Assembly: GCF_011761235.1 (NCBI RefSeq)
Contig: NZ_JAAOYW010000002.1
Coordinates: 682,001-746,000, forward strand
Source of the DNA: Frigoribacterium faeni
GTDB taxonomy: Bacteria; Actinomycetota; Actinomycetes; Actinomycetales; Microbacteriaceae
Reading direction: 5' to 3'
Length of the DNA stretch: 64,000 nucleotides
The translations under genes were made by a program, and so were the position numbers. Each line of letters opens with the position of its first letter. Position 1 is the stretch's first letter. This document shows, piece by piece, positions 1 through 64,000 of this stretch. The notes beneath the pieces are model-generated. The model was not told the DNA's origin. It saw only the letters and a list, made by a program, of their open reading frames with translations, and ran no database searches.

Positions 1-953
1 CGCCAGTGCAGGGGGCCGTGCTCGAGCTTGCGGAGGAAGCTCGACGCCTTGAGGAACTTGTCGGCCGGGATGCGGTTGATCAGCCTGAGCTTGCGGATGA
101 CCTCGGCGATCTTGACGACCCAGCGCGCGATGGTCGTCGTGGCCTTGGCCGCCCCGGCCAGGGCGCCCACGCCGAAGGTGACGAACGACAGGGCGACCGA
201 GATGCCGATGTCGATCGCGAGCTCGATGGCGAGGCTCTCGAGCATGCTGCGGATCTCGGCCCAGGTCGCGTCGATGTTGTCCGCGAGGTCGGAGAGGGCC
301 CCGGAGTTGCGGGCGGCGGCGTCGGAGAATTCGCCCATGAGGTTCTGGATGGCGGTCCGCACCTCGAGCGCGACGCCGCTCTGCGGCACGTCGGCGGCCG
401 CCAGCTCGACGAGGCTGCTGCCCAGACGAGCGTTCGCGGCGTCGAGGTCGACGGCGAAGGTGCTCCACGCCGCCGAGGCCGCTCGCAGCTTGCCCGTGTC
501 GCCGCGGGGGAACACGACGCCGACGGCGTACAGGGCCCCCTCGACCAGTTCGGCGAGCTCGCCGAGACCGCCCTGCAGGGGGTTCGCCCCGAGCGCCGAC
601 GGCGGCACGGTGGCGTACGGCGTGGTGTCGCTGGGGATCTCGATGCCGCTGGTGCCGGGCTTGCCTGCCCCCGTGAGCTCCGCCTCCTTGTAGGCGGCGC
701 CGGTGCCGGCCAGCAGGCCCTCGAACCCACGGAGGAACGAGGAGATCGCGGTCACGCCCTGGGCGCAGCCCTTGGCGGAGTCGTCGTAGTCCGGGCTCCA
801 GTCCTCGGCGAGCTCGTCGTCGCCCGCCATGCCGGCGGAGCCGGAGAGGAGGCTGGAGACGCTCGCCCACGCGGCGTCGAGGTCGGACGCGATGGTCGAC
901 ATCTCGCTGCCGTCGGTGACGAGCCCGAACGCGTTGAGCCTGACGGTGGTCAC
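1..953 (-). CDS. WXG/LXG-like T7SS substrate, probable polymorphic toxin, 5' part only (C-terminus beyond window)
   Basis: Reading leftwards from a GTG at 953 (its TGA-sharing overlap with the preceding WXG gene is GTGA) the frame stays open to base 1, giving about 317 residues. The first 110 residues are helical and Ala/Ser-rich with Trp in an AAWASV context, like an oversized WXG100/LXG secretion domain; around residues 239-268 there is a long hydrophobic stretch (IDIGISVALSFVTFGVGAL), then a basic stretch at the edge. Last in an esx operon behind three small WXG proteins, which is the usual place for a T7SS effector whose toxic domain lies at the C-terminus. The toxic domain itself is not in the window, so the activity is unknown; a non-toxic secreted helical protein is possible. 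Confidence 0.6.
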   Translation of the reverse strand, partial: MTTVRLNAFGLVTDGSEMSTIASDLDAAWASVSSLLSGSAGMAGDDELAEDWSPDYDDSAKGCAQGVTAISSFLRGFEGLLAGTGAAYKEAELTGAGKPGTSGIEIPSDTTPYATVPPSALGANPLQGGLGELAELVEGALYAVGVVFPRGDTGKLRAASAAWSTFAVDLDAANARLGSSLVELAAADVPQSGVALEVRTAIQNLMGEFSDAAARNSGALSDLADNIDATWAEIRSMLESLAIELAIDIGISVALSFVTFGVGALAGAAKATTTIARWVVKIAEVIRKLRLINRIPADKFLKASSFLRKLEHGPLHW

Positions 954-1258
954 GGCAGCTGCCCCCTGAAGTCGTTCCACTGCGAGTCGAGCTGCTCGAT
1001 GGCCGTCTCGTAGGCGGTGTGCGCGGTGGTGGCCTGCTCGTGCAGCGAGGTCGCCGCCTGCCTCAGCGCCTCGGCCCCGGCGGCCCACTGCTCGAAGCTG
1101 CCGAGGAACGCCGCCATCGCGGGCCCCTGCCAGTCGTTCGGCAGCATGTAGGCGAAGGTGCTCGCCCCCTGCTTGAGGGCGTCGCAGTACTCGGTGAGCG
1201 ACTGCATCTGGTCGACGAGCTGCTGCAGCGTCGTCGTGTCGGCCTGCTGCTCGCTCAT
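950..1258 (-). CDS. WXG100-family protein (102 aa), probable partner of the downstream toxin candidate
   Basis: A 102-aa helical hairpin protein; the central turn carries WQG (NDWQGPAMAAF, about residue 43), the WXG signature. No signal peptide. Its ATG overlaps the stop of the preceding WXG gene (ATGA) and its own stop overlaps the GTG of the toxin candidate, so the three are translationally coupled. In T7SS loci such small proteins form helical heterodimers that are co-secreted with, or target, the large substrate. Family assignment is from the WXG turn, length and context only. Confidence 0.8.
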   Translation of the reverse strand: MSEQQADTTTLQQLVDQMQSLTEYCDALKQGASTFAYMLPNDWQGPAMAAFLGSFEQWAAGAEALRQAATSLHEQATTAHTAYETAIEQLDSQWNDFRGQLP

Positions 1259-1650
1259 CGGGCGTCCTCCCCGGCGGGGGGCGACGGCTGGTCGGCGGGC
1301 ACGGCCTCGCTGAGGCCGGCGGTCGCGGCGGCGGGCCGGACGGCCATGGCCCCGGCGCTCTCGGAGAACCCGCCGCTGAGGCCGCTCTCGGTGCTGCCGT
1401 AGCCGCCCTCGGCCGCCTGGAGGCGGGTCGCGAGGCTGGCCAGCACGGTGCGGAGGGCCGTGGCGCTGGCCTGGAACTCCTGCCAGTTGGTGTCGAAGAG
1501 CGTGGCGTCCTCGCCCTCCCACGACGAGTCGACGACGCTGCGCACCACCGAGTTCGTCTCGGCGACGTGCGCGTCGAACGTGCTCACGACCGACTGGAGG
1601 AGGTTCGCGACCTCGCCCAGCGATTCTGTCCTGACCCGGTACTGGACCAT
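1255..1650 (-). CDS. WXG100-like protein with Pro/Ala tail (131 aa)
   Basis: The first about 95 residues are a helical hairpin with WEG in the turn (DSSWEGEDATLF, about residue 44); a disordered Gly/Ser then Pro-rich tail follows, making it longer than the usual 100 aa. ATG at 1650 has GGGAG five bases upstream. Follows the EsxA-like gene after a 59-base gap that contains a strong hairpin and overlaps the next WXG gene by 4 bases. Probable T7SS small secreted/targeting protein. Confidence 0.75.
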   Translation of the reverse strand: MVQYRVRTESLGEVANLLQSVVSTFDAHVAETNSVVRSVVDSSWEGEDATLFDTNWQEFQASATALRTVLASLATRLQAAEGGYGSTESGLSGGFSESAGAMAVRPAAATAGLSEAVPADQPSPPAGEDAR

Positions 1651-1667
1651 GTCACTCCCCCCACGCC

Positions 1668-1697
1668 GTCAGGGCTGCCCGTGGGGGCAGCCCTGAC
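1668..1697. terminator. Perfect 13-bp hairpin between first and second esx genes
   Basis: GTCAGGGCTGCCC at 1668-1680 pairs perfectly with 1685-1697 across a GTGG loop. It lies just after the stop of the EsxA-like gene and before the next WXG gene on the same strand. There is no T-tract, as is common in high-GC actinobacteria. Position suggests a partial terminator or mRNA-stabilising hairpin that lets the first esx gene be expressed above the rest. Confidence 0.6.
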
Positions 1698-1709
1698 GTC
1701 GGATGTCTG

Positions 1710-2003
1710 CTAGCCGCGGAACGTGCCCGAGATGGAGTTCTCGGACTCCTCGTACGACAGGGCGGCCTGGCTCAGCAGCTCGCTGATGCCCTGCAGGCTC
1801 TCCTTCAGCTGGATCGCCGACTGGTCCCACTGCGAGTACAGCTCCTGGAACGACTGCGACGCCGAACCCGACCAGTCGCCGCCGACGAGGCCGTCGACGA
1901 GGGACTTGAGGTTCTGCAGCTGGGACTCGATCGACTGCGAGCCCGACGAGAGCTGGTTCGAGACGCCCGACAGTGAATCGGACGTGACGCGGATATCGGC
2001 CAT
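1710..2003 (-). CDS. EsxA-like WXG100 protein (97 aa)
   Basis: A canonical 97-aa WXG100 protein: helix, WSG turn (GGDWSGSASQSF, about residue 41), second helix with C-terminal acidic/aromatic YEESENSI. Start chosen at the second of two close ATGs (2003) because AGGAGG at 2012-2017 is 8 bases upstream of it but only 2 bases from the first (2009). It has its own strong promoter and is followed by a hairpin before the other esx genes. Expected to be exported by the EccC/EssC-like ATPase encoded at 4952-9376. Confidence 0.88.
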   Translation of the reverse strand: MADIRVTSDSLSGVSNQLSSGSQSIESQLQNLKSLVDGLVGGDWSGSASQSFQELYSQWDQSAIQLKESLQGISELLSQAALSYEESENSISGTFRG

Positions 2004-2092
2004 GGGCATTTCCTCCTGAACGCTCGTGTACACGGGACGAACCGGTGGTGTCGCCCCCGTGTCCCCCCTGAACGAGGCACACAACTCACGGC

Positions 2093-2121
2093 AGCATAGC
2101 GAAGGATCGTCATGCTGTCAG
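2093..2121 (-). promoter_or_regulatory. Sigma-70 type promoter of the esx operon
   Basis: On the minus strand CTGACA (2121-2116), a 17-base spacer and TATGCT (2098-2093) match a housekeeping promoter closely. It would start transcription near 2086, giving a leader of about 80 bases before the EsxA-like ATG. Confidence 0.6.
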
Positions 2122-2157
2122 GGGGAGCCTACGGCCGGGCAGAACGATCCGTCCAGA

Positions 2158-2991
2158 TCAGGCGCCGGACTGTCCCCCGGCCTGGCCCGAGGGCGCTCCC
2201 TCCGACCCTCCGTCGACGTTCGAGTAGTCGAAGACGTTCGACTTGCGCATCATGTACTCCGCGAAGGTCGAGGCGCCCCGCGTCAGCGACACGTCGACCT
2301 GGGGGTGACGCTCGCCCTGCACGATGATCGCCATGCCCAGGCGGGTCATGTCGGCCGGTGCGACCGCCTGGTCGAGGGTGAACGACACGACGCCGAACAT
2401 CGGGGCGTCGTGGTGGGCCCAGGTCTGGACGATGCGCCGCCAGGACCGCGTCTCGATGCGCCGGCGCACCTCCTTGCCGTCCGGCAGCACGACGTTGATG
2501 TGCGCCGAGCCCGCGCCGTTCTTCGCCGCGAAGCGCGCGGCGGCGCCCTGCAGCCCGCGCTGGGCGCGGACCGCGTCGACCTTGCGGCTCTCGTCGACGA
2601 GGAACACGCCGATCACCTCCGACCACGGCAGCGTCCCGAGCACGGGGGTGTGCAGCCCCTCGTCCGAGACCCCGAGGGCGAGGCCCGGCTCGCCGCCGGA
2701 GTGGGCGATGAGCATGTGCCGCGTGTGCAGCGCCGTCAGGGCGTAGACGACCATGACGAGGGCCAGCACGCTGCCGAGCACGAACGGGCCGAGGCGCCCC
2801 CACCACCAGAGCAGGGCCACGAGCAGGACGGCGGCGCCGATCATCACGACGGCCGTGACGACGTTGCGGCGGACGATCGCGTTCCAGCGCTCGGGCAGGT
2901 ACGGCACGTCGTACCGCTCGCCGCGGTCGAAGTAGTCGCGCCAGTTCTGGCGCTTGCGCTCCTCGTCGGGGGAGGTCGAGGGGCTCACCAT
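2158..2991 (-). CDS. Two-TM membrane protein of the T7SS locus, PH-like (277 aa)
   Basis: Acidic/charged N-terminus, then two adjacent membrane helices (about residues 43-85: VVTAVVMIGAAVLLVALLWWWG and a second), followed by a cytosolic domain of about 140 residues (LPWSEVIGVFLVDES and following) of the pattern seen in membrane-anchored YcxB/PH-like proteins, and a Gly/Ser-rich tail. ATG at 2991 overlaps the preceding stop by 7 bases, so it is coupled to the 108-aa gene. No specific function recognised; location within the secretion locus suggests an accessory role. The overlap decides the start; a further upstream ATG (3009) would lie inside the previous gene. Confidence 0.65.
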   Translation of the reverse strand: MVSPSTSPDEERKRQNWRDYFDRGERYDVPYLPERWNAIVRRNVVTAVVMIGAAVLLVALLWWWGRLGPFVLGSVLALVMVVYALTALHTRHMLIAHSGGEPGLALGVSDEGLHTPVLGTLPWSEVIGVFLVDESRKVDAVRAQRGLQGAAARFAAKNGAGSAHINVVLPDGKEVRRRIETRSWRRIVQTWAHHDAPMFGVVSFTLDQAVAPADMTRLGMAIIVQGERHPQVDVSLTRGASTFAEYMMRKSNVFDYSNVDGGSEGAPSGQAGGQSGA

Positions 2992-3311
2992 CCCGGCATC
3001 CCCGCACACGCCTGGCCGAGCTGGTCGAAGCCGCGCACCGGGTCGGTGAAGGCCTGCCAGGCGCGACGCGGGTCACGCGACTCGACCCCCGCCTCCATCT
3101 CGGCGAGCACGGCCGGCGCGGAGGCGGCCCAGGCGTCGAACGCCGGGGACGACGTCGTCGACGGCGCCTCGGCCAGCACGGCACGGACCCCTTCGACCGC
3201 GGCCTGCACGCGCACCAGCGCGCCCGCGTTGCCCTGCGCCAGCATCGTGGCGCTCATCAGCTCGATGGTGGGCGCCTTCAGCGCCGCACACGTGGTCTCC
3301 AGGTCGTTCAC
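2985..3311 (-). CDS. Small helical protein of the T7SS locus, unknown function (108 aa)
   Basis: GTG start with GGGGGAG just upstream. Helix-rich, no TM or signal, two Cys (residues 8 and 103). The helical length resembles WXG100-like proteins but there is no clear WXG turn (Trp occurs in AWAASA and RRAWQAF). Overlaps the downstream membrane protein by 7 bases. Function unknown; a chaperone or atypical ESX-like partner is possible. Confidence 0.55.
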   Translation of the reverse strand: MNDLETTCAALKAPTIELMSATMLAQGNAGALVRVQAAVEGVRAVLAEAPSTTSSPAFDAWAASAPAVLAEMEAGVESRDPRRAWQAFTDPVRGFDQLGQACAGMPGW

Positions 3312-3417
3312 GTCTCCCCCGTCGTCGATCGGATGCGTCGATGCTACCGAGCGACGCTCACCCCGAGCGAGGGCCGGCCGCCGAGCCCGGCCTCGGCCGA
3401 GCGTCAGGCGTCAGGCG

Positions 3418-4020
3418 TCACGAGCCGTCGACGACCCAGGTGGCCTCGCCCTTGTTCGTGGTGCGCCGGGTCGACTCGAAGAAGTCGTCGAACAGGACCC
3501 GCGTCGGCTCGGCGCCGGTGGGGGCGGTCAGCACGAGGCACGCCGTGGCCTCGCCCTCGTCCGCCAGCACCGGGGTGAGGGCCGCGTCGTAGAGCGGGCA
3601 GGCCGAGATGAAGTCCTCGTCCTGCAGCAGGGCCCCGTTGAGGCGGTTCGGCTTGACGACCTCGTCGTCGACCACCAGGCCCCAGTTGTCGGTCTCGAAC
3701 CCGTTCAGCCCCTCCTGGGGGAACGTGCCCTCGACGACCTCGAGATCGGCCGACGCGCGGAAGACGTCGACGCCCGTCGCGTCGAAGGACTCCCAGGTCG
3801 CGACCTCGTCGTCCGACACCCGCTCGAAGTCGGTCACGGCGATGCTCACCCGTGCGTCCTCGCTCGCCTGCGACGACACCGGGTCGATGGTGATGGCCGT
3901 GCCCAGTTCGAGGTCGCTGCGGTCGACGATCTTCCCGCAGCCGGTCAGCCCGAGGGCCACGACGGACGCGACGGCGGCGAGGACGAACAGGGGACGGCGG
4001 GAGCGCGAGGTCGTGGTCAC
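3418..4020 (-). CDS. Lipoprotein of the T7SS locus (200 aa)
   Basis: Basic n-region, hydrophobic core and lipobox LTGC (Cys at about residue 28) mark a lipoprotein; the remaining about 170 residues are a mixed acidic domain with two further Cys that could pair. No family recognised. The GTG at 4020 is preceded by TAGGCT with a 7-base gap, a leaderless promoter pattern, so it can be transcribed separately from the FHA gene upstream. Sits between the FHA protein and the small helical protein, same strand. Confidence 0.75.
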   Translation of the reverse strand: MTTTSRSRRPLFVLAAVASVVALGLTGCGKIVDRSDLELGTAITIDPVSSQASEDARVSIAVTDFERVSDDEVATWESFDATGVDVFRASADLEVVEGTFPQEGLNGFETDNWGLVVDDEVVKPNRLNGALLQDEDFISACPLYDAALTPVLADEGEATACLVLTAPTGAEPTRVLFDDFFESTRRTTNKGEATWVVDGS

Positions 4021-4081
4021 GGGGACGAGCCTAGGGGCCGGGACGGTGCACGGGCACGGGGCCGGCGACCCGGCCCGAGCC

Positions 4082-4750
4082 TCAGCCGGCGGCGACGGTC
4101 GCGCCGACCGAGCCCAGCTCCAGCTCGTCGCCGGGGCGGAGCGCGACGGGGCGCCCCTCGACGCACTCGATCTCGACGCCGGAGCGGTGCACCACCGTGC
4201 CGTTGCCCGAGCCGCGGTCGGTCACCACGAGCTGCCCGTCGACGACGTCGAACGCGGCGTGCGCGCGCGAGGTCGATCGCTCGGGGTCGTCCACCGCGAA
4301 GGCCGCCGCGCCGGCCTCGGCCGCGGCCTGCTCCGGGCGACGCCCCACGACGACCGGGCCGTCGACCGTGAGCCGCTGCCCGGTCGAGAACGCGACGACG
4401 AACGTCGTCCGCTGGGTCAGGGGCACGAGCGAAGGAGGCGCGGGCTCGGTCGGCGGCACCGGTGCGGTCGCCGAGGCGGCAGGCACAGCGGGGCCTGCGG
4501 ACGCGGCGGGACCAGCGTTGTCGGCGGCGGGGACAGCGGGCGCGCCGGTCGACGCCGGCGCCGGGGCCGCCGCGGCGGCGCGCGCGGCCGGCGGCACCGT
4601 CCGCTCCAGCGGCGGGCGCGTGCTGGCGAGCGGCGCGGGCAACGGCGCCACGACCGGCGCCCGCCCTGTCGTCACGAGCTGCCCGCACGACAGGCAGAAC
4701 ATGCTGTTGGGGCGCAGCTCGGCCCCGCAGTACTCGCAGCGCGATGCCAT
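4082..4750 (-). CDS. Zinc-ribbon and FHA-domain protein (222 aa)
   Basis: N-terminal zinc ribbon with two CxxC pairs (residues 5-8 and 19-22), a Pro/Ala-rich linker (about 30-125) and a C-terminal FHA domain with the phosphothreonine-binding signature GRR, STSRAHA and GSGNGT. FHA proteins bind pThr peptides and commonly accompany T7SS ATPases of the FHA-FtsK type, pointing to Ser/Thr-kinase control of the machine. Downstream of the ATPase on the same strand, separated by a palindromic repeat. The linker carries the recurring 9-mer (4433-4441). Confidence 0.85.
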   Translation of the reverse strand: MASRCEYCGAELRPNSMFCLSCGQLVTTGRAPVVAPLPAPLASTRPPLERTVPPAARAAAAAPAPASTGAPAVPAADNAGPAASAGPAVPAASATAPVPPTEPAPPSLVPLTQRTTFVVAFSTGQRLTVDGPVVVGRRPEQAAAEAGAAAFAVDDPERSTSRAHAAFDVVDGQLVVTDRGSGNGTVVHRSGVEIECVEGRPVALRPGDELELGSVGATVAAG

Positions 4751-4828
4751 CAGCCGTCAGTCCCCGTCACGTCGTCCCCTCGAAGCCGTCCTCCACGATA
4801 CGCGACCGCCCGCACCTGCAGGGCGCGC

Positions 4829-4890
4829 GGCGGGTCCCCGTGGGCGGCGGCGCGTCGGCGCCCGCCCGCCACGGACGACGGGGACCCGCC
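4829..4890. repeat. Intergenic palindrome, family P8, copy 1
   Basis: Outer arms GGCGGGTCCCCGT (4829-4841) and its complement (4878-4890), with a second inner GGGCGG/CCGCCC-type stem. A related copy is at 23346-23407. Lies between the end of the ATPase gene and the FHA gene, where it may act as a terminator. Confidence 0.65.
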
Positions 4891-4951
4891 CGCGTCGGGA
4901 GGGACGCAGCGCCGGACCGCCCGACCCGCCCGACCCGCCGGCCCCGCCGCG

Positions 4952-7900
4952 TCAGCGGGTGACGTCGGGCACCTGCACCTGCGCCCAGCGTCCGCCGCTG
5001 TGCAGGGCTCCCCCGCCGGCACCGGCACGCCCGACCATGAACTTGGGGATCTTCTGCCCGAAGAGCTGCGTGCCCACCAGGGCCGACGTCGGGGACAGCA
5101 CCAGCCCCTCCTGCGTCTTCCGCACCTCGCCGTAGGGGCCCGAGAACGTCTTGCCGGCGGCGTCGGGCGAGAGCGCCACGACGAAGGCGAGACGGTCGCG
5201 GTGCGCCATCAGCGCCTGCTCGAGCGGGGTGTCGCGCAGGGTCTCGACGTCGTCGACGACGACGGTGAGCACGACGTCGTCGCCGACGCGGGCCACCTCG
5301 GCCGCGACGTCGTCGCCGGCCGAGGGCGACGCGGCGGACACGGCGAGGGGCACCTCGGCGGCCCGCGCCCAGCGCGTCAACGGCGACTCGCGCGTCGAGA
5401 CGACGAGCACGGGGCGGGCGTCCCACATGAGCTGGTGCGCGATCGTCGCGAGGGCCGTCGAGCGCCCGGTGCCGCGGTCGCCGATCACCGCGAACCCGCC
5501 GACGGCCGGCCAGTCGATCGTGTACCGCGACAGCACGTCGCCGCCGACGCCCACGGTCGGCGACTCCGCCGGCGACCAGGAGGCGCGCGGCAGCTCGGCG
5601 GCGTCGCCGAGCGAGAGCGCCCCGGGCAGGGCGTCCACGCGGAACGGGACCGGCAGGGCAGGGTCGCGCGGCTCGGCCTCGGACCGGGCCCGCGCCTCCT
5701 CGACGACCTCGCGCAGCACGGCCGACTGCGCCTCGGCCGACGCGTCGCGGCCGATCACGGCGACCTGAGCCTCGCGGGCGCTCGCCCCGAACATCAGGCG
5801 ACCGGCGGGCACCGTCTCGGGCAGCTCACGGATCATCACGCCCGCGCCGCGGTAGTCGTTGACGTCGCGCAGCGGCAGCACGTACTGGTCGCCGATGAAC
5901 CCCGAGACGCGGTCGCCCGACACGGTGCGGTCGGCGGCCATCACGACGCGGATGCCGACGCCGGGCCCCTCGCGCAGCACGCGGGTCATCTGGTCGCGGA
6001 ACAGCACGAGCTCGTCCGACTGCAGGGTCGAGGTGACCCGCTCCCAGCCGTCGACGGCGACGACGACGAACGGCAGCCGCTCGGCCGGCTCGGCCCGCCT
6101 GCGCTGCTCGACGACGCTGCCGACGGAGGCACGCGAGAGCACGGTCTGCCGGCGCGACAGCTCGTCGAGGAGGCGCGTCATCAGCCGCGGCAGCCGCGTC
6201 GGCTCGAGGGCGGTCACCACGGCGCCGGTGTGCGGGGCCCGGGCCAGCGGCAGCAGGCCGCCGTTGCCGTAGTCGATGGCGAAGAGGTGCAGGTCGGCCG
6301 GGTCGTGCGCGCGCACGGCCTGCGCGAGCAGGGTGCGCAGCGCCGTCGTGCGGCCCGACAGCGCCGAGCCGATGAAGAGCAGGTGCGAGCCGGAGGCGAC
6401 GTCCCAGACGAGGGGACGCTGCGTCTGCTGCGCGGGGACGTCCTCGAGGCCGATCACGAGCTGGTGCGGGTGCGCGGCGGTGCCCGTGCCGTCGGGGGCC
6501 GGGGCGTCCGCGGCGGACGAGACCACCGCCTCCAGCGGGAGCATCGTGGGCAGGGGCAGCAGCCACGGCGACGGGTTCGCGGGCACGCCGAGCAGGCGCG
6601 TCGCCTCGGTGACGAGGTCGACGAGCGCGCGCAGGTCGGTGTCGTCCTGGTCGACGCCCGTCGACGCGGCGCCCTGCGAGGGGAACCGCGGCTGGTAGCC
6701 GACGGCCCGCCAGTCGAGCTCGGCCAGCGCGGGCAGCACCTTGCGCGTGCGGTGCGCCCCGGGGCGCACGCCGGCGACCCGGGCCGTCTGGAACGCGGCC
6801 GGGGCGACGCCGACGCCGGCCCGGACGAACCCGCGGCCGGGCGTCGAGACGCCGATCAGCGACGCCTCGGGCGAGCCGAGCACGTCGGTCGAGTCGGCCC
6901 GGTCGGTGACGCGCAGCGCGACGCGGAGGTTGATGTTCGACTGCATCTCGGGCGTGATGACGCCGCTGGGGCGCTGCGTGGCGAGCACGAGGTGCACGCC
7001 GAGCGACCGGCCGACGCGGGCGATGCGGACGAGCCCGTTGATGAAGTCGGGGTGCTCGGTCTTGAGCTCGGCGAACTCGTCGATGACGATCATCAGCCGG
7101 GCGAGGCCGAGCCGGGCGGCCGCCTCGGGGTCTTTCGACCAGGCCGCGTCGACGTCCTTGACGGCGAGCTCGGGGCGGCGCAGCACGGTCTCGCGACGCT
7201 TGAGCTCGGCGTCGAGCGACTGCAGCGCGCGCTCGGTCTCGCGGGCGTCGAGGTTGGTCACCATGCCGACGGTGTGCGGCAGGCGCGAGCAGTCCTCGAA
7301 GGCGGAGGCGCCCTTGTAGTCGACGAGGACGAAGTTGAGGGCGTCGGGCCGGTTCGCCAGCGCGAGCGACACCACCCAGGTCTGCAGGAACTCCGACTTG
7401 CCCGAGCCGGTCGTGCCGGCGACGAGCGCGTGGGGGCCGTCGGCGGCGATGTCGACGGCGAACTGCGAGTCGGGCCCGGCGCCCACGACGACGTTCGTGC
7501 GCCGGGGCGACAGCTGCCAGCGCTCGACGATCGCCTGGGGGTCGTCGAGGTCGACGCCGAGCAGCTCGGTGTAGCGCACCGACGTCGGCAGCATTCCCTC
7601 GTCGCCCACGCCGCTGACGTGCTTGATCGAGCAGAGGCTGCGGGCGATCTGCTCGGCCGCGGGCAGCGAGAGCCCGTCGAGCAGCACGTCGGGGTAGTAG
7701 GCGGCGTCGGACTCGAGACGGGCGAGCGAGTGGTCCTCGCCGTCGACGACGACGACGGTGCGCGACTCCTCGGGCAGGCGGGTGCGGTCGCTGTCGATCG
7801 CGACGACGTGCACGTCGGCCTGGCCGCCCGACTCGAGCAGCGACACCATGCCGGGCAGCATGCGGAACCGACGGGCGCCGTCGACCACGACCACGACGGT

Positions 7901-9376
7901 CGAGTCGAAGGCGGCCGAGCCGCGCTCGGTCGAGGCACGGAGGCGCGCGGTCGTCAGGGCGCTCAGCTCGCGCAGCCGGTCGCGTCGCGTGTCGTCGGTG
8001 TTGCCGACGAGGGCCACCACCGACGAGCCGGCCTGGGCGTGGGGCAGCCACTGCACCCACTGCCACAGGGCCGCGTCGTCGTCGTCGCAGAGCACCACGA
8101 TCTGAGCGTCGCGCGGCGAGCGTAGCGTCGCGAACGAGGCGAGCATCGCGCGGACGGCGCTGCGCGTCGCGTCGGGGGCGCCGGCCACGCCGACCACGCC
8201 GGCCGCGAGGTCGACCGCGACGGGCGACGGGGCCACCCCGACGTGCCGGGGCGTCGCGCGGTCGCGGCTGCTGCCGCCCTCGAAGCGCACGTCGAGCGGC
8301 ACCTCGGTCACGCCGACCCGCACGTGCACGGCGTCGGCGTCGCGCTTGCGTCGCTCCCACAGGCGCGAGAGCGGCAGCGTGGCGACGTCGCGCACGACCA
8401 CGGGGTCGGGCTGCGCGTACCAGCTCTCGAGCCGCTGCTCGCGGACGAGCTGGGCGATGCGCGTGCGCCCGTCGACGATGTCCTGCTGCCACTCGTCGAA
8501 GGTGCGCAGCCCCTTCTTCTTCGCGCGCGAGCGCGAGGTGAGGAACGTGCCGATCACCATGACGGGCGACGCCGCCGCCATCATCAGCATCACCGGGCGG
8601 TTGAAGACGATGGCCATCGTCACGCCGAGGATCACGGGGATCACCGCCGACAGCCACGGCAGCGGCGTCTTGTCGGCGTCGTCGGGGCGGTCGCCCGGCA
8701 GCACGACGACCGGCGGCGCCTTGACGGGCGAGATGCGGGAGGTGCGGTTGAAGCCCCGCATGCCGACCTCGTCGGGCGCGGTGTCGGCGTCGCTCCACGG
8801 GGCGAGGCCGATGCGCACGACCGAGCTGCCGAGCTGCACGACGTCGGCCGGCACGACCCGCCCGTCGCCGGTGAGCGGCTCGCCGTTGACCGCGACGGCG
8901 GCGGCGCCCTCGACGACCGAGAGCCGCGCGGCGAGCGGGCCGCGGCGAGCGCCGGCGGCCTCGTCGACGGGGTCGAGGGTGAGCGTGACGTGGTGCCCGG
9001 CGAGCCACGGGTCCGCGATGCGCAGGTCGACGCCGGCGCCGCTGCCGATGCGCAGCGGGGTGCCCGCGGCGAGCGGCACGACCTCGCCCGCGAAGGGCCC
9101 GCCGACCACCTCGAGACGGGGCTGGCCCGGGTGCAGGGCGGGCGCCTCCTGCGGGGGGAGCGTCTGGCCGTTGAGCACGGGCGCGTCGACGAGCGCGGTG
9201 TCGGGGTGCACCGTCGGGGCCACGAGGGACGGGTCGACGCCGAGGCTCTCGGCGACCTCGGCGACCGACGTGTCGTCGGTCACGTCGAGCAGGAACGAGC
9301 GCTCGCCGGCGCCGGGGTCGTCGGAGGAGGCGGCGGCCGGGTCGGCAGGGTCGCGCAGGCTGAGTCGCAGGGTCAC
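4952..9376 (-). CDS. eccC: EccC/EssC-type T7SS ATPase, FHA-FtsK/SpoIIIE (1474 aa)
   Basis: Motor of the secretion system. In order: a ubiquitin-like/FHA-like N-terminus (about residues 1-200, LRIGSG...LAGHHVTL), two membrane helices (about 245-280, WLSAVIPVILGVTMAIVF), then three FtsK-like ATPase modules. Module 1 has a full Walker A GTTGSGKS (about 657) and Walker B LMIVIDEFAEL (about 764); modules 2 (GSALSGRTT, about 1004) and 3 (GDRGTGRST, about 1302) have degenerate P-loops, as usual in EccC/EssC where only the first ATPase is intact. The N-terminal FHA makes it closer to EssC than mycobacterial EccC. GTG at 9376 overlaps the upstream stop (GTGA). A longer open frame upstream is a shadow. 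Confidence 0.93.
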   Translation of the reverse strand: MTLRLSLRDPADPAAASSDDPGAGERSFLLDVTDDTSVAEVAESLGVDPSLVAPTVHPDTALVDAPVLNGQTLPPQEAPALHPGQPRLEVVGGPFAGEVVPLAAGTPLRIGSGAGVDLRIADPWLAGHHVTLTLDPVDEAAGARRGPLAARLSVVEGAAAVAVNGEPLTGDGRVVPADVVQLGSSVVRIGLAPWSDADTAPDEVGMRGFNRTSRISPVKAPPVVVLPGDRPDDADKTPLPWLSAVIPVILGVTMAIVFNRPVMLMMAAASPVMVIGTFLTSRSRAKKKGLRTFDEWQQDIVDGRTRIAQLVREQRLESWYAQPDPVVVRDVATLPLSRLWERRKRDADAVHVRVGVTEVPLDVRFEGGSSRDRATPRHVGVAPSPVAVDLAAGVVGVAGAPDATRSAVRAMLASFATLRSPRDAQIVVLCDDDDAALWQWVQWLPHAQAGSSVVALVGNTDDTRRDRLRELSALTTARLRASTERGSAAFDSTVVVVVDGARRFRMLPGMVSLLESGGQADVHVVAIDSDRTRLPEESRTVVVVDGEDHSLARLESDAAYYPDVLLDGLSLPAAEQIARSLCSIKHVSGVGDEGMLPTSVRYTELLGVDLDDPQAIVERWQLSPRRTNVVVGAGPDSQFAVDIAADGPHALVAGTTGSGKSEFLQTWVVSLALANRPDALNFVLVDYKGASAFEDCSRLPHTVGMVTNLDARETERALQSLDAELKRRETVLRRPELAVKDVDAAWSKDPEAAARLGLARLMIVIDEFAELKTEHPDFINGLVRIARVGRSLGVHLVLATQRPSGVITPEMQSNINLRVALRVTDRADSTDVLGSPEASLIGVSTPGRGFVRAGVGVAPAAFQTARVAGVRPGAHRTRKVLPALAELDWRAVGYQPRFPSQGAASTGVDQDDTDLRALVDLVTEATRLLGVPANPSPWLLPLPTMLPLEAVVSSAADAPAPDGTGTAAHPHQLVIGLEDVPAQQTQRPLVWDVASGSHLLFIGSALSGRTTALRTLLAQAVRAHDPADLHLFAIDYGNGGLLPLARAPHTGAVVTALEPTRLPRLMTRLLDELSRRQTVLSRASVGSVVEQRRRAEPAERLPFVVVAVDGWERVTSTLQSDELVLFRDQMTRVLREGPGVGIRVVMAADRTVSGDRVSGFIGDQYVLPLRDVNDYRGAGVMIRELPETVPAGRLMFGASAREAQVAVIGRDASAEAQSAVLREVVEEARARSEAEPRDPALPVPFRVDALPGALSLGDAAELPRASWSPAESPTVGVGGDVLSRYTIDWPAVGGFAVIGDRGTGRSTALATIAHQLMWDARPVLVVSTRESPLTRWARAAEVPLAVSAASPSAGDDVAAEVARVGDDVVLTVVVDDVETLRDTPLEQALMAHRDRLAFVVALSPDAAGKTFSGPYGEVRKTQEGLVLSPTSALVGTQLFGQKIPKFMVGRAGAGGGALHSGGRWAQVQVPDVTR

Positions 9377-10698
9377 GGGGTGCCTCCGAGGCGGTCGAGG
9401 GTCGAGAGCAGGGGCGCGAGCAGGACGGGCGCGTCGGGGTCGCCCTCGTCGTCGTCGGAGGGCAGGGCGGGCACGAGGCCGCGGACGACCGGGGCGTCGT
9501 CGTCGGCCGCGTCGCCGTCGGCCGCGTCGCCGTCGGCCGCGTCGCGAGTGCCGGGCACGGGCGCCACGCGGGCGAGTCCGACGGGCAGCGCCTCGGCGGC
9601 GTCGGTGCGGGGGCGCACCACGGTGACGCTGCCGGTGGCCTGGCGGCCGTCGGGCGTCGCGACGTGGAACGCGAACTGGTCGACGTCGGGGGCAGGGTCG
9701 TCGTCGGTGCCGACGGGCGGCGTGTAGACGGCCTCGTCGCCCGAGCAGCGCACCGTGCCCGCGGCCGGGACCCCGCAGCCGAGCAGCGCGGGGGCGTCGG
9801 CGTCGTCGCCCGACCGGCCCGCGAACGCGAGCGACCCGAGGTCGACGACCGTGTCGCCCTCGTCGGCGAGGGCCACCGTCACGGCGAGCGCCCGCAGCGG
9901 CTCGGCGCCGGTCGCCCCCGCAGGAGGTGCGGTGAAGGCCACCGTCAGGCTGGTCGTCTCGGACCACTGGCCCTCGGCGTCGCGCAGCCGGTACGAGACG
10001 ACGGCGTCGCCGACGAACCCGGGCGCCGACTGCACGGCGAGGTGCGACGGGGTCGCCCGGGCGACGGCGGCGCCCTCGGGCGAGACGCCGCGCACCTGCA
10101 GCCCGGCGCCCGCGCCCTCGCAGCCGTCGCAGCGGACCAGCAGGTCGGCGAGCGGCAGGAGCGCCGCGGCGCCCGAGTCGAACGGGTGGTCGTAGACGAG
10201 CTCGTCGGCCGCGGGCGGGGTCGGCGGCGCCTGCTCGACGCGGTACGTGACGGTCATCCGCGCGGCGCCGCTGCGCAGCTCGACCGGCATGACGACCGTG
10301 CCGGCGTCGGGGTCGTACTCGTCGGCGGTGAGGGTCAGGCGGCTCGGCTCGCAGTCGAGTCGGGTGCCCTCGGGGGGCGAGACCGCGTCGCAGTCGGCGA
10401 CGGACCAGCCGTCGGCCATCGTGACCTCGCCCTCGTCGCCGAACGGGATGACGACCAGCCCGGGGTCGGCCGGCGGCTCGGTCGCCTCGGCCCCGTCGGC
10501 CCCCTGCCCGGACGCAGGCCCGCCGGTCGCGGAGGCAGCGGGCCCGGCGGCGAGCACAGGCCCGGAAGCGAGCACAGGCCCCGTAGCAAGCACAGGCCCG
10601 GCGGCCAGCACGGGCTCGGCGACGCCGGCCAGGAGCGACGAGGAGGCGGTGGCCGCGACGACCAGGGCGAGGACGGCGGCGCGCAGGGATCGTCTCAC
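9373..10698 (-). CDS. Secreted Ig/cadherin-like surface protein of the T7SS locus (441 aa)
   Basis: Predicted signal peptide at the GTG start (VRRSLRAAVLALVVAATASSSLLAG), a short repeat of xxGPVLA units (about residues 35-60), then beta-rich Ig/cadherin-like segments with PVxVTYRVEQ and VVSYRLRDAEGQWSE typical of extracellular tandem folds; two Cys pairs. No C-terminal TM or LPxTG. First gene of the minus-strand T7SS transcription unit, overlapping the ATPase by 4 bases. Start: GTG 10698 has GAGGGGGG about 10 bases upstream and a TAGTAT -10 upstream. Function unknown; adhesin-like or cell-wall spanning accessory is a guess. Confidence 0.65.
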   Translation of the reverse strand: MRRSLRAAVLALVVAATASSSLLAGVAEPVLAAGPVLATGPVLASGPVLAAGPAASATGGPASGQGADGAEATEPPADPGLVVIPFGDEGEVTMADGWSVADCDAVSPPEGTRLDCEPSRLTLTADEYDPDAGTVVMPVELRSGAARMTVTYRVEQAPPTPPAADELVYDHPFDSGAAALLPLADLLVRCDGCEGAGAGLQVRGVSPEGAAVARATPSHLAVQSAPGFVGDAVVSYRLRDAEGQWSETTSLTVAFTAPPAGATGAEPLRALAVTVALADEGDTVVDLGSLAFAGRSGDDADAPALLGCGVPAAGTVRCSGDEAVYTPPVGTDDDPAPDVDQFAFHVATPDGRQATGSVTVVRPRTDAAEALPVGLARVAPVPGTRDAADGDAADGDAADDDAPVVRGLVPALPSDDDEGDPDAPVLLAPLLSTLDRLGGTP

Positions 10699-10727
10699 TG
10701 CCCCGGCCCCCCTCTCGTCGAGTGCTC

Positions 10728-10740
10728 CATATACTAAGGG
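10728..10740. promoter_or_regulatory. Overlapping divergent -10 elements between the two T7SS transcription units
   Basis: TATACT (10730-10735) reads rightward toward the gene at 10781 and TAGTAT (10736-10731) reads leftward toward the gene at 10698. The two -10 boxes overlap almost completely, so the divergent units probably exclude or co-regulate each other. No clear -35 on either side. Confidence 0.45.
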
Positions 10741-10780
10741 CCACCACCGACAGACCGGGCGGTGACGGCCCAGGGGGACC

Positions 10781-11833
10781 ATGAGCGACGGACAGCACCG
10801 CGGGGGCGGCACCGAGCCCGACCCGCTCGAGGACGACGACCTCGAGCTGACCGTGACGCGCGGTCGCCGCGCCCGTCGTGCCGCCGACGCCCCGGTCGAC
10901 GCCGTCGCCCCCGGAGGCGCCCCCCGCGCCCCGCACGGCGACCCGGTCGGCGCCCCGGCCGGCGAGCACCCCGCCCCGGCCCAGACGGCGCCCGCCGCCA
11001 CCGCGCCCGCCGCCGCCCCTGCGTCGGCCGCCGCCCCCGTGACGCCGCCGCCCCGCCCGGCCGCCTCGTACGCGTCGGAGGCCGCGCCCTCGTCGGCCGC
11101 CTCCTCGCCTGCGCCGACGCCCGCCGCCTCGGTGCCGGCGCCCGCCTCGTCGCTGCCGCCGGCGGTCCCGTCCCTGCCGGCCCCCGCCTCCTCGGCGCCC
11201 CTCGCGCCCACCTGGTCGTCGGCCCCCACGGCCCTGACCGCGTCGAGCCTCGGCTGGGAGCCCGGCGCCCCCGACCTGGGCGAGCGCGCAGGCCGCGGCC
11301 CCGCGAGCGTCCCGGGCACCGCAGGCACCGCGGCCGACGACGGGGAGGCCGTCGCGGTCCCCCCGAAGCGGCAGCTCGGCAGCGAGATCGGCGTGCTGCC
11401 CGAGCTCGAGCACCGCGAGGAGAAGAAGCGTCCGCTGTGGCGCCACCCCGCGTTCATCGTGTCGGGCGTGCTGACCGTGCTGGCCGTCGGCGTCGGCGCG
11501 ACGCTGATGATCCTGTCGCTGACGTCGGCCGGGGCTCCCCAGGTGACCGCGCTCACCATCGCCGCGGGCGAGGGCAACGTGCGGCTCGACTGGGACGGGC
11601 CCGACGTGCCGTACGACCTCTACGCGGTCGCCTCCGACGGCGCCGCCACCGACCTCACCCAGCTCGTGCGCGGCACCGAGGCGTGGATCCCCCGCGCGGG
11701 CGGCCTCGTGACCGACGACTCGTGCTTCGTCGTGCGCGCCGCCGAGGCGACCGCGGGCGAGCCGGTGTCGCTCGAGCCGGCCGACCTGGGCGACCAGTCG
11801 GCGCAGAGCGTCTGCGTGGCCGATGCGGGCTAG
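10781..11833 (+). CDS. Single-pass membrane protein with long Pro/Ala cytosolic region (350 aa)
   Basis: Residues 1-220 are acidic then extremely Pro/Ala/Ser-rich and disordered; one TM helix at about 224-248 (FIVSGVLTVLAVGVGATLMIL); the 100-residue C-terminal domain is a fibronectin-III-like fold (VTALTIAAGEGNVRLDWDGPDVPYDLYAV) with two Cys. Topology: tail inside, Fn3 outside. SD-like GGGGGA upstream of the ATG. Overlaps the following lipoprotein by 11 bases. Divergent from the secreted Ig-like gene, so probably part of the T7SS envelope apparatus; specific role unknown. Confidence 0.7.
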   Translation: MSDGQHRGGGTEPDPLEDDDLELTVTRGRRARRAADAPVDAVAPGGAPRAPHGDPVGAPAGEHPAPAQTAPAATAPAAAPASAAAPVTPPPRPAASYASEAAPSSAASSPAPTPAASVPAPASSLPPAVPSLPAPASSAPLAPTWSSAPTALTASSLGWEPGAPDLGERAGRGPASVPGTAGTAADDGEAVAVPPKRQLGSEIGVLPELEHREEKKRPLWRHPAFIVSGVLTVLAVGVGATLMILSLTSAGAPQVTALTIAAGEGNVRLDWDGPDVPYDLYAVASDGAATDLTQLVRGTEAWIPRAGGLVTDDSCFVVRAAEATAGEPVSLEPADLGDQSAQSVCVADAG

Positions 11834-12566
11834 CCGTCGGCGCCTCGCCGCGCTCGTCGCCCTGCCGCTGGTCGGCGTGCTGCTCGCCGGCTGCGGCTCG
11901 GACGGCCCGGTCGTCCCCACGCCGACGGGCATCGACCTGCCCGAGGTCGAGCTGAGCGACCCCGACCGCAACGGCGTCGAGTACCTCGACGGGCCGACCG
12001 CGCTCGACGCGGTGCTGCGCTCGGTCCGCACCGCGACGTCGGTCACGATGGCCGGCACGTTCACCGAGCTGCTGGACGCCCCGCGGGGCTCCGACGAGCA
12101 GCCCGAGGGCCGCGAGCTCGTCGTCACCTTCGTCGGCACCGCCGCCGACTACTCCGCGCGGGTCGAGGTCGAGGACGACGCGGGGGTGCAGACGACCGAC
12201 GTGCGGACCTCGGGCGCGACCTCCGAGGTCACGACGACCGCCGCCTCCTGCGTCTCGTCGGCCGACGACGCGGTGACCCGGTTCGCTCCCCTGCTGTCGC
12301 CGCCGACGCTGCTGTCGACCCTGCTGCGCAGCGGCGACTCCGCGCTCACCGTCTCGACCGGCGCCGTCGTCGAGGGCGGCCCCGGCGAGCCCGCGACGGT
12401 CGAGCTCGTCGTCGGCGACGAGTCGTCGGTGGTGGGCACGCTCGTCGTCTCGGCCGAGGGCGAGCCGCGTCCCCTGTCGTTCACGGCCGCCGACGCCGCG
12501 GGCCGTGCCGTGTTCACCTTCAGCCGCTGGGACGAGGAGGCGAGCCTGCCCGAGCTCGGCTGCTGA
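11823..12566 (+). CDS. Lipoprotein, LppX/LprG-like pattern (247 aa)
   Basis: Signal sequence with lipobox LLAGC (Cys about 24). The mature part shows a layout reminiscent of LppX/LprAFG lipid-binding lipoproteins (sets of TATSVTMAGTF, a central LLSPPTLLSTLLRSG, and beta strands to the end), but similarity is by eye and weak. Cys at the C-terminus plus one inside may pair. Starts inside the preceding gene (11-base overlap), so co-translated with the membrane Fn3 protein. Confidence 0.65.
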   Translation: MRASRRRLAALVALPLVGVLLAGCGSDGPVVPTPTGIDLPEVELSDPDRNGVEYLDGPTALDAVLRSVRTATSVTMAGTFTELLDAPRGSDEQPEGRELVVTFVGTAADYSARVEVEDDAGVQTTDVRTSGATSEVTTTAASCVSSADDAVTRFAPLLSPPTLLSTLLRSGDSALTVSTGAVVEGGPGEPATVELVVGDESSVVGTLVVSAEGEPRPLSFTAADAAGRAVFTFSRWDEEASLPELGC

Positions 12567-12585
12567 CGGCCGGGCGTCCGACGCA

Positions 12586-12651
12586 GGACGCGAGGAGGCG
12601 GGGCGCCAGCGAGCGGGTCGCGGGCGGGACGCGAGGAGGCGGGGCGCCAGC
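12586..12651. repeat. Direct repeat of a 25-base unit
   Basis: GGACGCGAGGAGGCGGGGCG plus CCAGC occurs at 12586-12610 and again at 12627-12651 (41-base period), with a third partial unit after. It fills the gap before the G6PDH homologue and contains a variant (AGGAGGCGG) of the genome-wide 9-mer. Confidence 0.7.
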
Positions 12652-12719
12652 AGGCGGGACGCGAGCGGGCGGCACGCGGGGCAGGACACGCCCCCGGCGC
12701 GCGGTCTACGGTCGAGCGC

Positions 12720-14168
12720 ATGACGACCGCGACGCGACGCACGGCCACGGACCCCACGACCGGCACCATCGGCGACGAGGGAGGGCCGAGCTCGGAGCCG
12801 GTGACGCTGCTGATCCTGGGCGCGTCCGGCGACCTGGCCTCGCGCCTCCTCATGCCCGGCCTCGGCGGGCTGCTCGCGCACGAGCCGACGCGACGCGTGC
12901 AGCTGATCGGCGCCGGCGTCGAGGAGTACGCCGACGACGCCTGGCACCGACGCGTCACCGACTCGTTCGCCACCGTCGAGGCGCACGGCCCCGCCGTCGA
13001 CGCCCTGCTGGGGTCCACCCGGTACATCACGGCCGACGTGACGTCGGTCGACGCGCTGAAGGGGCTGCTCGACGCCTGCGACGCCCCGCCCGCGATCTAC
13101 TTCGCCCTGCCCCCGGCGATCACCGTGAAGGCGTGCGAGGCGCTGAAGCAGCTCGACCTGCGGGCGGGCACGTCGCTCGCCCTCGAGAAGCCGTTCGGCA
13201 CCGACGTCGAGTCGGCCGAGCGCCTCAACGACCTCGTGCTCGAGCTCGTCCCCGAGGAGCGGGTGCACCGCGTCGACCACTTCCTCGGCCGTGCCACCGT
13301 GCTCAACCTGCTCGGCCTGCGCTTCGCGAACCGCCTGATCGAGCCGATGCTCAACAACCAGCACGTCGAGAGCATCGACATCGTCTACGACGAGACGCTC
13401 GGCCTCGAAGGGCGCGCCCGCTACTACGACCACGCCGGCGCCCTCGTCGACATGATCCAGAGCCACCTGCTGCAGGTGATGGCCGTGCTCACCATGAACG
13501 CGCCCGCCACCCTGTCGGCCCTCGACCTGCGCGACGAGAAGCAGCTCGTGCTGCGCGCCACGCGCCTCCTCGGCGACGACCCCGTCGCGAACAGCCGCCG
13601 GGCCCGCTACGCCGCCGGCACCATCGAGGGCCGCGACCTGCCCGCCTACGTGGACGAGGAGGGGGTGGACCCGTCGGTCGAGACCGAGACGCTCGCCGAG
13701 ATGGTCGTCGAGGTGCAGAACTGGCGGTGGGCCGGCGTGCCGATCCGGCTGCGCTCGGGCAAGGCCCTGGCCTCGAGGAGGCGCGAGATCGTCATCACGT
13801 TCCGCCCGCCGACCCACGTGCCCCGCGAGTTCGTCGGCGGCGGCACCCCCGACCGGCTGCGGATCGCCATCGCGCCCGACGAGATGTCGCTCGAGCTCAA
13901 CGTCAACGGCCCCGGCGACTCGTACGACCTGTCGCGCGCGACCCTGCACGCCGACTTCGGCCTCGGCGACCTCACCGCCTACGGCGAGGTGCTCGCGGGG
14001 ATCCTCGACGGCGACCCCACCCTCTCGGTGCGCGGCGACTCGGCCGTCGAGGGCTGGCGCATCGTCGAGCCGGTGCTGGCCGCGTGGCGGGCCGGCGACG
14101 TGCCGATCGACGAGTACCCGGCGGGCACGGCGGGGCCGTCGTCGTGGCCGGCGGTCGAGGACGACTGA
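12720..14168 (+). CDS. zwf: Glucose-6-phosphate 1-dehydrogenase family protein (482 aa)
   Basis: Oxidises glucose 6-phosphate with NAD(P)+ at the entry of the pentose phosphate pathway. N-terminal Rossmann motif GASGDLASRLL (about residues 36-46) and the active-site region RVDHFLGRATVLNL (about 182), where the family has RIDHYLGK with the catalytic His; here the Lys is replaced by Arg, suggesting a divergent paralogue. LEKPFG (substrate/coenzyme loop) is present. Length is normal. Start: ATG with TACGGT seven bases upstream, a leaderless pattern. The last about 45 coding bases are duplicated downstream. Substrate may differ from classical Zwf. Confidence 0.82.
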   Translation: MTTATRRTATDPTTGTIGDEGGPSSEPVTLLILGASGDLASRLLMPGLGGLLAHEPTRRVQLIGAGVEEYADDAWHRRVTDSFATVEAHGPAVDALLGSTRYITADVTSVDALKGLLDACDAPPAIYFALPPAITVKACEALKQLDLRAGTSLALEKPFGTDVESAERLNDLVLELVPEERVHRVDHFLGRATVLNLLGLRFANRLIEPMLNNQHVESIDIVYDETLGLEGRARYYDHAGALVDMIQSHLLQVMAVLTMNAPATLSALDLRDEKQLVLRATRLLGDDPVANSRRARYAAGTIEGRDLPAYVDEEGVDPSVETETLAEMVVEVQNWRWAGVPIRLRSGKALASRRREIVITFRPPTHVPREFVGGGTPDRLRIAIAPDEMSLELNVNGPGDSYDLSRATLHADFGLGDLTAYGEVLAGILDGDPTLSVRGDSAVEGWRIVEPVLAAWRAGDVPIDEYPAGTAGPSSWPAVEDD

Positions 14169-14285
14169 GCGCCGCCTCGCCCGCGCAGGCACCGCCTCCT
14201 GCACCGCCTGCTGCACCCCCCCCACCCCCTGCTGCACCCCGCTGCCCCCTCCCGCACCCTGCTGCACCCCCTCCCGCACCCCGTT

Positions 14286-14325
14286 GTGGACGATGCACCC
14301 CGAAACGACGGGGTGCATCGTCCAC
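14286..14325. repeat. Intergenic palindrome, family P3, copy 1
   Basis: A perfect 16-bp stem: GTGGACGATGCACCCC (14286-14301) with its complement (14310-14325), loop GAAACGAC. Between convergent genes, likely a bidirectional terminator. Other copies at 14452 and 50717. Confidence 0.8.
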
Positions 14326-14451
14326 TTCGGGGTTCGGGGGGGCGCGGTGCGTGCGACGGCGGGGCCTTCGTCGTGGCCGGCCGTCGAGGACGACTGAATG
14401 CCGCCTCGCCCGCGCAGGCACCGCCTCCTGCAGCCCCTCATGCACCCCAGA

Positions 14452-14491
14452 GTGGACGATGCACCCCGAAATGACGGGGTGCATCGTCCAC
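14452..14491. repeat. Intergenic palindrome, family P3, copy 2
   Basis: Same 16-bp stem (14452-14467 with 14476-14491), loop GAAATGAC; second member of the tandem duplication. Confidence 0.8.
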
Positions 14492-14602
14492 TTCGGGGTT
14501 CGGGGGGGGGCTGCGGGTGCTACGCGGGTGCGGCGGGCGTGTGCCGCGGGTGCGGCGGGCGGGGGACGTGCGGCGGATGCGGGGGCGCGTGCGGCGGGCC
14601 GG

Positions 14603-15400
14603 TCAGCCGAGGCTGACGAAGGCGGTGACGTCGTCGTCGGGCAGCTCGTCGGCGACCGCGCCGACCTGCATCGACGCGACGGTGACGGCGCCGCCGTGGC
14701 TCGTGAGGAACGCGGTGTCGCTGGCGTCCCGCCCCGTCGCGATGCGCAGCAGCGTGCTGCGCGGCGCCAGCGTCGTGGCGTCGACGACGTGCCACTCGTC
14801 GTCGACGAAGGCCTCGGCGACGGCGTGGAAGTCCATCGGCGACAGTCCCGGCGCGTAGACCGACACGAGCCGGGCGGGCACGTCGAGCGCGCGCAGCAGC
14901 GCGATGACGAGGTGCGCGTAGTCGCGGCAGACGCCCTGCCGGTCGAGCAGCGTCTGCACGGCCCCGTCGGTCGGGGCGCTGGCGCCGGGCACGTACGCGA
15001 GGCGTGAGCCCACCCACGAGCTGACGGCCGCGAGCAGGTCGCGGCCGGCGAGCCCGCCGAACTCGGCCCGCGCCGTCGGCGCGAGGGTGTCCGACTCGCA
15101 GTACCGGCTCGGGCGGCGGGAGCGCACCAGGTCGAGCTCGTCCCGAGGAGGCGCGGCGAGGCGCCCCTCGACGACCACCCGGTAGTCGACGAGCACCCTG
15201 CCCGCCCCCACGTCGCAGAGGTGCAGCCGGGTGCCGTGCTGGTCGACGAGCTCGCGGACGGCCACCGGTGCTCCGTGCTGGGTGACGACCAGCGCCTCCT
15301 CGGCTCTCTGCTCGTACAGGGCCGAGGCGGCGATCGACAGGACGAACTCGGCGGGGCCGGCGACGTCGAACTCGAGCCGGGCGGAGGCGGTGCGCTTCAT
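14603..15400 (-). CDS. Transglutaminase-like cysteine hydrolase (265 aa)
   Basis: Transglutaminase-like superfamily with the catalytic triad visible: Cys in QGVCRDYAHL (about residue 155), His in MDFHAVAEAFV (about 190), Asp in EWHVVDATTL (about 206). N-terminal beta domain precedes it, as in the bacterial transglutaminase-N plus core arrangement. No signal peptide, so cytosolic; substrate unknown (peptide cleavage or cross-linking). ATG at 15400 chosen because conserved sequence starts there and CAGGCT lies six bases upstream; a longer frame runs further but is low-complexity. Confidence 0.85.
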   Translation of the reverse strand: MKRTASARLEFDVAGPAEFVLSIAASALYEQRAEEALVVTQHGAPVAVRELVDQHGTRLHLCDVGAGRVLVDYRVVVEGRLAAPPRDELDLVRSRRPSRYCESDTLAPTARAEFGGLAGRDLLAAVSSWVGSRLAYVPGASAPTDGAVQTLLDRQGVCRDYAHLVIALLRALDVPARLVSVYAPGLSPMDFHAVAEAFVDDEWHVVDATTLAPRSTLLRIATGRDASDTAFLTSHGGAVTVASMQVGAVADELPDDDVTAFVSLG

Positions 15401-15489
15401 GGGGCGAGCCTGGCAGGCGCTCGCGTCGGGCCCGAGTCGGCCGTGGGTCGCGCGTGTGAACTCGGCGGGGCCGGCGGGACCTGCTCGGG

Positions 15490-15551
15490 GCGCCGAGCGG
15501 TCAGATGTGGTGGCTCGGGGGTCGTAGAGGGACCGTTCCTGACCACTCGAC
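15490..15551. repeat. Intergenic palindrome, family P7, copy 1
   Basis: Ends in GACCACTCGAC and begins GGCGCCGAGCGGTCAG; related copies at 15965, 44066 and 44729 (the latter two in the opposite orientation). Here it lies in the divergent promoter region. Confidence 0.6.
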
Positions 15552-15650
15552 CAATGCGGGGAAGGGACGGGCACGGGGAGGGGACGGGACGGGGACGGGG
15601 ACGGGCACGGGCACGGGCACGGGCACGGGCACGGGGACGGGCACGGGGAG
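15552..15650 (+). repeat. GGGCAC/GGGACG hexamer tandem repeat
   Basis: An array of GGGACG and GGGCAC hexamers, including five consecutive GGGCAC units, immediately upstream of the -10 of the next gene. The duplicated sister promoter at about 16020 has only one unit. The copy number could vary by slippage. Confidence 0.7.
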
Positions 15651-15666
15651 TGCCTAGGCTCGGGGG

Positions 15667-15963
15667 ATGCCCTCGTACCGCGTCCTGCTCGCCGTCGGCT
15701 CGCTGCGCCCCGGGGTGCGGCCCGACGCCCTGCTGCCCCGGGCCGCCGAGTCGGCCGCCGAGTTCACCACCGTCGAGGCGAACGACATCATGATGGTGCG
15801 CGGCGAGCCGCAGCTCGTGGTGCGGTTCACCGGGGCCGACGACCCGTTCGCCCTCGGCGTCGGCGCCGCGGTCGAGTCGACGGTCGGCAGGCTGGCCGAG
15901 GTGCGCAGCGCGCGCGTCACCCGTCGCGACGGCGGGGCCTGGACGCTCGTCGGGGCCGTCTAG
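15667..15963 (+). CDS. Small conserved-looking protein of unknown function (98 aa)
   Basis: Soluble, mixed alpha/beta, no Cys, TM or signal (MPSYRVLLAVGSLRPGV...LVVRFTGADDPFALGVGAAVESTV). The ATG is six bases after TAGGCT (15655-15660), the leaderless pattern. Codon third positions are GC as in neighbours. Its promoter and start context are copied in front of the next gene. I do not recognise the family. Confidence 0.65.
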   Translation: MPSYRVLLAVGSLRPGVRPDALLPRAAESAAEFTTVEANDIMMVRGEPQLVVRFTGADDPFALGVGAAVESTVGRLAEVRSARVTRRDGGAWTLVGAV

Positions 15964-15964
15964 G

Positions 15965-16027
15965 GGCGCCGAGCGGTCGGACGTGGTGGCTCGGGCGCCG
16001 GGGAGGGACCGTTCTCGACCACTCGAC
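15965..16027. repeat. Intergenic palindrome, family P7, copy 2
   Basis: GGCGCCGAGCGGTCGGACG through TCGACCACTCGACG; followed by the same GAGTGCCTAGGCTCGGGG leader as copy 1, so palindrome and promoter were duplicated together. Confidence 0.65.
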
Positions 16028-16055
16028 GGGCACGGGGAGTGCCTAGGCTCGGGGC

Positions 16056-16361
16056 ATGGACGAGACGACGCGCACGAGAGCGACCGGCAGGGCTGGCCGA
16101 GCCGGCCGAGCCGGCCGAGCCGGCCGGGCTGGCCGGGCTGGCCGGGCCGGCCGGGCCGGGGCGGCGGCGGCCGTCGCCGCGCTCGCGGTCGCGCTGCTCG
16201 CCGGCTGCGGCGAGCGCGACGACGACCCCGTGGTGACGGTGAGCCCGACCGTGGTCACCCCCACGGCCACGCCCGAGCCCGCCACCCCCGAGCCCACGGT
16301 GGAGGTGCCGGTCACCACCGACAAGCCCACCGACCGGCAGACGATCCCCCCGCAGAACTAG
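16056..16361 (+). CDS. Small lipoprotein with GRA-repeat n-region (101 aa)
   Basis: The n-region is eight tandem Gly-Arg-Ala units encoded by a 9-base DNA repeat, followed by a hydrophobic core and lipobox LLAGC (Cys about 51). The mature part is a 50-residue Thr/Pro/Val/Glu-rich unstructured tail (ATPEPATPEPTVEVPV). ATG is six bases after TAGGCT, leaderless. A short wall-spanning lipoprotein; function unknown. The repeat length could change the charge of the signal peptide. Confidence 0.65.
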   Translation: MDETTRTRATGRAGRAGRAGRAGRAGRAGRAGRAGAAAAVAALAVALLAGCGERDDDPVVTVSPTVVTPTATPEPATPEPTVEVPVTTDKPTDRQTIPPQN

Positions 16362-16436
16362 GGGCCGGGGCCCCCGGGGCCGCAGCCTGTCCCGGGTGCC
16401 CGGCCCGCGCCTCCTCGGCACCGGCTCGACCCCGCG

Positions 16437-16488
16437 AACCGACGGAGAAGGTCCTCCCCGAGCTCGGGAAGGACCTTCTCTGACGGTT
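16437..16488. terminator. Bidirectional terminator hairpin
   Basis: GAGAAGGTCC...CCCGAG (16445-16461) pairs with CTCGGG...GGACCTTCTC (16463-16480), extended by AACCG/CGGTT outside. It sits between the convergent ends of the small lipoprotein and the glycosidase. Confidence 0.75.
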
Positions 16489-16543
16489 CACGGCCGGCCG
16501 ACCGGCCAGCCGGCGGCCGGCCGGCCGGCCGCGGCCAGGGGGC

Positions 16544-19354
16544 CTAGCCGCCGGAGCCGGCGGCGATCACCTCGAGGTTCGCGGCGCGCACGGCGTCGCG
16601 GTCCATCTTCTCGACGCGTCGGTCGTAGGTCCAGAAGCCGTTGACCTCTCCCTCGACGTCGGTCAGCTGGGTGTAGACCGAGCCCGACAGGTAGGTCGAC
16701 GCGGGGCCGACCAGCGCCTCCGTGTTCTCGACGTACGCGGCCGTCAGCTCCTCGGGCGTGGAGACCTCGCCGTAGGGGTTGACCGACCCGCCGGGCCAGA
16801 CGTGGCCCGGAGCCGAGTACGAGAACCCGCCGTGCTCGCCGTCCATGGCGGCTCGGCGCGCGTCCGGACGCGGCAGCGCCGGCCCGGTGTACTGGTGCCA
16901 GTCGATGACGTCGCCGCGACCGCTGTCGCCCTTCGAGTTGCAGCAGTTGACGCCGCTGTGGGCGTCGACGAGCCGCGACGGGTCCTGGGCCTTCACGCCG
17001 TCGGCGATCTCGCCCGTGATGTCGCGGTTCCACTCGCCCCAGCCCTCGTTGAAGGGCACCCAGCCGATGATCGACGTGAACGAGTCGTGCTGGTCGATCA
17101 TCGTGCGCAGCTGCGACCGGAACACGTCCTGCGTCGCGCGGTCGGCGTTGCCCCCGTTGTTGGCGGGCATGTCCTGCCAGACCATCATGCCGAGCTGGTC
17201 GGCGTGGTAGTACCAGCGGGCCGGCTCGACCTTGATGTGCTTGCGGATGGTGTTGAAGCCGAGGTCCTTCGTCGTGGCGATGTCCCACGCGAGGGCCTCG
17301 TCGGTCGGCGCCGTGTAGACGCCGTCCGGCCAGTAGCCCTGGTCGAGCGTCGAGAGCAGGAACGTCTCCTGCCCGTTCAGCAGGATCTTCTGCTGGCCGC
17401 CGACCTTCGCGATCTCGATCGAGCGCATGCCCTGGTAGCTGGTGACGGCGTCCTTGCTGCCGCCTCCCTGCATGGTCGCCGAGACGTCGTACAGGTACGG
17501 GTCGTCGGGGCTCCACAGGTGCATCTCGTCGACCGGCACCGTGAGGCGCTGGTTCGCGGCGCCCTTGGCGGACCCGACGATGACGCCGTCGTGGTCGCGC
17601 ACGAGCACCTCGACCTTCGACCCCGAGGAGGCGCTGGCCGAGACCGCGGTCACCTCGAGCGCCTGCGCGTCCAGGTCGGGCGTCATCTTCAGGCGGTCGA
17701 TGTGGGCGGCCTGCACCGGCTCGAGCCACACCGTCTGCCAGATGCCCGAGGCGGGCGTGTAGAAGATGCCGCTGGGGTTCGGGTCCTGCTTGCCGCGGGG
17801 CTGGTTCCCCGTCGTGTCGTCGACGCGCACGACGATCTCGTTGGCGCCCTTCTTGTTCAGCGCGTCGGTGACGTCGGCGCTGAACGCGTCGTAGCCGCCG
17901 GTGTGCGTCGCGACCTTGCGGGCGTTCACGTAGACGGTCGCCTGGTAGTCGACCGCGCCGAAGTTCAGCACGACGCGGTTCTTGGCGTTCTTCTTCCACT
18001 CCTTCGGGGTCTCGAAGGTGCGGCGGTAGACCATCGAGTCCTCGTGGCGCTCGAGGCCGCTGAGCTGCGCCTCGACCGGGTAGGGCACGACGATCTGCTC
18101 GGCGAGGTCCTTGCCGAACGGCAGGCGGTCGCCCGACTTCCAGGCGGCGAACTGCCACTGGCCGTTGAGGTTCTGCCAGGCGTCGCGGGCGAGCTGCGGA
18201 CGCGGGTACTCGGGCAGCGGGTTCGTCGGGTCGACGTCCTCCGCCCAGGGCGTCGTCAGCACGTAGGTCGACAGGTTCGCGGCCGGCTGGTCGAACGCGG
18301 GCACGGCGACGCCGTCGACGGTGAGCCCGCCGAGGCCGTCGTAGGCGACGCGGACGGTCGTGCCCTGCTGCAGGGGGCCGCCCGGGGTGACGACGAGCCC
18401 GCGGCCGTCGGCGGCGAGCGTCACCGCCTCGACGGGGAACCCGGTCTGGTCGACCGAGAGCGTGAGGTGGTCGGCGACCGTGTCGGCGCCTCCCACGACG
18501 CCCGGCAGCACGACGTTCACGGCGTCGCCCGCGGGCGGCACGCTGGCCTGCACGGGGTAGGTCGCGAAGTCCGCAGGAGGCGCGAACGCCTCGAGCGGGA
18601 CGATCGACTTCTCGACGCCGGGGCCGGTCCAGCTGAGGTGCATGTTCGCCCCGCCGGTCGCCTGGAACATGTCGAAGCGGAACGGCACGGCCTGCCCCGC
18701 GGTGAGCTGCACGGGCGTGCCGACCTGCTCGACCTCCCAGTCGTTCACCCAGTGCTCGATGACCTTCTTCCCGTCGATCCACAGGCGCATGCCGTTGTCG
18801 CCCTTGGCCGAGAACGTGTAGCTGCCGGTGGCGGGGGCGGTGATCGTGCCCGTCCAGCGGGCGCCCGCGTTCTCGCCCTGGCCGGTGCGCTCGGCGAAGA
18901 CCGGCACGAGGTTGCCGTAGTCGACCTCGGTGTCGAGCACCGTGGCGGTCGCGGGCTCGAGCAGGGTGAAGTCGGGTGCTCCGCCGAGGCGGAAGTACTC
19001 GCCCTTCAGGCCGTGCGCCGCGACGGCGCTCGGCGCGAGGGCCTGCGGGGCGGGCGCCGCGCTCGGTGCCGCGCTGGGCGACGCCGTCGGGTCGGCCGCG
19101 GGGGCCGACGGGTCGGCGCTCGGGTCGGCGGTCGGCGACGCGCTGGGCGTCGCGCTCGGGTCGGCGGTGGGCGACGCGCTCGGCGACGCGCTCGGGTCGG
19201 CGGGCGCCGACGAGGCGGAGGGCGTGGGCGTCGGCGTGCCGGCGGCCTGCGCCGTCTGGCCGAGGCCCAGGGTGGTGGCCATGACCGCGGCGAGCAGCAG
19301 CGCCGTGGCGGCGCCTCCTCGCGTCGGTGGACCACTTCGTCGTGGTTGTGACAT
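16544..19354 (-). CDS. Secreted PA14-glycoside hydrolase family 2 enzyme (936 aa)
   Basis: Signal peptide (residues 1-37, ending QTAQAAG), a 75-residue Ser/Pro/Ala/Asp repeat linker, a PA14-like carbohydrate-binding domain (GLKGEYFRLGG, about 115-255), then GH2 sugar-binding, Ig-like and TIM-barrel domains. Acid/base Glu in FNEGWGEW (about 768); nucleophile candidate Glu in DGEHGGF (about 836). Expected beta-galactosidase, beta-glucuronidase, arabinosidase or galactofuranosidase-like; substrate not decidable from sequence. ATG 19354 has AGGAAGG upstream. Last gene of the DeoR/sugar ABC operon, so its product sugar is probably imported by that transporter. Confidence 0.88.
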   Translation of the reverse strand: MSQPRRSGPPTRGGAATALLLAAVMATTLGLGQTAQAAGTPTPTPSASSAPADPSASPSASPTADPSATPSASPTADPSADPSAPAADPTASPSAAPSAAPAPQALAPSAVAAHGLKGEYFRLGGAPDFTLLEPATATVLDTEVDYGNLVPVFAERTGQGENAGARWTGTITAPATGSYTFSAKGDNGMRLWIDGKKVIEHWVNDWEVEQVGTPVQLTAGQAVPFRFDMFQATGGANMHLSWTGPGVEKSIVPLEAFAPPADFATYPVQASVPPAGDAVNVVLPGVVGGADTVADHLTLSVDQTGFPVEAVTLAADGRGLVVTPGGPLQQGTTVRVAYDGLGGLTVDGVAVPAFDQPAANLSTYVLTTPWAEDVDPTNPLPEYPRPQLARDAWQNLNGQWQFAAWKSGDRLPFGKDLAEQIVVPYPVEAQLSGLERHEDSMVYRRTFETPKEWKKNAKNRVVLNFGAVDYQATVYVNARKVATHTGGYDAFSADVTDALNKKGANEIVVRVDDTTGNQPRGKQDPNPSGIFYTPASGIWQTVWLEPVQAAHIDRLKMTPDLDAQALEVTAVSASASSGSKVEVLVRDHDGVIVGSAKGAANQRLTVPVDEMHLWSPDDPYLYDVSATMQGGGSKDAVTSYQGMRSIEIAKVGGQQKILLNGQETFLLSTLDQGYWPDGVYTAPTDEALAWDIATTKDLGFNTIRKHIKVEPARWYYHADQLGMMVWQDMPANNGGNADRATQDVFRSQLRTMIDQHDSFTSIIGWVPFNEGWGEWNRDITGEIADGVKAQDPSRLVDAHSGVNCCNSKGDSGRGDVIDWHQYTGPALPRPDARRAAMDGEHGGFSYSAPGHVWPGGSVNPYGEVSTPEELTAAYVENTEALVGPASTYLSGSVYTQLTDVEGEVNGFWTYDRRVEKMDRDAVRAANLEVIAAGSGG

Positions 19355-19417
19355 GGAACTGACCTTCCTATCGGTGATCTCGATGTCCGCCCGTCGCCCA
19401 CCGCGCCTCCTCGGTCG

Positions 19418-19497
19418 CACATGCCGACCAGAGGAGCTCGCGAAGGGCTGCAATGCAGCGAAGAGGCACTTCTGTGCGGCGATCGGTCGGCATCTGC
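19418..19497. repeat. Degenerate family P4 palindrome
   Basis: Arms GCACATGCCGACC (19418-19430) and GGTCGGCATCTGC (19485-19497) match the arms of the P4 copies at 32.4-32.6 kb (GCAAATGCCGACC). Lies between the permease end and the glycosidase start. Confidence 0.55.
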
Positions 19498-19521
19498 AGC
19501 ACCGACCTCGCGCGCGCGGGC

Positions 19522-20562
19522 TCAGTCGTCGCCGGGGCGCGACCTCGCCTGGATCCGGGACAGCTGCACCTGTCCCACGGCGACGGCGACCAGGAGGACG
19601 CCGTTCACCACGGCCTGCCAGTTGGAGTTGGTCAGGCCGAGTCTGTTGATGAGGTTCGCGACGACCTGCAGCAGCACGATGCCGACCAGCGAGCCGAACA
19701 CGGTGCCCGCGCCGCCCGTCAGCAGCGTGCCGCCGAGCACGACGGCGCTGATCGCGGTGAGCTCGAGGCCGACCCCGAGCGTCGTCACCCCCGACGCCGT
19801 GTAGGAGGCGGTCAGCGCGCCCGCGAGGCCCGCGAGCAGCCCCGAGACGGTGTAGACGATCACCTTCGACCGGCGCACCGGCAGCCCCATGAGTTCGGCG
19901 GCGTCCTCCTGCCCGCCGACGGCGAGCAGGGTGGAGCCGTAGGAGGTGCGGCGCAGCACCAGCACCCCTGCCGCGAACAGCACGACCGTGATCCACACGG
20001 GCCAGCCGAGTCCGAGGAACGTGCCGCGGGACAGCTGCAGGAACGCGCTGTCGGCCGGCACCTTGTAGGTCGTCGAGCCCTCGTCGGTGAGGATCAGCAG
20101 CAGGCCGCGCGCGAAGAGCAGCCCGGCGAGCGTCACGATGAACGCGGGGATCGCGGTGCGCGAGATGATCGTGCCCTGCACGAGCCCGATCAGGCCGCAG
20201 CCCGCGAGCGGCAGCAGCACCGCGACGACGGGGCCGTACTGCGACCCCCACGCGGCGAGCACCCCGCCGAGCGCGTAGACCGAGCCGACGCTGAGGTCGA
20301 TCCCGCCGGTGAAGATGACGAACGTCATGCCGAGGGCGAGCGGCGCGAAGAACGACGACTGGATCGCGATCTGGCTGAGGTTGCCGGCCGTCGCGAACGA
20401 CGGGAACACGACGGCCATCGCCACGACCAGCACGACGAGGGTCGCGAGGGCTCCGTTGCGCTGGGCCAGCCGCGCCAGCACCTCGCCGCGCGAGCGGGCG
20501 GTGCGGACGACCCGGGTCGAGTCGGCGGCCGACTCGAGCACGGGGGCGGGGGACGAGGTCAT
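19522..20562 (-). CDS. Sugar ABC transporter permease, YjfF/RbsC type (346 aa)
   Basis: Inner-membrane permease of a CUT2 (ribose-type) importer: eight to nine TM helices, signature GGIDLSVGSVYALGG and the C-terminal loop GGTLLTGGAGTVFGSLVG characteristic of BPD_transp_2. ATG overlaps the preceding permease stop (ATGA). Second of two different permeases, as in the galactofuranose system where YtfT and YjfF form a heterodimer. Confidence 0.9.
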   Translation of the reverse strand: MTSSPAPVLESAADSTRVVRTARSRGEVLARLAQRNGALATLVVLVVAMAVVFPSFATAGNLSQIAIQSSFFAPLALGMTFVIFTGGIDLSVGSVYALGGVLAAWGSQYGPVVAVLLPLAGCGLIGLVQGTIISRTAIPAFIVTLAGLLFARGLLLILTDEGSTTYKVPADSAFLQLSRGTFLGLGWPVWITVVLFAAGVLVLRRTSYGSTLLAVGGQEDAAELMGLPVRRSKVIVYTVSGLLAGLAGALTASYTASGVTTLGVGLELTAISAVVLGGTLLTGGAGTVFGSLVGIVLLQVVANLINRLGLTNSNWQAVVNGVLLVAVAVGQVQLSRIQARSRPGDD

Positions 20563-21539
20563 GATCTCTTCCTTCCGAGCTGCACCCAGACCGCGACGAC
20601 GATGACGCCGGCCTGGATCATCTGGGCGACGGAGTCGGGCACGTCCTGCGCGACGAGGGTCGACACGAGCAGCTGCATCAGCAGCGCCCCGGCGACCGTG
20701 CCCACGACGCGGACCTTGCCGCCGGTGAGCGGGGTGCCGCCGATGACGACGGCGGCGATGGCGTTCAGCTCCATGAGCAGGCCGAGCGTGCGCGGGTCGC
20801 TCGCCTGCGAGCGGGCCGCGGCGAGCACCCCGGCGAGCGCCGCGAGCACCCCGGCGACCATGTAGACGATCAGCAGGATGCGCGTGCGGCGCAGGCCCGC
20901 GAGCTCGGCCGCCCGCGGGTTGCCGCCGATGGCCTCGACGCCCCGGCCGAAGGTGGTGCGGCGCACGACGAACCAGACGACGGCGAAGACCGCCGCGGCG
21001 ACGAGCACCGTGTTCGGCACGCCGAGGGTCGAGCCGCTGCCGAGGCGCACGAGCCCGGGGTCGCTGAGGTTCTTGATCTGGCCGCCGATGACGTTCGCGA
21101 GGCCGCGGCCGCCGACGAAGATCGCGAGCGTCGCGACGATCGGCTGCAGCCCGAGCCGTGACACGAGCGTGCCCGAGACGAAGCCGGTCACGAGCCCGGC
21201 GGCGACGCCGACGAGGATCGCCGGCAGGGTGCCGTAGCCGATGTAGAGCGGCATGATCGCGGCCGAGAGCGCCATGACCGAGCCGACGCCGAGGTCGATG
21301 CCCTTCGTGCCGATCACGAGCGACATGCCCAGGGCGACGATGATCACCGGCGCGGCCTGGATCAGCTGCAGCCTCAGGTTCGAGGCGCTGACGAAGTACG
21401 GCGTGATGACGACGTTGAGCAGCACGAGCACGACGAGCGCGAGGTAGACGCCGTTGCGGGCGACCCAGGCCGCGTCGACGCGGCGACGTCTCGTCGGGGA
21501 CTCGACCCGCGCCTCCGGCGTGGTGGTCTGCGTGCTCAC
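20559..21539 (-). CDS. Sugar ABC transporter permease, YtfT/RbsC type (326 aa)
   Basis: BPD_transp_2 permease with GTKGIDLGVGSVMALSA and GGTPLTGGKVRVVGTVAGA motifs and eight or more TM helices. GTG start overlaps the ATPase stop (GTGA). Pairs with the next permease to make the membrane channel of the CUT2 importer. Confidence 0.9.
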   Translation of the reverse strand: MSTQTTTPEARVESPTRRRRVDAAWVARNGVYLALVVLVLLNVVITPYFVSASNLRLQLIQAAPVIIVALGMSLVIGTKGIDLGVGSVMALSAAIMPLYIGYGTLPAILVGVAAGLVTGFVSGTLVSRLGLQPIVATLAIFVGGRGLANVIGGQIKNLSDPGLVRLGSGSTLGVPNTVLVAAAVFAVVWFVVRRTTFGRGVEAIGGNPRAAELAGLRRTRILLIVYMVAGVLAALAGVLAAARSQASDPRTLGLLMELNAIAAVVIGGTPLTGGKVRVVGTVAGALLMQLLVSTLVAQDVPDSVAQMIQAGVIVVAVWVQLGRKRS

Positions 21540-23281
21540 GAGGCACCTCCCTCGCGACGGACGTCGGGGCCGGCGTCGGCGTCGAGATCGGAGTCGGCGC
21601 CCCCGGCGCCCCCAGCGCTCTCGGCACCCCCGGCGTCGCCGACCAGGGCGGCGAGCAGCCGCGAGCTGGTCACGTCGTCGCCCTCGAGCCGTGCCGAGAC
21701 GCGGCCGTCGCGCAGCACGACCACGCGGTCGGACCCCTCGACGAGCTCGTCCGACTCGCTCGAGATGAGCACGACGCCCAGCCCGCGCGACGCGAGCTCG
21801 TCGATCAGCCCCTGCACCTCGCGCTTGGCGCCCACGTCGATGCCGCGCGTCGGCTCGTCGAGCAGGAACACGCGCGGCTCGGTGCAGAGCCACCGGGCGA
21901 TCAGCACCTTCTGCTGGTTGCCGCCGCTGAGCTGCGAGACGAGCTGGCGCGGGCTCGACACCTTGATGCCGAGCCGGCGCACGAAGGTGTCGACGAGCTC
22001 GTCGACCTTGCGGTCGCTGATCACGCCGAACGTCGAGACGCGGTCCATCACCGCGAGCACGATGTTGTCGCGCACGCTGAGCTCGGGGATGATCCCCTCG
22101 GCCTTGCGGTCCTCGCTGAGCAGCGCGACGCCCGACGCCAGCGACGAGCGGATCGAGTTGCGCCGCAGCGGCTCGCCGCCCACGCGCACCTCGCCGCCCG
22201 TCGTCGCGAGCGCGCCGTAGACGGCCTTGACCGTCTCGCTGCGCCCGCTGCCGAGCAGGCCGCCGAGGCCGACGACCTCGCCCTGCCGCACGTCGAACGA
22301 CACGTCGTGCAGGGCGGCGCGGGCGTCGAGCCCGCTCACGCTGAGCACCGGGTCCGCGCTGAGGGCCGGGGTCGCGGTGGTGGTGCCGACGCCGCTGCCG
22401 ACGAGGGCTCCCCCGGGAGCCGAGGAGGCGCCTCCTGCGCCCTCGAGATCGCCCACGGGACCGGCGGCAGGGTCGCCGAAGCCGGTCGCGCCGTGGGCGG
22501 CGACGTCGTCGATGTCGCGGCCGAGCATGTGGGAGATGAGCTCGCGACGGGTCAGCGGCGCCATCTCGCCGGTGTGCACCACCCGGCCGTCGCGGAGGAT
22601 CGTCACCGCGTCGCAGAGCTGCCAGAGCTCGTCGAGGCGGTGCGAGACGAAGACGATGCCGACGCCCTGGTCGCGCAGCCGCCGGGCGACGGTGAAGAGC
22701 GTGTCGACCTCGCGGCGCTCGAGCGACGAGGTCGGCTCGTCCATGATGACGACGCGGGCGTCGACGCTGACGGCCCGGGCGAGGGCGATCATCTGCTGGA
22801 TGCCGAGCCCGAGCCGTCCGAGGTCGCCCGTGACGTCGACGTCGACGCCGAGGTCGCGGGTGATCGCGGCGGCCTCGCGCTCCATGCGCCGCACGTCGAT
22901 CAGCCCGAGGCGGGTGCGCGGCTCGCGGCCCAGGAACACGTTGCGCGCCACGCTGAGCAGGGGCACCAGGTTGACCTCCTGGTAGACAGTCGAGATGCCG
23001 GCGTCCTGCGCGTCGGCGGCCCGGCCGAACGAGGTCTCGACGCCCTGGTGCAGCAGGCGCCCCTCGTCGGGACGGTGCACGCCCGTGAGCACCTTGATCA
23101 GCGTCGACTTGCCGGCGCCGTTCTCGCCCACGAGGGCGTGGATCGAGCCGGGCTGCACGCTGAACGAGACGCCGCTCAGGGCGGTCACGCCGGCGAAGCG
23201 CTTGGTGACCCCGTCGGCCTGGAGCGCGGGCGTGGTCGGGCGCTCCGCCGTGGCGGTCGGGGGCGGGGAGGTCGTCGTCAT
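21536..23281 (-). CDS. Sugar ABC transporter double ATP-binding protein (581 aa)
   Basis: Two fused ATPase domains typical of CUT2 systems: Walker A GENGAGKST (about residue 52) with Walker B VVIMDEPTSSL; second half with a degenerate P-loop GLLGSGRSE (about 342), LSGGNQQK signature (about 450) and VFLLDEPTRGID. Inter-domain linker (about 255-300) is longer and Gly/Ser/Ala-rich than usual and encodes a palindrome of the genome-wide 9-mer (22433-22446). C-terminal Gly/Ala tail is extra. SD AGAAGG upstream of the ATG. Confidence 0.93.
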   Translation of the reverse strand: MTTTSPPPTATAERPTTPALQADGVTKRFAGVTALSGVSFSVQPGSIHALVGENGAGKSTLIKVLTGVHRPDEGRLLHQGVETSFGRAADAQDAGISTVYQEVNLVPLLSVARNVFLGREPRTRLGLIDVRRMEREAAAITRDLGVDVDVTGDLGRLGLGIQQMIALARAVSVDARVVIMDEPTSSLERREVDTLFTVARRLRDQGVGIVFVSHRLDELWQLCDAVTILRDGRVVHTGEMAPLTRRELISHMLGRDIDDVAAHGATGFGDPAAGPVGDLEGAGGASSAPGGALVGSGVGTTTATPALSADPVLSVSGLDARAALHDVSFDVRQGEVVGLGGLLGSGRSETVKAVYGALATTGGEVRVGGEPLRRNSIRSSLASGVALLSEDRKAEGIIPELSVRDNIVLAVMDRVSTFGVISDRKVDELVDTFVRRLGIKVSSPRQLVSQLSGGNQQKVLIARWLCTEPRVFLLDEPTRGIDVGAKREVQGLIDELASRGLGVVLISSESDELVEGSDRVVVLRDGRVSARLEGDDVTSSRLLAALVGDAGGAESAGGAGGADSDLDADAGPDVRREGGAS

Positions 23282-23345
23282 CGACGGGCCCTTCTGTGCG
23301 GGTGGGGGTCGGGGGTGGCGCGGCGGGCGGTGCGGCAGGCGGTGC

Positions 23346-23407
23346 GGCGGGTCCCCGTCTGCGGCGGCGGGTCGACGCGGGCCCGCCACGGACGACGGCG
23401 ACCCGCC
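23346..23407. repeat. Intergenic palindrome, family P8, copy 2
   Basis: GGCGGGTCCCCGT at the left and ACGGCGACCCGCC at the right, same layout as 4829-4890. It lies within the sugar operon between the binding-protein and ATPase genes. Confidence 0.6.
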
Positions 23408-23425
23408 GCAGGTCGGAGACAGGGG

Positions 23426-23473
23426 CCCAGGAGGCGCGGGCGGCCCTGCGCGGACCGCGCCGCGCCTCCTGGG
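23426..23473 (-). terminator. Hairpin built from an inverted pair of the 9-mer
   Basis: CCCAGGAGGCGCG (23426-23438) pairs with CGCGCCTCCTGGG (23461-23473), 13 bp, with a GC-rich loop. Directly downstream of the sugar-binding-protein gene; likely an attenuator that raises binding protein over ATPase and permeases. Confidence 0.6.
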
Positions 23474-23503
23474 GTCGGGCTGGCGAGCAGCCCCGGGGCC
23501 GGC

Positions 23504-24589
23504 CTAGAAGGCCTGGTCGAGATCCTGCTCGGCGTTGTCGGAGGTGTACTCGCCGTCCTTGATGATGATGTCCTCGGGGATCGCGTCGCCCGCGTAGAAC
23601 TTCTCAAGCGTCTCGAAGACGAGCGGCCCGAAGCGCGGGTTCGACTCGATCACGGCGTTGTACGAGCCGTCGACGATGGCCTGTACGGCGTTGCGGGTGC
23701 CGTCGATCGAGACGATCTTGACGTCCTCGCCCGGCGTCTTGCCCGCGTCGCTGATCGCGGTCATCGCGCCCAGCCCCTCCTCGTCGTTGAAGGCGTAGAT
23801 CGCGTCGATGTCGGGGTTCGACTGCAGCAGCTGCGCCGTCACGTCCTGACCCTCGGAGCGGCTCGCGTTGGCGGTCTGCTGCGCGACGATCGTGATGTCG
23901 GGGTACTCGGCCTCGACCTGGTCGACGAAGCCCTTCTGGCGGCCGTCGGTGACGTTGTTGCCCGACGGGCCGAGCAGCACGGCCACGTTCGCCTTCGAGT
24001 CGGTGACCTTCGCGAGGGCGTCGGCGGCCCGCTTGCCCTGGTCGACGAAGTCGCTGCCGAGGAACGTCAGGTAGTCCTCGCACGGCGCGTTGGTGACCTT
24101 GCGGTCGATGGTGACGACGGGCACGCCGGCGTCGGCCGCGGCGCTGAGCGCGGGGTCGAGGCCGTCGGAGTTGACGGGGGCGACGACGAGGATCTGGACG
24201 TCCTGGTTCAGCAGGTCCTGGATGTCGCTGATCTGCTTCGGCAGCTCGTTGTTCGCGTTCGTGACGACGAGCTCGGCGCCCGCGTCGGCGGCGGCGTCCT
24301 TGAGCGACTGCGTCTCGGCCGCCCGGAAGCTGGCCGAGTCGGGCTCCGACTGCGAGAAGCCGATCTTGGCGCCCTTCAGGTCGACGGCCTCGACGCCGCT
24401 GCCGCCGTACGTCTGCATCGTGCAGCCGTCGCCGCTGCTGGCGCTGGGGCTGACGGCCTCCGCCGCGTCGCCCGTGCCGCCTCCCGCGGCGGTCGTCCCC
24501 TCGTTGGTGCAGCCGGTCAGGGCGAGCCCCGCCGCTGCGACGACCACGGCGCTCCGCACCCAGAGCGTGCGCCTCGTGACCTGGTACAT
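23504..24589 (-). CDS. Sugar-binding lipoprotein of CUT2 transporter, YtfQ-like (361 aa)
   Basis: Periplasmic-binding-protein 4 type lipoprotein: lipobox LALTGC (Cys about 27), then IGFSQSEPDSASFRAAETQSLKDAA, which resembles the N-terminus of YtfQ (galactofuranose/galactose/arabinose binding) more than RbsB. Ligand-facing NSDGLDP and SIDGTRNAVQAI follow. ATG has AAAGGAG seven bases upstream. First structural gene of the importer, under the DeoR regulator gene. Ligand is inferred, not shown. Confidence 0.88.
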   Translation of the reverse strand: MYQVTRRTLWVRSAVVVAAAGLALTGCTNEGTTAAGGGTGDAAEAVSPSASSGDGCTMQTYGGSGVEAVDLKGAKIGFSQSEPDSASFRAAETQSLKDAAADAGAELVVTNANNELPKQISDIQDLLNQDVQILVVAPVNSDGLDPALSAAADAGVPVVTIDRKVTNAPCEDYLTFLGSDFVDQGKRAADALAKVTDSKANVAVLLGPSGNNVTDGRQKGFVDQVEAEYPDITIVAQQTANASRSEGQDVTAQLLQSNPDIDAIYAFNDEEGLGAMTAISDAGKTPGEDVKIVSIDGTRNAVQAIVDGSYNAVIESNPRFGPLVFETLEKFYAGDAIPEDIIIKDGEYTSDNAEQDLDQAF

Positions 24590-24635
24590 GCGTTCTCCTT
24601 TGAACGTGCAGACTCAGCAACTCTGCTGCGACTGT

Positions 24636-24669
24636 GCAGAAGCTATCAGAATGCAAACAAAAGAAACAA
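24636..24669 (-). promoter_or_regulatory. Promoter and possible operator of the sugar-transport operon
   Basis: An AT-rich island in otherwise 72% GC DNA. On the minus strand TTGTTT (24669-24664), an 18-base spacer and TAGCTT (24645-24640). TTTGTTT-like direct repeats (TTGTTTCTTTTGTTT) cover the -35, the kind of element bound by DeoR-family repressors. Regulator identity is inferred from the adjacent DeoR gene. Confidence 0.5.
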
Positions 24670-24876
24670 GGGGGCCGAGGAGGTGCGATGTGATGTTCCG
24701 GGGTACGTCACGATCGCCTGCGGCTGGGCGGTGCACCCGGGGTGCTCGATCCCTGATCCCGTCAGGTGTCACGGGGCGGCGGGACGGGGTACAGCCGGGT
24801 TCCGGGCACACCCCCGGGCGCTCGACCGCGAGCGCGCGCGTGATCGGAGATGACGCTTTCTGAGCGGATCGGCGCC

Positions 24877-25641
24877 TCAGGCGCGGGCGACGTGCACGTC
24901 GACGCCGGCCTCGCGCAGGGCCTCGAGCTCGTGCGCCGGCGACGCCGCGTCGGTCACGACGTGCGTCATCTCGGCGGTGGGCACGGTGCGGACCGCCGTG
25001 CGGACCCCGAGCTTCGTGTGGTCGGCGAGCACGATCACCTGGTACCCGGCGCGCGCCATCGCCCGGTCGGAGTCGGCGACGGCGAGCGCCGGCGTCGAGA
25101 GCCCGAAGTCGGCGGCGAGGCCGTTGCCCGAGAGGAACGTCTTGTCGGCGTGCAGCCCGCCGAGCATCGCGATGGTCGGGTCGCCGGTCAGGGCGCGGAT
25201 CGAGCCGCGCAGCGAGCCGCCCGTCATGATCACCTCGACGTCGGGCGACGCGACGAACAGCTCGGCCACGGGCAGCGAGTTGGTGACGACCGTGAGGCCG
25301 CTGAAGCCGCCCAGGTTCTCGGCCAGCGCCTCCGTGGTCGTGCCCGGGCCGATCACGAGGGTGTCGCCGTCCTTGACGAGCTCGGCGGCGAGGCGGCCGA
25401 TGGCCGCCTTCTCGCGGGCGGCCTGGCCGAGCTTCTCGAGGTACGGCTGCTCGCGGGACGAGCCCGACGCGACCGCTCCCCCGTGCGTCCGGGTGACGAG
25501 CCCCTCGGCGGCGAGCTGGTCGAGGTCGCGGCGGACGGTGACGACCGACGCGGCGACCCGCTCGGCGGCCGCCGAGATCGAGACGGCGCCGTCGGCGCGG
25601 ATCATCTCGAGGATCAGGTTGCGGCGGTGGGCGGCGATCAC
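24877..25641 (-). CDS. DeoR-family transcriptional regulator (254 aa)
   Basis: N-terminal winged helix with the DeoR recognition pattern SVVTVRRDLDQLAAEGLVTRTHGGA (residues 33-57), then the DeoRC sugar-phosphate sensor domain with the conserved GPGTTTEALAE and VLADHTKLG. Most likely represses the sugar ABC/GH2 operon and is released by a phosphorylated sugar. GTG start is seven bases from TAAGCT, leaderless. Same strand as the operon, 287 bases upstream of the binding protein. Confidence 0.92.
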   Translation of the reverse strand: MIAAHRRNLILEMIRADGAVSISAAAERVAASVVTVRRDLDQLAAEGLVTRTHGGAVASGSSREQPYLEKLGQAAREKAAIGRLAAELVKDGDTLVIGPGTTTEALAENLGGFSGLTVVTNSLPVAELFVASPDVEVIMTGGSLRGSIRALTGDPTIAMLGGLHADKTFLSGNGLAADFGLSTPALAVADSDRAMARAGYQVIVLADHTKLGVRTAVRTVPTAEMTHVVTDAASPAHELEALREAGVDVHVARA

Positions 25642-25816
25642 CCGCCCGAGCTTACGACCCGGCCCGCGCGGGGCTCTGTGCGGGGGGTCTGTGCGGGCCG
25701 TCGCCAGGGTCGGCCGGGGTCGGCCGGTGAGCCGTCACAGATGGTCCCCCACGGCGCGGGGAACAGCCTTTCGCGTCGTCTCGTGGTCGGCGGAAGGGGG
25801 GCTGGGGCCGGGGACA

Positions 25817-25858
25817 CGAGGAGGCGCGGTGCAGGGATGCCTGCACCGCGCCTCCTCG
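25817..25858 (-). terminator. 19-bp perfect terminator hairpin containing inverted 9-mers
   Basis: CGAGGAGGCGCGGTGCAGG (25817-25835), loop GATG, and its complement (25840-25858). Positioned just after the stop of the transglycosylase gene. No T-tract. Confidence 0.8.
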
Positions 25859-25894
25859 GGCCCTCGCCCCGTCGCCCCCGCGACGGGCCGCGGC

Positions 25895-26989
25895 TCAGTA
25901 CCAGTTGACCGACTGGCTGTGCCCCCACGCGCTGCACGGGGTGCCGTAGGCGCGCTTGATGTAGTCGAGGCCCCAGGTGACCTGGGTGGTGGCGTTCGTG
26001 GCCCAGTCGGAGCCGGCGGTGGCCATCTTGCTGCCGGGCAGCGCCTGCGGGATGCCCGTCGCGCCGCTCGGGTTGTAGGCCTTGTAGTTCCAGCCCGATT
26101 CTTTCTGCCAGAGGTTGACGAGGCAGCCGTACTGGTCGCTGCCCCAGCCGTACTTCGACGACGCGAGCTGCTGAGCGGCGGCCTTGGCGGCGGCGGGCGT
26201 GTTCGCGGCGGCCTGCGCCTCGGCGGCCGCGGCGGCGGCGGCCTCGGCGGCGGCCTGGGCCTCCGCTGCGGCCTGTGCCTCGGCGGCGGCCTGCGCGGCG
26301 GCGGCGGCCGCGGCTGCCTGGCGGTCGGCCTCGGCCGCGGCGGCCTGGACGGTCTGCGCCGTCGTCGCGGTCTCGGCCACGCGGGCGGCGAGCGTGTCGG
26401 AGTCGAGCGTCTCGTAGTCGGCGAGCGACGCGACGGAGGTCTCGAGCGCGCTGGCGTCGACCTTGTCCTTCGTCGTGGTGACGACCTGCGACGCGATGTC
26501 GATCGTGGCCTTCGCCTGGGCGTGGCGGAGCGACTCGGCGATCGCGTCCTCGTTCTGCGCCACGGTCTCGGCGTGGGCGGCCGCGACGGCCTCGGCCGAC
26601 GGGGCGCGGTTCGCGAACGCGAAGCCGGTGCCGCCGACGATCGCGACGGCGGCGACGGCGGTCACGCCGACGAGGCGGCGACGGGAGGCGCGACGGCGGC
26701 GGGCGGCGATCTCGCGGCGGGTGAGCGGGGCTGATGCGGTGCGGGTGGCGGCCTCGGCGGTGCCCGTGCTGGCGGTGCCGGTGTCGGCGGTGCGGGCGGC
26801 GGCGGCGCTGCGGGTGTCGTCGGTGCCGGTGCCGATGGTGCGGGCGTCGGCGGTGCTGCGGGTGTCGTCGGTGCCGGTGCCGGTGGTGCGGGCGTCGGCG
26901 CTGCGGGTGTCAGCGGTGCTTCGGGTGTCGTCGGTGCCGGTGCCGGTGGTGCCCTCGGGGGCGGGGGCAGGGGTGTTCTCGGAGGTCAT
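25895..26989 (-). CDS. Membrane-anchored lytic transglycosylase-like protein (364 aa)
   Basis: C-terminal about 85 residues are an SLT/RPF-like lysozyme-fold domain with catalytic Glu in LWQKESGWNYKAYNPSGATGIPQ and the closing WGLDYIKRAYG/AWGHSQSVNWY, as in actinobacterial peptidoglycan transglycosylases. N-terminus is cytosolic with three to four imperfect repeats of TGTGTDDTRSTADART, then a basic segment and TM (about 112-132), a long helical region and an Ala-rich AEAQAAAEAQAA coiled coil spacer across the wall. Single membrane anchor by uncleaved signal is likely. Start ATG 26989; no good SD. Confidence 0.82.
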   Translation of the reverse strand: MTSENTPAPAPEGTTGTGTDDTRSTADTRSADARTTGTGTDDTRSTADARTIGTGTDDTRSAAAARTADTGTASTGTAEAATRTASAPLTRREIAARRRRASRRRLVGVTAVAAVAIVGGTGFAFANRAPSAEAVAAAHAETVAQNEDAIAESLRHAQAKATIDIASQVVTTTKDKVDASALETSVASLADYETLDSDTLAARVAETATTAQTVQAAAAEADRQAAAAAAAAQAAAEAQAAAEAQAAAEAAAAAAAEAQAAANTPAAAKAAAQQLASSKYGWGSDQYGCLVNLWQKESGWNYKAYNPSGATGIPQALPGSKMATAGSDWATNATTQVTWGLDYIKRAYGTPCSAWGHSQSVNWY

Positions 26990-27434
26990 GTGGTCCCATT
27001 GCTCGGCCGACCTGCTCGACACGCCGCGGGCGCGTCGATCGCCTCCGCGCGACGGGGGCGCGGGCACCGCGCGGGGGCACGGTGCGCGACGGCACGGCCG
27101 GGGAGTCGGTCCCGGGGGCTGCTCTCGTGCCTCGCCCTCGGGCGGACGAGACGAGCAGACGGGTGCTGTCGAGGTGACGGGTCGGTGTCGGATCACGCGG
27201 GGCCTGGGGGTCCCGGCGCGTCCGCCAGCGCGTCCGTAGGACACGGACCGGCGCGGGCGAAGTGACGAGTGTGCACGACGCGCCTGGGATTCCGCGCAGA
27301 ATCCCGTGTCGAACGCCTCCGTCCGGTCGCCCGGCGCGTGCCCGGCTGGCCCGACCCGCGCCTCCTCGTCCCCGACCCGCGCCTCCTCGTCCCCGACCCG
27401 CGCCCCCTCGCCCCGCGCCTCCTCGTCCCCTCGT
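26990..27434. other. Long upstream region of the transglycosylase gene, with motif array
   Basis: No convincing ORF. It holds a 22-base tandem array (27356-27425) of CGCGCCTCCTCGTCCCCGAC, three exact copies of the 9-mer in the same orientation plus one altered. The long 5' region may be a leader, but no known riboswitch could be recognised. Confidence 0.5.
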
Positions 27435-27496
27435 GACACCGCCGAGTGAACGAAACACCGCGGCAGTGGGCGGTGTCTCGTTCACTCGGCGGTGTC
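27435..27496. repeat. Intergenic palindrome, family P1, copy 1
   Basis: A 27-bp stem with one mismatch: starts GACACCGCCGAGTGAACG and ends CGTTCACTCGGCGGTGTC, loop GGCAGTGG. Downstream of the DUF1653 gene. Other copies at 41445, 41710 and 53991. Confidence 0.85.
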
Positions 27497-27589
27497 GGGA
27501 CGCACGGGCGCCGACAGGCAGGCGCACTGCGCGTGACGTCAGGGCGCAGCGGCGCGGGCGCAGGTGCAGAGCGCCAGCGACGCGCCGCG

Positions 27590-27859
27590 TCAGGGGCGCT
27601 CGGGCTGCGGGTCCTCGCGGACGAAGCGCGGGCCGTCCCAGCCGTCACGCGTCACGCGCTCGACGAACTGGGCCACGGGACGCACCCAGTGCGAGCGGTC
27701 GCCGTAGAGCGTGCGGTAGAAGACCAGCGCCTCCTCGGTGTCGACGTGGCGGCCGGTGCCGATCACCTCGTAGCGTCCGCCCTTGAAGTGGCGGTAGGTG
27801 CCGGGCGCAGGAGGCGCGGGCTCGGCGGGCAGGTCGGCCGCGGCAGGCGAGGAGGTCAC
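27590..27859 (-). CDS. DUF1653 domain protein (89 aa)
   Basis: Small soluble protein with the DUF1653 core: YRHFKGGRYEVIGTGRHVDTEEALVFYRTLYGD and WVRPVAQFVERV. Function of the family is unknown. GTG start is six bases after TAGCCT, leaderless; it may share a divergent promoter region with the gene at 27917. The Pro/Ala N-terminus carries the 9-mer. Confidence 0.88.
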   Translation of the reverse strand: MTSSPAAADLPAEPAPPAPGTYRHFKGGRYEVIGTGRHVDTEEALVFYRTLYGDRSHWVRPVAQFVERVTRDGWDGPRFVREDPQPERP

Positions 27860-27916
27860 CCTCCCAGGCTAGGCCCGGGGCTGGTCGACGTCGGCGGCGG
27901 CCCCTACGATCGCGGC

Positions 27917-28585
27917 ATGGCACTCCTGCACCAGGCCGAACTCGTCCCGTCGAAGCTCGAGGCCGTCGCGGCCTGGGCGCCCGGCCAGCCCTGGTTCGAG
28001 GGCGATCCCGACCGGCTCGAGAAGGTGGCGGCGTTCCGCCTCGACGACCCGGCGGGCGAGGTCGGCGTCGAGGTGCTGCTCGTGCGCGCGGGCGACGGTC
28101 CGGTGCTGCAGGTGCCGCTGACCTATCGCGGAGCCCCTCTCGCCGGCGCCGACGACCGGCTCGTCGGCACGATGCAGCACTCCGTGCTCGGCGAGCGCTG
28201 GGTCTACGACGGCTGTGGCGACCCCGTCTTCGTCGCGACGACGATCGCGGCCGCGCTCACGGGCGGCGGCCAGGCCGACGAGGTGCTGCAGACCGCCGAC
28301 GGCGAGCGCGTCCCGCACGAGTCGACCACGATCGTCGTGGGCAGCGGCACGGCCGACGCCGTCGTGCCCGACACCGAGGTCGTCGGGGTGCGCCACCTCG
28401 AAGGGGCGTCGGTCGTCGACGCCGGCTCGTGCACGCTCGTGGTCGCGCGCACCGTCGACGAGCACTCCGTCTCGTCGCTGGTCGAGGCCGCAGGAGGCGC
28501 GGCGCACGACACCACGCAGGTGCTGTCCGCGACCTGGCCCGGCCACGACGCCCCCACGACGCTCGCCGTCGTGCTCGTGCACTAG
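27917..28585 (+). CDS. Maltokinase N-terminal cap-like protein (222 aa)
   Basis: Begins MALLHQAELVPSKLEAVAAW and contains VPLTYRGAPLAGADDRLVGTMQHSVLGERWVYDGCGDP, the pattern of the N-terminal cap domain of actinobacterial maltokinases, here as a stand-alone protein without a kinase domain. Cytosolic. ATG six bases after TACGAT. Role unknown; maybe a scaffold in trehalose/glycogen metabolism. Family call from memory of the motif. Confidence 0.75.
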   Translation: MALLHQAELVPSKLEAVAAWAPGQPWFEGDPDRLEKVAAFRLDDPAGEVGVEVLLVRAGDGPVLQVPLTYRGAPLAGADDRLVGTMQHSVLGERWVYDGCGDPVFVATTIAAALTGGGQADEVLQTADGERVPHESTTIVVGSGTADAVVPDTEVVGVRHLEGASVVDAGSCTLVVARTVDEHSVSSLVEAAGGAAHDTTQVLSATWPGHDAPTTLAVVLVH

Positions 28586-28614
28586 TCCGCGCGCAGCCGG
28601 GCACACGGGCACGT

Positions 28615-28688
28615 GTCGAGGGCGGGTGTTCCGGCTCGAGGGCGGGTCGCCGCCGACCCGCCCTCGGCCCGGAACACCCGCCCTCGAC
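28615..28688. repeat. Intergenic palindrome, family P5, copy 1
   Basis: A 35-bp stem with about two mismatches, loop CCGC; each arm itself contains GAGGGCGGGT twice. Between convergent genes. Second copy at 34206-34278. Confidence 0.8.
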
Positions 28689-28752
28689 GAGCGGCACGCG
28701 CGGCCAGCGCACGCTCGACCGGCACGCGGACGCCGAGCGAGCACGGCCCGGA

Positions 28753-28801
28753 CGCGCAGGAGGCGCGGTGCAGGTCCGACCCGCACCGCGCCTCCTGCGC
28801 G
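28753..28801 (-). terminator. 19-bp terminator hairpin containing inverted 9-mers
   Basis: CGCGCAGGAGGCGCGGTGC (28753-28771) with its complement (28783-28801), 11-base loop. Immediately after the stop of the HPS gene. Confidence 0.8.
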
Positions 28802-28815
28802 TTCCCTGGCTCGTG

Positions 28816-29439
28816 CTACTTGATGGCGGCGCGGATCTCGCGGGCGGCGTCGGCGACGTCGTCGGCCCCGTAGATCGCGGCGCCGGCGACGGCGACCTGG
28901 GCGCCCGCGTCCTGCACCGAGCCGACGGTGGCGGCCTTGACGCCGCCCGCGACGGAGAACGGCACGCCCGACGCCTTGCCGGCCTCGAGCAGCGTCTCGA
29001 AGGTGAAGCCGTCCTCGGCCTGCTCGTCGAGGCCCGCGTGCATCTCGACGAACTCGGCGCCGAGGGCGACGACCTCCTTGGCGCGTGCGGCCTTGTCGTG
29101 CACGCCGATCAGGTCGACGACGATGCCCTTGCCGTGGGCCTTGGCGGCCTTGACGGCACCGGCGATGGTGCTGTCGCCGGCGACGCCGAGCACGGTGACG
29201 AGGTCGGCGCCGGCCTTGAAGGCCTCGCCGGCCTCGAGCTCGCCCGCGTCCATCGTCTTCAGGTCGGCGAACACGACCTTGTCGGGGTGCGCCTCCTTGA
29301 TCGCGGTGATGGCGCGGAAGCCCTCGGCCTTGATCAGCGGCGTGCCGAGCTCGATGATGTCGACGCTGGGCGCGGCGGCGGCGGCGAGCTCGAGGGCGGC
29401 CTCGGTGGTCAGGGTGTCCATGGCGAACTGCAGCTTCAT
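28816..29439 (-). CDS. hxlA: 3-hexulose-6-phosphate synthase (207 aa)
   Basis: Condenses formaldehyde with ribulose 5-phosphate in the ribulose monophosphate pathway. Full-length HPS of the OMP-decarboxylase fold: IIELGTPLIKAEG, VFADLKTMDAGELE (catalytic Asp/Lys), VTVLGVAGDSTI, VEMHAGLDEQ and the phosphate-binding SVAGGVK. Cytosolic. ATG has AAGGAG upstream. Preceded on the same strand by the isomerase partner, so the pair forms a formaldehyde assimilation/detoxification module. Confidence 0.93.
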   Translation of the reverse strand: MKLQFAMDTLTTEAALELAAAAAPSVDIIELGTPLIKAEGFRAITAIKEAHPDKVVFADLKTMDAGELEAGEAFKAGADLVTVLGVAGDSTIAGAVKAAKAHGKGIVVDLIGVHDKAARAKEVVALGAEFVEMHAGLDEQAEDGFTFETLLEAGKASGVPFSVAGGVKAATVGSVQDAGAQVAVAGAAIYGADDVADAAREIRAAIK

Positions 29440-29509
29440 GTGGTGCTCCTTCTGTCGGGGTGGTACGTGGGGGGATCGGGCAGGCGCGGGCGCGGCGGGC
29501 GCCGGTCAG

Positions 29510-30136
29510 CTACTCGAGGTTGGCGTGGCGGGGCCACATGTCGTCGGCGCTCTGGCCGGACCGCTGCCAGAGCGCGTGGAACAGCGCGTCGCCGACGAGC
29601 ACGACGACCTGCTCGAAGAGCCCGCCGGCGTACTGCGCCGAGGCGGAGCCCGAGCGGTCGAGCTTCTCGGCGGCGGGCACGACGACGACGGCCGTCGCGA
29701 GCTCGGCGAGGGGCGACGAGGAGGCGGTGGTCACCGCGGCGACGCGCGCCCCGGCGTCGCGGGCGGACTCGGCCGCGCGGACGATGCCGCCCGTCGTGCC
29801 GGACCCGCTCGCGGTCAGCAGCACGTCGCCCTCGCCGATCGCGGGCGCCGTGACCTCGCCGACGACGTGAACGGTCAGGCCGAGGTGCATGAGGCGCATC
29901 GCGGTCATCCGCAGCGCGAGCCCCGAGCGACCGGCGCCGTGCACGAAGACGCGCCCGGCGCCCGACACGAGGTCGGCGACGGCGTCGAGGCCCTCGGGGT
30001 CGGTGTCGGCGACGGCACGGACGGCCGCGTCCACCTCGGAGCGCACGAGGTCGAGCGCCGCGGCGGTCGAGGAGTCGGCGGTCGAGGAGGAGGCGGTGGC
30101 CCCGGGGTCGGGAGCGGTGCTGTCTGCGTCGGGCAT
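29510..30136 (-). CDS. hxlB: 6-phospho-3-hexuloisomerase, SIS domain (208 aa)
   Basis: Converts 3-hexulose 6-phosphate to fructose 6-phosphate. SIS-domain protein with HGAGRSGLALRMTAMRLMHLGLTVHVVGE and SGSGTTGGIVRAAESA, both hallmark PHI segments, and C-terminal QYAGGLFEQVVVLVGDALF. An extra 30-residue Ser/Ala N-terminus is unusual. ATG at 30136 with GGGAG upstream. Transcribed before hxlA with a 70-base gap. Confidence 0.92.
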   Translation of the reverse strand: MPDADSTAPDPGATASSSTADSSTAAALDLVRSEVDAAVRAVADTDPEGLDAVADLVSGAGRVFVHGAGRSGLALRMTAMRLMHLGLTVHVVGEVTAPAIGEGDVLLTASGSGTTGGIVRAAESARDAGARVAAVTTASSSPLAELATAVVVVPAAEKLDRSGSASAQYAGGLFEQVVVLVGDALFHALWQRSGQSADDMWPRHANLE

Positions 30137-30207
30137 GTCTCCCAGCCTGCTCTCGCGCGCCTCCTCGGCCTTGCGCTGATTCCCAGGTCGCCGCCTGCGG
30201 GCTGCTC

Positions 30208-30300
30208 CCTCGTTCAGGAACGCGAGTCCTGATCCGTGCACGGAGCCCGCCTGGAGTCCTGAACGGTGCACGGATCAGGAGGAGGCGCCCGGCCGTTCCT
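30208..30300. repeat. Family P6 palindrome, inverted copy
   Basis: CTCGTTCAGGAACGCGAGTCC ... GTCCTGAACGGTGCACGG ... GTTCCTGAAC resembles the reverse complement of the tandem copies at 46.8-47.2 kb. Here between divergent genes. Confidence 0.6.
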
Positions 30301-30389
30301 GAACGCCGCCGGCACCCTCCGAAGAGAAACTCCACGATTTCTGTCAGGTCTCGTCGATCTGCGACATTCCTGTAGTGAGGGGGGCAGAC

Positions 30390-30935
30390 ATGGACCTGAC
30401 GACGGAGAACGACTCCGATCTCGTGCGACGCACGTCGGGCGGCGACGAGCGCGCGCTGTCGGAGATCTTCGACCGCTGGGCGCCGACGCTGACCCGCTAC
30501 GCCTGGGCGCTCGTGGACAGCCGGATGGACGTCGAGGAGATCGTGCAGGACACGCTCGTCACCCTCTGGCGCCGCTCGGCCGAGATCACCCTGCACGACG
30601 GCTCGCTGCTGCCCTGGCTGCTCGTCGCCTGCCGCAACCACGCGATGAACCTGCGTCGCAAGCGGCAGCGCACCGAGGCCGACGAGCTGCCCGCCGAGCT
30701 GGCCGCCCCCGCCGACGACGACGCCCAGGAGGCGCGCGAGCGGCTGCGCTGGGTCCGTTCCGAGATCGAGGCGCTCAGCCCGGTCGACCAGCAGATCTGC
30801 GAGCTGTGCCTCATCGAGGGCCGCAACTACGCCGAGGCCGCCGCCCTGCTCGGGCTCAGCGTCGGCGCATTGACACAACGGGTCTCCCGCACCCGCACAC
30901 GACTGAGGAAGGCGGTGATCCGCGATGGACGTTGA
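30390..30935 (+). CDS. ECF-type RNA polymerase sigma factor (181 aa)
   Basis: Region 2 (LVRRTSGGDERALSEIFDRWAPTLTRYAWALV...DVEEIVQDTLVTLWRR, residues 10-70) and region 4 (LSPVDQQICELCLIEGRNYAEAAALLGLSVGALTQRVSRTRTRLRKAV, 120-170). ATG 30390 chosen because GAGGGGGG precedes it; an in-frame GTG lies 15 bases upstream. Overlaps the downstream membrane protein by 11 bases, the sigma/anti-sigma arrangement. Confidence 0.92.
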   Translation: MDLTTENDSDLVRRTSGGDERALSEIFDRWAPTLTRYAWALVDSRMDVEEIVQDTLVTLWRRSAEITLHDGSLLPWLLVACRNHAMNLRRKRQRTEADELPAELAAPADDDAQEARERLRWVRSEIEALSPVDQQICELCLIEGRNYAEAAALLGLSVGALTQRVSRTRTRLRKAVIRDGR

Positions 30936-32199
30936 GCCCCCCACCGGAGACGACCTGAACCGCATGCTCGTCTCGATGAAGCAGGACGTGCTGCGCCGCG
31001 CCGCCGCCGAGCCGCCCGCCCGGCGACGCCCGTGGGCCCGCCGCCACCTGGGGCTGACCCTGAGCCTCGTCGCCCTGCTCGGGATCGGGGGCGCAGGAGG
31101 CGCGTTGGCGTTGGTCCTGCCCTCTCCGTTCCAGGCGGCACCGGCCGCCAGCCCGACCCCCACCTCCTCGCCCACGCCCGAGCCCGGCGCCTCCGTCTCG
31201 GCGACGCCGGTGTTCCCGACCGAGCCTCCGGCACAGCCGGCCGAGCCCAGACCTGCCTTCGACGTCGACTGCGATGCGCTCGGCGACCGCATCGGCGTGG
31301 CGTCCCTGGTCTCGGACGTGGGCACGGTCGACCTCGACGCACCCGTGTTGCGCCCCTTGGGCGCCGCCTATCGCCAGGCCGGCGTGCTGAGGTGCTACTT
31401 CGGCCCGGGGGGAGAGTTCTCGACCGGGACGACCCTCGAGATCACGGTGTCCCCGGCCGGGGACCGCGGCCGTGAGTGGATCTCCGGCCTGCGCCAGAGC
31501 GGGCTCGCCGACCTCGGCGTGGGCGACGTCTCGGCGGTGGCCTGCGACGACTCGTCCGCCTGCCGGGCCTCGGTCGTCGTCGGTCCGTGGTGGTTCGAGG
31601 GCACCTCCCAGCCGAGCGGCGGCGTCGAGGCCCCGCCCACCCCGGAGGTGATCCGGCCGGTGCTCGACGCCCTCGCCGCGGAGCTGCGGTCCACGCCGGT
31701 GCCGACGGTGTGGGACGCACCGGCGAGCAGCTGGGACGACACCGAGTGCTCGGACCTCGCCATCGGCGGAGAGGTGAGCCGGCTGCTCACGGGTGGGGTT
31801 CCCGTCGAACGCTCCGACCTGTTCGAGTGGGTGCCCGAGACGGGCATCTGGTCGACGCAGCCGTCGGTCGAGGGCTGCCAGTGGCTGACGGCCCCGGATG
31901 CGGCACTCGAGTCGGAGACGGGGATCCAGGGGGTCAGCGTCATCTGGGCACCCGGAGCGGGCTGGGCTGTCCCCGACGAGGGGGACGGCGCTTCGCCCGT
32001 CGACGTGGCCGGCGCCGACGAGGCCTGGGCCTCGTGCATCGAGGGCGAGGGCATGTCGTGCTCGGTCCACCTCCGTGTCGACGACACGTGGGTGGAGGTG
32101 CAGGGAGGGTTCGGGGTGACGCGCGAGAACCAGCACCTGCTCATCCCGATGGCCGAGGCGGTGCTCGCCGCCCAGGCCGCCGGCTCGGGGCAGGGGTAG
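30925..32199 (+). CDS. Putative membrane anti-sigma or sensor partner of the ECF sigma factor (424 aa)
   Basis: Short cytosolic N-terminus (LNRMLVSMKQDVLRRAAAEPP), one TM helix (about 43-66), a Pro/Ser/Thr linker and a 320-residue extracytoplasmic region with several Cys (CDALGD, RCYFGP, ACDDSSACRA, ECSDLAIG, GCQWL, SCIEGEGMSCS) that may form disulfides. Two repeats of a DUF3558-like lipoprotein domain are possible. No zinc anti-sigma (HxxxCxxC) motif, so the anti-sigma role rests on the 11-base overlap and topology. Confidence 0.7.
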   Translation: MDVEPPTGDDLNRMLVSMKQDVLRRAAAEPPARRRPWARRHLGLTLSLVALLGIGGAGGALALVLPSPFQAAPAASPTPTSSPTPEPGASVSATPVFPTEPPAQPAEPRPAFDVDCDALGDRIGVASLVSDVGTVDLDAPVLRPLGAAYRQAGVLRCYFGPGGEFSTGTTLEITVSPAGDRGREWISGLRQSGLADLGVGDVSAVACDDSSACRASVVVGPWWFEGTSQPSGGVEAPPTPEVIRPVLDALAAELRSTPVPTVWDAPASSWDDTECSDLAIGGEVSRLLTGGVPVERSDLFEWVPETGIWSTQPSVEGCQWLTAPDAALESETGIQGVSVIWAPGAGWAVPDEGDGASPVDVAGADEAWASCIEGEGMSCSVHLRVDDTWVEVQGGFGVTRENQHLLIPMAEAVLAAQAAGSGQG

Positions 32200-32415
32200 C
32201 CCGGGCAGCACACCAGACTCGGTCGGGCGCGGGGGCGCCGGGCCGGGCCGGTCGTCGGGGAGAGGACGACCGGCCGAGGGGGGAGACGCGGGAGCGTCGG
32301 GTCGAGCACGAGGGGCGACGACCCGGCGCTCCCGCCGTCGCGCGCGCTGCGTGCACCTGCCCGTGCCCGTGCCCGTGCCCGCGTTCGTGCTCGAGCCCTG
32401 CATCCGTGCCCGTGC

Positions 32416-32498
32416 CGCAAATGCCGACCGGGCAGGCTGCAACACCGGGAAATCCAAGGGTTCTAGCGGTCGATCAGCGCATATTGTCGGCATTTGCG
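32416..32498. repeat. Compound palindrome, family P4, copy 1
   Basis: Perfect 13-bp outer arms CGCAAATGCCGAC (32416-32428) and complement (32486-32498) around a 57-base centre containing CGATCAGCGCA. Convergent intergenic region. Confidence 0.75.
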
Positions 32499-32528
32499 AC
32501 AGCCACACCTAGCGCATGGCGGGGTCGA

Positions 32529-32611
32529 CGCAAATGCCGACCGGCGACGCCACAACGACGGGAATTCCCCGTGTTGCGGCGCCCGATCAGCGCAACCTGT
32601 CGGCATTTGCG
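32529..32611. repeat. Compound palindrome, family P4, copy 2
   Basis: Same 13-bp arms at 32529-32541 and 32599-32611; centre has a nested palindrome around GGGAATTCCC. Starts 113 bases after copy 1, in the same orientation. Confidence 0.75.
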
Positions 32612-32628
32612 ACGAGCACCCGCGCGGC

Positions 32629-34134
32629 TCAGCCGCGGTCGAGCACCAGCGTCCCCGAGAGGCCCGCGGCGGCGTCCGCCGCGACGGTCCCCGTGCGGGC
32701 GAAGTCGGCCCAGATCTGTCGCACGCGGCGACCGAGGCGGTCGACGTCCGCCCAGTCGGAGGTGCCCAGCAGCGCCGACCGGCCCCACGCCTCCTCGGAC
32801 CCCAGCAGCAGCGGCAGGTCGGTGATGTGCGCGGCGCCGTAGCGGCTGCCTGTGGGCTCCCAGCTGAGCTCGTAGCGCACGGCACGACCGCCGGAGGCGC
32901 GGTGCCGGTCGACGAAACGACGCACGTCGCGTCCGTACACGGCCCCCGTCGTCGCCCGCACGAGCACGCGGCGCAGCAGCCCGCCGACGACCGGCAGGCT
33001 CGTCATCACGTCGAGCGCGCGGACGAGCGGCACGTACAGCCCGGTCTCCTCGGTCGTCGCGCCCATGAGCAGGTCGACGTGCGGGGCGGCGTCGCGCCAG
33101 GCGGCGTCCCGGTCGCGCTCGGCGGGCAGGGGCGCCCGGCCGTACTGCGGCCCGAAGGGCATGCCGCCGCGCAGGCCGAAGCGGAGGGCGGCGCGCTCGG
33201 CGAGCGGCTGCAGGGCGAGCAGCTCCTCGACCGTCGCGTCGGGGTCGGGCGTGCCGACGACGCGCAGCATGGCCTTCGACATGGCGGCGCGGCCGGCGCC
33301 CAGCCCGAGCGGTGCGCTCTGCACGATCGCCCGCCGGAACAGCCCGCGCGCCCCCTCGCTGATCATCAGGTGCGCGACCGAGTCGCCGCCCGACGACTGG
33401 CCGAACAGGGTGATCGTGTCGGCGTCGCCGCCGAACGACCCGATCGTGTCGTGCACCCAGCGCACCGCCTCGAGCTGGTCGAGCAGTCCGAGGTTCGACG
33501 GCACGCGCTCCCCGTCGCCGAGGAACCCGAACACGTTCAGCCGGTAGGTCACCGTCACGACGACGACGCGCTGCTCGACCACGAGCGAGCGCGGGTCGTA
33601 GACCGCGAGGTCGCCGGCCCCGTTGACGTACGACCCGCCGTGGATGAACACCATCACGGGCAGCCGCTCCCCCGGCGCGAGGTCGGCGGGCAGCGTGATC
33701 GAGAGCGCCTGGCAGTGCTCGGAGTCGACCATGCCGCGGGCCGCGTCGTCGATGAGCAGCGTCATCGCGGGCGACGAGATCTGGGGCGACGCGGGCGAGC
33801 GCTCGAACGCGAGCAGCGGAACGGGTCGCCCCTCGTCGTCGACCGCAGGAGGCGCGGGTCGGGGAGCCTCGAACCGCTCGGCCACCGCGTACGGCACGCC
33901 GAGCACGCGCACCACGTCGCCGTCGACGCGGCCGACGATCGTGCCGACCCGCGTCTCGAAGCTGCGGGTCTCGTCCGGCGCCGGGGCGGCCGCGGGCCCG
34001 GGGTCGAGGTCGGAGTCGGAGTCGATCGCAGGGGCCGACGTGCTCGCCCTCGGCGCGGGGTCGAGCGGCGACGGGCTCGCGCTCAGCCCGGGGTCGGCGT
34101 CGTCGGGGCTGCGGGTCCCGGGTGCGGTGCTCAC
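32629..34134 (-). CDS. Carboxylesterase type B family hydrolase (501 aa)
   Basis: Alpha/beta hydrolase of the carboxylesterase/lipase family: oxyanion HGGSYVNG, nucleophile Ser in FGQSSGGDSVA (about 238), acid in TTEETGLY and His in YGAAHITDLPLLLG (about 444). No signal peptide; a 55-residue acidic/Ser/Ala N-terminal extension precedes the family start at ETRVGTIVGRVDGDVVRVLGVPYA. GTG start six bases after TAGCGT, leaderless. Natural substrate unknown (esters). Confidence 0.9.
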   Translation of the reverse strand: MSTAPGTRSPDDADPGLSASPSPLDPAPRASTSAPAIDSDSDLDPGPAAAPAPDETRSFETRVGTIVGRVDGDVVRVLGVPYAVAERFEAPRPAPPAVDDEGRPVPLLAFERSPASPQISSPAMTLLIDDAARGMVDSEHCQALSITLPADLAPGERLPVMVFIHGGSYVNGAGDLAVYDPRSLVVEQRVVVVTVTYRLNVFGFLGDGERVPSNLGLLDQLEAVRWVHDTIGSFGGDADTITLFGQSSGGDSVAHLMISEGARGLFRRAIVQSAPLGLGAGRAAMSKAMLRVVGTPDPDATVEELLALQPLAERAALRFGLRGGMPFGPQYGRAPLPAERDRDAAWRDAAPHVDLLMGATTEETGLYVPLVRALDVMTSLPVVGGLLRRVLVRATTGAVYGRDVRRFVDRHRASGGRAVRYELSWEPTGSRYGAAHITDLPLLLGSEEAWGRSALLGTSDWADVDRLGRRVRQIWADFARTGTVAADAAAGLSGTLVLDRG

Positions 34135-34205
34135 CGGCCCACGCTACGCGCGCCTCCTCGGCTCGACCGCCGCGTCCCGACGCCGGGCGCGCCCGGGCAG
34201 ACGCG

Positions 34206-34278
34206 CTCGAGGGCGGGTGTTCCGGGCCGAGGGCGGGTCGGCGCGCACCCGCCCTCGCCCCGGAAGACCCGCCCTCGG
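34206..34278. repeat. Intergenic palindrome, family P5, copy 2
   Basis: CTCGAGGGCGGGTGTTCCGG with mirrored arm ending GACCCGCCCTCGG; slightly degraded relative to 28615-28688. Here in a divergent promoter region, not at gene ends. Confidence 0.75.
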
Positions 34279-34325
34279 CGGCAGGGCGGCGCGCGACACG
34301 ATGCGCGCGACGTGGGGCAGTTGTT

Positions 34326-34354
34326 TTGAACTGTTCAAGAAAAGGCGCTACAGT
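34326..34354 (+). promoter_or_regulatory. Strong sigma-70 promoter overlapped by a perfect palindromic operator
   Basis: TTGAAC (34326-34331), 17-base spacer, TACAGT (34349-34354). The -35 is half of the perfect inverted repeat TTGAACTGTTCAA (34326-34338), so a dimeric repressor binding there would block RNA polymerase. The AT-rich patch stands out from the surrounding DNA. Confidence 0.7.
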
Positions 34355-34433
34355 GGGGGCAACGCCGACGGAGACGAGCAGCTCGCCCTCACCCGACCGG
34401 CCGGCCTCGTCCTCCACGAACGAGGAGGCCCCC

Positions 34434-34706
34434 ATGACCCGCACCGCATCGACCCACACCGCGTCGACCACCCCCGCCCAGCCGTTCCCGCTCGGCGGCC
34501 GCTACGTCAGCACGACGGTCCGCGACGAGCCGGTCGGCTCGTACGTCTCGACCGCGCACCGCGACGCCGTCACCATCGGCTCGTACGTGTCGCCGTCGGT
34601 GCAGCGCACCTCGCTCGGCCGCTACGTGCGCGCCCAGCTGAGCGCGCTGAGCACCCGGACCTCGACGATCCGCACGCACACCGGCTCGATCGTCCTCGGC
34701 CGCTAG
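34434..34706 (+). CDS. Small GxYVS-repeat protein, unknown function (90 aa)
   Basis: Four tandem 13-15 residue repeats with core Gly-(Arg/Ser)-Tyr-Val-(Ser/Arg): GGRYVSTTVRDEPV, GSYVSTAHRDAVTI, GSYVSPSVQRTSL, GRYVRAQLSA, then a Thr/Arg-rich tail ending TGSIVLGR. No Cys, acidic residues scarce, basic and Ser/Thr-rich; no signal peptide or TM. AGGAGG five bases before the ATG and a strong regulated promoter imply high, controlled expression. The repeat rhythm suggests a beta-solenoid or an assembling peptide. I do not recognise the family. Confidence 0.75.
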   Translation: MTRTASTHTASTTPAQPFPLGGRYVSTTVRDEPVGSYVSTAHRDAVTIGSYVSPSVQRTSLGRYVRAQLSALSTRTSTIRTHTGSIVLGR

Positions 34707-34759
34707 GCGCCAGGCCGCCAGGCCGCAGGCGCCTGGCGCCAGGCCGCACACCGCACGAC

Positions 34760-34821
34760 GGACGACCCCGGTCCCGACCGTCTCCCCCGCGAGGAGGGAG
34801 ACGTCGAGACCGGGGTCGTCC
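34760..34821. terminator. Strong bidirectional terminator
   Basis: GGACGACCCCGGTC (34760-34773) pairs with GACCGGGGTCGTCC (34808-34821), and inside GTCTCCC pairs with GGGAGAC. Between the convergent GxYVS gene and stress operon. A smaller GGCGCCAGG/CCTGGCGCC hairpin lies just before it. Confidence 0.8.
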
Positions 34822-34843
34822 GCGGTCGTGCCGGGGGCCGGTG

Positions 34844-35434
34844 TCAGGCGCCCTGGACGGTGTCCCGCGACTGCTGCGCGCTGTCCTTCACGTCGCCGGC
34901 AGCCGACTGGGCGTCGCCCTTGACGGTGCTCGCCGCCTCCTGCGCCGTGTCCTTGACGCTGGCGAACGCCTCCTGGGCGGGCTCCTTCAGGTTCTGCGCG
35001 ACGTCCTGCGCGGCGCCCTTGGCGGCGTCGACGGCAGGGCCGGCCTTGTCCTTGGCCGAGGCGGCGAGCTCCTGCTCGGCGTCCGACGCGGGGATCAGCG
35101 AGGCGACGAGCGCACCGACGCCGAAGGCGATGAGCCCCACGGCGAGGGCGTTGCCCTTGGCCTTGCCGACGGCCTGCTGCGCCGTCTCGCGGGCCGAGTC
35201 GACGGCCCCCGACGCGGCGTCGGACGCACTCGACGTGCCGCTGTGCGCGGTGCCCATGACCGACTCCTTCATGTTCGTGAACTTGCCCTTGACCTTGTCG
35301 GTCTGACGCTGCGCGATGCTCGACGGGTTGACCTTGTCGGCCAGGGTGTCGACGTCGTAGCTCAGGCCGGCGCGGGTGCGCTCGATCTCGGCGCGGATCT
35401 CTTCGGGGGTCTTCGACCCGTCTGCGGTGCTCAT
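34844..35434 (-). CDS. DUF3618 membrane-associated stress protein with LEA-like repeats (196 aa)
   Basis: N-terminal DUF3618 motif (TPEEIRAEIERTRAGLSYDVDTLADKVNP), a TM helix (about 98-116) and a C-terminal amphipathic region of repeated VKDTAQEAASTVKGDAQ units like LEA proteins. Third gene of a stop/start-overlapping operon (ATGA). Expected to protect or organise the envelope under stress. Confidence 0.85.
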   Translation of the reverse strand: MSTADGSKTPEEIRAEIERTRAGLSYDVDTLADKVNPSSIAQRQTDKVKGKFTNMKESVMGTAHSGTSSASDAASGAVDSARETAQQAVGKAKGNALAVGLIAFGVGALVASLIPASDAEQELAASAKDKAGPAVDAAKGAAQDVAQNLKEPAQEAFASVKDTAQEAASTVKGDAQSAAGDVKDSAQQSRDTVQGA

Positions 35435-35916
35435 GCGGTGCCTCCAGGCTTCACGGTCTCGGGGATCTTCTTGAGGGAGTCGACCGTCTTCGGCGCCCCC
35501 TGGATCTGCTTCAGCTCTTTCTTGCCGCGCAGGAACAGCACGAGCGCGACCACGCCGTAGACCACGGCGATGATCAGCGACGACCAGCCGAGGCCGATCA
35601 GCGTGCCGAGGCCCCACATCGCGGCGAGCGACAGGAACAGCAAGGCGAAGAGGCCGGTGAGGCCGGCGCCGCCGAACATGCCGGCGCCCTTGCCTGCCTT
35701 CTTGGCCGAGACGGTGAGCTCGGCCTTGGCCAGCTCGACCTCCTGGCGGAACAGGGTCGAGATGTCGCCGGTGACGCTGCCGAGCAGGTCGCCGAGCGAG
35801 GTGGTCCCGGCGCGCTCCTGCGGTGCAGGTGCGTCGGGGCTGGGCACGCGAGCGCCGGAGGCGCCGGCTGCGGTCGACGAGGACGGGTACGCCGCCCCCG
35901 TGGTCGGGTCGGTCAC
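35431..35916 (-). CDS. Phage holin superfamily III-like membrane protein (161 aa)
   Basis: PF07332-type protein: amphipathic LGDLLGSVTGDISTLFRQEVELAKAELTVSAKK followed by two TM helices (about 85-135). Such actinobacterial proteins sit in stress operons with DUF3618 partners and are not true phage holins. GTG overlaps the upstream stop by 4 bases. Confidence 0.88.
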   Translation of the reverse strand: MTDPTTGAAYPSSSTAAGASGARVPSPDAPAPQERAGTTSLGDLLGSVTGDISTLFRQEVELAKAELTVSAKKAGKGAGMFGGAGLTGLFALLFLSLAAMWGLGTLIGLGWSSLIIAVVYGVVALVLFLRGKKELKQIQGAPKTVDSLKKIPETVKPGGTA

Positions 35917-36980
35917 GGGCGGGTCACCGCCGAGTCGGGCCACGTGCCGGGCACGGTGCCGGTCGTGGTGACGTGGTCGGTGCCGCTGGCGGTGCCGCCG
36001 CTGCTCGAGCCCGCGGTGCCGGGCGTGCCGAGGCCGGGGACGTCGCCCTCGGTGACGACGTCGTACTCGCCGGCGACCGGGCCGGTGGCCGTCGTGCCCG
36101 TGGTGTGCGCGGCTCCCGTGGAGTGCTGCGCGGACGGGGCGGCGTCGTGCGCGGACGCGGCGTCGTGCTGGTCCTTCGCCTCGGCGGTGAGCGACTTGAC
36201 GACGCGGCCGGCGAGGAGGCCGGAGACGGCGGCGATCGCGATGAAGGTGCCGGGCTTGCGGGCGGCGAACTGCTTGACGTCGTCGAGCAGCGTGCCGGGG
36301 TCGCGGCCCTCGAGCCACTCGGCCACGCCGTGCGCGCGGCCGGACAGGTTGCTCACGAGCTGCTGGGCGACCCCGTCGTCGGCGCCCTGCGCCATGGAGT
36401 CGAGCTGCTCGCCGACGGAGCGGAGACCGGCCGCGGCCTTCTCCTGCTGCGCGCCGGCCTGGTCCTTGAGCTCGCTCGTCGCCTGGCCGTAGAGCTGCTT
36501 GGCGTGGTCGGTCGCCTCGGAGGCGACCTTGCCGGCCTGCTCCTTGGCGCTGCCGGCCACGTTCGCGGCCTGCTCCTTGGCGTCGCCAGCGACTTTGCCG
36601 GCCTCGTCCTTCGCGGCGTCGGCCTTGCCGGAGGCGCCGGTCGAGCCGGAGCCGTCGGTGCTGCCGGTCGAGGCGGTGCTGCCGGTCGAGGCTGTGCCGT
36701 CGGTCGAGCCGGTGGCGTACGTGCTGCCGGTCGGGGCGACGGGCCAGGTCGACCCCGCGCTCGTGCCGTCGGTGCCGGTCGCCGGACCGGTCCCGTCGGA
36801 CGAGGAGGCGCCTCCTGCGGCCCTGGGGACGCCGTCCACGTCGGTCTCGTCGAACGGTCGGTCGAGGCTGCCCTCGACGTCGCGGTAGGCGCCGACCTCG
36901 CCGAGCGGCGAGCCCGACTCGGCGGCCTGGTCGTACAGGGGGGTCGGCGGCGTGGTGCCGTCTCCGTGGGTGTCGCTCAT
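35913..36980 (-). CDS. LEA-like repeat membrane protein of stress operon (355 aa)
   Basis: Low-complexity Gly/Ser/Thr N-terminus, then 11-mer LEA-type amphipathic repeats (KDEAGKVAGDAKEQAANVAGSAKEQAGKVA), a helical domain (LRSVGEQLDSMAQ...LSGRAHGVAEWLEGRDPGTLLDDVKQFAARKPGTF), one TM helix (about 255-273) and a disordered tail. First gene of the three-gene operon. Role inferred as envelope/desiccation protection. Confidence 0.8.
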   Translation of the reverse strand: MSDTHGDGTTPPTPLYDQAAESGSPLGEVGAYRDVEGSLDRPFDETDVDGVPRAAGGASSSDGTGPATGTDGTSAGSTWPVAPTGSTYATGSTDGTASTGSTASTGSTDGSGSTGASGKADAAKDEAGKVAGDAKEQAANVAGSAKEQAGKVASEATDHAKQLYGQATSELKDQAGAQQEKAAAGLRSVGEQLDSMAQGADDGVAQQLVSNLSGRAHGVAEWLEGRDPGTLLDDVKQFAARKPGTFIAIAAVSGLLAGRVVKSLTAEAKDQHDAASAHDAAPSAQHSTGAAHTTGTTATGPVAGEYDVVTEGDVPGLGTPGTAGSSSGGTASGTDHVTTTGTVPGTWPDSAVTRP

Positions 36981-37279
36981 GGGGACCTCTCAGGGGTCGG
37001 AGACCGTGGGGGTCACGGTCCGTCGATGCGTCGGCTCACACTGTTCCGCGACCCCACGGCGCCGTCACAGGAACGCCGCCCAGGGGGACAACTGCGCGGA
37101 GGGGGTTGACCCCGGCTCCCCGGAGGAGGATGCTCGCGCGCTCGCCCGCGTGGGCACGGTCGTTCGCGGAGGCCCGGTCGCCCGCGGGGGGCCGGTCGCC
37201 CGTTCGGCCCCGGTCGCCCGCCGGGGCCGCTCGCTCGCTCGCCCGGCCCGGGCCCGCGCCCGCCCCGTCCTCCCCCGCC
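36981..37279. other. Intergenic region upstream of the stress operon
   Basis: About 300 bases, no credible gene. Left half should hold the stress-operon promoter, none convincing; right half is a string of CGGTCGCCCG-like imperfect repeats. Confidence 0.4.
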
Positions 37280-38467
37280 CTACGCCCCGAAGAGCCGCCG
37301 AGACGCGATCCCGGCGCCCTCGACCAGCGCGCCGAGCTTTGCCCACGCGACGTCGGTCGCGACGAACTCGTAGCTGGCGAAGGTCGACAGGCCGCAGTCC
37401 GTCCCGGCGAGGACGCGCGTCGGGTCGCCCACGGCCTCCGCCACCTCGACGATGCGGTTCGCGACGACCTGGGGGTGCTCGAGGTAGTTCGTGGTCACGT
37501 CGACGACCCCGGCGATGAGCGACGCGCCCTCGGGCAGCGGGTGCTCGCGGAACGCGGGCGCCTCGTGCTGGTGCCGCGGGTTGCCGAGCGGGATGCTGAA
37601 GGCGCCGACCTCGGCCCGGTACAGGTGCGGCAGCAGCACGTCGACCGGCACGTCGTCCTGGTGCGGGCCCTGCCAGTTGCCCCAACAGACGTGCAGGCGC
37701 GTCCTCTCGCGCGGGATGTTCCGCAGCGCGTGGTTGAGCGCGTCGACGTGCAGGTCGACGGCCTCGAGGAACTCGTCGAGGGTGGCGTCGCCGAACTGGA
37801 TCACCCGCTCCATGGCGAGGTCGGGGGCGTCGAGCTGCAGCACGTGCCCGCGGGCCACGATCGCCTCGTACTCGAGCCGCAGCTGCTCGGCGAGCGCGAA
37901 GACGTACTCGCGCTGGTCGCCGTAGTGCGGGTTGGCGGCGTCGAGCAGCAGCGTCGTCGAGACGATGCCGGGCGTCGCGGCCGAGAAGAACGTGCCGGCG
38001 GGCGTCCGGCCGGCCGCGGCCTGCACGGCGAGCTCGCGCTCGAAGCCGTCGAGGTCGGCCGTGATGCCCGCGAGCGAGGGGTCGTACTCGAGCAGGCCCT
38101 GCGCGACCGGCGGGTCCCAGACGCGGGCGACGTCGGCGCCCTCGACGATCTGCTTCGCCTGGTACGCGGCGTAGTCGGGGAACGCGAGGCTGTCGAGTGT
38201 CGGCTTGCGGTGCCCGGCTCCCCCGAACCCGTCGATGCGCTCGAGCACGTAGGTCGAGAACCCGACGCGGGGCACCTCGCCGTCGTTGACGACGTCGAGC
38301 CCGGTGTCGAGCTGCTTCGCGACGGTGTCGGCGACGGCCGCGGCGCTGACGGCCTCGAGCTCGGCGGGGTCGAAGGGGCGGCGCTGGTCGCGGGCCACGA
38401 GCAGGCGGGTCAGCTCGGGCGTGCGCGGCAGGCTGCCGGCGTGGGTCGTGAGGATGCGGTCGGTCAT
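37280..38467 (-). CDS. MetE-like cobalamin-independent methionine synthase family protein (395 aa)
   Basis: TIM-barrel of the UROD/MetE C-terminal family: HAGSLPRTPEL at the N-terminus, zinc ligands His/Cys in LHVCWGN (about 232) and Cys in AGTDCGLSTF (about 360). Only the catalytic half of MetE, with no N-terminal repeat, so methyl donor/acceptor are uncertain; methylcobalamin- or thiol-dependent methyl (or alkyl) transfer is possible. ATG at 38467 starts the conserved MTDRILTTHAGS. Confidence 0.85.
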   Translation of the reverse strand: MTDRILTTHAGSLPRTPELTRLLVARDQRRPFDPAELEAVSAAAVADTVAKQLDTGLDVVNDGEVPRVGFSTYVLERIDGFGGAGHRKPTLDSLAFPDYAAYQAKQIVEGADVARVWDPPVAQGLLEYDPSLAGITADLDGFERELAVQAAAGRTPAGTFFSAATPGIVSTTLLLDAANPHYGDQREYVFALAEQLRLEYEAIVARGHVLQLDAPDLAMERVIQFGDATLDEFLEAVDLHVDALNHALRNIPRERTRLHVCWGNWQGPHQDDVPVDVLLPHLYRAEVGAFSIPLGNPRHQHEAPAFREHPLPEGASLIAGVVDVTTNYLEHPQVVANRIVEVAEAVGDPTRVLAGTDCGLSTFASYEFVATDVAWAKLGALVEGAGIASRRLFGA

Positions 38468-38709
38468 GGGTCGCTCCGAGGTCGAGGGCCGGTGGGCGGG
38501 CCCCACCGGGACGCCACGATGCTCCGATCGATCCGGGGACGCAAGGAGGCGCGACTCACGACGACTCGGACGTCCCGTGGGGCAGGCGGCCGGGTCGGGC
38601 GCGCGGGCAGGCGGCCGGGTCGAACGCGCGGGCAGGCGGCCGGGTCGGCCGCACGGGCGGCCGGGTCAGCGCCGGGCCGGGCGGGCCCGCGCCGGGCCGG
38701 GCGGGCGGG

Positions 38710-39300
38710 TCAGCGCCGCGCGAGGAACTCCAGCGTCCGCTCCGTGAGCAGCGCCGCCGCGGCGGGGTCGTACGACGCGAGCGACGAGTCGGCGAAGAGG
38801 TGCTCGCTGCCCGGGTACGTGAACACCTCGGCGTCGGCGGTCGGGTCGGCCGCGCGCACCTGCGCGACCAGCTCGCGAGCCGCGTCGAGGTCGCCCTCGT
38901 CGGCGAAGAAGGGGTCGTGCTCCATGCCGTGCACCTGCACCGGCAGGCCCGTCGGCCAGGTGCCGAACTCGGCGGCGGGCACGCAGGCGTGGAAGAACAG
39001 GGCGCCCCGGGCCCCCGGCCGCGACTGGGCCAGGTGCTGGGCGGGCAGCACGCCGAGGGAGAACCCGGCGTAGACGACGTCCGCGTCGAAGTCGGCGGCG
39101 GAGCGGACGCCCCGGGCCGCGACCTCGCCCACGCCGAGGCCGTGCACGTGCTCGAGCCCCTCGTCGACCGAGCCGAAGGTGCGGCCCTCGAACAGGTCGG
39201 GGGTGTGCACGACGTGCCCCGCGGCGCGGAGGGCGTCGGCGAAGGCGACCACCCCGGGCGTGAGTCCCTGGGCGTGGTGGAACAGGACGACCTCGGTCAC
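38710..39300 (-). CDS. Dienelactone hydrolase family protein (196 aa)
   Basis: Small alpha/beta hydrolase: nucleophile elbow GFSLGVLPAQ (about 78-87), Asp in EHDPFFAD and His in GSEHLFAD. True dienelactone hydrolases use Cys; here Ser, as in DLH-like esterases. Cytosolic, GTG start. Substrate unknown. Confidence 0.87.
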   Translation of the reverse strand: MTEVVLFHHAQGLTPGVVAFADALRAAGHVVHTPDLFEGRTFGSVDEGLEHVHGLGVGEVAARGVRSAADFDADVVYAGFSLGVLPAQHLAQSRPGARGALFFHACVPAAEFGTWPTGLPVQVHGMEHDPFFADEGDLDAARELVAQVRAADPTADAEVFTYPGSEHLFADSSLASYDPAAAALLTERTLEFLARR

Positions 39301-39374
39301 GGCTGCGCGCCTCCTCGACTGCCGTCGGCCGGGTGCGCGACGGTCCTCACGACCCTAGCTCGGCGGGCGCAGGG

Positions 39375-39629
39375 TCAGCGGTGCCGGCGGCGGCGCGGGG
39401 CGGCACGGCCGGCCCCGAAGAGGTCGGTGACCGGGGCGAGCGGTCGGGCGTCGTCGGCCGGGGGCGTCGAGCCCCAGCGGTCGCCCTCGTCGATGACGAG
39501 CCCGGCGATCTCGGCGCCCAGCGGCACGAGGTCCTCGAGCGAGGCGACGAGCCGGAGGCGGTCGTCGCCCTCGCGGTCACGGCGCACGACGGGCGAGGCG
39601 TCACGGCGCCAGAGCACGTAGCCCTTCAC
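39375..39629 (-). CDS. Small protein of unknown function (84 aa)
   Basis: GTG start, VKGYVLWRRDASPVVRRDREGDDRLRLVASLEDLVPLGAEIAGLVIDEGDRWGS: a compact alpha/beta pattern with an Arg-rich C-terminus. No SD or leaderless box seen. Kept because the predicted protein looks structured, while opposite-strand frames look like shadows; moderate doubt. Confidence 0.45.
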   Translation of the reverse strand: MKGYVLWRRDASPVVRRDREGDDRLRLVASLEDLVPLGAEIAGLVIDEGDRWGSTPPADDARPLAPVTDLFGAGRAAPRRRRHR

Positions 39630-39947
39630 CGGTGCGCCTGCGTTCGGCGGTCGAGCGGGGCACTGCTGTGCTCGCGGTGGTGTCCTGTCACGACGGTGCG
39701 CCCCCTCGGCCCTGCGTCAGCACGGGCCTGTCTGATCCGGTGAGGCAGACCTTACTCCGACCGCGCCGAGTCGGGCCGTCGTCGCGTGCGGGGGCAGTCC
39801 GCGACACCTGTTGCGCAGACTGCAAAGGGGGGTCCGAGGGGCCCTGGGAGGCGAGTACCCTGACACGGGCGGAGGAACCAGCCGCCTGCAGATCCGGGGT
39901 CATCGGCGACCTCCGCCACGAACCGAGCACCCCGCAGGAGCACCCCT
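39630..39947 (+). other. Upstream region of ndh
   Basis: About 320 bases without a credible gene. TACCCT at 39856-39861 is a possible -10 for ndh, leading to a leader of about 80 bases; no clear -35. Confidence 0.35.
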
Positions 39948-41267
39948 ATGTCCGACGACCGCACCACCGACGGCCGAGCCACCCGACCCCACGTCGTCGT
40001 CGTCGGCGGCGGCTTCGCGGGCATCGCCACGATGCGGGCCCTGAAGGACGCCGACGTCGACATCACCCTGGTCGACCGGCACGTCTACAACATGTTCCAG
40101 CCGCTCATGTACCAGGTCGCCACCGGAGGCCTCAACGCGGGCGACGTCACGTACTTCCTCCGCAGCCTGCGCTCGAAGCAGTCGAACGCCGACTTCCGCC
40201 ACGGGCTGCTCACGACCGTCCGCGCCGACGAGCGCGTCATCACGCTGCGCGACGGCGAGGAGATCTCGTACGACGCCCTCGTGCTCGCCAACGGCGTCAA
40301 CACCAGCTACTTCGGCACCAAGGGCGCCTACGAGTTCGCCTACTCGATGTACTCCCGTTCGCAGGCCCTGCGCATCCGCGACGAGCTGTTCACGCAGCTC
40401 GAGAACGCGGCCGCGTCGGTGGGCAGCGGCGAGGTGCGGGTCGTCATCGTCGGAGGCGGCTCGACCGGCGTCGAGATGGCCGGCGCGCTGGCCGAGCTGC
40501 GCGACCAGGCCCTGAAGGACGCGTACCCCGAGATCGACGCCTCCAGCATCACGATCACGCTCGTGCACCGCAGCGGCGAGTTGCTCAAGCCGTTCGCGCC
40601 GCGCCTCCGTCGCTACGCCGCGAAGGTGCTGCGCAAGCGCGGCGTCGACCTGCGCCTCGACACCGGCGTCGAAGAGGTGACGCCCGACGGCGTCCGCACC
40701 GCCTCGGGCGAGTTCATCCCCGCCGAGCTCGTCGTCTGGGCCACCGGCGTCGCCGCCCACGCCGAGGTCGCCGGCTGGGGCGTGCCGCAGACCCACGGCG
40801 GGCGCATCCAGGTCAACGACGACCTCACGGTCAAGGGGCTCGACCGCATCTTCGCCGCCGGCGACATCGCGGCCACCGACGAGGCGCTCGCCCAGCTGGC
40901 GCAGCCGGCCATCCAGGGCGGCGAGCACATCGGCGAGCAGATCCAGCGGATGCTCGCGGGCAAGCCCCTCAAGCCGTTCGAGTACCACGACAAGGGCACG
41001 ATGGCGACGGTCGGCACGAACGCCGCCGTGGTGCAGCTGCCCAACGGCTTCACGATGACAGGGCCGGTCGCCTGGCTGCTCTGGGTCTTCGTGCACATCA
41101 CGAGCCTGCTCGGCAACGGCAACCGCCTGTCGACGCTGACCCACTTCTTCGTCCGCTACATGTGGGCGCTGCGCAAGCGCGCCATCCCCATCGTCGGCGA
41201 CGTGCGCCCGGTCCGCCCCAACGGCGACCGCGCCCCCGAGAAGTGGCAGACCGAGAAGGCCGAGTAG
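39948..41267 (+). CDS. ndh: Type II NADH dehydrogenase (439 aa)
   Basis: Non-proton-pumping NADH:menaquinone oxidoreductase on the cytosolic membrane face. FAD-binding HVVVVGGGFAGIATMRAL (about 13-30), NADH-binding VVIVGGGSTGVEMAGALAEL (about 165-184), quinone/FAD motif LAQPAIQGGEHIGEQI and membrane-associating C-terminal helices (WLLWVFVHITSLLG). Length typical. SD GCAGGAG before the ATG. Confidence 0.95.
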   Translation: MSDDRTTDGRATRPHVVVVGGGFAGIATMRALKDADVDITLVDRHVYNMFQPLMYQVATGGLNAGDVTYFLRSLRSKQSNADFRHGLLTTVRADERVITLRDGEEISYDALVLANGVNTSYFGTKGAYEFAYSMYSRSQALRIRDELFTQLENAAASVGSGEVRVVIVGGGSTGVEMAGALAELRDQALKDAYPEIDASSITITLVHRSGELLKPFAPRLRRYAAKVLRKRGVDLRLDTGVEEVTPDGVRTASGEFIPAELVVWATGVAAHAEVAGWGVPQTHGGRIQVNDDLTVKGLDRIFAAGDIAATDEALAQLAQPAIQGGEHIGEQIQRMLAGKPLKPFEYHDKGTMATVGTNAAVVQLPNGFTMTGPVAWLLWVFVHITSLLGNGNRLSTLTHFFVRYMWALRKRAIPIVGDVRPVRPNGDRAPEKWQTEKAE

Positions 41268-41444
41268 CCCCCTCGAGGAGGCGCGGCGTCCGCCGAGCGC
41301 GCCCCGCACCTCCTGCGCGCCCCCGCGTGCCGAGCCGCACCTCCTGCGCGTTCCCGCACCGCACCTCCCGCGCGCCGCCTGCGCGCCCCCGCGTGCCGAG
41401 CCGCGCCTCCCACGCGCCCCGCACCGCGCCTCCTGTGCTCCCCC

Positions 41445-41859
41445 GACACCGCCGAGTGAACGGAACACCGCCGCAATGGGCGGTGTCCGGTCCACTCGGC
41501 GGTGTCGGACGCAGAGAACCCCGTTCCGTTCAAAGAACCACGAAGGAACGTGGTTCTCCGAACGGAACGGGGTTCGGTGCCACGGCCAGCGCGGCAGCCG
41601 CACCCAGCCGCACGTCCCGCGCTCCCTGCGCGCCCCCGCGCTCCCTGCGCGCCCCCGCGTGCCGAGCCGCGCCTCCCACGCGCCCCGCGCCGCACCTCCT
41701 CGCTCCCCCGACACCGCCGAGTGAACGAAACACCGCCGCAGTGGGCGGTGTTCCGTTCACTCGGCGGTGTCCGGCGCAGAGAACCCCGTTCCGTTCACCG
41801 AACCACGAAGGAACGGGGTTCTCCGAACGGAACGGGGTTCTCCGAACGGAACGGGGTTC
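41445..41859. repeat. Tandem composite palindromes: P1-P2 unit, twice (about 265-bp period)
   Basis: P1 copies at 41445-41506 and 41710-41771; P2 copies (GAACCCCGTTCCGTTC arms around AGAACCACG) at 41516-41575 and 41781-41859, the second P2 expanded by repeats of GAACGGGGTTCTCC. The unit lies between convergent ndh and the MFS transporter gene. Spacer DNA between units is also conserved with 53.9 kb. Confidence 0.85.
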
Positions 41860-41880
41860 GGTGCGCAGCCGGCGCGCGGC

Positions 41881-43344
41881 TCAGCCCATGTGCACGACGG
41901 GGCCGCTGGGCAGCAGGTCCTCCTTGCGGCCGCGGATCATCGTGAACGAGATCGCCGCCGCGATCAGCGTCGCGACGCCCGCCGCGACGAACGCGGCCGA
42001 GTACCCGTCGACGAGCGCGCCGAGCTGCCCCGCGCTGCTGCCGGCCACGGCCGACGCGTAGAGGTTCGTGTACACGGCGAGCCCGACCGAGCCGCCGATC
42101 TGCATCATCGCGTTCGAGGTGGCGCTGGCGGCGCCGGCCTCGTGCGGGGCGACCCCGGCGAGCGCCAGGTTCTGCATCGGCACGAAGACGCCGGCGAGGC
42201 CGACGCCCATGACGAGCAACGGAGGCAGCACGTGCGTCGCGTAGGACCCGTCGGCCGTGATGCCCGAGAGCCAGAACAGCCCGGCGGCGGCGACGAGCGG
42301 CCCGACGACCATGAGCACGCGCGGTCCGATCACGGGCAGGAGCTTGGTGAGGATCGGCGCCATCACCATGATGACGAGCGTCATCGGCAGGGTCGCGAGC
42401 CCGGCCTCGAGCGGGCCGAAGCCGAGCACGATCTGCAGGTGGAACGTGAGGTAGAGCAGGGCGCCGATCATGACGCTGCCCACGATGAGCTGCACGAGGA
42501 ACGCCCCGCCGCGCACCCGGTTCGTCAGCACGCCGAGGGGCAGGAGGGGGTGGTCGCTGCGCTTCTGGACGAGGACGAACAGGGCGAGCAGTCCCGCACC
42601 GAGCGCGATGAAGCCGATGACGACCGCGGAGCCCCAGCCGTCCTCGGCCTGGGTGAAGCCGTAGACGAGCGACGCGAGGCCCAGCGCGACGACGACGGTG
42701 CCGACCACGTCGAGGCGGTTGTCGCCCTCGGCCTTGCTCTCGCGCACGACGAGCGCCGCCGCGACGATGGCCACGACGACGATCGGCACGTTGACGAGCA
42801 GGCACCAGCGCCAGCTGACGAACTCGGTGAGCACGCCGCCGAGCACGAGGCCGACCGCCGCCCCGGCGCCCGAGATGGCGCCGAAGACGGCGAAGGCGGT
42901 GTTGCGCTCGCGTCCGCGCGAGAAGGTCGTGGTGAGCACGGCCAGGGCGGCCGGGGCGAGCAGCGCGGCGAAGACGCCCTGCAGGGCGCGGGCCGCGACG
43001 AGCAGCTCGCCGGTGGAGACGAGCCCGCCGAAGGCCGAGGCCGCTCCGAAGCCGACCATGCCGACGATGAAGGTGCGCTTGCGGCCCCAGAAGTCGGCGA
43101 TGCGGCCGCCGAGCAACAGGAGCGCGCCGAAGGCGAGGGCGTACGCGGTGACGACCCACTGGCGGTTCTCGTCCGACAGGCCGAGCTCGGCCTGCGCCTG
43201 CGGCAGGGCGATGTTGACGATGGTGCCGTCGAGAACGACGACGAGCTGGGCGAGGCCGACGATGACGAGCACCCACCAGCGGCGGGACGACGGGGTGGCG
43301 GTCTGGTGCGACCCGGTGGCGGGTCGCGCTTCTGAGGTGGTCAC
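41881..43344 (-). CDS. MFS multidrug efflux transporter, EmrB/QacA (DHA2) type (487 aa)
   Basis: Fourteen-TM drug/H+ antiporter: motif D1 LDGTIVNIALPQAQAELG in TM1, GGRIADFWGRKRTFI motif A, antiporter motif C GAISGAGAAVGLVLGGVLTE. GTG 43344 chosen for the AGGAG six bases upstream. Divergent from a TetR gene whose product presumably represses it through an operator in the 113-base gap. Exported compound unknown. Confidence 0.92.
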   Translation of the reverse strand: MTTSEARPATGSHQTATPSSRRWWVLVIVGLAQLVVVLDGTIVNIALPQAQAELGLSDENRQWVVTAYALAFGALLLLGGRIADFWGRKRTFIVGMVGFGAASAFGGLVSTGELLVAARALQGVFAALLAPAALAVLTTTFSRGRERNTAFAVFGAISGAGAAVGLVLGGVLTEFVSWRWCLLVNVPIVVVAIVAAALVVRESKAEGDNRLDVVGTVVVALGLASLVYGFTQAEDGWGSAVVIGFIALGAGLLALFVLVQKRSDHPLLPLGVLTNRVRGGAFLVQLIVGSVMIGALLYLTFHLQIVLGFGPLEAGLATLPMTLVIMVMAPILTKLLPVIGPRVLMVVGPLVAAAGLFWLSGITADGSYATHVLPPLLVMGVGLAGVFVPMQNLALAGVAPHEAGAASATSNAMMQIGGSVGLAVYTNLYASAVAGSSAGQLGALVDGYSAAFVAAGVATLIAAAISFTMIRGRKEDLLPSGPVVHMG

Positions 43345-43403
43345 TGTTCTCCTGGATCTGCGGTGCCGCACGACGGGCGGCCGTCGTGGACGGATCGATA
43401 CTA

Positions 43404-43415
43404 CCTACTAGTTGG
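43404..43415. promoter_or_regulatory. Candidate TetR operator between efflux pump and regulator
   Basis: CCTACTAGTTGG, a near-palindrome around ACTAGT, in an AT-richer patch; on the minus strand it overlaps the spacer just upstream of TAGTAT, a possible -10 of the transporter gene. Confidence 0.5.
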
Positions 43416-43457
43416 TTGGGTCGTAAGGGGCGGCTCGAGAGTGGCTATCGTGAGGGC

Positions 43458-44021
43458 ATGGCCTACGACGCGGACGAGACGCGCCGCCGCATCCTCGCGG
43501 CGGCCACGGCCGAGTTCGCCGAGCACGGCCTCGCCGGCGCGCGCGTCGACCGCATCGCCGCCGCGGCCGCCTGCAGCAAGGAGCGCCTCTACGCCCACGT
43601 CGGCGACAAGGAGTCCCTGTTCACCGCCGTGCTCAACGACTCCTTCGCGCAGCTCGGCGAGGCGGCCTCGACCGACTTCGCCACGGTCGAGGACTTCGCC
43701 GTCGCCGTCTTCGACCACCTCGTCGAGAACCCCGCGAACCAGCGACTGCTGTCGTGGGCCCGCCTCGAGCAGCGGCACGACTGGGCGTCGTCGTTCGGGG
43801 TCCTCGAGAGCGTGCGCACCACCTCCGTGGGTCACCTGGAGCGGCTCGTCGCGGGCGACGGGACGCCCCCGTGGTCGGCCGACGACCTCTTCGCCCTCGT
43901 GCTGGCCATCGCGTCGGCGTGGATGCAGCTGCCGGGCCTGCCCGACGACCAGCCGCGGACGGCCGACGTCGATGCCCAGCGCGCGATCGTGCGCGTGGCC
44001 GTGGGGCGCCTCCTCGGCTGA
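43458..44021 (+). CDS. TetR-family transcriptional regulator (187 aa)
   Basis: N-terminal HTH TRRRILAAATAEFAEHGLAGARVDRIAAAAACSKERLYAHVGDKESLF, the TetR signature, and a variable ligand domain with TetR_C-like DWASSFGVLESVRTT. ATG six bases after TATCGT, leaderless. Likely local repressor of the divergent MFS pump. Confidence 0.93.
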   Translation: MAYDADETRRRILAAATAEFAEHGLAGARVDRIAAAAACSKERLYAHVGDKESLFTAVLNDSFAQLGEAASTDFATVEDFAVAVFDHLVENPANQRLLSWARLEQRHDWASSFGVLESVRTTSVGHLERLVAGDGTPPWSADDLFALVLAIASAWMQLPGLPDDQPRTADVDAQRAIVRVAVGRLLG

Positions 44022-44065
44022 CCCCGGGTCTGGCCCGGACCTGGGCCCGAGCCGGGCCCGAGCCC

Positions 44066-44125
44066 GTCGAGTGGTCAGCACCGGCGCCTCACGGCAGCCC
44101 GGACGACCGCACCCGACGACTCGAC
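44066..44125. repeat. Palindrome, family P7, copy 3
   Basis: GTCGAGTGGTCAGCACCGG ... CGACGACTCGAC. Convergent junction between tetR and the FBP-domain gene. Confidence 0.6.
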
Positions 44126-44151
44126 ACCTACGAGCAAGCCCGGCCGGCCCG

Positions 44152-44643
44152 TCAGCGCCCGTCGAGCACCGTCCGGGCGAAGCCGGCGGCCCGCTCGCGC
44201 AGGCTGAGCACCCGCTGCTCGACGGCTGCGGCGACGTCGAACCCGAGGTACGCGGGCGGCGGCGGGCGGTGCGCGTTCACGCTGCACTGGAAGGCCGCGC
44301 AGACGAGCGTGCCGACGGTGTCGCCGTTGCGTCCGGCGGCGCCGGCCCGCTTCGCGCTCAAGAACGCGACCGGCGCGGGCAGCGTCACGTCCTGGCAGAG
44401 GCTGCACTGGGCACGGGCGCGGGGGGTCGCCTCGGCCTGGCGCAGCACCACGCCGACGGGCTCGCCGTCGACGGGCACCACGACGTAGGCGCGGCGGGGC
44501 AGCTTGGGGTCGCGCCAGCCGAGGAACTCGAGCGAGTCCCAGGCGAGCACGTCGAGGTCGGGAGGGAGGGGCAGGTCGCCGAGCTCCTTGCGCGAGGCGT
44601 TCACGAAGGAGGCGCGGAGGGCGGAGGCGGTCAGGGGCAGCAT
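44152..44643 (-). CDS. FBP (EF-G-binding treble-clef zinc finger) domain protein (163 aa)
   Basis: Whole protein matches the FBP C-terminal zinc-finger family: MLPLTASALRASFVNASRKE, LGWRDPKLPRRAYVVVPVDG, then C4 zinc ligands CSLCQD and CAAFQCSVN, and VEQRVLSLRERAAGF. Members bind EF-G on the ribosome and help release fusidic-acid-stalled EF-G. Start ATG 44643 by homology; no SD seen and an in-frame extension is possible. Confidence 0.85.
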   Translation of the reverse strand: MLPLTASALRASFVNASRKELGDLPLPPDLDVLAWDSLEFLGWRDPKLPRRAYVVVPVDGEPVGVVLRQAEATPRARAQCSLCQDVTLPAPVAFLSAKRAGAAGRNGDTVGTLVCAAFQCSVNAHRPPPPAYLGFDVAAAVEQRVLSLRERAAGFARTVLDGR

Positions 44644-44728
44644 CAGGGGTTCACCGTTCGGCAGGGTCGCTCGGGTGCGGTGCCGCGCGCCGGGGGCTGT
44701 GAGCCGGGGCCGGGGCCGGGCCGGCCGG

Positions 44729-44789
44729 GGTCGAGTGGTCGCGGACGGTGCTCCGCGCCGGGCGGGAGGACCGATCGTGACCGCTCGAC
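44729..44789. repeat. Palindrome, family P7, copy 4
   Basis: GGTCGAGTGGTCGCGGACGG ... GATCGTGACCGCTCGAC; same orientation as copy 3. Confidence 0.6.
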
Positions 44790-44898
44790 GCACGACGGAC
44801 CGGCCGGGGCCGGCCTCGAGCCGAGGAGGCGCGCACACGACGGCGCACACGAGCAGTGATCAGAGGGGGAGGGAGAGGAAGAGGAGTCGACGGTGCGA

Positions 44899-44973
44899 CT
44901 ACCTGCCGCCGGCGGAGAGTCCGCCGACGACCTCCTGACGCCCCGAGGGCTGCGCGACTGCGGTGATGATCAC
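44899..44973 (-). CDS. Candidate leaderless small ORF (24 aa)
   Basis: GTG at 44973 is exactly six bases after TAGGGT, the same spacing used by many genes here; the frame codes 24 residues (VIITAVAQPSGRQEVVGGL then SAGGR) and ends in TAG. It lies upstream of the FBP gene on the same strand and could be a leader peptide. Support is only the promoter-start spacing. Confidence 0.35.
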   Translation of the reverse strand: MIITAVAQPSGRQEVVGGLSAGGR

Positions 44974-45121
44974 GCCTCGACCCTACGACCCGTGCGCGGC
45001 TGCGTCCACCCCCTGGCCCGCGGCAGGGGCCGCCGGGCCGACGCACCGCTGGCCCACCGCAGCGACAGGTCTCGGGGTCCCGTCGAGAGGCCCTTCCGGC
45101 CCGGCGCGTCCGGCTGCCAGG

Positions 45122-45448
45122 ATGACCGACATGCTGCTCTCGACGGTCCGGTTCCCCGCCTCCTACGACCTCGTCTGGAGCCTCGCCCTCGGCGTGGTCG
45201 CGCTCGGGTTCGTCGCGGTCGTGGTGCTCGTGGTGGTGAACGTCGTCCGCGCCCGGCGGAACGGCCTCAGTCCGGTGACCTCGCAGGTCGACCTCGCGGC
45301 CCGGCTCCTGCAGTCACGGGCGCTGCGACCCGATCGCTCGCTCGACGAGCGGCTCGCCGAGCTCGATGATCTCGCCGCGCGCGGCGTCATCAGCACGGAG
45401 GAGCACCGCGAGGCCCGTGCCGACGTGCTCCGCGGCGAGCACAGCTAG
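45122..45448 (+). CDS. Single-TM protein with SHOCT-like C-terminus (108 aa)
   Basis: One TM helix (about residues 16-41, LVWSLALGVVALGFVAVVVLVVV), a basic turn, then SLDERLAELDDLAARGVISTEEHREARADVL, a SHOCT-like short helical domain often found on bacterial membrane proteins. ATG 45122; the second ATG (45131) is seven bases from CAGGAT and may be the real leaderless start. Confidence 0.7.
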   Translation: MTDMLLSTVRFPASYDLVWSLALGVVALGFVAVVVLVVVNVVRARRNGLSPVTSQVDLAARLLQSRALRPDRSLDERLAELDDLAARGVISTEEHREARADVLRGEHS

Positions 45449-45479
45449 CGACCGGCCCGACCGCCGGCCCGTCCTGGCC

Positions 45480-45953
45480 TCAGCCCTGCGCGTCCGCCCC
45501 CGCGCCCACCCGCTCGTCGTACTCGGCCCAGGCGCCCGAGACCTGCCCGAAGTGCGCGATCGACCATTCTTCGAGGGCGCGCAGGGGGCCTCGGAGGGTC
45601 TCGCCCGCCTCCGTCAGCTCGTACACGACGCGCGGCGGCACCTCGGCGAAGACGGTGCGCGTCACGAGCCCGTCGCGCTCGAGCCCGCGGAGCGTCTGCG
45701 TCAGCATCTTCTGCGAGATGCCCTCGACGCGTCGGCGGACGTCCGAGAAGCGCAGCGGCCCGTCGCCGAGGGCGCCGACGACGAGCACGGTCCAGCGGTC
45801 GCCGATGCGGTCGAGCAGGCGGCGCGACGGGCACCCGGCCGCGTACGGGTCGAGGGCGGGAGGCGCACCGAGGTCGGCGGCCGGGTCGACCGCAGGAGGC
45901 GCGGTGTCGGACACGGGGGCGGTGACGGTTACCAAGAAGTGCCTACTTCCCAT
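45480..45953 (-). CDS. HxlR-family transcriptional regulator (157 aa)
   Basis: Winged-helix HxlR domain: C (CPSRRLLDRIGDRWTVLVVGALGDGPLRFSDVRRRVEGISQKMLTQTLRGLERDGLVTRTVFAEVPPRVVYELTEAG). The single conserved N-terminal Cys is present (residue 41), the redox/electrophile sensor in QorR/YodB relatives. The first 38 residues are Ala/Pro-rich and the ATG at 45953 overlaps the putative operator; a GTG at 45914 is an alternative start. Divergent from the reductase gene it probably controls. Confidence 0.9.
   Translation of the reverse strand: MGSRHFLVTVTAPVSDTAPPAVDPAADLGAPPALDPYAAGCPSRRLLDRIGDRWTVLVVGALGDGPLRFSDVRRRVEGISQKMLTQTLRGLERDGLVTRTVFAEVPPRVVYELTEAGETLRGPLRALEEWSIAHFGQVSGAWAEYDERVGAGADAQG
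45936..45949. promoter_or_regulatory. Candidate HxlR operator
   Basis: GAAGTGCCTACTTC: 5-bp inverted arms GAAGT/ACTTC separated by 4 bases, in an AT-richer patch between the regulator and the reductase. Confidence 0.5.
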
Positions 45954-46007
45954 CGGAGAGCAATGGACCTAGCGTAGCTGCCGACCACCACGGACAGAAG
46001 GAGCACC

Positions 46008-46658
46008 ATGACCCGCATCACCGTCGTCGGAGGGACCGGCTACGCCGGCAGCGCGATCGTCGCCGAGGCCGCGCGCCGCGGCCACGAGGTCGTCTCGGTC
46101 AGCCGCAACGCACCCGCCGAGGAGGCGCGCGTCGAGGGCGTGCGCTACGAGACCGGCTCGCTCGTCGACGCCGACACCCGTGCGCGTGCCGTCGCCGACG
46201 CCGAGGTCGTCGTGTCGAGCCTGTCGCCGCGCGGCGAGCTCGACGGACGCATCGTCGAGGTCGACCGCGAGCTCGCCGCCCTGGCCGAGCAGCACGGCGC
46301 CCGCTTCGTCGTCGTCGGCGGCTACAGCTCGCTGCGCCTCGAGGAGGGCGGGCCGCGCCAGGCCGAGACCGGGCAGCTGCCGCCGGAGTTCGCCTCCGAG
46401 GCACTGCAGATGAACGAGGTGCTGGGCGGGCTGCTCGCCAGCTCGGACGAGCTCGACTTCACGTTCGTCTCGCCGGCGCTGCAGTTCGGCTCGTACGCGC
46501 CGGGCGAGGCGCTCGGCCGCTACCGCGTCGGCGGCGAGGTCGCCTTCACCGACGACGCCGGGGTCTCCGCCGTCAGCGGCGCCGACTTCGCCACGGCGAT
46601 CGTCGACGAGATCGAGACGCCGGCGCACCGCCGCGAGCACATCTCGGTCGCGTACTAG
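46008..46658 (+). CDS. NAD(P)H-binding atypical SDR oxidoreductase (216 aa)
   Basis: Rossmann start ITVVGGTGYAGSAIVAEAARRGHEVVSVSR and NmrA/YwnB-like core (FVVVGGYSSLRLEEGG, FTFVSPALQFGSYAPGEALGRYRVGG). Members act as quinone/flavin reductases or sensors. SD AGAAGGAG. Divergent from HxlR, the usual inducible reductase arrangement. Confidence 0.88.
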   Translation: MTRITVVGGTGYAGSAIVAEAARRGHEVVSVSRNAPAEEARVEGVRYETGSLVDADTRARAVADAEVVVSSLSPRGELDGRIVEVDRELAALAEQHGARFVVVGGYSSLRLEEGGPRQAETGQLPPEFASEALQMNEVLGGLLASSDELDFTFVSPALQFGSYAPGEALGRYRVGGEVAFTDDAGVSAVSGADFATAIVDEIETPAHRREHISVAY

Positions 46659-46689
46659 GCGGAGCCGCCCTGCGGACGCAGGGTGCCGA

Positions 46690-46727
46690 GGAGGCGCGGG
46701 TCGGGAACTCCTGGCCCGCGCCTCCTG
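46690..46727 (+). terminator. Hairpin terminator from inverted 9-mers
   Basis: AGGAGGCGCGGG (46690-46701) pairs with CCCGCGCCTCCT (46716-46727), 14-base loop, directly after the reductase stop. Confidence 0.75.
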
Positions 46728-46847
46728 CGTCCGGTCGCGCGACGACGGCTCGTGCCCGGCGCCGCCGCGCGCTCGCGCTCCCGCTCGTGCCCGTGCGGCT
46801 GCCCGTGCTCGTGCTCGAGCTCAAGCTCGTGCTCGAGGTCGGCCTCT

Positions 46848-47163
46848 CATGATTCAGGAACCCGCGGGCCCGATCTCCTGGATCGTGCACCGTTCAGGAA
46901 CCTCGTTCCCCCCGCCGCACAGACTCAGGACGCGCGTTCCTGAGTGAGGGAGCTGGCGTGGGAGCCGACCCGCGCCTCCTCGCGTCCGCGCGTCCTCGCG
47001 TCCTCGCGTCCTCGCGTCCTCGCGTCCGATGCTCGGCTCGACGCGGCTCGGGGTTCTCTCATGATTCAGGAACTCGCGGGCCCGAGTTCCTGAACCGTGC
47101 ACCGTTCAGGAACCTCGTTCCCCCCGCCGCGCGGACTCAGGACGCGCGTTCCTGAATGAGGGA
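46848..47163. repeat. Family P6 element, two tandem copies (211-bp period)
   Basis: Copies at 46848-46950 and 47059-47163 start TCATGATTCAGGAAC and end with GCGTTCCTGA(G/A)TGAGGGAG; nearly identical through GTGCACCGTTCAGGAACC. Between them is a short GCGTCCTC tandem array (about 46980-47028). Convergent intergenic region. Confidence 0.8.
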
Positions 47164-47184
47164 GGGGCCGGGCAGGGAGCCGGG

Positions 47185-48060
47185 TCAGGCGAGGGGGTCG
47201 GCGGGGATGCCGAGCAGGTCGGCGCTGCGCTCCCACAGGCCGCGCATCAGGTCGCGGTCGCCGGCCTGCGCCGCGACACGGCCGGGCGCACGCAGCCGGT
47301 CGAAGTAGTTGCCGCTCGGGGCCGGCACCGACGGCGCGGCCGCGAGGCGCACGAGGGGCTCGGCGCCCTGCTCGGTCGACACGGCGGCGCGCTTGGCGAA
47401 GGCCATCACCGGTCCGTCGCCGCCGAAGCCCGATGCCACGAAGCCCGGGTGGAACGCGAACGCGTCGACGCCGGTGCTGCCGAGCCGGCGGGCGAGCTCA
47501 CGCGTGAAGAGGATGTTCAACAGCTTCGACGTGCCGTAGGCGCGGAAGCCGCCGAGCCAGCGCTGCTCGTCGCCGTCGAGGTCGTCGAGGTCGACGTGGC
47601 CGAACAGGTTGCCGGCGCTCGAGGTCTGGACGACGCGGACGGTGCCCGCGGCCAGGTCGGCGGCGGTCTCGACCATGCGCGGCAGCAGCAGCGACGTGAG
47701 CAGGAACGGCGCCAGGTGGTTGCCCTGGAACGTCAGCTCGAACCCGTCGGAGGTGCGCTGGCGCTCCGAGATCGTGGCGCCGGCGTTGTTGGCGAGCACG
47801 TGGATGCGGGGCAGGTCGGCCAGCAGCTGGTCGGCCAGCGAGCGGACCGACGACAGGTCGGCGAAGTCCGCGAGGTAGGCGGTGCCGCCCACCTCGTCGG
47901 CGACGGCGCGGGTGCGGTCCGGGTTCCGGCCGACGACGGCGACGGTCGCGCCGAGCTCGGAGAGGGCACGGGCGGCCTCCCGGCCGATCCCGGAGCTCGC
48001 TCCGGTGACGACGACCGCTCGGTCGTCGAGGCGGCCAGGGGCAGGGAGGGTGACGGACAT
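47185..48060 (-). CDS. Short-chain dehydrogenase, retinol-dehydrogenase-like (291 aa)
   Basis: Classical SDR: TGASSGIG (about 21-28), NNAGAT, catalytic Ser in VVQTSSAG and YGTSK (Tyr/Lys about 184-188). C-terminal lid resembles oxidoreductases of the WWOX/RDH-like group. ATG seven bases after TACCGT, leaderless. Substrate unknown. Confidence 0.9.
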   Translation of the reverse strand: MSVTLPAPGRLDDRAVVVTGASSGIGREAARALSELGATVAVVGRNPDRTRAVADEVGGTAYLADFADLSSVRSLADQLLADLPRIHVLANNAGATISERQRTSDGFELTFQGNHLAPFLLTSLLLPRMVETAADLAAGTVRVVQTSSAGNLFGHVDLDDLDGDEQRWLGGFRAYGTSKLLNILFTRELARRLGSTGVDAFAFHPGFVASGFGGDGPVMAFAKRAAVSTEQGAEPLVRLAAAPSVPAPSGNYFDRLRAPGRVAAQAGDRDLMRGLWERSADLLGIPADPLA

Positions 48061-48354
48061 GCCCTGAACGGTAGACCGTCTCCGCCTGGGGGCGTCGTGC
48101 ACGACGGTCGACGGGGACGCGCATCCGGACGGGCGGCCCCCGCGCGGCGTAGCGTCCACCGTGTCGAAGGCGTCTTCACGTGCGTCTTCACCGGCTGGTG
48201 TTGCTCTGCAGCCCTGCCCGTGAAGCTCTCTGCGGACAACATCGGCCAGGGCGCGGCCGCCTGCGCGGCGGCCGTGCCCGCCTCATGACTCGCGGTCTCA
48301 CCATCCGCGTCGCGCCTCCACCGCCGCCGCGCTCTCACCATCCGCCCGGCGCCC
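48061..48354. other. Intergenic region, nothing recognised
   Basis: About 290 bases with no credible ORF, repeat or clear terminator; some frames are open but Arg/Ala-rich shadows. Confidence 0.4.
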
Positions 48355-48873
48355 TCACCGCCGCGGCGCCCTGCCCGGGCGGAACGTCTCGCCCGACAAC
48401 GGCGCGTACGCGACCCACTGGCCGCCGCCCTCGGCGAGAGCCGCGCTCGTGCGGGCGTGCTCGGCCCGGGCCTCGTCGGCCCACGCCCGGAACCGCGCCG
48501 ACGCGCGCGGCTGCATCGGCCCCTGCTCGGAGGCGACCAGCTCGCGCCGGAGCGCCCCGTCCGGCCCGCGGGGCTCGTCGACCGCGTCGACCTGGACGAC
48601 GAACGGCCGCCCGAGGGCGTCGGCGACGCGCCCCGCCAGGGCGAGGCCGCGGCGCCGGTGCTCGATCTCGGGCTCGTCGGCCACCCACCGGTGGTCGTCG
48701 CGGTCGCGGGACGAGTACCAGTCGGCGTCCCAGCGCCGGAGGTCGGCGGTGAGGTCGTCGTCGAAGCCCATCTCGCCCCAGTCGCGCGGACCCTCGAACC
48801 AGACGGGCGACGAGGCGTGGCCGACGAAGAGGCGCACGACGGTGGTGGCGGTGTCGGGGGGCTCGGCGTCCAT
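48355..48873 (-). CDS. Conserved-looking cytosolic protein, unknown function (172 aa)
   Basis: MDAEPPDTATTVVRLFVGHASSPVWFEGPRDWGEMGFDDDLTADLRRWDADWY...: acidic, Trp-rich, no signal or TM, then VADALGRPFVVQVDAVDEPRG and an Ala/Arg helix. ATG six bases after TACCCT, leaderless. Shares a 66-base divergent region with the epimerase. Family not recognised. Confidence 0.65.
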   Translation of the reverse strand: MDAEPPDTATTVVRLFVGHASSPVWFEGPRDWGEMGFDDDLTADLRRWDADWYSSRDRDDHRWVADEPEIEHRRRGLALAGRVADALGRPFVVQVDAVDEPRGPDGALRRELVASEQGPMQPRASARFRAWADEARAEHARTSAALAEGGGQWVAYAPLSGETFRPGRAPRR

Positions 48874-48939
48874 GCGGCGAGGGTAGACGAGGCGTCCGAC
48901 ACCGTGCCGACCCGCGCCCGACCTGCCAGGCTGGCCCAC

Positions 48940-49914
48940 ATGCGCAAGGTGCTGGTGCTCGGCGGGACGGGGTGGCTCGGCCACGAGATCGCACGACAGG
49001 CGGTGGCGGACGGGGCCGACGTCACCTGCCTCGCCCGGGGCAGCGCAGGAGGCGCCCCCGACGGAGCAGCGCTGGTCCGGTCCGACCGCACCCTCCCCGG
49101 CGCCTACGACGAGGTGGACCGCGACTGGGACGAGGTCGTCGAGCTCGCGACCGACCCCGACCTGGTCGAGGGCGCGCTCGACGCCCTCGCCGCCCGCGCG
49201 CGGCACTGGACCTCGATCTCGTCCGTCTCCGTGCACGCCCGGGACGACGAGCCGGGCGCCGACGAGTCCGCCGAGCTCGTCGCCGTCGGCGAGCGCCCCG
49301 ACCCCGGCGACTACGCCCAGCAGAAGGCGTGGGCAGAACGCACCTCCTCCGCCCGGCTGGGCGACCGCCTCCTCGTGGTGCGTCCGTCGCTGATCGTCGG
49401 GCCGGGAGACCCGAGCGACCGCTTCGGCTGGTGGCCGTCGCGGCTGGCGCGCGGCGGACGCGTGCTGGTGCCGACGACCGAGGGCCGCTGGGCGCAGCTG
49501 ATCGACGTGGGCGACCTCGCGGCGTTCGTGGTCCGGGCGGGGCGGGAGCGCCTCCTCGGGGTCGTCACCGCGGCGGGCGAGCCGCTGCCGCTCGCCGACG
49601 TGATCGAGGAGGCGCGGGTCGCCGCCGGCACCGCGGCCGAGCTCGTGCCGGTCGACGACGCCTGGCTGGTCGACCACGACGTGCACTGGTGGGCGGGCCC
49701 GCGGTCGCTGCCGTTGTGGCTGCCGCACGAGGCGTCCGGGTTCGCCCGGCGCGACACGGCGGCGTTCCGCGCCGCGGGCGGCACGACGCGGCCCCTCGCC
49801 GAGACGACGGCCCGGGTGCTCGCCGACGAGCGCGCCCGCGGGCTCGACCGCCCGCGGCGGGCCGGCCTCGACGCCGACGACGAGGCGGCGCTGCTGCGCG
49901 AGCTCGGCCGCTGA
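48940..49914 (+). CDS. NAD-dependent epimerase/dehydratase family protein (324 aa)
   Basis: Extended SDR: KVLVLGGTGWLGHEIARQAV at the N-terminus, substrate domain with WWPSRLARGGRVLVPTTEGRWAQLIDVGDLAAFVV. The usual YxxxK is YAQQKAW. ATG seven bases after CAGGCT. Specific sugar substrate not inferable. Confidence 0.88.
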   Translation: MRKVLVLGGTGWLGHEIARQAVADGADVTCLARGSAGGAPDGAALVRSDRTLPGAYDEVDRDWDEVVELATDPDLVEGALDALAARARHWTSISSVSVHARDDEPGADESAELVAVGERPDPGDYAQQKAWAERTSSARLGDRLLVVRPSLIVGPGDPSDRFGWWPSRLARGGRVLVPTTEGRWAQLIDVGDLAAFVVRAGRERLLGVVTAAGEPLPLADVIEEARVAAGTAAELVPVDDAWLVDHDVHWWAGPRSLPLWLPHEASGFARRDTAAFRAAGGTTRPLAETTARVLADERARGLDRPRRAGLDADDEAALLRELGR

Positions 49915-50005
49915 CCCGACGGCCTGCGCCGGCCGGCCGCCCCTGAGGCTCGACGTTCGCTGGCAGGGCGGGTCGCGCCTCCTCGGCCGTCCGTAGGGTC
50001 GGGGC

Positions 50006-50671
50006 ATGACCACACTCGCCATCATCGGCGCCGGCCAGGGCCTCGGCCTCGCCGTCGCCCGCCGTTTCGCCCGGGAGGGCCTCAGCATCGCGCTCATCGC
50101 CCGCGACCAGGGACGCGTCGACCAGCTCGCCGCCCAGCTCGTCGACGAGGGGTTCACCGCCGCGGGCTTCACCGCCGACGTGCGCGACCGTCCGTCGCTC
50201 GTCGCCGCGCTCGAGCAGGCCGCGTCGCGCCTCGGCCCGATCGAGGTGCTGCAGTACAGCCCGCTGCCCGCCAAGGAGTTCATGCGCCCCGTGCTCGAGA
50301 CGGTCGCCGACGACCTCGTCGGACCGGTCGAGTTCTCGATCTACGGCCCGGCGACGGCCGCGCACCAGGTCATCCCGGGCATGCGCAGCCTCGGCGGCGG
50401 CACCCTGCTCTTCGTCAACGGCTCGAGCGCGGTCCGTGCCCGCGACGGCGTGACCGGCACCGCCGTCGCGTTCGCGGGCGAGAGCGCCTACGCCGAGCTG
50501 CTGCACGGTGCGCTGGCGGACGAGGGGATCCACGTCGGCCAGCTCATCATCCCGCTCGGCATCGGGGGCGGCGACCCTGCCCACGAGCCCGAGGTGCTCG
50601 CGGACACGCTGTGGAGGATGCACGCCGAGAAGGGCGAGTTCCGCGTCTACGCGGCGCCGCTGCCCGACTGA
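50006..50671 (+). CDS. Atypical SDR-fold protein (221 aa)
   Basis: Rossmann motif GAGQGLGLAVARRF and FTADVRDRPSLVAALEQ are SDR-like, but the active-site YxxxK is degraded (ESAYAELLHGAL, no Lys) and the Ser region is NGSSAV. Likely lost classical dehydrogenase chemistry or uses another mechanism. ATG six bases after TAGGGT, leaderless. Confidence 0.82.
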   Translation: MTTLAIIGAGQGLGLAVARRFAREGLSIALIARDQGRVDQLAAQLVDEGFTAAGFTADVRDRPSLVAALEQAASRLGPIEVLQYSPLPAKEFMRPVLETVADDLVGPVEFSIYGPATAAHQVIPGMRSLGGGTLLFVNGSSAVRARDGVTGTAVAFAGESAYAELLHGALADEGIHVGQLIIPLGIGGGDPAHEPEVLADTLWRMHAEKGEFRVYAAPLPD

Positions 50672-50716
50672 GCGCCGGCTGCTGCAGCCCCCCGCGCACC
50701 CCGCGCACTCCCCGAA

Positions 50717-50770
50717 CCCCGAAGTGGACGATGAACCCCGAAACGACGGGGTGCATCGTCCACTTCGGGG
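50717..50770. repeat. Intergenic palindrome, family P3, copy 3 (long form)
   Basis: Stem of about 23 bp with one mismatch: outer CCCCGAA/TTCGGGG added to the 16-bp core seen at 14.3 kb. Between convergent genes, probable terminator. Confidence 0.8.
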
Positions 50771-50794
50771 TGCGGGGCTGGCGCCGCGGGGCGC

Positions 50795-51451
50795 TCAGCC
50801 CTCGCCGAGTGCCTCGCCGGTCGGGTCGTTCGGGGCGGCGACGCCGACGGGCGCGCCCTGCCAGCTCACGACCGTCCAGCCGGCCACGGGCGACCCCGTC
50901 ACCTCGATGACCCCGGTGTTCTCCATCTCGGTGCTCGTCGTGAAGGCCGGGTCGACGTTGAGCGCGCGGCCGCCGAGCCAGACGCGGGTCGCGGCGCCGT
51001 GACCCACGACCACCACGGCGGAGTCGTCGTCGTGCAGCGCCACGACGTCCGCGATCGCCGCGTCGAAGCGGGCGAAGAACGCGTGCCCGTCGGGAGCGCC
51101 GGGGGCGGATGCGGTGAGGTCTCCCCCTGCCCAGGCGACCAGGGGCTGCACGTAGCCGCGGAGCGCCTCCTCGTCCGTCCTGTCCTCGAGGTCGCCGGCC
51201 TCGATCTCGTGCAGGTCGTCGCGCACGACGACCTCGAGCCCGAGGCGCGCGGCGAGCGGCGCCGCGGTCTGCTGCGCCCGCACGAGCGTCGAGGCGTAGA
51301 CGGCGTCGATCCGCTCGTCGCCGAGAGAGGCGGCGAGCGCCTCGGCCTGCTCGCGACCGAGGTCGGTGAGGTCGGGCCCGGGGGCCGCGCTGCTCACGGC
51401 CCCCGCGGCGTTCGCGGTGCTCTGGCCGTGTCGGACGAGGTAGATGCGCAC
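50795..51451 (-). CDS. Histidine phosphatase family protein (218 aa)
   Basis: Phosphoglycerate-mutase-like fold: N-terminal RHG box LVRHGQSTANA with catalytic His, acid LHEIEAGDLED, second His in VVVVGHGAATRV. Cytosolic phosphatase of unknown substrate. GTG start places the RHG motif at the N-terminus as expected. Confidence 0.9.
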   Translation of the reverse strand: MRIYLVRHGQSTANAAGAVSSAAPGPDLTDLGREQAEALAASLGDERIDAVYASTLVRAQQTAAPLAARLGLEVVVRDDLHEIEAGDLEDRTDEEALRGYVQPLVAWAGGDLTASAPGAPDGHAFFARFDAAIADVVALHDDDSAVVVVGHGAATRVWLGGRALNVDPAFTTSTEMENTGVIEVTGSPVAGWTVVSWQGAPVGVAAPNDPTGEALGEG

Positions 51452-51554
51452 GTCGTCCAGTGTTCCACGGGCCACGGCCGCCGCCCTGCCCGTCACCCGA
51501 CCGTCACCGGGCGTCCACCTCGCCGCACGCCGCCGCGGCCGCCGACCGGCCACC

Positions 51555-52844
51555 ATGGACGGGATGGACACGACGCACGACGCCCCGGACGACGCCCCGC
51601 AGGAGGCGCCCCCTCGTCGCGGCACCGCGGCCGAGGTGCTGCGCGCGTTCGCCGTGCTCGGGGTCACGTCGTTCGGCGGGCCGGTGGCGCACCTCGGCTG
51701 GTTCCGCGCGGAGCTGGTGCAGCGGCGCCGCTGGCTCGACGACGCCGACTACGGCGACCTCGTCGTGCTCGGGCAGTTCCTGCCCGGTCCGGCGTCGAGC
51801 CAGGTCGGCCTCGGCCTCGGGCTGCTGCGCGCCGGGCCGCTCGGCGCCCTCGCCGCGTTCGTCGCCTTCACGCTGCCGTCGGCCCTGCTGATGTTCGCGG
51901 TCGCCTCCGGGGCGGGCCTCCTCGACGGTCCGGTCGGGGGCGCGGTCGTGTCCGGCCTCACGATCGGGGCGGTGGCGATCGTCGCGCACGCCGTGGCGGG
52001 GATGGCGCGGTCGCTCGCGCCCGACCGGGTCCGCGCGTCCGTGGCCGTGGTCGCCGCCGTGCTCGCGCTCGCGCTGCCGGGCTCGGCCGGCCAGCTCGCG
52101 GCGATCGCCCTCGGCGTGCTGGCCGGGCTGTGGCTGTGCCGGGGCGACGCGACCGTGCCGGGGGCCGGGGCCGGTGCGCCCGGCGGGACCGACGCCTCCT
52201 CGGCTCGCTGGGCGGCCGCGGTGCCTCGCCGCGCGGCCGTCGCCTGCCTCGTCGCGTTCGCCGCGCTGCTCGTCGGCCTGCCGGTGCTCGCCCGGGCGAC
52301 CGGCTCCGAGACGGTCGCGCTGGTCGACGTCCTCTACCGCTCCGGAGCCCTCGTGCTCGGCGGCGGCCACGTTGTCCTGCCGCTGCTGCAGGCCGGTCTC
52401 GTCGACCCCGGCTGGGTCACCGAGGAGGCGTTCCTCACGGGGTACGCAGCGGCCCAGGCGGTGCCCGGTCCCCTCTTCACGCTCGCCACCTACCTCGGCG
52501 CCGTGACGACGCTCGGCCCCGGAGGCGCACTCGGCGCCCTGCTCGCGACGCTGGCGGTGTTCGCGCCGGGGCTGCTGCTCGTCGTCGGGGTGCTGCCGTT
52601 CTGGGCGGCGGTGCGCGACCGGGCCTGGCTGCGCGGCGTGATGCGCGGCGCGGGCGCGGCCGTCGTGGGGCTGCTCGCCGCGGCCCTGTTCGACCCGGTG
52701 GCGACCACGGCGATCACGTCGACCGGGGCGTTCTGCCTCGCGCTCGTCTGCTTCGTGCTGCTGACGGCGTGGCGGACGCCGCCGTGGGGCGTGGTGCTCG
52801 TCGCGGCGGGCGGCGGGCTCGTGCTGGCGGGGGTCGGCGGGTGA
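51555..52844 (+). CDS. chrA: Chromate transporter, CHR family, two-domain (429 aa)
   Basis: Both CHR halves present: FGGPVAHLGWFRAELVQRRRWLDDADYGDLVVLGQFLPGPASSQ (domain 1) and GGGHVVLPLLQAGLVDPGWVTEEAFLTGYAAAQAVPGPLFTLATYLGA (domain 2), about ten TM helices. Expected chromate efflux. ATG 51555, with a second in-frame ATG 9 bases on. Confidence 0.93.
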   Translation: MDGMDTTHDAPDDAPQEAPPRRGTAAEVLRAFAVLGVTSFGGPVAHLGWFRAELVQRRRWLDDADYGDLVVLGQFLPGPASSQVGLGLGLLRAGPLGALAAFVAFTLPSALLMFAVASGAGLLDGPVGGAVVSGLTIGAVAIVAHAVAGMARSLAPDRVRASVAVVAAVLALALPGSAGQLAAIALGVLAGLWLCRGDATVPGAGAGAPGGTDASSARWAAAVPRRAAVACLVAFAALLVGLPVLARATGSETVALVDVLYRSGALVLGGGHVVLPLLQAGLVDPGWVTEEAFLTGYAAAQAVPGPLFTLATYLGAVTTLGPGGALGALLATLAVFAPGLLLVVGVLPFWAAVRDRAWLRGVMRGAGAAVVGLLAAALFDPVATTAITSTGAFCLALVCFVLLTAWRTPPWGVVLVAAGGGLVLAGVGG

Positions 52845-53032
52845 GGCGGCTCGGCGGCGGCGGGGCGGCGGAGGCGGAGGCGGGGCGGCGGGTGAGGCGG
52901 GGGCGGCGGCTGGGCGGCGGAGGCGGAGGCGATCCTGCCGGACGAGCGGGGGGCAGGCCGCCGCAGGCTCCGCCGCTGGGTTCGACCCCCCGTCGGCACC
53001 GGCGCGTCACCGCCCCTCGCTAGGATCCGACC

Positions 53033-53782
53033 GTGGCCACCACCCTCTACGAGCAGATCGCCGACGACCTGCGTCGTCGCATCCTCAGCGGCGAGCTGGC
53101 GGTCGGCGACGACGTGCCCAGCGAGGGCGAGCTGGCCGAGCAGTGGCGTACCTCGCGTGGGCCGATCCGCAACGCGCTGGCGGCGCTGCGCAGCGAGGGC
53201 CTCGTCGAGACCCGGCGCGGTCGCCCGGCCCGGGTCGTCGCCCGCAAGGCGCACCATCCGGTCGACGTCTCGATCCCCTTCACGAAGTGGGTGCGCGACG
53301 TCGGCGGCGAGCCGGGAGCCCGCACCCAGGAGGTGTCGCTCCGCCGCGCCGACGACGAGAAGGCCGCGGCCCTCGGCATCGCGCCGGGCGACCTGGTGGT
53401 CGACGTCGTGCGGCTGAGGCTCGTCGACGGTCGGCCGACCATGCTCGAGCGCCTCACCTTCATCGAGGAGGTCGGCCGCGTCCTCTTCGACGTCGACCTC
53501 GACACGGTGTCGATCACCGAGTACCTCGATTCCCGCGGGTTCGCGTACGACGACGTCGACCACGAGATCGACGCGGTCGCCGCCGACGACCTCGACGCGG
53601 AGCTGCTCGACGTCGAGGTCGGCACGCCGATCCTGCGCCTGCACCGCGTGACGCGCGGGCGTGACGGCCGCACGTTCGAGGCGTCCGACGACCGCTACCG
53701 CAGCGACATCGTCCGCTTCACCGTGGCCGCGTCGGGCCGCGCCCGCGAGGGCGGCCACTTCATCCGAGCGATCGGGGCCTGA
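53033..53782 (+). CDS. GntR/HutC-family regulator with UTRA domain (249 aa)
   Basis: Winged helix YEQIADDLRRRILSGELAVGDDVPSEGELAEQWRTSRGPIRNALAALRSEGLVETRRGRPARV, then a UTRA ligand domain (LDTVSITEYL...GTPILRLHRVTRG). PhnF-like regulators of phosphonate genes belong here; it is convergent to the phosphonate operon and probably controls it. GTG six bases after TAGGAT, leaderless. Confidence 0.92.
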   Translation: MATTLYEQIADDLRRRILSGELAVGDDVPSEGELAEQWRTSRGPIRNALAALRSEGLVETRRGRPARVVARKAHHPVDVSIPFTKWVRDVGGEPGARTQEVSLRRADDEKAAALGIAPGDLVVDVVRLRLVDGRPTMLERLTFIEEVGRVLFDVDLDTVSITEYLDSRGFAYDDVDHEIDAVAADDLDAELLDVEVGTPILRLHRVTRGRDGRTFEASDDRYRSDIVRFTVAASGRAREGGHFIRAIGA

Positions 53783-53830
53783 CCCGAGGAGGCGCCGCCC
53801 GCCTCCCCCGCACCGGTGTCCGGCGCACAA

Positions 53831-54052
53831 AACCACGTTCCGTTCGGAGAACCACGAAGGAACGTGGTTCTCTGAACGGAACGGGGTTCGGCGCCACGGC
53901 GGCGCAGCAGCCGGTGCGCAGCCGCTCGTCCTGCGCGCCCCCGCGTGCCCGGCCGCACGTCCCGCGCGCCGCACCTTCTCCGCTCCCCCTGACACCGCCG
54001 AGTGAACGAAACACCGCCGCAGTGGGCGGTGTTCGGTTCACTCGGCGGTGTT
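53831..54052. repeat. P2 and P1 palindromes with conserved spacer
   Basis: P2 at 53831-53888 followed by about 100 bases of spacer resembling the one at 41.6 kb, then P1 at 53991-54052. The left edge (GGTGTCCGGCGCA) is the tail of another P1. This equals the middle of the tandem array at 41.4-41.9 kb. Confidence 0.8.
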
Positions 54053-54212
54053 CGGGCGGGAGGCGCGGATCGGCGCGAGCGGCGGCGCGGGCGGCGCGCG
54101 CGGCGCGGGCGGCGCGGGCGGCGGGAGCGGACAGAGGCGCGGGGCGGCGCGGGCCGGCGAGCCTGCGAGCGGGCCGGCGGGCGGCCCGGGCGGCCCGCCG
54201 CCCGGGCGCCGC

Positions 54213-55538
54213 TCAGGCGGGGCGCACCCCCACGCGCACCGAACCGCCCGCCGCGGCCGCCGCGATGCCCGCGTCGAGCTCGGCCAGCGCGACGACCTCG
54301 CCGACGAGCTCGGCCAGCGGCCAGGCCGTGTGCCGCTCCTCGACGAAGCGCGCGGCGGCGACCAGGTGCCGCGGCGCGTAGTTGTGCACGCCCCGGACGG
54401 TGACGAGCCTCCGCACGACGCTCTCCGCGTCGAACGGCACCGCCGGCGCGGGGAACACGCTGCCCACGAGCACGGCGACTCCGCCGGTCCCGAGCAGGGC
54501 CATCGCGGAGGCGACGGCCGCGGACGATCCGGAGGCCTCCACGGCCACGAGGGGGGCGCCTCCTGCGGCGCGGAGCGCGTGCTCCACGCTGTCGTCCGAG
54601 CCGGGCGCGGCCGCGGGGCACGCGGTCGCCACGGCCCCGAAGCGGGCGGCGAGCGCGCGTCGCGAGGCGTCGGGGTCGACGACGACGACCCGGGCTCCGG
54701 AGTCGCTCGCCATCGCCGCCACGGTGAGCCCGATCAGGCCGGCGCCGAGCACGAGCACGACGGCTCCCTCGAGGTCGGTGATCTGCGCGGCCGCGTCGAG
54801 CGCCGCCCGGGCCGTCGCGGTGCCGCAAGACACGGGGGCGAGCAACGCGGCGTCGAGGTCGTCGGCGACCGGGACGACCGCCGTGCCGGCCCGCACGTGC
54901 ACGTGCGTGGCGAAGCCGCCGCTCAGCTCCCACCCGGTGACAAGCCGCTCGTGCCCGTACTTGAGCACGGACTCGCACTTCTGCGGCAGCCCGCGCCGGC
55001 AGGTCGCGCAGCGACCGCAGCTGACGGTCAGCGACCAGACGACCCGCTGGCCCGGCACGAGCGGCGAGCCGTCGACGGCCGCCGCCCCGGAGCCGACGGC
55101 CACCACGCGGCCGACCTGCTCGTGGCCGAGCACGAGCGGCGCCGGGGCGCTGCGGTCGCCCCGTGTCGTGTGCACGTCCGAGCCGCAGATCGTCGTCAGC
55201 TCGAGCGCGACGAGCACGTCGCCGGGGGCGAGCACCACCGTCGGCACGGCGACGGCCTCGTGCCGGCGGCCGGGCTCGGTCCAGACCATCGCGGTCGGCG
55301 ACGGGTCGAGGCGCAGCTCGACGGGGGCCGCGGCGGCGGAGGCGGACGCGGCGCCCCCGGGCTCCGCCGGGTCCGACACGGGAGCCGAGGAGGCGCGGCG
55401 TCCGCGACGCGGGACGGGACCGGCACCCGAGGCAGGCCGTCCCGACGAGCCGGGTCGCACCTCCTCGTCGCGGGCCTGTGGCTCGGCGGTGCCGGTGCCC
55501 GCGTCGACGTGCCGGGCTCGGAGCGCTCGGGGCCGCAT
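54213..55538 (-). CDS. Zinc alcohol dehydrogenase of the phosphonate-operon type (441 aa)
   Basis: Medium-chain dehydrogenase: catalytic zinc CGSDVHTTRGD and GHEQVGRVVAVG, structural zinc CGRCATCRRGLPQKC, NAD motif VLVLGAGLIGLTVAAM. Best fits the alcohol dehydrogenases found in phosphonate catabolism clusters (proposed HpnZ group); it may oxidise or reduce the aldehyde released. ATG shares the A of the upstream TGA (TGATG). The first about 75 residues are a disordered Arg/Ala/Gly extension; a GTG at 55382 (VSDPAEPGG) is an alternative start. Last gene of the operon. Confidence 0.82.
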   Translation of the reverse strand: MRPRALRARHVDAGTGTAEPQARDEEVRPGSSGRPASGAGPVPRRGRRASSAPVSDPAEPGGAASASAAAAPVELRLDPSPTAMVWTEPGRRHEAVAVPTVVLAPGDVLVALELTTICGSDVHTTRGDRSAPAPLVLGHEQVGRVVAVGSGAAAVDGSPLVPGQRVVWSLTVSCGRCATCRRGLPQKCESVLKYGHERLVTGWELSGGFATHVHVRAGTAVVPVADDLDAALLAPVSCGTATARAALDAAAQITDLEGAVVLVLGAGLIGLTVAAMASDSGARVVVVDPDASRRALAARFGAVATACPAAAPGSDDSVEHALRAAGGAPLVAVEASGSSAAVASAMALLGTGGVAVLVGSVFPAPAVPFDAESVVRRLVTVRGVHNYAPRHLVAAARFVEERHTAWPLAELVGEVVALAELDAGIAAAAAGGSVRVGVRPA

Positions 55539-56437
55539 CAGGCGACCGACAACGCGGTCGACTCCGCCGCCGAGCCAGACCCCGCGGCCCCAGAGCCGGT
55601 GCCCGCAGAACCGCCCGCGACACCGGCCCCCGCACCCGCACCCCCGAGCACCCCCGCGACCTGCGGCAGCCCCACGAGCTCGGCGACCCCGTCGAGCACG
55701 ACGTCGGCTCCGGCGGCGAGCAGCTGGTCGCGGCCGTGCGCGCCCGTGGTCACGCCGACGACGAGCCCGGCGCCGGCCGAGCGGCCGGAGAGCACGTCGC
55801 TCACGGTGTCGCCGACGACGACGACCGACGCGACCGACGAGGCGCCCGTGCGCAGCAGCGCCGTGAGCACGAGGTCGGGGGCCGGTCGACCGCGGCCCGC
55901 GTCGACGGGCGAGAGCGCCGCGTCGACCTGCCAGCCGAGCGAGTCGAGCAGGCGGTCGCGCGTGGCGGGGGCGAAGCCGGTCGTCAGCACGACCGCGACG
56001 CCCGAGGCGCGGAGGGCCTCGATCAGCTCACCCGCTCCCGCGATCGGCTCGACGCCGAGCTCGTCGGCGAGCTCGCCGTACGCGACCTCGAACTGCTCGT
56101 TCGCGCGCTGCGCCAGCGCCTCGTCGCCGCCGGTCAGGTGACGGAACACCTCGATCTTCGACTGCCCCATCGTGTCGCGGACGTGCTGCAGCGCCTCGTC
56201 GCGGGTCAGCGTGGGGCCGAGGTCGACGCGGTCGGCGGTGCGGGCGAAGGCCTGCTCGACGACGCCGTCGTCGACGACGGTCGTGCCGGCCATGTCGAGC
56301 ACGACGAGCTCGACCCGGGCCGAGGAGGCGGCGGCCGCGGAGCCCGAGGAGGCGCCGGCCCCCGAGGCGACGGGCCCTGAGGCGACGGCCCCCGAGGCAG
56401 AGGAGGAGGACGGGCGGGCGGTGGTGTCGGTGCTCAT
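55538..56437 (-). CDS. PhnX-like (phosphonatase-like) HAD hydrolase (299 aa)
   Basis: HAD fold with nucleophile LDMAGTTVVDDGVV, cap motif VRDTMGQSKIEVFRHL, VVLTTGF, and VVVVGDTVSDVLSGRSAGAG, the pattern of phosphonatase-like hydrolases linked to phosphonate operons; expected to cleave the C-P bond of phosphonoacetaldehyde or a relative. Whether the Lys of MGQSK equals the Schiff-base Lys of true PhnX needs alignment. Long Ser/Ala/Gly extension before residue 42 and a Gly/Ala tail are unusual. ATGA overlap with the oxidoreductase. Confidence 0.87.
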   Translation of the reverse strand: MSTDTTARPSSSSASGAVASGPVASGAGASSGSAAAASSARVELVVLDMAGTTVVDDGVVEQAFARTADRVDLGPTLTRDEALQHVRDTMGQSKIEVFRHLTGGDEALAQRANEQFEVAYGELADELGVEPIAGAGELIEALRASGVAVVLTTGFAPATRDRLLDSLGWQVDAALSPVDAGRGRPAPDLVLTALLRTGASSVASVVVVGDTVSDVLSGRSAGAGLVVGVTTGAHGRDQLLAAGADVVLDGVAELVGLPQVAGVLGGAGAGAGVAGGSAGTGSGAAGSGSAAESTALSVA

Positions 56438-57729
56438 GGGCGGCTTCCTGTCAGGAGGGAGGAGGGTCGGGAGGCGGCGAGCGCGGCGTCGCGCCCGCCG
56501 TCGAGGTGGCTGCCGACGACGTGCTCGGCGAGCCCGAGGCCGGTGGTCATGCCGATCCCGGTGGCGACGACGGTGACGAGCACCCCGGGCTCGACCTCGT
56601 CGACGACGAACTCGTCTCGGCCGGAGGCGTAGACGCCCTGCCAGCGCTCGGCCACGACGGGCTCGGCGCCGAACAGCGCGCGGAACTCGTCGAGGAACGC
56701 GACGGAGGCGCGCTCGTCCTGGAACGGCGAGATCGCCGCGCCCGTGACGTGGCTGTCGCCGACGACGACCGAGCCATCCGGCAGCTGCGTGTACATCTGG
56801 TTGAGGTCGAGCGCGGCGAGGTCGGGCCGCTCGGCGTGCAGGCGGCTCCGCACGTCGTCGGCCGCGGCCGTGCCGGCGAAGGCGCTGTAGCGGATCAGCG
56901 ACCAGCCGGTCAGCAGGGGCGCGACGAGCGGTCGGGCGAGCTCGGCCCGCACGCGCAGCATGTCGAGCCCGCAGCGCTGCAGCTCGCTGCGCTCGGCGAG
57001 GTCGGGCAGCAGCTGGTCGAGGTCGTGGTTGGTCGCGACGACGACCGTGCCGGCGTCGACCGGCCCCCGGCTCGTTTCGACGCGCCCGCTGCGGACCGAC
57101 CCCGCGGAGGTGCGGGTCAGGAAGCGCACCCCTCGCGACTCGAGGTGCCTGCGGATCGCGTCCGCCGCCTTCCGCGGGTCGACCTGCAGGTCGTACGGCA
57201 GCAGGGCGCCGCCGAGCGTCGTGCCGGGCGCCACCGGGGCGAGGGCGCGGAGGGCGCGCTCGTCGAGGGGCTCGATCTCGGGGCGGTCGCCGAGCACGTG
57301 CTCGGTGCGCGCGGCGGCGAGCTCGTCGAGCAGCGCGAGCTCGTCGTCGTGCCGCGCGGCCACGAGGGTGCCGCGCTCGGAGACCCAGAACCCGGCGTCG
57401 CGGGCGAGCCGCAGCCACAGCGCACGGGCGGCGATCGCGTGCCGGCGGGCCTCGCCGCTCTGCGGGGTGAGGCAGAGGTGGCCGAAGTTGCGGACCGTCG
57501 AGCCGCCGATCGCGGCCGACCGGTCGACGACCAGCACCGACAGGCCCCGGTCGGCGGCGGCGAGCGCCGCGCCGAGCCCGACGATGCCCGAGCCGACGAC
57601 GACCACGTCGTGCGGCTCCGCGGCCGCGGACCGCGCCGCCGAGGGACGCGCCTCCGCCGGTCGCGCCGCCGCGGGTCGCGCGCCCGTAGGCAGCACGGCC
57701 GCCCCGCCCCCCGCGTCGACCGCCGTCAT
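56434..57729 (-). CDS. FAD-dependent oxidoreductase of the phosphonate operon (431 aa)
   Basis: DAO-family flavoenzyme: GxGxxG in VVVVGSGIVGLGAALAA (about 42-58) and the family-specific GGSTVRNFGHLCLTP, then VDPRKAADAIRRHL, GMTTGLGLAEHVVG at the C-terminus. Members of this group in phosphonate loci oxidatively deaminate aminoalkyl-phosphonates (such as 2-aminoethylphosphonate or its N-methyl/hydroxy forms) to the aldehyde; exact substrate cannot be told. Extra 38-residue Ala/Pro/Arg N-terminus. Overlaps both neighbours by 4 bases. Confidence 0.87.
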   Translation of the reverse strand: MTAVDAGGGAAVLPTGARPAAARPAEARPSAARSAAAEPHDVVVVGSGIVGLGAALAAADRGLSVLVVDRSAAIGGSTVRNFGHLCLTPQSGEARRHAIAARALWLRLARDAGFWVSERGTLVAARHDDELALLDELAAARTEHVLGDRPEIEPLDERALRALAPVAPGTTLGGALLPYDLQVDPRKAADAIRRHLESRGVRFLTRTSAGSVRSGRVETSRGPVDAGTVVVATNHDLDQLLPDLAERSELQRCGLDMLRVRAELARPLVAPLLTGWSLIRYSAFAGTAAADDVRSRLHAERPDLAALDLNQMYTQLPDGSVVVGDSHVTGAAISPFQDERASVAFLDEFRALFGAEPVVAERWQGVYASGRDEFVVDEVEPGVLVTVVATGIGMTTGLGLAEHVVGSHLDGGRDAALAASRPSSLLTGSRP

Positions 57730-59582
57730 CGCAGCACCTTCCGCATCCACATCGCGAGGCCCTCGACCGCGAGCACGGTGACGAGGATCATCAGCACGAT
57801 CGCCGTGACGGCGCCGTAGTTCGAGCCCTGGCTCGCGTTGAGCAGGTAGTAGCCGACGCCCCCGGCGCCGACGATGCCGAGCAGGGTCGCCGCCCGGATG
57901 TTCGTGTCGAGCATGTAGAAGGCGTGGCCGACGAGCGCGCGGGTGCCCTGGGGCAGGGTCGCGCCGGCGTAGACCTGCAGGCGGGTGGCGCCGGTGGCGG
58001 CGAGCGCGCGCTCGGGGCCGGGCGACACCTCCTCGAACGAGTCGGCGAGCAGCTTGCCGAGCAGGCCGACGCCGCCGAGGGCGAGGGCGAGGGTGCCGGC
58101 CTGGGTGCCGAGCCCGGTGACGACGATCAGCACGATGGCGAGGATCACCTCCGGCACCCCGCGGATGCCGACGAGCAGCAGCCGCATGCCGCTGCGGACC
58201 CCGCGGCTGGGCGCGACGTTGCGGGCGGCGAGCGAGCCGACGACGACCGAGGCGACGAGCGTGAGCAGCGTCGCGGCGAGGGCGATCGCGACGGTCTCGC
58301 CCATCGCGGCGACCATGGTCGAGGTCTCGTAGCTGCCGAACGACGGCGGCCAGAACTGCACGGCGACGGCGGGCACCCGGCTCCACACGCTGACGAGGTC
58401 GGCCCAGGCGACGTCGCAGACGACGACGCTCGCGACGACGACGGCCGCGGCGAGCGCGCCCCAGGTCGTGTTCCGCACGCGGGCGCGGTCCCACGGGCGG
58501 CGCAGCATCGCGTCGACGGTGACGGGAGCGGAGGCCGGGGCGGTGCGGGAGGCGGCGGGTGCAGACGGAGCGGAGGCAGCAGGAGCGGGGGGCGAGGAGG
58601 CGCGGGTCGCGTCCTGCGCACCCGTCGCCCCGGCAGGTGCCCGGCCGGCCGTCTCGGGGACGTCGGCGGCCTTCGATCCGGCTGCGCGCCTCCTCGTGGC
58701 CCGGCGCACCACGCGGTCGCCGAGGCCGCGGCCGGTGGGCGCGACGCCGAGCATGGCGGCGCGGACCGAGCTCGAGACGATCTCCATGACGACGCAGAGC
58801 ACGAAGATGACGACCGCGTAGCCGAGCCCCAGGCCGTAGTCGAGCGACTTGAACGCGAACGACATCTCCCGGCCGAGGCCGACCACGCCGACGTACCCGA
58901 GCACCACGCTGCCGCGCAGGTTGATGTCGTTGCGGTGCAGCACCGTGGCGACCCACGACGGCAGCACCTGGGGCAGCACCCCGGCGGCGAACTGCTGCAC
59001 GCGGGTGCCGCCCGCGGCGCGGACCGCCGTGCGCGGCCCCTCGTCGATCTGCTCGATCGCGTCGGCGAACAGCTTCGAGATCATGCCGACGGAGTGCAGG
59101 CCGATCGCGAGGATGCCCGGCAGGGTGCCGAGCGAGAAGAGCAGCACGAACACCATCGCGAGCACGACGTCGGGCACGGCGCGGGCGAGCACCGTGACGA
59201 AGCGGGCGGCGGCGCGCCAGCCGGCGCCGGGCGTCGTGTTCGAGGCGGCGAGCACGGCGACGGGCACCGACAGCACGGCCGCGAGCAGCGTGCCGCAGAT
59301 CACGAGGCCGAGGGTGAGGGCCGTGAGCTGCAGCAGCTCGCCCGCCGGCGGGAACTCGACCGCGCCGACCCGGCCGACGAAGCGCTCGGCGTTCGACCAG
59401 CTCTGCAGCATCCGGGCCGGGTCGATCCCGACGCTGCGGAGGGCCACGACGCTGGCGACCAGCAGGGCGACGAGGGTGAGGCCGGCCGCGACGCGCTCGG
59501 GCGAGACCCTGTGACGAGGAGGCGCGGCGACCGGCGCGAGGGGAGCCTCGGTCGTCCGCGGGCGCTCGGCCACGACGGTCAT
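57726..59582 (-). CDS. phnE: Fused phosphonate ABC permease, PhnE-PhnE (618 aa)
   Basis: Two complete PhnE-type permeases in one chain: domain 1 (about 1-285) with FSLGTLPGILAIGLHSVGMISKLFADAIEQIDEGP and domain 2 (about 345-618) with VTGLGTQAGTLALALGGVGLLGKLLADSFEEVSPGP, each with about six TM helices and the EAA-loop DEGP...ALRAAGATR. A 60-residue Ala/Pro/Arg linker joins them; it carries two oppositely oriented 9-mers. Usually PhnE occurs once or as two genes. ATG overlaps phnC stop (ATGA). Confidence 0.92.
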   Translation of the reverse strand: MTVVAERPRTTEAPLAPVAAPPRHRVSPERVAAGLTLVALLVASVVALRSVGIDPARMLQSWSNAERFVGRVGAVEFPPAGELLQLTALTLGLVICGTLLAAVLSVPVAVLAASNTTPGAGWRAAARFVTVLARAVPDVVLAMVFVLLFSLGTLPGILAIGLHSVGMISKLFADAIEQIDEGPRTAVRAAGGTRVQQFAAGVLPQVLPSWVATVLHRNDINLRGSVVLGYVGVVGLGREMSFAFKSLDYGLGLGYAVVIFVLCVVMEIVSSSVRAAMLGVAPTGRGLGDRVVRRATRRRAAGSKAADVPETAGRAPAGATGAQDATRASSPPAPAASAPSAPAASRTAPASAPVTVDAMLRRPWDRARVRNTTWGALAAAVVVASVVVCDVAWADLVSVWSRVPAVAVQFWPPSFGSYETSTMVAAMGETVAIALAATLLTLVASVVVGSLAARNVAPSRGVRSGMRLLLVGIRGVPEVILAIVLIVVTGLGTQAGTLALALGGVGLLGKLLADSFEEVSPGPERALAATGATRLQVYAGATLPQGTRALVGHAFYMLDTNIRAATLLGIVGAGGVGYYLLNASQGSNYGAVTAIVLMILVTVLAVEGLAMWMRKVLR

Positions 59583-60403
59583 CGGGCCACGTCCCCGGCG
59601 AGCTCGAGCTCGATGGCGGCCAGCTGGTCGGTGCTGGTCGCGACGCGGCCGTAGATCTCCATGACCTGGGCCTTCGACAGGCCCTCGGTCTCGGTGTCGA
59701 GCACGACGGCGCCGTGGCGCAGCCCGACGATGCGGTCGGCCCACGAGAGCGCGAGGTCGACCTGGTGCAGGCTGCAGATGACGGTGAGGCCCTCGTCGAC
59801 CGCGATCTCGCGGATCAGCGCCATCACCTGGTCGCTCGACTCGGGGTCGAGCGACGCGACGGGCTCGTCGGCGAGCAGCACCTGGGGGCGCTGCATGAGG
59901 GCCCGCGCGATGGCGACGCGCTGCTGCTGGCCGCCCGAGAGGGTGTCGGCGCGCTGGTAGGCGCGCTCGAGCAGGCCGACGCGCTCGAGCCGGGCGAGGC
60001 CCTCGGCGCGGGCGGCACGTCCGTACGACCAGAGGCCGAGCCGGGGTCCGCGCACGGCGGCGAGGGAGCCGGTCAGCACGTTCTCGAGCACCGTCAGCGA
60101 GGGCACGAGCTCGAACTGCTGGAAGATGAAGCCGACCTCGCTGCGCAGCTCGCGCAGGGCGCGGCCCGAGAGGCCGGTGACCTCGCGGCCGAGCACCGTC
60201 ACCCGGCCGTCGGTCGGCCGCTCGAGGCCGTCGACGTGGCGCAGCAGCGTCGACTTGCCCGAGCCCGAGAGGCCCAGCAGCACGACGACCTCGCCGCGGC
60301 GGACGCTCAGCGACGCGTCGTCGAGGGCCACGGTCGTGCCGAAGCGCTTGGTGATGCCCTCGAGCGAGACGACGGTCTCGGCGGGGTCGGTCTGCGGTGT
60401 CAT
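59579..60403 (-). CDS. phnC: Phosphonate ABC transporter ATP-binding protein PhnC (274 aa)
   Basis: Walker A LGLSGSGKSTLL (about 42-53), Q-loop FIFQQFELVPSLTVLENVL, signature LSGGQQQRVAIARALMQRP, Walker B VLLADEPVASLDPESS, H-loop SLHQVDLAL. The FQQFxLVxxLTVxxNVL-type Q-loop and length fit PhnC. Spacing to phnD is 130 bases with a hairpin. Confidence 0.94.
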   Translation of the reverse strand: MTPQTDPAETVVSLEGITKRFGTTVALDDASLSVRRGEVVVLLGLSGSGKSTLLRHVDGLERPTDGRVTVLGREVTGLSGRALRELRSEVGFIFQQFELVPSLTVLENVLTGSLAAVRGPRLGLWSYGRAARAEGLARLERVGLLERAYQRADTLSGGQQQRVAIARALMQRPQVLLADEPVASLDPESSDQVMALIREIAVDEGLTVICSLHQVDLALSWADRIVGLRHGAVVLDTETEGLSKAQVMEIYGRVATSTDQLAAIELELAGDVAR

Positions 60404-60481
60404 GGGGTCTCCGGTCGGGACGGGGCGAGGCGGGTGTTCGAGGAGGTGCGGTGCGCGGAGGCGCGCGAGGTGCGGTGCGCG

Positions 60482-60518
60482 GGAGGCGCGGTGACGGGAC
60501 GACCGTCACCGCGCCTCC
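60482..60518 (-). terminator. Attenuator-like hairpin between phnD and phnC
   Basis: GGAGGCGCGGTGACGG (60482-60497) pairs perfectly with CCGTCACCGCGCCTCC (60503-60518), loop GACGA. Likely raises binding protein over the rest of the operon. Contains the motif core on each arm. Confidence 0.7.
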
Positions 60519-60533
60519 TTCAGGCTCGGGCCG

Positions 60534-61460
60534 TCAGGCCTGGCACTGCGTGGCGTTCGTCTTCTCGCAGATGTCGCGGATCTCGTCGTAGTAGGCGTCG
60601 TCGACGGGCGTGGTCTGGAAGAACACGGCACGGAAGCCCTCGCTGTCGGCGCTCTCGATGCCCGACTCGACGATCTGGTCGGCGGTGACGTTCGAGAGGA
60701 CGTCCTTGAGCTGCTGCTTCACGTCGTCGGGCAGGGAGTCGGACTCGACGATCGGGGCGCCGGGCACCATCTGCTCGTCGATCACCTCGACGGCGTCGCT
60801 CTTGGCCACCTCGCTGTCCTCGGCGAAGCCGGCATCGCACTCGGTGCCCTCGCCGGTCTTCTGCACGCTGACGTCGTGCTTGCCGGCGAAGACGGGCGTG
60901 ATGTCCTCCTCGGGGTCGATGCCGGCCTCGAGCAGCGCGTAGCTCGGGAACAGGTAGCCCGAGGTCGACGACGGGTCGACGAAGCAGATCTTCTTGCCGG
61001 CCATGTCGGCGATCGACGTGATGTCGCTGCCCTTCGGCACGATGGCCTGCGAGAAGTAGCCGGGCTCCTGGCCCTCGGCCGTGGTGATCGACGAGATCGG
61101 GGTCAGCTCGGCGCCGTTGTTCGTGGCGGTGACGTAGGTGAAGCCCGAGAACGACGCGACGTCGATCTGGCCGGCGATGCTCGCCTCGATCAGCGCGGCG
61201 TAGTGGGTGGACTCGTGGTACTCGACGGTCTTGCCGGTCTCCTGCGCGATGTAGTCCATCAGCGGCTGGTAGTTGGTCTCGGTGTCGACCGAGTCGGGCA
61301 CGACGCCGAAGACGAGCGTGCTCGAGTCGACGGCGTAGCCGGCGTCGCCGGACCCGGAGCCCTCGGCCGAGGAGGCGGCGGTCGAGCAGCCGGCGAGGGC
61401 GGTGGTCAGCAGGGCGACGCCGGCGAGGGCGATCGCGGCGCGGGGGCGGCGGAGGGACAT
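60534..61460 (-). CDS. phnD: Phosphonate-binding lipoprotein PhnD (308 aa)
   Basis: Lipobox ALAGC (Cys about 25), then PhnD-family features LVFGVVPDSVDTETNYQPLMDYIAQETGKTVEY, DVASFSGFTYV, GKKICFVDPSSTSGYLFPSYALLEAGIDPEEDITPVF and VVESDSLPD. Cys in KICFV, TECDAG and DICEKTNATQC may form disulfides. Binds phosphonate (or phosphite/phosphate) for the importer. ATG has GAAAGG upstream. Confidence 0.93.
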   Translation of the reverse strand: MSLRRPRAAIALAGVALLTTALAGCSTAASSAEGSGSGDAGYAVDSSTLVFGVVPDSVDTETNYQPLMDYIAQETGKTVEYHESTHYAALIEASIAGQIDVASFSGFTYVTATNNGAELTPISSITTAEGQEPGYFSQAIVPKGSDITSIADMAGKKICFVDPSSTSGYLFPSYALLEAGIDPEEDITPVFAGKHDVSVQKTGEGTECDAGFAEDSEVAKSDAVEVIDEQMVPGAPIVESDSLPDDVKQQLKDVLSNVTADQIVESGIESADSEGFRAVFFQTTPVDDAYYDEIRDICEKTNATQCQA

Positions 61461-61537
61461 GACGGCCTTTCGGAGGGGAGCGGGACGTCACGATGGTGAC
61501 ACGCACCCGGCCGACATAGGAACCTAACTCGTGCCAC

Positions 61538-61555
61538 GTTCAGGCAGAGTTCACC
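61538..61555. promoter_or_regulatory. PHO-box-like direct repeat upstream of phnD
   Basis: GTTCAGG (61538) and GTTCACC (61549) spaced by exactly 11 bases on the plus strand, matching the actinobacterial PhoP direct-repeat unit (GTTCACC). It lies about 80 bases upstream of the phnD ATG, near TAGGTT, a possible -10. Orientation is opposite to phnD. Suggests phosphate-starvation control. Confidence 0.5.
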
Positions 61556-61644
61556 TCTTGTATGCCGAAGCCGCGCCGGTCACCCGCGGCCGTCAGAGTA
61601 AAGCAAACATGACACTGCCGGTCTCGACTCCCTAGCGTCGAGGC

Positions 61645-62064
61645 ATGTTCGCACCCCTGGCCAAGACCCTCGTCCCGACGATCGTCGCAGCCATAGCCCT
61701 CGGCGCAGGCGCGGCCGGCGCGACCTCGGGCTGGGCGACGGACGCGATCGTGCGAGGCGCCGGAGCCGGCCTCCTCGTCGCCCTGGCCGTCACCGTCCAC
61801 GTCTCCGCTCGGACGCTCGCCCAGCGGACTCCCGAGGCGCGTGGTGCCGAGTTCAGGGACGGGTCGATCGAGCACGCCGTCATCGAGAAGGCGGCCGGAT
61901 CGGCCTTCTTCGACACGGTCTCGCTCGCGGCGGTCGCGAGCGTCGTTGGCCTGTTCGCTCCTGCGATCGCCGTGTACCTGCTGGCCGCGGTCGCGGTCTT
62001 CGCCATCGCCGACTTCTTGGTCCGCGCCTCCCGAGCCTGGAGGGGGCTGACCGTCGGTGGATAA
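61645..62064 (+). CDS. Four-TM membrane protein of Xre/SdpI operon (139 aa)
   Basis: Hydrophobic, about four TM helices in two pairs (residues 10-28, 33-52, 92-107, 109-128) around a soluble segment (TLAQRTPEARGAEFRDGSIEHAVIEKAAGS). DUF2178-like by eye. ATG six bases after TAGCGT, leaderless. Overlaps the Xre gene by 8 bases. Confidence 0.65.
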   Translation: MFAPLAKTLVPTIVAAIALGAGAAGATSGWATDAIVRGAGAGLLVALAVTVHVSARTLAQRTPEARGAEFRDGSIEHAVIEKAAGSAFFDTVSLAAVASVVGLFAPAIAVYLLAAVAVFAIADFLVRASRAWRGLTVGG

Positions 62065-62263
62065 CGACGTCAGGTCGAGACGGGAGGGGGCGGGACTCAC
62101 CCAGGCCCAGCTGGCCGACCTCGTGGGGGTCTCCCGCCAGACCATCATCTCGATCGAACGCGGCAGGTACGACCCTGGTCTGCGACTCGCCTTCGACCTC
62201 GCCGCCGCGCTCGAGGCCGAGCTCACGACCCTCTTCTTCCCCGTCGAAAGGCCCACCTCATGA
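62057..62263 (+). CDS. Small Xre-family HTH regulator (68 aa)
   Basis: Essentially one HTH: VRSRREGAGLTQAQLADLVGVSRQTIISIERGRYDPGLRLAFDLAAALEAELTTLFF, the YozG-like short Xre regulator. GTG start overlaps the upstream stop by 8 bases; stop overlaps SdpI-like ATG (ATGA). Probably an autoregulator of this three-gene set. Confidence 0.92.
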   Translation: MDNDVRSRREGAGLTQAQLADLVGVSRQTIISIERGRYDPGLRLAFDLAAALEAELTTLFFPVERPTS

Positions 62264-62613
62264 CCGTCGTCGTCATCGCAATGACCTTGTCCGTCCTCAT
62301 CGCCGCGATGACGGCGGCCGCCGCCCGGGGGCTGCTGAAGGCCAACGGCGCGGTGGGCATCCGCACCGCCGCGACCATGAGGAGCCAGGAGGCCTGGCGC
62401 GTCGCCCACGCGAGAGCACTTCCGACGACCGTGCTGACCGCCGCGATCGTCGTCGCTGCAGGCATCGTCCTCCTCCTCGTCGGCCTGCCCGAGGGCCAGA
62501 TGGAGACAGCTGGCGGCATCCTCACCGCCGTGACCGTCGTGGGAGTCATCGGCGCCGCCGTGATCGCGCACCGTGCGGCGCAGCGGGTCGCAGCTGCGGA
62601 ACGGCACGCGTGA
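62260..62613 (+). CDS. SdpI/YfhL-family membrane protein (117 aa)
   Basis: SdpI-type domain: GLLKANGAVGIRTAATMRSQEAWRVAHARA followed by TM helices (about 55-75 and 86-106) and one at the N-terminus. In Bacillus, SdpI confers immunity to the SdpC toxin and works with the SdpR repressor; here a comparable regulator-immunity pairing is possible but no toxin gene is adjacent. Confidence 0.82.
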   Translation: MTVVVIAMTLSVLIAAMTAAAARGLLKANGAVGIRTAATMRSQEAWRVAHARALPTTVLTAAIVVAAGIVLLLVGLPEGQMETAGGILTAVTVVGVIGAAVIAHRAAQRVAAAERHA

Positions 62614-62707
62614 CGCCGCACCCTCGTGCACGGCACGGCCACTGGGCTCGGTGCCCTGTACGACGTGCGGCATCCGCCGGCCTGCGCAGCGGGCACGGCT
62701 CTGCCGG

Positions 62708-63607
62708 TCAGAGGGCGAGCAGGGCGATGCCGCCGAGCACGACGACCGAGGCCGTGAGCCGCTTCGCGACGGACCCCTCGCGCAGCACGAGGGCGCCGAA
62801 GACGGCGACCATCACGACGCTGGTCTCGCGCGCCGGGGCGACGAGCGCGACCGGGGTCGTCTGGATCGCGACGAGCACGAGGATGTACGACAGCGGCGAC
62901 AGCACCCCGAAGGCGAGCACGCGCGGCCAGTGCGCCCGGGCGACGTCGAGCAGCTCGCGGCGTCGGCGGCCGAGCGTCGCCGTGTAGAAGACGACCTCGA
63001 CGGCGGTGACGCCGACCATGAACGACACCGGCGAGAGCTCCCAGGTGCGCAGGGCGTGCGCGTCCCAGATCGTGTAGGAGGCGATGGCCAGGCCGGTCAG
63101 GAGGCCCCAGGCGATCCCGGGGTCGACCCGCCGCCTCCTTCGGGGTGCCCCGTCGGCGTCGACGACGGGTGCCGGCGACGACCCGGGGCGGCGGTCGATC
63201 AGACCGGTCGCGACGACTCCGGCGACGACGACGGCGATGCCCACCGCGGCGAGCGCCGACAGTCGTTCGCCGAGCAGGACGACGGCCAGCACGGCGCTGA
63301 CGGCCGGGCCGGTGCCCCGGGCGGTCGCGTAGACGGTGGAGAGCGACCCTGCCGCGTAGCCGCGCTGCAGCACGGTCATGTAGACGACGTGCAGCACGGC
63401 CGAGACGCCGGCGCCGAGGGCGAGGCCCGCGACGCTGCCGCCGAGCCCGCCGGTGAACGGGACGACGGGCAGCCAGAGCACGGCGCTGGCGACGGCGCCC
63501 CACCAGAGGAACGGCGTGCCGATGCGGCTGACACCGTGGGCGACGACGTTCCACGAGGCGTGGCAGACGGCCGCGGCGAGGACGAGGAACAGCGCGGTGG
63601 TGGACAT
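62708..63607 (-). CDS. EamA/DMT-family transporter (299 aa)
   Basis: Ten TM helices in two EamA repeats: FLVLAAAVCHASWNVVAHG at the N-terminus, VLLGERLSALAAVGIAVVVAGVV closing repeat 1, ALVLREGSVAKRLTASVVVLGGIALLAL closing repeat 2. Exporter of metabolites or amino acids; substrate unknown. ATG 63607 chosen over a frame-extended start at 63637. Confidence 0.9.
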   Translation of the reverse strand: MSTTALFLVLAAAVCHASWNVVAHGVSRIGTPFLWWGAVASAVLWLPVVPFTGGLGGSVAGLALGAGVSAVLHVVYMTVLQRGYAAGSLSTVYATARGTGPAVSAVLAVVLLGERLSALAAVGIAVVVAGVVATGLIDRRPGSSPAPVVDADGAPRRRRRVDPGIAWGLLTGLAIASYTIWDAHALRTWELSPVSFMVGVTAVEVVFYTATLGRRRRELLDVARAHWPRVLAFGVLSPLSYILVLVAIQTTPVALVAPARETSVVMVAVFGALVLREGSVAKRLTASVVVLGGIALLAL

Positions 63608-63901
63608 CTCGGGACCCTTCGACCCGACGCAGGGCACGTCGGCAGGATCCTCCAGGCTTTTGTCCGTTCAGATGACGGCGGGACGGTGGCGCCCTGCCGT
63701 GGCGCCGCTCGGACCAGTCGGGTCGTGGGACCCCGGAACCCTAGGCGCTGTCGGTCGGGACCCTAGCAGGTGCGGATGTCCGGCCAGGGGCCGGACAGAC
63801 GACACCGCACCGGGTCCCGTGCACGGCACCGGGTCTAGACGCGGTGCGGTGCACGGAACGCGGTGCGGTGCGGTGGTGCTGCTGCTGGTGGGCAGCTCGG
63901 C
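63608..63901. other. Intergenic region with small palindromes
   Basis: No gene seen. Holds TGTCCGGCCAGGGGCCGGACA (63778-63798) as a perfect 9-bp hairpin and several copies of GCGGTGCGGTGCACGG/ACCGGGTC-like repeats. Confidence 0.45.
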
Positions 63902-64000
63902 TCAGTGGCCGACCTTCTTGTCGGCGGCGTCGCCGGCCGAGTCGATCTTCTCGTCGTACTTGCCGCCGGTCTTCTGCGAGACGGCCTGCTCGGCCTTGTC
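63902..64000 (-). CDS. MT0933-like antitoxin/stress small protein, C-terminal part
   Basis: The last 32 codons of a gene running off the right edge: DKAEQAVSQKTGGKYDEKIDS and AGDAADKKVGH. The repetitive Lys/Ala pattern with TGGKY resembles Rv0909/MT0933-type putative antitoxins, with CsbD-like as an alternative. Start and partner gene are outside the window. Confidence 0.5.
   Translation of the reverse strand, partial: DKAEQAVSQKTGGKYDEKIDSAGDAADKKVGH

Follow-up and report, generated by a model that had tools for sequence, protein, structure and literature searches.

A dispersed nine-base word in Frigoribacterium and related words in sister genera: a candidate DNA-uptake-type sequence

We know of sequence-tagged DNA uptake from the Pasteurellaceae and the Neisseriaceae alone, and the USS of the Pasteurellaceae have AT-rich flanks. 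The same two families are named for sequence-tagged uptake in the excerpted text of PMC7811141. The nine-base word of Frigoribacterium faeni described here, AGGAGGCGC, can be set beside both systems. As with the Neisseriaceae DUS dialects (excerpts of PMC3630211), the copies are short, number in the thousands, occupy both strands and lie in genes and in the gaps between them; inverted pairs form stem-loops, and related dialects are found in different genera of one family. As with the Pasteurellaceae USS (excerpts of PMC2346458 and PMC1939737), a nine-base core has a weak flank preference and occurs about once per 1–2 kb. Unlike the DUS, the words reported here are GC-rich and belong to monoderm actinobacteria, and unlike Neisseria, which uses the pilin ComP, they have no link to type IVa pili. 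AGGAGGCGC lacks the AT-rich flanks of the USS, and in contrast to both known systems it is known from sequence alone. A literature search, mostly of papers outside subscription, found among the papers listed no report of an uptake-sequence-like word in this family or in Actinobacteria at large, and the literature matches to the letters of AGGAGGCGC, among the matches listed, looked like primer matches.

Over-representation in the window and the genome

The window (the whole stretch of DNA analysed, 64,000 nt at 74.7% GC) contains 64 exact copies of AGGAGGCGC, 33 on the plus strand and 31 on the minus strand. The initial annotation had counted about 61 (32 and 29) with about 2 expected, and 100 dinucleotide shuffles of the window gave a mean of 2.5 copies and a maximum of 7. 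The positions were as follows.

4433..60519, both strands: the AGGAGGCGC copies overall, 64 exact matches
4433, 5578, 6168, 13776, 15146, 17626, 18575, 22423, 23429, 25819, 27809, 28492, 28758, 30280, 30727, 31095, 33847, 36803, 38544, 41276, 44607, 44824, 45894, 46120, 46689, 49047, 49607, 51601, 53787, 55388, 56347, 58595, 59517, plus strand: starts of AGGAGGCGC, exact matches
5692, 9142, 12842, 13562, 15292, 16407, 19311, 19403, 22428, 23462, 25848, 27358, 27379, 27415, 27727, 28788, 29289, 30157, 34150, 36808, 39307, 41426, 44006, 46718, 46972, 49548, 49975, 51163, 54556, 58686, 60511, minus strand: lower coordinates of AGGAGGCGC, exact matches

A maximal-order Markov model of the window predicted 54 copies against the 64 present; this expectation is high since two words contained in AGGAGGCGC, GGAGGCG and AGGAGGC, are inflated too. 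An 859-kb sample of the same genome (41 stretches: the window and L009-L048) held 432 copies where an order-5 Markov model expected 141. Under the latter model, AGGAGGCGC and its overlapping neighbours were the most over-represented 8- and 9-mers of the sample after runs of C, and 10- to 12-base extensions of the word still ranked near the top. The whole genome (3.2 Mb in five contigs) contained 1474 copies (726 and 748 on the two strands), compared with 135 (73 and 62) for the reversed control word. The window was the densest of the 41 stretches, with 20 copies per 20 kb against 1.3 to 18 in the remaining 40, and had about twice the genome mean. A repeat of the window alone is ruled out by the 1474 genomic copies, and chance or composition by the shuffles together with the synonymous-codon permutations described below. 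The over-representation first noted in the window is therefore confirmed as real and extends far beyond it. Neither outcome that the initial annotation had named as refuting, a genome-wide count near Markov expectation or an enrichment limited to the window, came about.

The 859-kb sample also contained 42 runs of at least nine C or G (longest 32; for example window positions 14502-14510). All 42 lay outside called genes, and such runs far exceeded Markov expectation. They are possible slippage or regulatory tracts.

Placement, shape and conservation

Genes were called with a simple codon-based caller, which missed the comEC of L010. In the window, 36 copies of AGGAGGCGC lay within called genes and 28 between genes, the latter in tandem (15), convergent (9) and divergent (4) gaps. 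The 432 copies of the 859-kb sample divided into 270 in genes, 158 intergenic and 4 spanning edges. Coding DNA had 0.36 copies per kb and intergenic DNA 1.37. Whether a gap was tandem, convergent or divergent made no difference to its density in the sample, which rules out a terminator function as the only one. A ribosome-binding site was likewise ruled out, since a sense copy lay within 22 nt upstream of just 14 of 772 called starts. Strand walks were flat on both large contigs (78 and 86 sampled copies on C1, 134 and 134 on C2), and without strand polarity along the replichores KOPS or another polar chromosome motif was ruled out. Two claims of the initial annotation, that the word occurs both in genes and between them and that its lack of strand bias speaks against KOPS-type polarity, thus stood in the sample and, for strand balance, genome-wide. 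Regularity of spacing was looked for among the copies and was absent (CV 1.06).

The copies within genes exceed what codon use would provide. Synonymous codons were shuffled 60 times within each of the 772 genes, and the shuffled genes held a mean of 78 and a maximum of 95 copies, compared with the 270 present. In the three frames that force rare codons there were 34, 15 and 6 copies, compared with 0.3, 0.2 and 0.2 after shuffling. Eleven other words were permuted in the same way, and the one-base variant AGGAGGCGG alone was above its shuffles (190 versus 92). Within genes of at least 450 nt, the first and last deciles held 34 and 43 copies versus about 23 per inner decile. This preference for the end deciles is shared with the Pasteurellaceae USS, for which an excess near gene ends is described (excerpts of PMC2346458).

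The bases around AGGAGGCGC showed weak preferences (C at -3 and -2, G at -1, C or T at +12, C at +13 and some T at +17) that were common to intergenic, sense-coding and antisense-coding copies, and G at +9 and +10 was strong between genes only. The wider consensus that had been proposed proved weak. Among the 27 single-mismatch forms, the change of C9 to G was 6.1-fold over order-3 expectation, A1 to C 3.4-fold and A1 to G 2.6-fold. Every substitution at positions 2, 4, 6 and 8 fell under this expectation, and positions 3, 5 and 7 were partially tolerant. The pooled single-mismatch forms reached 1.42-fold, compared with 0.65- to 1.37-fold for eight permuted control words; with one control at 1.37, a graded drive is not demonstrated.

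Neighbouring copies up to 80 nt apart formed 48 pairs, 24 of them head-on and seven of these overlapping. An inverted arm was located within 85 nt downstream of 39 of the 162 intergenic copies and upstream of 6 of the 162, and about a quarter of the intergenic copies sat in hairpins. Inverted pairing at gene ends had been claimed for this word; the pairing held for no more than this quarter and was not peculiar to gene ends, all types of gap being equally dense. The pairs and clusters of the window are listed here.

23429..23470, no strand assigned: intergenic inverted pair, long perfect-looking hairpin (fold -45.4 kcal/mol over 23425-23475)
25819..25856, no strand assigned: intergenic inverted pair, hairpin (fold -46.3 kcal/mol over 25815-25860)
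28758..28796, no strand assigned: inverted pair in a convergent-gene gap, hairpin (fold -46.2 kcal/mol over 28754-28800)
46689..46726, no strand assigned: inverted pair in a convergent-gene gap, hairpin (fold -40.1 kcal/mol over 46685-46730)
22423..22436, no strand assigned: head-on overlapping AGGAGGCGC pair forming a palindrome within a called gene (exact matches)
36803..36816, no strand assigned: head-on overlapping AGGAGGCGC pair forming a palindrome within a called gene (exact matches)
27358..27423, minus strand: three successive same-strand AGGAGGCGC copies, intergenic (exact matches)

Conservation was examined by aligning 10 of the 41 stretches with 22 stretches of a sister species (G008), alignments shorter than 300 nt or below 72% identity being dropped. 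Over 134.8 kb of alignment at 87.3% identity, 39 of 48 coding copies of AGGAGGCGC were identical in the sister species; among 1270 control words matched in composition the identical share was 35.2% (P = 8e-11). The intergenic copies were identical in 7 of 13 cases, compared with 30% of controls (P = 0.08). Columns within the word were 94-95% identical versus 83-85% in the flanks. At the pilus locus, all seven copies aligned between L009 and L057 were kept. Against more distant species, L009 kept 2/4, 2/7, 1/5, 1/10, 1/3 and 1/2 aligned copies; with one or two copies kept per comparison, the positions of AGGAGGCGC turn over and the density stays.

Related words in the genus, sister genera and phages

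All 16 genomes of the genus that we examined carried 811 to 1861 copies of AGGAGGCGC, from 2.6-fold (G007, 811/309) to 25-fold over the reversed control. The 13-mer CGAGGAGGCGCGG occurred 213 to 648 times per genome of the genus, compared with 0 to 5 for its controls, and G007, despite its just 2.6-fold excess of AGGAGGCGC, had 213 versus 5. Among 44 genomes outside the genus, the highest AGGAGGCGC count was 283, with 251 reversed controls. Six of the 44 showed a mild excess of 2- to 3.5-fold (word/reversed control: G020 16/5, G023 151/43, G039 62/30, G055 197/81, G057 70/25, G058 112/49), and restriction of AGGAGGCGC to the genus is not absolute.

Sister genera were sampled at 80 kb each, and the 18 genera were judged by Markov and codon-shuffle tests rather than by the ratio to a reversed control. 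GGATGCC was among the top three 7-mers in seven of the first eight, and the eighth (G019) uses AGGATCC. A related word of their own was clearly enriched in the genes of 11 of the 18 sister genera, weakly in 2 and not at all in 5; each word was tested in the very 80-kb samples that had served to choose it, and whole-genome counts of GGATGCC were concordant. GGATGCC exceeded every synonymous shuffle within genes of G016, G017, G018, G021, G022, G023, G024 and G094, and GGATCC forms did so in G019, G072 and G200. The weak cases were G029 (CGATGCC 82 versus 52 and GGATCAG 32 versus 18 after synonymous shuffling) and G087 (GGATCGG 27 versus 19). In the 80-kb samples of G088, G082, G031, G071 and G069, no word was enriched within genes relative to synonymous shuffles. 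In two genomes of other families GGATGCC was not in excess within genes (G037, 13 versus 9 with a shuffle maximum of 14; G055, 31 versus 34), and in 20-kb loci of Microbacterium (7 versus 6.6) and Leucobacter (7 versus 5.1) it showed no clear excess. Two of the sampled genomes carried repeats unlike the dispersed words. In G082 (L169-L172), GTATCGAG forms are an intergenic repeat (19 of 19 noncoding). In G069 (genus g53; L189-L192), TGGAGGCGC forms, which resemble AGGAGGCGC, were noncoding in 10 of 15 cases, and GGAGGCGC forms lay between genes in 13 of 24.

Searches across 249 genomes of the family, with the genus represented by 5 of its 16, found 240,441 forward and 240,556 reverse copies of GGATGCC. 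The ratio of GGATGCC to its reversed control was at least 4 in 155 genomes of 61 genera; ratios of 2-3 mean little because the control, CCGTAGG, carries a TAG and is itself uncommon within genes.

Phages differed in their content of the word. No excess of GGATGCC was found in parts of the Microbacterium phages Min1 (6 versus 5.6 expected), Stoor (2 versus 3.4) and Quenya (2 versus 3.7). In Microbacterium phage Owens (L224) it occurred 21 times in 13.9 kb versus 3.0 expected, and its near relatives Minima (L225) and TimoTea (L226) held 24 and 23 copies in 17.4 kb, in both orientations. These three represent a single 17-kb phage lineage, and at least four other 7-mers outrank GGATGCC in them. 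As a lead, this richness suits protection or a Chi-like role no less well than uptake.

Candidate readers and rival explanations

Both comEA and comEC are present in the genome of the window. Its type IVa pilus locus encodes PilB, PilT, PilC, PilM, a prepilin peptidase and pilin-like proteins, together with a PilO-like protein under the Pfam cut-off. The competence and type IV pilus genes to which the initial annotation had pointed are thus present in this genome, but type IVa PilT and PilC were absent from three of the 16 congeneric genomes (G002, G003 and G006), and these three had the highest counts of CGAGGAGGCGCGG in the genus. Motif-rich sister genera such as g78 likewise lacked PilC and PilT. 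PilM was above cut-off in 122 of the 249 genomes of the family, a number to be read with the knowledge that it can escape detection in fragmented assemblies (G160 and G150 had no PilM match but did have a PilC-type T2SSF). The median GGATGCC ratio was 6.7 in genomes with PilM and 3.6 in those without (P = 4e-6, n = 249), and 6.8 versus 4.7 among the 207 genomes of at least 2 Mb (P = 0.02), genomes of one genus not being independent in either comparison. Motif-rich genera lay on both sides: g84 and g87 had PilM, whereas g78 lacked it, as did g106 in two of its three genomes. PilM is weakly linked to the motif across the 249 genomes. In view of the weak link, the motif-rich genera on both sides and the absence of PilC and PilT from G002, G003 and G006, a type IVa pilus was rejected as the reader; such pili do not account for the motif.

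ComEC was found in 245 of the 249 genomes, the four misses being genomes 82-93% complete, and was rejected as a discriminator between motif-bearing and motif-free genera. T2SSF proteins, whether of the type IVa or the Tad kind, were present in 242 of 249. As both are almost universal they are permissive and do not discriminate, and they cannot account for the 5 of 18 sister genera without a word. G018 (genus g4) had no T2SSF match, yet is motif-rich, with a GGATGCC ratio of 9.1 and 786 copies per Mb. The actinobacterium Micrococcus luteus needs Flp pili, along with ComEA and ComEC, for transformation (excerpts of PMC4322843), and a Tad route is plausible on this precedent. That species shares the phylum and has Tad/Flp competence with ComEA/ComEC and without type IVa pili; the difference is that neither the excerpts of PMC4322843 nor a term search of the paper gave a mention of an uptake sequence.

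The rare-codon excess in genes, the conservation and the dialects together require a dispersed recognition word that is under selection, and several kinds of reader have to be weighed. A Chi-like signal would halt degradation by an end-processing helicase-nuclease, start recombination and spare the DNA that bears it. Chi sites are also over-represented, dispersed words with clade-specific forms (excerpts of PMC4390886 and PMC1939737), and such a GC-rich word in lineages without type IVa pili and, in both orientations, in a small GGATGCC-rich phage lineage would suit this role. We nevertheless regard it as unlikely: unlike Chi, AGGAGGCGC shows no replication polarity on either large contig, head-on pairs are frequent, hairpins occur, and its weak sequence preference reaches +17. 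The binding site of a family-conserved chromosome-organising or nucleoid protein would be expected on both strands, in genes and gaps and over the entire genome, with selective conservation. Words that differ between genera, and even inside g106, would be unusual for a protein with thousands of sites, however, and with no candidate protein this role seems distinctly unlikely. There is a slim chance that the word is HIP-like and linked to an orphan DNA methyltransferase. Cyanobacterial HIP words (excerpts of PMC4390886) are also in genome-wide excess and are substituted in some lineages by other words, GGGATCCC among them, and the GGATCC dialects of G019, G072 and G200 are palindrome-based; neither AGGAGGCGC nor GGATGCC, by contrast, is palindromic.

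Two further explanations are both very improbable. The inverted arms downstream of 39 of 162 intergenic copies could belong to a REP-like repeat or terminator hairpin that contains the word by chance, and the GGAGGCGC forms of G069 are indeed mainly intergenic. As sole cause this is refuted by the excess in genes, where 270 of 432 sampled copies lie, beyond codon use, and the three gap types are equally dense; it may cover part of the intergenic copies only. A context-dependent mutation or repair bias favouring the word would work on both strands everywhere and could vary between genera, but the context needed would span some seven bases or more, and such a bias sits poorly with motif columns better conserved than their flanks and with the parts of three Microbacterium phages that have no GGATGCC excess.

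We rate an uptake-type function as the most likely, because the Neisseriaceae uptake sequences share the anatomy, the dialects and the stem-loop pairs (excerpts of PMC3630211), and give a probability of roughly 0.45 that AGGAGGCGC is a DNA-uptake-type sequence. The initial annotation had offered this reading, which is supported in part: density, strand balance, presence in genes, dialects, hairpins and conservation agree with it, but the link to type IVa pili was tested and not found. Partly for that reason we do not class AGGAGGCGC as a DUS and propose the uptake role by analogy. Among the observations that count against uptake are the GGATGCC-rich phage lineage, which is not obviously predicted by it, the motif-richness of G018 without T2SSF and the irregular spacing of the copies. 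We infer both the kind of reader, an uptake receptor, and the cause of the enrichment, uptake itself. AGGAGGCGC would then be the genus dialect of a dispersed self-identifying word common to much of one family, probably the Microbacteriaceae. At the competence machinery, a putative receptor (Flp/Tad-type pilus, or ComEA together with ComEC), which need not be a type IVa pilus, would prefer fragments that bear the word. Recombination of word-bearing DNA from kin would raise the number of words in tolerant places, such as intergenic hairpins, gene ends and coding frames, even where rare codons result. It is possible, if doubtful, that this amounts to family-wide, dialect-bearing recognition of self-DNA in monoderm actinobacteria without type IVa pili, in which an almost universal competence apparatus of Flp/Tad or ComEA type recognises some seven core bases (GGATGCC, GGATCC, GGAGGCG and kin), the dialects of different genera have drifted until mutually foreign, and at least one small phage lineage may have adopted such a word.

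If uptake is the function, self-tagging would have arisen in monoderms too, as a set of dialects spread over an actinobacterial family; a reader independent of type IVa pili would be implied, and the dialects would go some way towards explaining why genes are exchanged less freely between genera. With any other function, AGGAGGCGC remains a strong genome-wide word. A handle for finding its reader is provided by genus g106, in which G143 and G250 are rich in GGATGCC and G200 uses GGATCC, a switch of word inside one genus. In G200 (L193-L196), CGGATCC occurred 117 times in genes versus 28 expected, and GGATGCC 10 times versus 24.
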